A stretch of 16,804 nucleotides of DNA from Treponema sp. (GTDB taxonomy: Bacteria > Spirochaetota > Spirochaetia > Treponematales > Breznakiellaceae): positions 1 to 16,804 of the forward strand of contig WQZW01000003.1 of assembly GCA_009780545.1 (NCBI GenBank). Direction: 5' to 3'. Of this stretch, positions 1 to 16,804 are shown in pieces. A model generated the notes under the pieces. That model had not been told where the DNA came from, made no database searches, and worked only from the letters and a program-made list of their open reading frames with translations. A program made the translations under genes and the position numbers. Positions within the stretch are counted from its first letter, which is position 1; every line of letters starts with the position of its first letter.

Positions 1-249
1 AACATGGAACGGTTTGTCGGACAGAACCTGTCGGTCCTGCTTGAAGAGAAACTGCCCGACGATTCAGGCGGCCTGAAAACGGAAAATCTCTGGTTTGGAA
101 GGTTGTACTGCCAGGCCCCGGAAGTTGACGGCTCGGCGGTCTTTGTCGCTTCGGGCGGAGGGGCGGAAAAGGCCGGGGAATTCGTCGTCTGCAGGGTGAA
201 TGCACGAAGGGGATTTGACTTGGAAGTTGGTCCATCATCCGGAGGATGA
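1..249 (+). CDS. rimO: Ribosomal protein S12 methylthiotransferase RimO, C-terminal fragment
   Basis: 3' end of a gene that begins before the window; the frame is open from base 1 and stops at TGA 247-249. The 82 visible residues match the C-terminal TRAM-like RNA-binding domain of RimO: a GQNLSVLLEE strand, then FGRLYCQAPEVDG, the counterpart of the family's GR-x-QAPE(I/V)DG signature, then GEFVVCRVNARRGFDLEV, matching the closing G(D/E)-V-V-(A)-x-YDL strand. RimO is a radical-SAM [4Fe-4S] enzyme that adds a methylthio group to an aspartate of ribosomal protein S12; its catalytic domains lie upstream and cannot be checked. The last codons after FDLEV (GPSSGG) are not RimO-like. They are encoded by the first hairpin of a repeat (231-253), which also supplies the stop codon. 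MiaB or MtaB are less likely because APEVDG is RimO-specific. Confidence 0.85.
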   Translation, partial: NMERFVGQNLSVLLEEKLPDDSGGLKTENLWFGRLYCQAPEVDGSAVFVASGGGAEKAGEFVVCRVNARRGFDLEVGPSSGG

Positions 250-299
250 TGGACTGTGGAGAATTTCAAGCCTCCGGTAGGAGGGTTGAAATTCTCCAC
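231..299 (+). repeat. Composite double-hairpin repeat, copy A
   Basis: Two adjacent hairpins. H1 is a perfect 10-bp inverted repeat, TCCATCATCC (231-240), loop GGA, then GGATGATGGA (244-253). H2 has a perfect 14-bp outer stem (256-269 with 286-299) and, after a G/G mismatch, a 5-bp inner stem CCTCC/GGAGG (271-275, 280-284) around loop GGTA. An ACGGCATTGG tail follows. H1 overlaps the last codons and TGA of rimO. There is no uridine run after H2, so it is not a textbook terminator, although it could end or stabilise the transcript. Confidence 0.85.
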
Positions 300-422
300 G
301 GCATTGGTTGGTGATAAGTAAAACGTTACAGGTTTTTAAGTACCGTGGTGTCATCCAATTAATTATGGCTAAATTGCATAATCATTCACATAATCCAATT
401 CCTAAAATAAATATCCGACAAT
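250..422. other. Gap between the convergent rimO and DUF151 genes
   Basis: Apart from the second hairpin of copy A (256-299), this stretch is AT-rich (300-422) with no convincing ORF, tRNA or strong terminator. The two flanking genes converge here. Confidence 0.5.
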
Positions 423-1031
423 TCACCGTTCATTCAAAAAACCTGTCTTGTCCATGGCATTCATCATATCACGAAGTTTTGCGGCTTTCTCGTACTCCTC
501 CTTCTCCAGGGCCTTTTCCAACTGTTCGGCAAGGTTATTACATTTGTTTTCCAAAAACGATTTTTTCCCGCCAAAAATGTCTCCTTCACGATTTTGCTGG
601 AAGGCTTCGATAAAATAGTCGGCGGGAATGCCGCTTGTTTCGATAACCTCGGCGGCGACCAGGATGCGACATTTGCAGGAGGAGGCCATGGCAAGGGCAT
701 CGCCGGGGCCGCAATCTAACTGGATGTTCTTGCCGGTTTCCCGGTTATCGCCGATCACCAGTTTGGCATGGTAGGTATTGTCCTTGATGTCGTAAATCTC
801 GATATGCTGAAGGCTTAGGTATTGGTTGTTGAGGAGGTCCAAAAGAAGGTTCTGCGTATTGGGTTTTTTGGGGGCTCGCCCTTCCAGCCCGACCAGTATT
901 GCCTCCACTTCGGACGGCAGGATAAAAATCGGTATGGCGATATCTTTTTTCGAGGTGCGGAGCAGGACCGCACTGCCTTCTTCCTTCGACTCGACAATCG
1001 TCCAGACCGAAACCTCGTGCATTTTTTTCAT
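423..1031 (-). CDS. Bifunctional nuclease family (DUF151) protein with C-terminal UVR motif
   Basis: Protein of 202 residues. The N-terminal ~140 residues are a DUF151/BFN domain (the fold of Thermotoga TM0160 and the plant BFN nucleases), recognised from IPIFILPSEVEAILVGLEG near the start and the downstream LDCGPGDALAMASSCKC helix. The C-terminal ~35 residues (LAEQLEKALEKEEYEKAAKLRD) are a UvrB/UvrC (UVR) helical-hairpin motif. DUF151-UVR fusions occur in many bacteria; nuclease activity is reported for some members, but the role in this lineage is unknown. I chose the ATG at 1031 because AAGGAAG precedes it by 5 nt; an in-frame ATG at 1052 would put that Shine-Dalgarno inside the gene. It lies 22 nt after the polyprenyl synthase stop, so the two are probably co-transcribed. 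The AT content looks higher than in the neighbouring genes. Confidence 0.88.
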   Translation of the reverse strand: MKKMHEVSVWTIVESKEEGSAVLLRTSKKDIAIPIFILPSEVEAILVGLEGRAPKKPNTQNLLLDLLNNQYLSLQHIEIYDIKDNTYHAKLVIGDNRETGKNIQLDCGPGDALAMASSCKCRILVAAEVIETSGIPADYFIEAFQQNREGDIFGGKKSFLENKCNNLAEQLEKALEKEEYEKAAKLRDMMNAMDKTGFLNER

Positions 1032-1053
1032 CGTGTCTTCCTTAAAATACAAG

Positions 1054-2142
1054 TTAGCGAATAAGATTCACCAAACCCGACAACCCCTTTTTTTCGTCAA
1101 CTCCGGTTCCCGTTCCAGGATCGGCATAGACGGCGGAAAAAACTTCCCCCGACATGGCAATAAACGATTCCGCCTGCGCCCGTGCCCGTTCGATCACGCC
1201 GGAAGCGGCAAGTTCCTCCATCAGTTCGGCGACTTCCGGGGCGGTAATACCGGCGGCCCGTGCCCCGGCAAAGCATCTGGCCACCATTTCTTTTTTTTCA
1301 GGCCGGTCGTTCAAAAGGAGAATCACCGGAAGGCTTTTCTTACCTTCGACAATATCGTCGCCAAGATTTTTTCCGACAATCCCCGTGCTAACGTTCTTGA
1401 CATCGTCAAGAATCTGAAAGCCGATTCCCAGTTTCTCGGCCGCCGTTCCCAGTTTTTCCGCAAGAACTTTCGCCCGATCCTGGGCAAGCTTTCCGGCAAA
1501 CAGGGCCGCCGTAACGCCAAGTTCGGCGGCAAACCGCGCAAGGCATCCGGTTTTGCGGGCGCACATCCTGAAGTAAAGATCGACCGAGGGAACAAGTTCC
1601 GGGTTGCGATGCCAATGAATGTCCATCGCCTGTCCCAAGTGCAGGTTCCGCATAAACAGGGCCCAAAGTCCGTAGACCCTTGCCTTCGCCGCGTCGCCAT
1701 TTCCGGTCCCAAACTTTTCCGCCCAGGAATCGATGCAGGCCGAGGCCAGGAAGTACAGAAAACTCCCGGAATTGATCGCCGCATCGGTGCCGTACAGCCT
1801 GTGCACCGCCGGCTTGCCCCGGCGCTCCTCGGACCCGTCCTCGATGTCGTCGTGAATCAGGCTCGCATTGTGGGAGAACTCGACCAAGGGCGTAAGCGGA
1901 AGGGCCGAATCCCCGCCGCCGAGGGCCTCGCAAACCAGGGTCATCAGCAAAGGCCGCCACCGTTTGCCTCCCCTGTCCAGCAAGTCCCGGCATGGATCAA
2001 GCAAGGGTCGCAAAAGCGGAACGTCGCCGACCTCGGCGAACACGGCTTTCGACCAAAAGGCATTGGCGGCCTCAGGCTTAGGCAGCCAGCGGTCGATTTC
2101 CTCCTCGATGTCCTTCAGTCTAAGGCTGTACTGCGGGTCCAC
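1054..2142 (-). CDS. Polyprenyl diphosphate synthase (trans-isoprenyl chain elongation)
   Basis: Makes a linear allylic polyprenyl diphosphate from isopentenyl diphosphate units, for quinone, glycan-carrier or other prenyl lipids; the chain length cannot be judged from motifs. The 362-residue protein shows the family order: GGKRWRP (about 58-64, IPP binding), the first aspartate-rich motif in SLIHDDIEDGSEERRGKP (DDIED at 98-102), GQAMDIHW (about 170), then GIGFQILDDVKN and GKNLGDDIVEGKKSLPVI. The second aspartate-rich motif reads DDVKN (246-250), with Asn in place of the usual last Asp; the first two Asp residues remain. I place the start at GTG 2142: TATACT ends 6 nt upstream, as at other starts here, and VDPQYSLRLKDIEEEIDRW looks like a normal N-terminus. 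An ATG at 2196 would add 18 residues and overlap rlmE, which is unlikely. Confidence 0.9.
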   Translation of the reverse strand: MDPQYSLRLKDIEEEIDRWLPKPEAANAFWSKAVFAEVGDVPLLRPLLDPCRDLLDRGGKRWRPLLMTLVCEALGGGDSALPLTPLVEFSHNASLIHDDIEDGSEERRGKPAVHRLYGTDAAINSGSFLYFLASACIDSWAEKFGTGNGDAAKARVYGLWALFMRNLHLGQAMDIHWHRNPELVPSVDLYFRMCARKTGCLARFAAELGVTAALFAGKLAQDRAKVLAEKLGTAAEKLGIGFQILDDVKNVSTGIVGKNLGDDIVEGKKSLPVILLLNDRPEKKEMVARCFAGARAAGITAPEVAELMEELAASGVIERARAQAESFIAMSGEVFSAVYADPGTGTGVDEKKGLSGLVNLIR

Positions 2143-2163
2143 TCCTGAAGTATATTGAAAAGC
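2127..2163 (+). promoter_or_regulatory. Promoter of rlmE, predicted leaderless
   Basis: TATATT (2151-2156) lies 7 nt before ATG 2164; there is no Shine-Dalgarno. The best -35 is weak, TGTACT at 2127-2132 with an 18-bp spacer. The -10 shares bases 2151-2154 with the opposing promoter, so the two operons cannot both load polymerase at once. Confidence 0.5.
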
Positions 2164-2177
2164 ATGGCGAATTACAA
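2143..2177 (-). promoter_or_regulatory. Promoter of the polyprenyl synthase-DUF151 operon, predicted leaderless
   Basis: On the minus strand TATACT (2154-2149) is preceded by TTGTAA (2177-2172, 4 of 6 to TTGACA) at a 17-bp spacing. Exactly 6 nt separate the -10 box from GTG 2142, so the expected +1 is the first base of the start codon. The box overlaps the rlmE -10 on the other strand. Confidence 0.6.
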
Positions 2178-2796
2178 GAAACCCGACAGTTGGCAACTGA
2201 AGGCCCGCAAGGAGGGTTACCCGGCCCGTTCCGTCTACAAGCTGCAGGAACTTGACGAAAAGTTCGCCCTGACCAAAGGCCCCCGGTCGCCCGGCCCGTT
2301 CCGCATCCTTGACCTGGGAGCCGCTCCCGGAAGCTGGAGCCTGTACCTGCTAAGGAAGATGGCCGGTTCGGCCAAGCCCGGCTTTCTCCTTGCCGCCGAT
2401 CTCTGCCCGCTTTCCCGCCGAACCGATGCCGGCCTTTTTGACGGCGAAAACTTCCGCTTCATCCAGGGCGACATCACCGATGCGGCAATCCGCGCCGCCA
2501 TCCTCGAACACGGCCCTTTCGACCTTATCGTCAGCGACGCGGCCCCGGCGACCATGGGCAACCGCTTCGTGGACACCTGCCGTTCGCTCGACCTCGCCGG
2601 CGAAGTCCTGGGCTATGCCGAAACCGCCCTGGCTCCCGGCGGCAAACTGGCCGTCAAAGTCTTTCAGGGCGGCGACACTTCCGAACTCCTGCGTCGCATG
2701 CGGACCCTCTTCAAGACCGCCAAGGCCCACAAGCCGGAAGCCTGCCGCAGCGAATCGTTCGAGACCTACTATCTGGGATTGGAAAGGAAGTCATAA
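2164..2796 (+). CDS. rlmE: 23S rRNA 2'-O-ribose uridine methyltransferase RlmE (FtsJ/RrmJ family)
   Basis: A 210-residue SAM-dependent methyltransferase, normal for the family, which 2'-O-methylates a uridine in the A-loop of 23S rRNA. The catalytic K-D-K-E tetrad is present: Lys26 in ARSVYKLQEL, Asp125 in LIVSDAAPATMG (SDMAPN in E. coli), Lys165 in GGKLAVKVFQGG, and Glu200 in KPEACRSESFETYYLG. Motif I is ILDLGAAPGSWS (48-59). A short insert, GPRSPGPF, precedes motif I. The start is ATG 2164; an upstream in-frame TTG at 2155 lies within the -10 box and is less likely. It is transcribed divergently from the polyprenyl synthase operon. The stop is followed within a few bases by repeat sequence. 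Confidence 0.93.
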   Translation: MANYKKPDSWQLKARKEGYPARSVYKLQELDEKFALTKGPRSPGPFRILDLGAAPGSWSLYLLRKMAGSAKPGFLLAADLCPLSRRTDAGLFDGENFRFIQGDITDAAIRAAILEHGPFDLIVSDAAPATMGNRFVDTCRSLDLAGEVLGYAETALAPGGKLAVKVFQGGDTSELLRRMRTLFKTAKAHKPEACRSESFETYYLGLERKS

Positions 2797-2850
2797 TGCG
2801 AAGCAAAGCTCCATCCGTTGATTCTTATAAATTATGCGGGGGCTAAGCCG

Positions 2851-2902
2851 ATCCAATCTGCCTTTGGCAGATTGGATTCGGAGTTTTGCTTCGCAAAACT
2901 CC
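2851..2902 (+). repeat. Composite double-hairpin repeat, copy C
   Basis: H1 is a perfect 12-bp stem, ATCCAATCTGCC (2851-2862), loop TTT, then GGCAGATTGGAT (2866-2877). After a 2-nt spacer, H2 is a perfect 10-bp stem, GGAGTTTTGC (2880-2889), loop TTC, then GCAAAACTCC (2893-2902), followed by ACCCGTTTATAATTATGC. The bases just before it (about 2800-2815) resemble a decayed right arm of another H2. Confidence 0.85.
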
Positions 2903-2920
2903 ACCCGTTTATAATTATGC

Positions 2921-2969
2921 GGGGGGCCAAGCCCCCCTGAGCCGGAGCCTTGCTACGCAAGTCTCCGGC
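2921..2969 (+). repeat. Composite double-hairpin repeat, adjacent GC-rich copy (C2)
   Basis: H1 is GGGGGGC (2921-2927), loop CAA, then GCCCCCC (2931-2937). A 3-nt spacer TGA follows. H2 is GCCGGAGCCTTGC (2941-2953), loop TAC, then GCAAGTCTCCGGC (2957-2969), with one C/T mismatch in 13 positions. It lies 18 bp after copy C, so the units are in tandem. Confidence 0.8.
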
Positions 2970-3198
2970 TACCCCCCGATCGGGGCGGCCAATGAATGCG
3001 CGCGCAGCGCGTGGATGAAAAAGGCTCCACGCCGAGAGCGCCAATAAAGGCGCCCAAGACGAAAAATGGCGCAAAGGCTTTAGCCTGAGCAGTGCGCGAC
3101 TGCCCCGCAACGCCCCGCAATTGCCGTCGGGCTTGGGTTGCGGGCCCTGGTCTTCAAACCAACCCTTTGATTCCCCTTGCCGAAACGGAGCGGCAATC

Positions 3199-3504
3199 TT
3201 ATGCGGAGTACAGGACTTTGCCGACACGGTCGATGTGATCCTTCAGTTCCGGATTTGAAAGATTCTCGTAGACTAAAACATCGACAAAATAAGGTATATC
3301 GGAATCCTCAAAATCATTTTTGATATTGAGTAAATCGGTGAAACTAAAACTGCCGCCGGTTTTAAGCGCCAAATCAATGTCGGAACCTCGGCGGTAATTC
3401 CCCTTCGCGCGGCTGCCGTAGATAACAACCTGCCGAATCCCCGCATATTTTTGGAATACCAAGCGAAGGAACTGCAATGTTTCGTCGGAAATCCCGTACG
3501 GCAT
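3199..3504 (-). CDS. mntA: MntA-type minimal nucleotidyltransferase antitoxin
   Basis: 101-residue minimal nucleotidyltransferase. VVIYGSRAKGNYRRGSDIDL carries the family signature GSx10DxD: Gly30-Ser31, then Asp42 and Asp44, which bind the catalytic metal. In the characterised HepT/MntA module the MntA protein neutralises the HEPN toxin by adding AMP to the tyrosine of its active-site motif. Its ATG at 3504 directly follows the last base of the hepT stop codon (TAA-ATG, no gap), so translation is probably coupled; GGAG lies in the hepT end just upstream. The base composition is less GC-rich than in the neighbours, suggesting transfer, as is common for such modules. The 3' end borders the repeat-filled gap. 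Confidence 0.88.
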   Translation of the reverse strand: MPYGISDETLQFLRLVFQKYAGIRQVVIYGSRAKGNYRRGSDIDLALKTGGSFSFTDLLNIKNDFEDSDIPYFVDVLVYENLSNPELKDHIDRVGKVLYSA

Positions 3505-3912
3505 TTATTCCAGCGTCTCCATTTTTTGTTCCAGTGCCGCGAACGCATCGTAAAAATCGCCGGTGATAAACGCAAGCACCATTTGGGCGGTGGTTTCATC
3601 ATAGGTATGAGATGAAATGTTACGGCTTTTTACCATTTCCATCCAGATTTGTTCGTTTTCGAGAATGCCATTACTGAAAGCATGCCGAATGGCGTTCTTG
3701 CTGCCAATAATACCGGCGATTCCCTGCTCCTCAAGATAATCCTTCATCATATTCCAGGCCAGTTCAAAGGTAAATTCGAAGCTTTTCACCGCTCCCTGTT
3801 TTTCAAGGGCGCTTAGTTCGCGGGACTTTGCAAGCTCGACGGCATGTTTCACCGTGGTAAGGGCTTTTTTGTAATTCCTAAAACGCTGTTTCCAGCGAAT
3901 ATCTTTGTTCAT
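3505..3912 (-). CDS. hepT: HepT-type HEPN toxin (HI0074-family nucleotidyltransferase substrate-binding protein)
   Basis: 135-residue all-helical protein of the HI0074/TIGR01987 family, typified by KSFEFTFELAWNMMKDYLEEQG (43-64). RNISSHTY at 97-104 is an exact Rx4HxY HEPN ribonuclease motif (Arg97, His102, Tyr104), so the toxin active site looks intact and Tyr104 would be the residue AMPylated by the partner. I take ATG 3912 as start. A GTG at 3933 is also in frame, but it lies upstream of the TATACT box that ends 6 nt before the ATG, so it would precede the likely transcription start. Toxin first and antitoxin second is the order found in the characterised hepT-mntA operon. Confidence 0.88.
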   Translation of the reverse strand: MNKDIRWKQRFRNYKKALTTVKHAVELAKSRELSALEKQGAVKSFEFTFELAWNMMKDYLEEQGIAGIIGSKNAIRHAFSNGILENEQIWMEMVKSRNISSHTYDETTAQMVLAFITGDFYDAFAALEQKMETLE

Positions 3913-3947
3913 AGGGTGAGTATATGCCGGCACTGTTCGTTTGTCTA
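3913..3947 (-). promoter_or_regulatory. Promoter of hepT-mntA, predicted leaderless
   Basis: Minus strand: TAGACA (3947-3942, 5 of 6), a 17-bp spacer, TATACT (3924-3919), then exactly 6 nt to ATG 3912. No Shine-Dalgarno lies between box and start. This is the best -35/-10 pair among the predicted leaderless starts in the window. Confidence 0.65.
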
Positions 3948-4068
3948 TGCGCCAAGTAACGGCACGATGAAGGTAGGGGACACCGGATAAGGCGGCGCAG
4001 GTTGATGCATGGGGGAGCGGGACCGAAGCCCAGTATCAATCACTATACCGCCATCCAACATCCTTTTA

Positions 4069-5043
4069 CTACATTTTCCCCTTAGCCGCACAAAATAGAA
4101 AACAATCCTTGCCGTTGATTTTTAGGGGGAAATGCTCGCGGGAAAAACCTTGCGATTCCAGGGCCGGAAGGATAATTTCCGGCAGGGAGGCGAGGAAGAC
4201 AAGGCTGCCGGCCGGGCGGAGAATTCGGGCGGCTTCGGCGATGAAACGGGGGTAAAAATCCTCGGCCCGGATTTGCCGGAAGTGGCCCCATGGCGGGTCG
4301 GTAATGACGGCATCGACCGTGCCGGTTTCCAGCGGCAGTTTCAGCCCGTCCCACTTTTGCACCGTACAGTTCTTCGCTTTGGTCAAACGCCGCTTTTGCA
4401 ATGCCACGCAGTCTGAATCCATGTCGCCTGAATGGATTTTTCGGCAAAGGCCGTTTTCGACAAGCATCGCCGCAATCGCGCCGGATCCGCCGAAGGGATC
4501 GACCGCAAGGGAATCCCCGCCGACATTTGCCAGGTGGATCATCGCCGCAACGATGTCCGGTCGAAGTTCGCCCTGGTTCAAGGCCTTGTCGAAAGCCGCA
4601 TGTTTGCGGAGGCGCAGCATGAAATAAACCGAATTGTCGTTCCTGCGGTTCAGCCAAACCTCGACGTCCGGTTTCGACCGGTTCGGTTTGAGACCGGTTT
4701 GTCGGGAAACTTCCTTTTCGATCCTGCCCATCAGGTCAGGCGGAATCGCGCGGAGCTTTCCGCAGTCCATCACCACAATCCGGAAAGTCCTTCCCCCGAT
4801 CTCGGTTCCCCGAAGTGACGGAATCTTTTCGGCGATGTGCCGGGCGGCGTCGAGAATGTTCGCCGAGGAAAAATCATCCAGCACCATAAAAAGATTGTTG
4901 ATACATTTGCTGTTCGGTTCGTCCCGGCAACGAAACAGGAGGGCACCTTCGAGCGGGGAAATATCCCCGGCACCGAAAGTTTTAAGTATTTTGGCAACAA
5001 TCCGCTCGAGGCCGAAATTGACGCTGGCATACCATAGCTGCAT
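4069..5043 (-). CDS. THUMP-domain class I RNA methyltransferase (UPF0020/Trm14-RlmL-like)
   Basis: 324 residues. The N-terminal half contains a THUMP-like RNA-binding region (about 50-146, including the FRIVVMDCGKL strand and DVEVWLNRR). The C-terminal half is a Rossmann methyltransferase with GELRPDIVAAMIHLA (158-172), SAM motif I VDPFGGSGAI (181-190), GDMDSDCVALQKRRL (acidic loop), and the N-methyltransferase motif TDPPWG (248-253). DPPWG/NPPYG motifs in THUMP proteins methylate guanosine N2 in tRNA or 23S rRNA, so an m2G activity is the best guess; the exact RNA and position cannot be read from sequence. The start is ATG 5043, 6 nt after a TATACT box; an upstream ATG at 5082 would start within the repeat. 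It stands alone, with no close partner on its strand. Confidence 0.85.
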   Translation of the reverse strand: MQLWYASVNFGLERIVAKILKTFGAGDISPLEGALLFRCRDEPNSKCINNLFMVLDDFSSANILDAARHIAEKIPSLRGTEIGGRTFRIVVMDCGKLRAIPPDLMGRIEKEVSRQTGLKPNRSKPDVEVWLNRRNDNSVYFMLRLRKHAAFDKALNQGELRPDIVAAMIHLANVGGDSLAVDPFGGSGAIAAMLVENGLCRKIHSGDMDSDCVALQKRRLTKAKNCTVQKWDGLKLPLETGTVDAVITDPPWGHFRQIRAEDFYPRFIAEAARILRPAGSLVFLASLPEIILPALESQGFSREHFPLKINGKDCFLFCAAKGKM

Positions 5044-5078
5044 GGACTCAGTATACCATCGAGATTGCCGGATGTACA
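5044..5078 (-). promoter_or_regulatory. Promoter of the THUMP methyltransferase gene, predicted leaderless
   Basis: Minus strand: TGTACA (5078-5073, 4 of 6), 17-bp spacer, TATACT (5055-5050), 6 nt, ATG 5043. The -35 lies inside the left arm of the first hairpin of repeat copy B, so the repeat may have contributed part of this promoter. Confidence 0.55.
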
Positions 5079-5124
5079 TCATCCAAAGGATGATGTACTA
5101 AGGAGATTTGCAAAGCAAATCTCC
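5074..5124 (+). repeat. Composite double-hairpin repeat, copy B
   Basis: H1 is a perfect 11-bp stem, GTACATCATCC (5074-5084), loop AAA, then GGATGATGTAC (5088-5098). After a 3-nt spacer TAA, H2 is a perfect 10-bp stem, GGAGATTTGC (5102-5111), loop AAA, then GCAAATCTCC (5115-5124), followed by ACGCCTTTATT. It sits between the methyltransferase start and the end of the feo operon. Confidence 0.85.
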
Positions 5125-5176
5125 ACGCCTTTATTTACAGTTTCTTATTGGCTACTATTGAGTAATTCCGAAGGGT

Positions 5177-5377
5177 TTAATGCGGGATTTTGTGCTCCTT
5201 GATCACCCTGAGGATTTCCGGGGAGCAGCATTTTTTGCGCGGACTCAGTTCGGCACAGCGGCCCACGGTGCAGGCGTTCGTCGCCTTCCGTATTTCGTCC
5301 AACGTTGTCGCTCCGTTGTCAATAGCCTTGATAATATCGTCTTTCGAGACATCGGAACAATAGCAGATCGTTTCCAT
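5177..5377 (-). CDS. BFD-like [2Fe-2S]-binding protein, third gene of the feo operon
   Basis: 66-residue protein with six cysteines: Cys5 and Cys7 (CYC), Cys36 and Cys41 (ACTVGRC), and Cys50-Cys51. The helical part DDIIKAIDNGATTLDEIRKAT is typical of the BFD (bacterioferritin-associated ferredoxin) fold, which binds a [2Fe-2S] cluster through a CxC pair and two later cysteines. Here the second pair is spaced C-x4-C rather than the classical C-x2-C, and the extra CC may take part instead. AGGAG, overlapping the feoB stop codon, lies 7 nt before the ATG, so it belongs to the operon. Its place after feoB suggests an iron-responsive or electron-transfer role in ferrous iron uptake or storage release; this is inference. 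It is not a FeoC winged-helix protein. Confidence 0.82.
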   Translation of the reverse strand: METICYCSDVSKDDIIKAIDNGATTLDEIRKATNACTVGRCAELSPRKKCCSPEILRVIKEHKIPH

Positions 5378-5387
5378 GGTTTAACTC

Positions 5388-7460
5388 CTAGTAACCGAGC
5401 AGTCGGCCGATTTGGAACACGGCAAAGCCGATGAGCCAGCCGATGGAAAAAAGGAATCCCATCTCGAAGACAAGCCATTTCGTGCCTAATTCCATCTTTA
5501 TCATCGTCAACGCCGCAAAGCACGGCGGCATGATCAGTGTGAATATCATTACCACGAATCCGATCAGCGGGGTAAAGTTTTTGTCCCGGGCTATCGCTTC
5601 CCGAAGGCTCAAGTCCTGCCCGCCCTGTCCTTCCGGGTCTCCCGAAACGCCGTACAGGACGCCGAGGGTCGAAACGGTAACTTCCTTTGCGGCGAAACCG
5701 GTAAGCGAGGCCACGGCGATTTTCCAGTCGAAGCCCAGCGGGCGGAAGATCGGCTCGATTGCCCGGCCGATGCTGCCGGCGATGCTCCGCTCAAGCTGCA
5801 CCTGTTCGGGCTGCCCGTCCTGGGCGACAGGAAAGTAGATGATGGCCCAGACGAAGATCGACGCGGCGAAGATCACCGTGCCGGCTTTTTTGACGTACAT
5901 CCAAACCTTCTCGCAGACATGCCAGAGAATGCCTTTCGGGGTCGGTATCCGGTACGGAGGAAGTTCCATCACGAACGGCGTGGGATCGCCCGAGAGAATC
6001 GTTTTTTTCAGGACCAGCGAGCAGATCAGGGAAAGCGCCACGCCGACGGCGTAGACCAGCATGATCATGTTCGGGGCATTGTCGCCGAAGAGGGCGGCGG
6101 AAAGCAGCACGTACACCGGCAGCTTGGCGCCGCAGCTCATCAGCGGGGTTATCAGGACGGTGATGATCCTGTCGCGTTTGTTCTTCAACATCCTTGCCGC
6201 CATTACCGCCGGCACCGTGCAGCCGAATCCCAGCATCATCGGCAAAATCGACTGCCCCTGAAGGCCGAAGGTGTGGAGCAGCTTGTCGGTGGCGTAGGCG
6301 GAACGGGCCATGTAGCCGACGTCCTCGAGAATGGAAAGCAGGGTGAACAGGATGATGATCAGCGGAACGAACGAGAGCACCGAACCTACGCCGGTGATTA
6401 TTCCGTCGACGATGAGCGAACGGAAAAGTCCGGCCGGAATCACCAGGGAAACGCCTTCCCCGAGGAGCCGGAAGGCGGAGGCCAGCCACTGCCCCGGCAT
6501 GTCGCCGAGAAGGAAGGTAAGGCGGAACACCAGCCACAGGACGCCGATGAAGATCGGCAGCGCGAGGAACCGGTGCATGATGATTCCGTCTATGCTTTCG
6601 GTTATCGAGAATTCGTTCCTGCGGTTGACCTTGACCGCTTCCTTCAGCGTTTCCCGGATAAAGCCGTAGCGGCGTTCGCTGACCGCGGTTTCGGCGGTTT
6701 TGCCGTATCTCTCCCGAATCCGGCCGCCGGCGATTTTTGCCCTCGATATGATCTCCGCTCCGTCGGCATGTCCCCGCAACCGATCCAGCGCGTTGCCGTC
6801 CTCCTCAAGGAGTTTTACGGCCAGCCAACGTGCGGGAAATTTCTTGGCAAGGACGTCGTCGGCATTAATGGTCCTTTCGATATCCTCGAGTTGTTTTTCT
6901 ATTTCGTCGCCGTAGATAATTTTATCGCCCAAAATTTCTTTGTAGGTTTTATTTTTACGGTTTTCCCATGTGTCGTCTATCGCGTCGAGAACGGCCTCGA
7001 TTCCGATGCCCTTGCTGCCGACGGTCCTGACGAAGGGCAGCCCTAAAAGGGCGGAAAGTTTTGCGTCGTCGATGACGATGCCCTTGGCCTTGGCCTCGTC
7101 GCTCATGTTCAGGGCGGCGACCAGGGGAACGCCCAGCTCCTGGAACTGCAGGCAGAGGTACAGGTTCCGTTCGAGGTTGGTCGCGTCCAGGACGTTGAGG
7201 ATAAGGTCCGGTTTTTCGTCAAGGATAAAGTCCCGGCTGACGACCTCGTCCATCGAGTAGGCGGTAAGGCTGTAGATGCCGGGAAGGTCCACGAAATGGT
7301 AGGTCCGCCCGCCGCGTCCGCAGGTTCCCTCCCGCTTTTCCACGGTGACTCCGGGATAGTTTCCGACCTTGTGATGGGATTTTGTCAAGGCGTTGAAAAG
7401 ACTCGTCTTGCCGCAGTTGGGGTTGCCGGCAAGGGCGATCCGGATATGCTCGCCGTTCAT
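5388..7460 (-). CDS. feoB: Ferrous iron transport protein B (FeoB)
   Basis: 690 residues, within the usual range. The N-terminal G domain has G1 GNPNCGKTS (12-20), switch I NYPGVTVEKREG (34-45), G3 DLPGIYSL (58-65) and G4 NMSD (118-121). A helical spacer domain follows to about 280, then the inner-membrane part starting at HRFLALPIFIGVLWLVFR. Conserved membrane motifs include GYMARSAYATDK, MMLGFGCTVPAVMAARM, MSCGAKLPVY and GFAAKEVTVSTLGVLYG, so both Gate-type halves appear intact. It transports Fe2+ into the cytoplasm. The ATG at 7460 overlaps the feoA stop by 4 nt (ATGA), and the BFD-like gene follows 10 nt after its stop. Confidence 0.97.
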   Translation of the reverse strand: MNGEHIRIALAGNPNCGKTSLFNALTKSHHKVGNYPGVTVEKREGTCGRGGRTYHFVDLPGIYSLTAYSMDEVVSRDFILDEKPDLILNVLDATNLERNLYLCLQFQELGVPLVAALNMSDEAKAKGIVIDDAKLSALLGLPFVRTVGSKGIGIEAVLDAIDDTWENRKNKTYKEILGDKIIYGDEIEKQLEDIERTINADDVLAKKFPARWLAVKLLEEDGNALDRLRGHADGAEIISRAKIAGGRIRERYGKTAETAVSERRYGFIRETLKEAVKVNRRNEFSITESIDGIIMHRFLALPIFIGVLWLVFRLTFLLGDMPGQWLASAFRLLGEGVSLVIPAGLFRSLIVDGIITGVGSVLSFVPLIIILFTLLSILEDVGYMARSAYATDKLLHTFGLQGQSILPMMLGFGCTVPAVMAARMLKNKRDRIITVLITPLMSCGAKLPVYVLLSAALFGDNAPNMIMLVYAVGVALSLICSLVLKKTILSGDPTPFVMELPPYRIPTPKGILWHVCEKVWMYVKKAGTVIFAASIFVWAIIYFPVAQDGQPEQVQLERSIAGSIGRAIEPIFRPLGFDWKIAVASLTGFAAKEVTVSTLGVLYGVSGDPEGQGGQDLSLREAIARDKNFTPLIGFVVMIFTLIMPPCFAALTMIKMELGTKWLVFEMGFLFSIGWLIGFAVFQIGRLLGY

Positions 7461-7693
7461 GGACGGGCCTCCGCCACTTCGACCTCGATGCCCGAAGCCT
7501 CCGAACGCCGGATGAGAATGCCGTACCCCCGGATGCGGACATGTAGGGGCCCGCGAAAAAATCCCTTGCGCAAAACGACGCCCTCCGCGCCTTCGGTAAA
7601 GCCCATGTCGGCAAGCCGCCGCCCGACTTCCTTGTCCCAGACAACCCTTGCGACCCTAAAATCCGTCCCACTCGATATATCGGAAAGAAGCAT
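7457..7693 (-). CDS. feoA: Ferrous iron transport protein A (FeoA)
   Basis: 78-residue SH3-like protein, the usual size for FeoA, with the hallmark RRLADMGFTEGAEGVVLRKG and the closing RGYGILIRRSEASGIEVE strands. FeoA is a small cytoplasmic partner needed for FeoB function. The ATG at 7693 is preceded by GGAGGAG within 2-8 nt. The open frame extends much further upstream, but that part overlaps the promoter and the divergent TPR gene and is not translated. The transcript should start about 25 nt upstream from a consensus promoter. Confidence 0.93.
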   Translation of the reverse strand: MLLSDISSGTDFRVARVVWDKEVGRRLADMGFTEGAEGVVLRKGFFRGPLHVRIRGYGILIRRSEASGIEVEVAEARP

Positions 7694-7707
7694 AACTCCT
7701 CCAAATT

Positions 7708-7725
7708 TGTTAGTCTGTAATAACA
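7708..7725. promoter_or_regulatory. Candidate metalloregulator operator at the feo start site
   Basis: Inverted repeat TGTTA-8 nt-TAACA (7708-7712, 7721-7725) spans the predicted feoA transcription start and touches the -10 box, the right place for a repressor of the DtxR/TroR or Fur type. The arms are only 5 bp and AT-rich, so this is suggestive only. Confidence 0.3.
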
Positions 7726-7753
7726 TTATAGATAATCCCCGGCGTTTTGTCAA
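7725..7753 (-). promoter_or_regulatory. Consensus sigma-70 promoter of feoAB
   Basis: Minus strand: perfect TTGACA (7753-7748), 17-bp spacer, perfect TATAAT (7730-7725). The expected start near 7718 gives a leader of about 25 nt with a GGAGGAG Shine-Dalgarno. A promoter this strong for an iron importer implies repression. Confidence 0.8.
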
Positions 7754-7911
7754 GTACCCATGACGATTCCGGGCCGTTCGCAAGTCGGAAGGGGACACGC
7801 CAAGATGGTTACTCTGGAACCGGCATCTTTCTTCCGATAATCTATAGAGTAAAACCACCCAACTAGAGGAGGAGGGACTTGGGAGATTTGCGCTTGTCGT
7901 CAAATGTGTGA

Positions 7912-7962
7912 AGTTTTGCAAAGCAAAACTCCTAAATCCAATCTGCCGGAGGCGGATCGGAT
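7912..7962 (-). repeat. Composite double-hairpin repeat, copy F, opposite orientation
   Basis: Read on the minus strand, H1 comes first (7962-7936): 12-nt arms around a 3-nt loop, with one A/C mismatch and one G-T wobble. After a short spacer H2 follows (7932-7911): stem AGTTTTGC/GCAAAACT around a 3-nt loop (7920-7922). The arms are nearly the same as in copy C (2851-2902). It lies between two divergent gene starts (feoA and the TPR gene), so it cannot simply be a terminator for a neighbour. Confidence 0.75.
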
Positions 7963-7989
7963 CATCTTCTATTACGGCCGTTATTGTTA

Positions 7990-7995
7990 TATATT
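7990..7995 (+). promoter_or_regulatory. Candidate -10 box for the TPR operon
   Basis: TATATT about 37 nt before ATG 8033, in a short AT-rich patch. No good -35 is seen at 16-18 bp, so confidence is low. Confidence 0.3.
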
Positions 7996-8032
7996 GGAGG
8001 TGCCCGATTAAAAATGTAGGTACGGAGGGAAT

Positions 8033-9226
8033 ATGAAAAAGCTTTTTCTTGTGGTGATTTTCTCGCTGGGTACCGGCATGGCGTTCGGGCAGTCGGCCTT
8101 CGCCCGGGCGGAGGAACTGTTCATGCAGAACAAGCCGGCGGACAGCCGCGCGTACCTGGAACAGGCCTTGGCCGAGGATCCGTCGAACATCGTCGCCGGG
8201 CTGTACCTGGGCATAGTTTACGAGCAACTGGGGCTTCTCGAGGAGGCTTCGGCCCTGTATTTGGAGCTGATCGAGCGTGCGGGGAATCTCGGGGCGACGG
8301 TTGCCAATAACCTGGGCAACGTGTTCTTCCGGATGGGCGATTTCGAGCGGGCGAAGGATTTCTACTCGCAGGCCATAGGACTTGACCGGGCTTTGGCCCA
8401 GGCAAGGTTGGGAAGGGCCAACGCCTTCCTTCAGAAAGAGGAGTTCGACTCGGCGATCCTCGATTACGAGCAGTACTTGGCCCTTGCGGCCGATTCGGCG
8501 CAGCGGGATTCCATCGAGCGGCTTTTGCAGAGCCTTCGGATGGGAGCCGAGCAGCGGGCCATGGAGGAACAGGCCGCCCGGGATGCGGAACTTCAGCGGT
8601 TGTCCGAGGAGCAGCTTCGGCAATTGCAGTTCATCTCCGCACAGCTTGCCTCGATGATGGCGGAACGTCAGCAGAACGAGGCGGGGAACGCCGCACGGCT
8701 TGCCGACCTTGAGGCGGAAAAGCTCCGCCAGGAAGAACGGCTGGCCGAGATACGGGAGGAAGTCAGGCGGCAGGCCGGAGACGGGTATGCCGAGATCGGC
8801 GATGCCGAACAGCAGAACCTGACACGCGAGGTTTCAAAGCTCGACGCGGAACGGCAGGCGGCCATAGACGAGGAGATCGCCCGGATTCGGGCCGAGACCG
8901 CCCGGCTCGACGCGGCCCATGCCGAGCAGCTTGCCGGAATCTACGCCGAGATGCAGCGGATGGCCGATACCCAGGAAGCGATGTTCGCCATGCTCGGGGA
9001 TACGGTTGCCGGGCAGATTGCCGAACAGATGGCCCTGTATCAGCAGTTCGGGAGCGAGCGGCAGCAACTGCTCGACGAGGAAATGGGCAGGCTTGATGCC
9101 GAAAGGCGAAGGCTTTTGAACGAAGACATTGCGGCCTCGCTTAGGGCGGCGGCCGAAAGAAGCAGGGGACTCTCCACCGGGCCCGAGGGCATCGAGGAAT
9201 TCAAAGGGGAGTTCGAGCTTGAATAG
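8033..9226 (+). CDS. Exported TPR / coiled-coil protein
   Basis: 397 residues. Residues 1-19 (MKKLFLVVIFSLGTGMAFG) form a Sec signal peptide with a probable signal-peptidase-I cut before Gln20; there is no lipobox cysteine. Residues about 20-170 contain three to four TPR units (ARAEELFMQNKPADSRAYLE, VANNLGNVFFRMGDFERAKD, and so on). From about 175 to 375 the protein is a long charged coiled coil rich in Glu, Gln, Arg and Ala. GGAGG lies 4-5 nt before the ATG. The following TPR gene starts 15 nt after its stop, so the two are co-transcribed and probably act together at the periplasmic face of the inner membrane. TPR domains bind proteins; the actual partner and function are unknown to me. Confidence 0.85.
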   Translation: MKKLFLVVIFSLGTGMAFGQSAFARAEELFMQNKPADSRAYLEQALAEDPSNIVAGLYLGIVYEQLGLLEEASALYLELIERAGNLGATVANNLGNVFFRMGDFERAKDFYSQAIGLDRALAQARLGRANAFLQKEEFDSAILDYEQYLALAADSAQRDSIERLLQSLRMGAEQRAMEEQAARDAELQRLSEEQLRQLQFISAQLASMMAERQQNEAGNAARLADLEAEKLRQEERLAEIREEVRRQAGDGYAEIGDAEQQNLTREVSKLDAERQAAIDEEIARIRAETARLDAAHAEQLAGIYAEMQRMADTQEAMFAMLGDTVAGQIAEQMALYQQFGSERQQLLDEEMGRLDAERRRLLNEDIAASLRAAAERSRGLSTGPEGIEEFKGEFELE

Positions 9227-9241
9227 CCGCCGAGTGGCGGC
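9226..9241 (+). promoter_or_regulatory. Small GC hairpin at the junction of the two TPR genes
   Basis: GCCGCC (9226-9231), loop GAGT, GGCGGC (9236-9241) starts at the last base of the upstream stop codon and ends one base before the next ATG (9242). There is no Shine-Dalgarno in the gap. Translation of the downstream gene may need terminating ribosomes to melt this stem. Confidence 0.45.
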
Positions 9242-12200
9242 ATGGGGGAAATTTTGGACCGAAATCGCAGAAAAAAGATTGCCGTTGCCGTAATCGCCAT
9301 ACTCGCTCTGATGGCCGGAGGAACTACGCTGCTCCTCCTGGGCCGGCAGGGCGGGGAACCGGCCGAGGACCCGAAGATTCAGGCCAACCGGATGGTGGCG
9401 GACGACGACTTCTGGCTTGCCCTGGATTTCCTCGACGGCCTTATCGACAACGGCGGCGACCCGGGCCTGCTCGCCTTCCGCCGGGAGCTTATCTGGCAGC
9501 GGATGGTCCGTTCCGGCGATTTCGACCAGTTGCTCGACCATATCCGCGAGCTGCTCGCGGGCAATCCGGCGGACCCCGAATCGCAATACCTGGAACGTTG
9601 GGTGCAGACCGAGCAACTTTTGGACTCAGGCGATTTCGAGCAGGCCAGGAATTCCCTTCAGGGGCCGACGGCCCGCGAGCCGGAGAACCGGGAACTCCGC
9701 GAACTGCAGGAAAGGGTAACCGCCGAACAGATGCTGGCATCCGGCGACTTTGACGGCACGATGGAATACCTCAACCGCATCCTTGCCGACCGTTCCGACA
9801 GCCTCCTCCTTCAGCAATTGCGGAGCCGCATCCTCCAGGACCGGCTTGCCGCCGTCGAAGACCCGACATCGACACTTGCCCTCATCGACAGCCTCCTTGA
9901 AGGCGATCCGACAAATCCCCGGCTTCTGGCCCTGCGGCAGGAAGCCCTGGCACGCCTGGCCCTGCTTGACGGCGATGCGGAACGGGCGTCGGAACTCCTG
10001 GAGGACCTCCTGCGGGACGATCCGGCCAATCCCCGGCTTCTGGCCCTGCGGCAGGAGGCCCTGGCACGTCTGGCGCTGCTTGACGGCGACGCGGAACAGG
10101 CACTTGCTCTCGTGGACGGGCTTCTGCGGGACGATCCGGAGAACCCACGACTTTTGGCCCTGAGAGAGGAAGCCCTGCGACAGGCCATAGCCTCGGGCGA
10201 GCCGGAGCGGGCCTTGGCCCATATCGAGGGCCTGCTTGAGAACGACCCGGAGAACCCGGAATTGCTGGCCTTGAGGCGGGAAGCCTTGGCACGGCAGGCG
10301 ATTGCCGGCGGTAACCAGGACGAGGCATTGGCCCTCATCGATGATCTTTTGCGGGACGACCCGGAGAACCCGGAGCTTTTGGCCCTGAGGCAGGAAGCCC
10401 TTGCGCGTCAGGCGATTGCCTCCGGTGCCCGGGGTGAGGCTCTCGGGATCATCGACGGGCTTCTTCAGAACGATCCGGAAAATCCGGAACTTCTCGCGCT
10501 GAAGCAGGAAGCCCTGGTGCGGGAGGCGATTGCCGCCGGCAATCAGGATGAGGCCTTGGCCCTTGTGGACGAACTTTTGCGGAACGATCCCGGCAACCCG
10601 GAACTCTTGGCCTTGAGGCAGGAAGCCTTGGCACGACAGGCCGTTGCCTCAGGCGATCCGGAGCGGGCCTTGGCCCTTGTGGACGAACTCCTGCGGAACG
10701 ATCCGGACAACCCGGAACTGTTGGCTTTGAGGCAGGAAGCCTTGGACGGTCAGGCCGTTGCCGCGGCCGAGGCCGAAAAAAGGGCCGCAGCCGAAACGGC
10801 GGCGGCTGCTGCGGCTGCTGCCGAAGCCGAAAGAAGGGCTACGGAAACGGCTGCAGCGGCGGCGGCCGAAGCTGCCAGAAAGGCCGCGGCCGAGACGGCT
10901 GCTGCCGCGGCGGCCGAGGCTGCCAGAAGAACTGCGGCCGAAGCCGCGGCGGCTACGGAAAATGCCAGGCTTGCCGAGGAAAAACAGGCCCTGATGCGGG
11001 AGATCACGGGGATGGTAACCCGGGGGCGGGAGCACCTGAAACGGGGGGAAGTGGCCCAGGCGGAAACCGTTTTCGGGCAGGCACTTGCCCGCATACCGGC
11101 CGGCGAGGGTCGTTTTGCGGCGGAAAAGATGGGCGAAATGGCCGAAGGCTGGCTTGACCTTGCCCAGGCAAAGGCCGGCGAGCAGATTGGGACCGACGCG
11201 CTGCGCAAGGCCGAGGAAATGGCCCGGCGGGCGATTGCCGGCGACCGGACCGTTGCCGCCCCGCACTTCGTCCTGGGCATGGTCAGCCAGGAACGCGGTC
11301 AGACGAACGATGCCATCACCCACTTCAACGATGCCGTCCGTCTTGACGGGAACAATTACCTGTACTTCTTCAACCTGGGCAGGAGCTACTTCCTTGCCCG
11401 GCGTTTCCCCAATGCGCGGGAGGCCTTCTCCCGGTCGGTCGAGCTGTCCCCGAACTTCGCCCTGGGCTGGTACAACCTCGGGGGAACGCTTTCCAATCTC
11501 GGCCTGCAGGATCAGGCGCTTACCGCCCATCGCCGCGCCGTCGCCATCAGGCCGGATTACGCCCTTGCCCACAGGGAGATCGGGCGGATTCTTGCCGCCG
11601 GAGGCCAGACCACGGCGGCGATAACTTCCTTTAATACCGCCCTGCGATCCAATCCCTCGGACCTTACCACGCTGCGGGAACTGGGCATAGCCCAGAACCG
11701 GGCCGGCAATCTCAATGCGGCGGCAGATACCTTCCGCCGTGCGTTAAGTATCGCTCCGGACGATGCCCAGATAAACTACAACATGGCCGTGGTCCAACTG
11801 GAACTGGGCAGTAACGAGGCACTTGCCTTTGCCAGAAGGGCCGACGAGATCAGCCCGGACAATTCCCTGTATCAGTTCACCCTGGGCCTTGCCTTGGAAA
11901 GATCCGGCAATTCGGTCCTCGCCGCCACCGCCTACCGGCGGGCGATCGCGCTTGACGCATCGGCCCTTTCCCCCCGAATCAACCTGGGCAGCATCCTCAT
12001 CGCCGACGGGGATTTCAGGCAGGCGCTTGATATCCTTACCCGCGCGTACTCGCTGGCTCCGACCAACTTCGAGGTGAACAACAATCTCGGGGCCGTCCAT
12101 GCCAACATGGGCAATTGGACCGACAGCATCACTCACTACGAAAAGGCCATCGCCGCCCAACCGTCCAACGCCATGGTCCAACTGAACCTGGCGCGGGCCT

Positions 12201-12415
12201 ACAGCGGCGCCGGCAACCTGGAACGGGCCGAGGCCGCCTACCGGGCGGTGTTGAAGCTGGACGGAGATAACTGGGATGCGATGTTCGAGCTTGGGAAAAC
12301 CTTTGTCGGCATGGGACGGGACGACGAGGCCAGGCACTATCTGAGCGAGCTGATCAACCGCAACGCTTCCCATTCCAGCCGGTCCGAGGCGGAACGGATA
12401 TTGGCAAGCCTGTAG
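9242..12415 (+). CDS. Large membrane-anchored TPR protein with Ala-rich coiled coil
   Basis: 1057 residues. A short basic N-terminus (MGEILDRNRRKK) precedes one transmembrane helix (about 13-33), so the bulk should lie in the periplasm. Residues about 40-224 hold diverged helical repeats. Residues 225-489 are seven near-identical 38-residue units (unit 3 has 37) of the form NPELLALRQEALARQ...LVDELLRNDPE, with an eighth partial unit. Residues 505-573 are an Ala/Glu/Lys-rich helix resembling the spacer helix of TolA. Residues about 590-1057 are roughly 11 canonical 34-residue TPRs (for example NALGWYNLGGTLSNLGLQDQALTAHRRAVAIRP without the first residue, split at about 730-760). TPR arrays act as protein scaffolds; the layout suggests an envelope-spanning scaffold. 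I do not recognise a named gene. It lies between an exported TPR protein and an AI-2E-family permease in one operon. Confidence 0.88.
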   Translation: MGEILDRNRRKKIAVAVIAILALMAGGTTLLLLGRQGGEPAEDPKIQANRMVADDDFWLALDFLDGLIDNGGDPGLLAFRRELIWQRMVRSGDFDQLLDHIRELLAGNPADPESQYLERWVQTEQLLDSGDFEQARNSLQGPTAREPENRELRELQERVTAEQMLASGDFDGTMEYLNRILADRSDSLLLQQLRSRILQDRLAAVEDPTSTLALIDSLLEGDPTNPRLLALRQEALARLALLDGDAERASELLEDLLRDDPANPRLLALRQEALARLALLDGDAEQALALVDGLLRDDPENPRLLALREEALRQAIASGEPERALAHIEGLLENDPENPELLALRREALARQAIAGGNQDEALALIDDLLRDDPENPELLALRQEALARQAIASGARGEALGIIDGLLQNDPENPELLALKQEALVREAIAAGNQDEALALVDELLRNDPGNPELLALRQEALARQAVASGDPERALALVDELLRNDPDNPELLALRQEALDGQAVAAAEAEKRAAAETAAAAAAAAEAERRATETAAAAAAEAARKAAAETAAAAAAEAARRTAAEAAAATENARLAEEKQALMREITGMVTRGREHLKRGEVAQAETVFGQALARIPAGEGRFAAEKMGEMAEGWLDLAQAKAGEQIGTDALRKAEEMARRAIAGDRTVAAPHFVLGMVSQERGQTNDAITHFNDAVRLDGNNYLYFFNLGRSYFLARRFPNAREAFSRSVELSPNFALGWYNLGGTLSNLGLQDQALTAHRRAVAIRPDYALAHREIGRILAAGGQTTAAITSFNTALRSNPSDLTTLRELGIAQNRAGNLNAAADTFRRALSIAPDDAQINYNMAVVQLELGSNEALAFARRADEISPDNSLYQFTLGLALERSGNSVLAATAYRRAIALDASALSPRINLGSILIADGDFRQALDILTRAYSLAPTNFEVNNNLGAVHANMGNWTDSITHYEKAIAAQPSNAMVQLNLARAYSGAGNLERAEAAYRAVLKLDGDNWDAMFELGKTFVGMGRDDEARHYLSELINRNASHSSRSEAERILASL
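9914..10750 (+). repeat. In-gene tandem repeat of 114 bp (7 units plus a partial)
   Basis: Each unit encodes 38 residues and starts at the codon of an NP(R/E)LLAL motif: 9914, 10028, 10142, then (after a 111-bp unit) 10253, 10367, 10481, 10595 and partial 10709. Units are much alike at the base level, particularly the CTGGCC-CTGCGGCAGGA-type block, which points to recent duplication or gene conversion and to likely copy-number variation between strains. Confidence 0.85.
10754..10960 (+). repeat. In-gene Ala-rich low-complexity repeat
   Basis: Short imperfect repeats of GCC/GCG/GCT-rich codons encode AAAETAAAAAA-AEAARK-type blocks of about 20-22 residues, forming an extended charged Ala-rich helix between the two TPR regions. 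Confidence 0.75.
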
Positions 12416-12434
12416 AATCTTGGTAGGATCCGGT

Positions 12435-13583
12435 ATGAGCGACCTGCAAAGCCAAGGGCACGACCCGAACTCCTCAAGGTATCGCATCCAGAGCTACATT
12501 CTCGGGGCGATGCTCGTCCTCCTGCTGATCGCCGTCCTCCGGCTTTTTGCCCCGTTTTTCACCTTTCTTCTTTGGTCCATCCTTCTGTACGTCATCGTCA
12601 ATCCCCTGTACCGGCGGGTTATCAGAAATATAGACGAAAAAACGTTCCGGGGGATGGTCCTGCACAAGTTCTGGGCGCTGGCCTTTACCATAGTAACGAT
12701 GGCCCTGATCTACGTTCCGGTGTTCCTTGTGATGATGGCGTTTATCAGGCAGGCGATGGGAATGGTCCAGGGATTGATGGAGGTGGTAACGCAGCGGCCG
12801 GAGTTCCTCAGCGATATTTACGGATGGCTTGCCGACGCGATTCGGAGCATTTCCTTCGACCAGATCGTCGTTACCGCCGACGAGATCGACCGCTACGTTA
12901 GGGATTTCCTGTTGAGGCAACGGAACAACATCCTGGGACTTGGAACCAACATCGTTATCAACATCGGCACATTCTCGCTGGCGATGATCATCTATACGTT
13001 GATAATGGTGTTTTCACTGTTCTTTCTTTTTTCCGACGGCCCGTACCTGTCCAGGCTGTTCCTCCATGCCATTCCGATACGCAACGAGTACATGCCCACC
13101 CTGACGGCAAAGTTCCAGGACATTACCCGCAACCTCTTCCTCGGCTACATCATGGTCGCCCTGACGCAGTCGATCCTGGCCTTCGTCCTGTTTACCATTT
13201 TTAAGATAAACGGCACATTGGTTTTCGCCGTCATCACCTTCATTCTGGTCTTCATCCCGATGATAGGCCCGCTGACCATCTGGCTGCCCCTGGGAATCAT
13301 CATGATCGCGGGCGGCGACATCGGCAGGGGAATCCTGTTCATGTCGCTCTGCGCGATTTTCATCTCCGGCACCGAAAATATCCTTCGCCCGATTTTCCTC
13401 AAGGACCGTATCAAGCTCCATCCCTTGATAATCCTTTTTTCGATCCTCGGCGGCCTCGTGGTCTTCGGTTTCAACGGCCTTATCCTCGGCCCCATGCTGG
13501 TGATCTTTTTCCTCACCGTGCTGGACTTGTTCCTTACCGAACATCGGATTAATCAGCAGGATGGTCCATCAGCCGAGGGCTGA
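12435..13583 (+). CDS. AI-2E / PerM-family inner-membrane permease
   Basis: 382 residues, about eight transmembrane helices, matching the AI-2E family transporter domain (PF01594, formerly UPF0118). N-terminal hydrophobic pair AMLVLLLIAVLRLFAPFF and FLLWSILLYVIVNPLYRR; a large soluble middle loop (about 100-180); then the conserved C-terminal LHPLIILFSILGGLVVFGF-NGLILGP signature. Members include the AI-2 exporter TqsA and Na+/H+ antiporters, so the substrate cannot be assigned here. ATG 12435 is chosen because TAGGA lies about 6 nt upstream; a TTG at 12420 is in frame but has nothing before it. It begins 19 nt after the TPR stop and is the last gene of the operon. The C-terminal tail DGPSAEG and the stop codon are encoded by the first hairpin of repeat copy D. 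Confidence 0.9.
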   Translation: MSDLQSQGHDPNSSRYRIQSYILGAMLVLLLIAVLRLFAPFFTFLLWSILLYVIVNPLYRRVIRNIDEKTFRGMVLHKFWALAFTIVTMALIYVPVFLVMMAFIRQAMGMVQGLMEVVTQRPEFLSDIYGWLADAIRSISFDQIVVTADEIDRYVRDFLLRQRNNILGLGTNIVINIGTFSLAMIIYTLIMVFSLFFLFSDGPYLSRLFLHAIPIRNEYMPTLTAKFQDITRNLFLGYIMVALTQSILAFVLFTIFKINGTLVFAVITFILVFIPMIGPLTIWLPLGIIMIAGGDIGRGILFMSLCAIFISGTENILRPIFLKDRIKLHPLIILFSILGGLVVFGFNGLILGPMLVIFFLTVLDLFLTEHRINQQDGPSAEG

Positions 13584-13630
13584 TGGACTCGGGAGAAATT
13601 CCATCCTCCTTCGGAGGATGGAATTTCTCC
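13565..13630 (+). repeat. Composite double-hairpin repeat, copy D
   Basis: H1 is a perfect 10-bp stem, TCCATCAGCC (13565-13574), loop GAG, then GGCTGATGGA (13578-13587); it contains the permease stop codon (13581-13583). After a 4-nt spacer, H2 is a perfect 18-bp stem (13592-13609 with 13613-13630), loop TTC, beginning GGAG and ending CTCC. An ACGCATTTACTG tail follows. It is the longest perfect H2 in the window. Confidence 0.88.
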
Positions 13631-13675
13631 ACGCATTTACTGTTTGGCGGTAGGTCGGTTAGCAGTAGGGGGTGG

Positions 13676-13725
13676 TCCATCAACCGAGGGCTGATGGACC
13701 CGGGAGTTTTGGTTTTGTCGGAACT
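13676..13725 (+). repeat. Composite double-hairpin repeat, copy E, decayed
   Basis: H1 TCCATCAACC (13676-13685), loop GAG, GGCTGATGGA (13689-13698) pairs at 9 of 10 positions and differs from copy D by one base. H2 (about 13703-13725) is decayed: only the outer GGAGTT and AACTC parts pair. The tail ACGCATTGGTTG matches copy A better than copy D. It lies 111 bp after copy D. Confidence 0.7.
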
Positions 13726-13799
13726 CTACGCATTGGTTGTTATGTGCAATATCAGCCTAAAATTATTGAATAATACTTGAGTAATATTTAAATAATTAT

Positions 13800-13848
13800 G
13801 GCTCTAGACCATCATCTCCCCATGGAGGATGATGGTCTAGAGCCTTTT
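13800..13848 (+). terminator. Long hairpin followed by TTTT, terminator-like
   Basis: Perfect 17-bp stem (13800-13816 with 13828-13844), extendable past a 1-nt bulge by a TCC/GGA pairing, followed by TTTTC on the plus strand. It could end transcripts from the TPR-permease operon, about 220 nt past its stop. The arm holds the same CCATCATC core as H1 of other repeats, so it may be a repeat relic. Confidence 0.5.
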
Positions 13849-13880
13849 CATAAAAAACTCCAAATATGCGTTCCGTTCAT

Positions 13881-13917
13881 TAAGGATGATCATCATTTTT
13901 CTGACTGATCATCCTTA
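13881..13917. repeat. 12-bp perfect inverted repeat
   Basis: TAAGGATGATCA (13881-13892) and TGATCATCCTTA (13906-13917) around a 13-nt loop. The GGATGAT core is shared with the hairpin repeats of copies A and B, but the loop is longer than their 3 nt. Confidence 0.65.
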
Positions 13918-14017
13918 CTTATCGGAAATTCGTCCTATTTCGAGTATAGTGTATGTGGTTTTGAAAATCTAGGTCCGTGAAGCAAGGGGATTCCGGCAGT
14001 GTGACAACTTTCGGGGG

Positions 14018-14041
14018 CAATGGATTGCTGCGTTGCGCTCG
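14018..14041 (+). repeat. Short stretch resembling a common dispersed bacterial repeat
   Basis: The stretch containing GGATTGCTGCGTTGCGCTCG resembles the short GC-rich extragenic element seen in many copies in various bacterial genomes. Only one copy is in this window, so the assignment rests on memory of the pattern. Confidence 0.3.
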
Positions 14042-14080
14042 TATGGCGATTCCGGTTGAGCTCCGGCGTTTGATTGTACT

Positions 14081-14183
14081 CGGAGGGTACATATCCCGCC
14101 CTTTAGGGCGTTTAAAGGGTATGTACTCTCCGAAAATCACCTTACCGCAACAACATACCCCGCCATTCATGGCGGGGTTGTTG
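14081..14183 (-). repeat. Double-hairpin element after the RCC1 gene, copy H
   Basis: Read on the minus strand, H1 (14183-14148) has a perfect 10-bp inner stem ACCCCGCCAT/ATGGCGGGGT with loop GA, extended by CAACAA/TTGTTG across a 3-nt bulge. It begins 1 nt after the RCC1 stop codon. About 15 nt further, H2 (14132-14081) has CGGAG/CTCCG ends, a long imperfect stem including GTACAT/ATGTAC, and an inner CGCCCT/AGGGCG hairpin. The H1-H2 order and the GGAG/CTCC ends agree with the other copies, but the loops and spacer differ. Confidence 0.6.
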
Positions 14184-14184
14184 A

Positions 14185-16494
14185 TTACTGCGGGGGCCGC
14201 ACTCTCACGGGCCGGGGTTCGGTGCCCGTGGAGTGGCCGATGCCGAGGGCACCGGTCGAGTTGTCCCCCCATGCCCACAGGCTGCCGTTCAGCGTACCGT
14301 CCTTGCCGTCGTCCGCCATCACCGCCATGGACACGCCGCCGCCGCTTAATTCGGCTTCCGCGCCGTAGGCAACGCCGGCGCTCAACCAGGTTGCGTCCGG
14401 GGCTTCGCTCAGGACTACGCGAACGGGCTTTCTTACGATCTTGCCGTGTCCGGAATCGCCGTTGCCGATCTGGCCGTGGTGGTTCTCGCCCCAGGCCCAT
14501 AGCTCGCCGCGTTCGTCTATGGCAAGAACGTGCGCGGTTCCGGGAAGCGCATACACCGACCGCCACCGTCCGCCGTATTCGTGTTCCACGCGGTCGGGCC
14601 TCGTGCTTATCGGCCTCGTGTGGTTGCTGTCCGACTGCGGCCCGATCCAGCCGGTAAATTCGTTCGATTCCCTTCCTAATTGGCCATACATGTTGCTTCC
14701 CCATGACCAAAGGATTCCGTCCTCGTCTATCGCATACGATGAGAAGTTGCTCCCCGCCACCTGCTTCCAGCCGCGCGCACCCGTCTCTACCGGGGTAGGA
14801 GTGTGCCTGTGCGCTTCCACCCAGTTGCCTGACTGTCCGTTTCCCAGCGTTCCGAAGTGGTTCCTGCCCCAGGTGTGCAGAACCCCGTCGGAGTCGATGC
14901 CCATCGAGTGCGACGTCGCCCCTATCACCTGCCGCCAGCCGGCCTGCCCTATCCGTATCGGCCTGGGCTCGTATTCGCTCATGTAGCCGGCCCCGAGGTG
15001 CCCGCCGTTGTTCCGGCCCCAGGCCCAGAGGGTTCCGTCCTTTTTGACGGCGAAATTGTGGTAGCTGCCGGCGGAAATGGACGACCATTCCGCCCCGCCA
15101 AGCCTGGTGGGAACCCTGATTTCCCGGGGATCGTTCTCCGAGGTGCCTATCGGATCGCCGAGGCCGAGCATTCCGTACTGGTTGCTGCCCCATACATAGA
15201 GCTCGCCGCCCGAACGAAGCGCCATCATGTGCATCTCGCCGCTGGCGATGGCGACCCAGTCCTCGTATCCGGTGATTTTGACGGGCTTTGCAACGTAATC
15301 CCTGCCGCCGTTGCCCACCGTGCCGAAGAGTTCGTTCTCGCCCCACGACCAGAGCTCGCCGTCATGCCTTATGCCCTTGCCCTTGGCGAAGACAACGCGC
15401 CAGTCGCCGGGTGCGGGCCGACTTCTTACCCTTACCGTTTTGCTTCCGCTTTCGGTGCCCTCGCTCGCCCGTATGGTGTGCCACCTGTTGGCCTCGCCGT
15501 AGCTTGCCCTAAACAGGCCCTCCTCGGTAAGGCCGCTCACCGGATGGCTGCTCCTGTGCTCGTCATGCATCCATTGCGCCGGCCGAAAGCTTTCGTCGCC
15601 TCGCCGGGCGACGTACTGTTCGGGAAAGTCCCTTGCGACGGAATTGGGACCGGTTACCTCAATCGGCCCCGGCTCGGTTACCGGCCCGTAGGCGAGGGCT
15701 TCAAGGCGGCCGGTTCCGAAAGCTCCCTCGTCATGATAGCCGTCGACGTACCAGTCGTAGTCGGGATGGACGGCGACGACCTTTATCCAGCGGCCCATGT
15801 CCACCCGGGTAAGCGTGTATTCCCCGTCGTTGGCGCCAAGGATCGCCGTATAGTCGCCGTTGGATATCGGCTCGTTGAGCGAAGGTTCAGACCGCATCCA
15901 CTGAAAGCGGGTTCCGATTTGGTCGGCATTGCCCGGCCTCCATTTGATTTCGGCCCCGAGCGTTTTTCCGACCCATAAGGTACCGGATATGTCCACCTCG
16001 CTTGCGGCCCTGCCTAGCGTGTTGCCGGAAACGTCGACGGCGGATCGGAGAACGGGAAAGGTGGGATCGCTGATGATGCCGCCCTCGTTTCCGTCCGTGA
16101 AAACGATTACGGCAATCCCGAAACCCACGTCCTCGTCCCTCAGCGTGTAGGTTTTTCCCTTCTCGCCCGGGATTGGGTCGATGCCGCGCCTCCACAGGAA
16201 AGTCTGCGGGCCGCTTCCGGAAAGTCCGTCGGTATTCGCGCGAATCCTGTCCCCGACCTGGAATATCGGGTTTTCCCCGGCGGCTCGGCGACCCGGGCCG
16301 GCCGGTTCTATGAAGACACGGCCGGACAGTTTGGGTTGCGGCTCGACCTGAACGGGACAGGCGACGGCAAGCATGGCAGCAAGGGCGAGAAGCGCAACCG
16401 CGCAGGCACGGATACCGGCCCCGAACGCCCGATGGTCCGGGTCGGCCTCCGCTTTGCCCGTCGTAGTTTTTTTCACGATCAATTTCCCTTCCAT
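14185..16494 (-). CDS. RCC1-repeat surface lipoprotein with Ig-like N-terminal domains
   Basis: 769 residues. A long basic n-region leads into a hydrophobic stretch ending LAVAC, with Cys46 as the likely lipidated residue of a spirochaete-type lipobox. Residues about 57-150 and 155-275 look like two Ig-like beta domains with a recurring F(L/Q)W-R, Y(T)L-(R)-(V)D-G-(W/F)I-V pattern. From about 364 to 769 there are seven RCC1 units, each with an LWxWGxN...G.LG core (near 381, 432, 489, 539, 595, 665, 739), enough for a complete seven-bladed propeller. RCC1 propellers bind proteins; the target is unknown. ATG 16494 has no Shine-Dalgarno; a GTG at 16476 is preceded by GGAAGGG and begins MKKTTT, so the true start may be there. 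A paralogue lies just upstream on the same strand. Confidence 0.87.
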   Translation of the reverse strand: MEGKLIVKKTTTGKAEADPDHRAFGAGIRACAVALLALAAMLAVACPVQVEPQPKLSGRVFIEPAGPGRRAAGENPIFQVGDRIRANTDGLSGSGPQTFLWRRGIDPIPGEKGKTYTLRDEDVGFGIAVIVFTDGNEGGIISDPTFPVLRSAVDVSGNTLGRAASEVDISGTLWVGKTLGAEIKWRPGNADQIGTRFQWMRSEPSLNEPISNGDYTAILGANDGEYTLTRVDMGRWIKVVAVHPDYDWYVDGYHDEGAFGTGRLEALAYGPVTEPGPIEVTGPNSVARDFPEQYVARRGDESFRPAQWMHDEHRSSHPVSGLTEEGLFRASYGEANRWHTIRASEGTESGSKTVRVRSRPAPGDWRVVFAKGKGIRHDGELWSWGENELFGTVGNGGRDYVAKPVKITGYEDWVAIASGEMHMMALRSGGELYVWGSNQYGMLGLGDPIGTSENDPREIRVPTRLGGAEWSSISAGSYHNFAVKKDGTLWAWGRNNGGHLGAGYMSEYEPRPIRIGQAGWRQVIGATSHSMGIDSDGVLHTWGRNHFGTLGNGQSGNWVEAHRHTPTPVETGARGWKQVAGSNFSSYAIDEDGILWSWGSNMYGQLGRESNEFTGWIGPQSDSNHTRPISTRPDRVEHEYGGRWRSVYALPGTAHVLAIDERGELWAWGENHHGQIGNGDSGHGKIVRKPVRVVLSEAPDATWLSAGVAYGAEAELSGGGVSMAVMADDGKDGTLNGSLWAWGDNSTGALGIGHSTGTEPRPVRVRPPQ

Positions 16495-16629
16495 CGATTA
16501 TGAATAAAGTTTAAATTATCTTGAAAAAGGTTTCCAATCGGAAATTGTGGAATGTCAAGCATTTTGCGGGTTTTGTCGGACTTTCTGTCTTTCCATTACG
16601 TACGAAAATTGCGTCAGGTTTGGGGTGAT
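16495..16629 (-). promoter_or_regulatory. Upstream region of the RCC1 lipoprotein gene
   Basis: AT-rich leader with GATAAT (16520-16515) as a possible -10 about 20 nt before the ATG, but only a poor -35 at 17 bp. A perfect TTGACA (16558-16553) is present without a matching -10 at 16-18 bp. No clear call is possible. Confidence 0.25.
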
Positions 16630-16667
16630 GCGAAAAGCCCGACCGTTTGCGGACGGCCGGGTTTCGC
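16630..16667 (-). terminator. Rho-independent terminator of the upstream RCC1 paralogue
   Basis: On the minus strand CCCGGCCGT and ACGGTCGGG pair (one G-T wobble) around a 6-nt loop, followed by CTTTTCGC; the flanking GCGAAA/TTTCGC can extend the stem. It lies 16 nt after the paralogue's stop codon and separates it from the lipoprotein gene, which therefore needs its own promoter. Confidence 0.75.
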
Positions 16668-16682
16668 GGCGGCGGTTTGCGC

Positions 16683-16804
16683 CTATTGCTTGGGAGTCGT
16701 CAACTGCCGCGGACGGGGTTCTATCATGCCGGCCGGTTCCAGCCCCAAAAAGCCTTCCGTGTTGTTGCCCCACGCCCAAAGGCTGCCGTTCTCCTTGCCG
16801 TCCA
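16683..16804 (-). CDS. Second RCC1-repeat protein, C-terminal fragment
   Basis: A gene entering from beyond the right edge of the window; stop TAG at 16685-16683. The 39 visible residues read DGKENGSLWAWGNNTEG, FLGLEPAGMIEPRPRQ, LTTPKQ: one RCC1 unit core plus tail. They align directly with the last unit of the neighbouring lipoprotein (DGKDGTLNGSLWAWGDNSTG, then ALGIGHSTGTEPRPVRV), so the two genes are tandem paralogues. It has no start codon within the window. The N-terminal part, and hence any lipobox, cannot be seen. Confidence 0.85.
   Translation of the reverse strand, partial: DGKENGSLWAWGNNTEGFLGLEPAGMIEPRPRQLTTPKQ

Follow-up and report, generated by a model that had tools for sequence, protein, structure and literature searches.

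REP-like pairs of unlike hairpins in a Treponema family, with stems probably kept paired by template switching

REP repeats, for which GTAG and CGTC super-families have been described (Di Nocera et al., 2013; PMC3733652), resemble the repeats reported here in several ways: as passages of that paper describe, they are short dispersed intergenic palindromes with alternative complementary bases in their stems, short loops and dimeric forms, and some overlap the ends of genes and supply their stop codons. CGTC families are said there to occur in Spirochaetes, apparently without a dedicated transposase, and head-to-tail dimers to be absent, under-represented or negligible in most REP families. Unlike REPs, the elements studied here consist of two unlike hairpins, a first (H1) and a second (H2), in one fixed head-to-tail order and direction, 2-3 nt apart. 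G.T pairs, often seen in GTAG repeats according to the same passages, are rare here, and the GGAG foot is paired with CTCC inside the stem; we found neither an unpaired GTAG foot nor a linked Y1/RAYT gene. With a stem of 10 bp and a loop of 3 nt, the H2 core departs from the 8-9 bp and 4-5 nt of the CGTC type; CGTC itself does not appear in tallies of the 25 commonest 4-nt tails and the 20 commonest spacers. Since H1 and H2 are both near-perfect palindromes of unlike sequence, their relative orientation, which is opposite in BIMEs and REPINs, is undefinable.

Other described systems share part of this picture. REPtrons and TnpA-REP, as treated in parts of PMC8266576, likewise involve hairpin DNA with a tetranucleotide at its foot, but here there is no association with Y1 genes and no unpaired GTAG. 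The double-hairpin elements of Allomyces mtDNA and the repetitive hairpin elements of sponge mtDNA (PMC2800124, in part) have neighbouring hairpins, intergenic spread and suspected mobility, and complementary substitutions between two hairpin types are mentioned for the sponges; our elements differ in residing on bacterial chromosomes, in their conserved GGAG core and in sequence. Finally, template-switch mutation at quasi-palindromes is a published mechanism that, in the portions of the sources concerned (PMC8794818; PMC8604942), forms perfect stems in one step, homogenises arms and inverts loops. It is a mutation process and not an element family; in the present case a dispersed family of repeats appears to be its recurrent target. 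Among the open-licence papers listed, no paper on this hairpin family was found by title and abstract.

The window, the whole 16,804-nucleotide stretch analysed, comes from a contig of an uncultured Treponema, and family-wide comparisons were drawn from the genomes of relatives. It contains 11 strong hairpins (10 with a score of at least 10), whereas none of 20 dinucleotide shuffles had more than 3 (or more than 1 with that score), and the GTNCATCANCCNNNGGNTGATGNACNNNGGAG pattern matches at 230, 5074, 13564 and 13675, with 0 matches in 200 shuffles. The paired-hairpin arrangement in the window is real, and its features are as follows.

230-254, plus strand: H1 of copy 1 (clean), GTCCATCATCC-GGA-GGATGATGGAC
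258-297, plus strand: H2 of copy 1 (clean), GGAG...CTCC, 18-pair stem with one mismatch and a 4-nt loop; ACGG next
2851-2877, plus strand: H1 of copy 2 (clean), ATCCAATCTGCC-TTT-GGCAGATTGGAT
2880-2902, plus strand: H2 of copy 2 (clean), GGAGTTTTGC-TTC-GCAAAACTCC; ACCC next
2921-2966, no strand assigned: composite akin to the family but not a clean copy; a GC hairpin of 7 bp and, after a spacer of 6 nt, a GGAG hairpin with a single mismatch
5074-5098, plus strand: H1 of copy 3 (clean), GTACATCATCC-AAA-GGATGATGTAC
5102-5124, plus strand: H2 of copy 3 (clean), GGAGATTTGC-AAA-GCAAATCTCC; ACGC next
7910-7932, minus strand: H2 of copy 4 (inverted), GGAGTTTTGC-TTT-GCAAAACTTC, one G.T
7936-7962, minus strand: H1 of copy 4 (inverted), decayed, with a G.T and a C.A pair
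13564-13588, plus strand: H1 of copy 5 (clean), GTCCATCAGCC-GAG-GGCTGATGGAC
13592-13630, plus strand: H2 of copy 5 (clean), perfect 18-bp GGAG...CTCC with a TTC loop; ACGC next
13675-13699, plus strand: H1 of copy 6, GTCCATCAACC-GAG-GGCTGATGGAC, one A.C mismatch
13703-13727, plus strand: H2 of copy 6 (degenerate), GGAG retained, partner arm eroded, pairing partly G.T; ACGCATTGG next

The preliminary description had assigned a common plan to eight sites. An H1, a spacer of 2-3 nt and a GGAG-type H2 are present at six of them, four clean and two decayed; the composite at 2921-2969 is related, with likeness to pieces of a AAGACTTGC composite in genomes G001 and G051, and 14081-14183 drops out as a candidate, consisting of two long hairpins about 15 nt apart of which the GGAG-like one comes first on the plus strand. 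Loops had been described as mostly 3 nt, which is true of the clean copies save the 4-nt H2 loop at 258. Copy 4 keeps the plan but carries changes on single arms. H2 of copy 2 has the same core as in relatives. The TGA stop (247-249) of the TRAM-domain reading frame upstream lies within H1 of copy 1, H1 of copy 5 gives an AI-2E gene its TGA stop (13581-13583), and H1 of copy 2 starts 54 nt past the stop of an FtsJ-like gene.

These repeats are REP-like and non-coding, and they are characteristic of the Treponema family in which the nearest relative found is placed. The exact window pattern of H1 plus GGAG had 0 matches in genome contigs and 0 in viral contigs, after which the H2 core served as query; a phage collection gave nine records with short weak matches only (E of at least 2). 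Of the 195 genomes of the family to which that relative belongs, 58 carry the exact core GGAGTTTTGC-NNN-GCAAAACTCC; a phylum-wide sample of 392 genomes contained it in four, three of them from the same family. It is present 22-30 times per genome in G001, G051, G155 and G194 and fewer than five times in 48 of the 58 core-positive genomes. The short palindrome is thus dispersed in several copies per genome, and the layout survives in relatives, so that the family withstands the check by which the preliminary description would have rejected it: the spacer is 2-3 nt in 137 of 150 elements, although no H1 was found by script at 55 of 199 GGAG/GAAG hairpin sites. H1 sequences are lineage-specific and H2 (GGAG...CTCC) is more conserved, with AC directly after it in most genomes but not in G155. 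The G051 elements sit within a dispersed composite of about 330 bp; the look at orthologous sites covered a single genome of its genus and gave no empty site there.

The two arms change in concert. A search of G001 with a pattern leaving H1 pairs 7-9 free, and so not subject to the mismatch-penalty bias discussed below, returned 63 copies in which pair 7 was AT 15, GC 9, TA 22 and CG 12 times and mismatched five times, pair 8 was Watson-Crick in 60, and the free pairs included no G.T at pairs 7 and 8 and a single T.G at pair 9. Within the 38-nt H2 of G001 (17 distinct rows), 13 of 17 pairs had changed on both sides and none on one side only, with 28 double-changed cells versus 0 one-sided; covariation was 0.312 versus 0.049 in shuffled controls, and 0 of 500 shuffles matched on all five measures. 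A set of 18 distinct H1-H2 rows, in which H2 is invariant, showed CG 7, AU 4, GC 4 and UA 3 at pair 7 and 16 double-changed cells against one one-sided; two of its five measures were not above shuffles, namely pairs changed on both sides (2; 361/500) and further pair types (6; 185/500). Pairing percentages in the element, 18-row and 17-row sets are inflated because the hairpin finder penalises mismatches, a bias that the comparison of G.T with A.C mismatches (8 vs 12 in the 150-element hairpin set, G.T not being commoner) should escape. Arms also change length in concert, as in G155, where GAAGCC, GAAAGCC and GAAAACC have matching partners. Compensatory change stands above both shuffled and slid controls, although copies are related and their counts are not counts of independent events.

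When copies were compared in pairs, strict matching of both flanks gave one pair, with a one-sided change, and matching of one flank yielded 35 pairs. L073 and L085, which share 32/33 of the left flank (22/45 of the right), differ in two H1 pairs altered on both sides. Against arm copying, one-sided changes are present at L080, L082, L231, L242 and others, and at pair 9 of H1 most compared G051 copies have an uncorrected mismatch, C.C or C.T.

Loops supply a second line of evidence. With orientation fixed by the partner hairpin, and in genomes with at least four three-nt loops, 59 of 92 H1 and 58 of 81 H2 copies had a counterpart in their own genome with the reverse-complement loop, compared with 2 and 7 for reversed and 19 and 21 for complemented loops (H1 and H2, respectively). 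In L306, the copies at +983 and +1163 have identical H1 and H2 arms with loops GGA and TCC, and their flanks agree at 44/45 positions on the right and 22/40 on the left. Inverted loops joined to concerted multi-base arm changes, the combination that marks template switching, are accordingly present, although the H1 loops of G051 (0/16) and G127 (0/4) show no inversion.

Probably, though by no means certainly, these are REP-like pairs of unlike hairpins, and template switching during replication is the main process that creates their stems and keeps them paired. A DNA polymerase would switch template inside a hairpin and copy one arm from the other, which would keep the stems paired; the same switch could invert the loop, and by it host DNA beside the element could become the first arm of a new H1. 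The ends of ACT genes bear on this last step. Among 17 such loci compared, two (L003, L009) carry H1-H2 at the stop, in six the gene end runs straight into the next gene (L007, L008, L011, L013, L016, L022), and the remaining nine are uninformative or different. At L003 and L009 the 5' arm of H1 spans the last codons and the stop, and the element-free L002 has nearly the same flank as L009. Since the 5' arm is old coding sequence at these two loci, its 3' partner appears to be a newly made inverted copy. Only this pair of loci supports new H1s from host DNA, since copies in the window and in G001 have an H1 that is itself a repeated module and came with the element. Two-arm changes, loop inversions and host-derived H1 arms together support the earlier suggestion of a copying process by which one arm derives from its partner. 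As for arrival at new sites, the likeliest routes would be template-switch insertion or mobilisation by a transposase other than those searched.

The strongest competitor, which we nevertheless consider unlikely, is selection at the RNA level, whereby the hairpins would work at the transcript level, in 3'-end protection, processing or termination, and a point mutation on one side of a stem would be rescued by a compensatory one. Several observations speak for it. Elements are rarer inside long ORFs than random placements, by crude ORF calls: 1/4 vs 78% in the window, 34% of 56 vs 82% in G001, 48% of 21 vs 79% in G051 and 42% of 19 vs 74% in G155, so that they lie mostly outside genes, yet 34-48% of copies in the three genomes overlap a called ORF. 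Several are at gene 3' ends or directly after tRNA genes (L137, L138, L143, L167), both decayed window copies contain G.T pairs, and many REPs are presumed, according to parts of PMC3733652, to function as RNA. The near absence of G-U steps in the double-changed stems and the mismatch counts given above speak against it, as do two negative results: none of 100 elements has a T-tract (at least six T in 9 nt), as at an intrinsic terminator, after H2, and 22 classified elements from the window and G001 show no strand preference with respect to the genes beside them (8/5/5/4). It also leaves loop inversion unexplained. Above the gathering cut-off, Rfam gave 0 matches in the window and tRNA only in 13 loci; three sub-threshold matches fell in a repeat-rich coding stretch. 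Structured RNA, one of the candidates of the preliminary description, is disfavoured as the cause of the covariation, though the elements may have an RNA role.

Template switching could also be taken further, in a rather unlikely extension in which a mobile GGAG hairpin makes its own partner wherever it lands. On its arrival close to the end of a gene, the host's 3' end would snap back, copy its own last 10-20 nt and carry on into the GGAG hairpin. H1 would then be a replica of the target sequence, and the paired hairpins the signature of a self-primed, template-switching insertion without a dedicated transposase.

Quite improbable, in our judgement, is that the stems arose separately in old, independent subfamilies and that recombination shuffled the composites, with no arm copying within an element. 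Modules do vary, since L071 and L234 of G001 share 40/40 of the left flank with an H2 of 23 or 38 nt, and intergenic regions of G001 are mosaics of several hairpin modules. However, two-arm changes beside a 32/33 left flank and an inversion confined to the loop between neighbours sharing 44/45 of the right flank indicate a local process, and the arms at L009 and L003 are host coding sequence.

Movement by a Y1 transposase of the TnpA-REP kind, a candidate at the outset, finds no backing in the distribution of Y1 genes. They occur in 119 of the 195 family genomes, where core and Y1 coincide in 38, core alone is found in 20, Y1 alone in 81 and neither in 56, with no association (Fisher p = 0.43, Spearman rho 0.004). 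Five of the ten genomes with at least five cores (G001, G155, G173, G192 and G194, with 5-29) have no Y1 match, 20 of the 29 genomes with at least ten Y1 matches are core-less, and an element was present at 2 of 76 fetched Y1 loci (0/49 and 2/27; flanks up to about 1.5 kb). A classical REP/BIME system, non-autonomous and moved as single-stranded hairpins by a Y1 (RAYT/TnpA-REP) transposase, is therefore very improbable despite the short intergenic palindromes, their paired form, the GGAG foot (here within the stem) and the many Y1-bearing genomes, although a role for Y1 may persist in some genomes, given its presence in G051 (a single gene), G097 and G127 (11 matches each).

Covarying stems are usually taken to prove that an RNA is functional. 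This large natural set combines covariation with inverted loops and a near absence of G-U intermediates, the pattern to be expected from arm-to-arm copying during DNA replication. If the template-switching reading is true, the repeats would offer a natural record of how hairpins arise and persist, in which template switching could be measured in nature, and a warning to RNA-motif searches, for which they would be a source of false covariation. For their bearers, bacteria of the termite-gut Treponema group, they pose a question that can be tested: by what means REP-like repeats spread in the absence of a Y1 transposase.

The 16.8-kb window belongs to a Treponema-like genome. The best matches of its AI-2E protein are metagenome proteins and Treponema MAGs, and the nearest locus found in the genome collection is that of Treponema sp. 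Lab288P1bin34 (L001; whole genome G001), where the best segment is 70% identical. Its genes encode, by Pfam, a TRAM-domain end, a bifunctional nuclease, a polyprenyl synthetase, an FtsJ-like methyltransferase, a nucleotidyltransferase with a substrate-binding partner, an RMKL-like methyltransferase, BFD, FeoB, two TPR proteins, an AI-2E transporter and RCC1 repeats. The double hairpins, each made of a hairpin H1, a short spacer and a hairpin H2 of the form GGAG...CTCC, and other features are as follows.

230, 2851, 5074 and 13564 (starts): clean double hairpins
7910-7962, minus strand: decayed double hairpin
13675-13727: decayed double hairpin
13800-13844: imperfect, terminator-like palindrome of 21 pairs followed by TTTT, which includes GATGATGG as the window's H1 does
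3199-3933, minus strand: nucleotidyltransferase gene adjoining an NTase-substrate-binding/HepT-like gene, which may be a toxin-antitoxin-like pair
14185-16494, minus strand: gene for a large RCC1-repeat protein
16690-16804: apparent end of a second RCC1-type gene, judged by eye, cut by the contig edge

The double hairpins form a real family of paired unlike hairpins that is widespread and REP-like. The number of hairpins in the window is far above chance, and the pattern of H1, spacer and GGAG matches four times, as against none in 200 shuffles; the recurring plan claimed in the preliminary description holds at six of its eight places, four clean and two decayed. The exact H2 core, GGAGTTTTGCNNNGCAAAACTCC, was found in 58 of 195 genomes of G001's family and a reversed control pattern in none, with the highest counts in G051 (30), G155 (29), G001 (26), G194 (22) and G127 (17). 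Among 392 genomes drawn from the phylum four carried it: G001, G067 and G147, shared with the family list, plus G422, a genome outside that list with three H2 cores spaced 69 bp at G422:C48:4592-4752.

The layout also recurs. In 40 contigs of G001 fetched regardless of the element (482,937 bases), 16 of 21 GGAG...CTCC sites are immediately preceded by a hairpin on one strand (one of these 16 being nested in another), and none is flanked by hairpins at either end. No such site occurs in 180,922 bases from 12 non-Treponema loci. Across 199 distinct GGAG-type sites, from loci mostly picked for carrying the core, H1 is found on one strand at 139, on both at 5 and on neither at 55, and the spacer is 2 or 3 nt in 137 of 150 oriented elements. 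The H1 sequence varies by genome, being GGCCAANNNGCC in G001, AAGACTTGCCGCC in G051 and GCTGAA... in G155. In G051 the double hairpin is part of a larger dispersed composite, some 330 bp in length (e.g. L307:560-900), which also has matches to its own opposite strand and holds a long hairpin; this hairpin is near-perfect in one of the copies read and eroded in another.

That the stems change while keeping their pairing is borne out by the least biased test, in which the search pattern set no bases at H1 pairs 7-9 and allowed two mismatches elsewhere: in 63 H1 copies from fetched stretches of G001, pairs 7, 8 and 9 are Watson-Crick in 58, 60 and 62, with all four Watson-Crick pairs common at pair 7. 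Two further sets were built with a hairpin finder that favours paired stems, and their shuffles leave the relatedness of copies in place. In 20 aligned G001 elements (18 distinct rows), where H2 is invariant, 99.5% of cells pair and covariation is 0.117 versus 0.021 shuffled (0/500). With just two pairs free to vary, however, the shuffles are not exceeded by the count of pairs with changes in both arms (361/500) or by that of further pair types (185/500). A set of 22 longer H2, in 17 distinct rows, has changes on both sides at 13 of its 17 pairs and on one side only at none; its covariation is 0.312 versus 0.049 shuffled, all five measures give 0/500, and slid controls reach at most 0.063. Close copies, compared in 35 pairs, show two-arm changes in some (L073/L085, L174, L240/L241) and one-arm changes in others (L080, L082, L231, L242 and more). 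The same process may have gone furthest in a second module of G001 (L067, L068, L069, L073, L077). Here a terminator-like hairpin, preceded by a conserved AACCTAAAA or ACATAAAA and followed by a conserved TTTTT...CTATAGAA (or a similar sequence) and AGCGGCC, has a stem that varies widely from copy to copy yet remains paired.

For this paired variation DNA template switching offers the best natural explanation. Switching between inverted repeats is described as yielding both loop inversion and homogenisation of arms (PMC8604942, PMC8794818). When orientation is set by the partner hairpin and genomes with at least four 3-nt loops are compared, the reverse complement of a loop turns up again for 59 of 92 H1 and 58 of 81 H2. 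Plain reversal gives 2 and 7; the complement gives 19 and 21, a control raised by loops like TTT/AAA and AGA/TCT, whose complement is also the reverse complement. Neighbouring copies at L306 share their H1 and H2 arms and match at 44/45 positions downstream and 22/40 upstream, and their loops are GGA versus TCC. H1 loop inversion is absent from G051 (0/16) and G127 (0/4), which counts against this reading.

Two of the window's elements lie at gene ends: at 230 and 13564 H1 ends the upstream frame in G-P-S-x-x-G-stop. The AI-2E proteins of the window species (P0001, P0002) end in INQQDGPSAEG, whereas, among ten other relatives, P0003, P0006 and P0013 have two residues after INQQD and P0012 and P0015 end almost in the same way; the element therefore appears to have replaced the last codons and stop. 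Gene ends in relatives suggest how an H1 may arise. In many of them an ACT-domain gene lies downstream of AI-2E (followed by a DUF711 gene in L009). At 17 such gene ends, L003 and L009 carry H1-H2 at the stop, six (L007, L008, L011, L013, L016, L022) have apparently the same next gene within about 30 nt, and the remaining nine continue differently. Of these nine just L002 is informative, having the flank but no element: it continues TTTAATTAAAATAC, versus TTTAATAAAATAC in L009. The last codons are R-(I/V/L)-stop in all 17, and the first arm of H1 starts with them (AGG ATT TAG in L003, CGC GTT TAA in L009). On the simplest reading, the first arm at L003 and L009 would be host sequence that was already there, and the second would be newly made as its inverted copy. 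With just two such loci, and with H1 in the window and G001 being a repeated module brought along by the element, host DNA may be one of several routes. A reading frame of at least 100 codons, in some cases perhaps spurious, ends near 33 of 150 elements, with its stop inside H1 in 13. A tRNA scan of 13 sources, chosen partly for a tRNA-like look, placed the element directly 3' of a tRNA-Ser or tRNA-Thr gene in L137, L138, L143 and L167, and within about 300 nt of a tRNA gene in L136, L148 and L154.

Structured RNA was another candidate. When selection acts on RNA, G-U pairs are tolerated on the transcribed strand. The mismatched pairs number 56, of which 8 are G.T and 12 A.C (against 3513 Watson-Crick pairs), and G.T pairs occur in the decayed window copies (13703-13727, 7910-7932). 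None of 100 elements has a T-tract after H2, and 22 classified elements show no preferred orientation to neighbouring genes, on crude ORF calls.

Mobilisation by a Y1 (TnpA-REP/RAYT) transposase, also proposed earlier, is not supported by the distribution of genes. Its profile, PF01797, matches in 119 of the 195 family genomes; 38 have core and Y1, 20 core only, 81 Y1 only and 56 neither (p = 0.43). Five of the ten genomes with at least five cores have no Y1 match, again none in G155 and G194 on a second search. Genes may be missing from draft assemblies; in G051, a single contig of 4.65 Mb, there is one Y1 gene, whose fetched locus (L351) is without the element. Fetched Y1 loci hold an element in 0/49 and 2/27 cases, both in element-rich G127. 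Membership of the GTAG super-family was rejected on the unpaired tag and Y1 linkage, and that of the CGTC super-family on the two features compared, stem and loop size; a working likeness to REPs remains. Nine family genomes without an exact H2 core (G047-G050, G063, G065, G079, G083, G084) have at least 21 Y1 matches each, and these expansions merit separate study.
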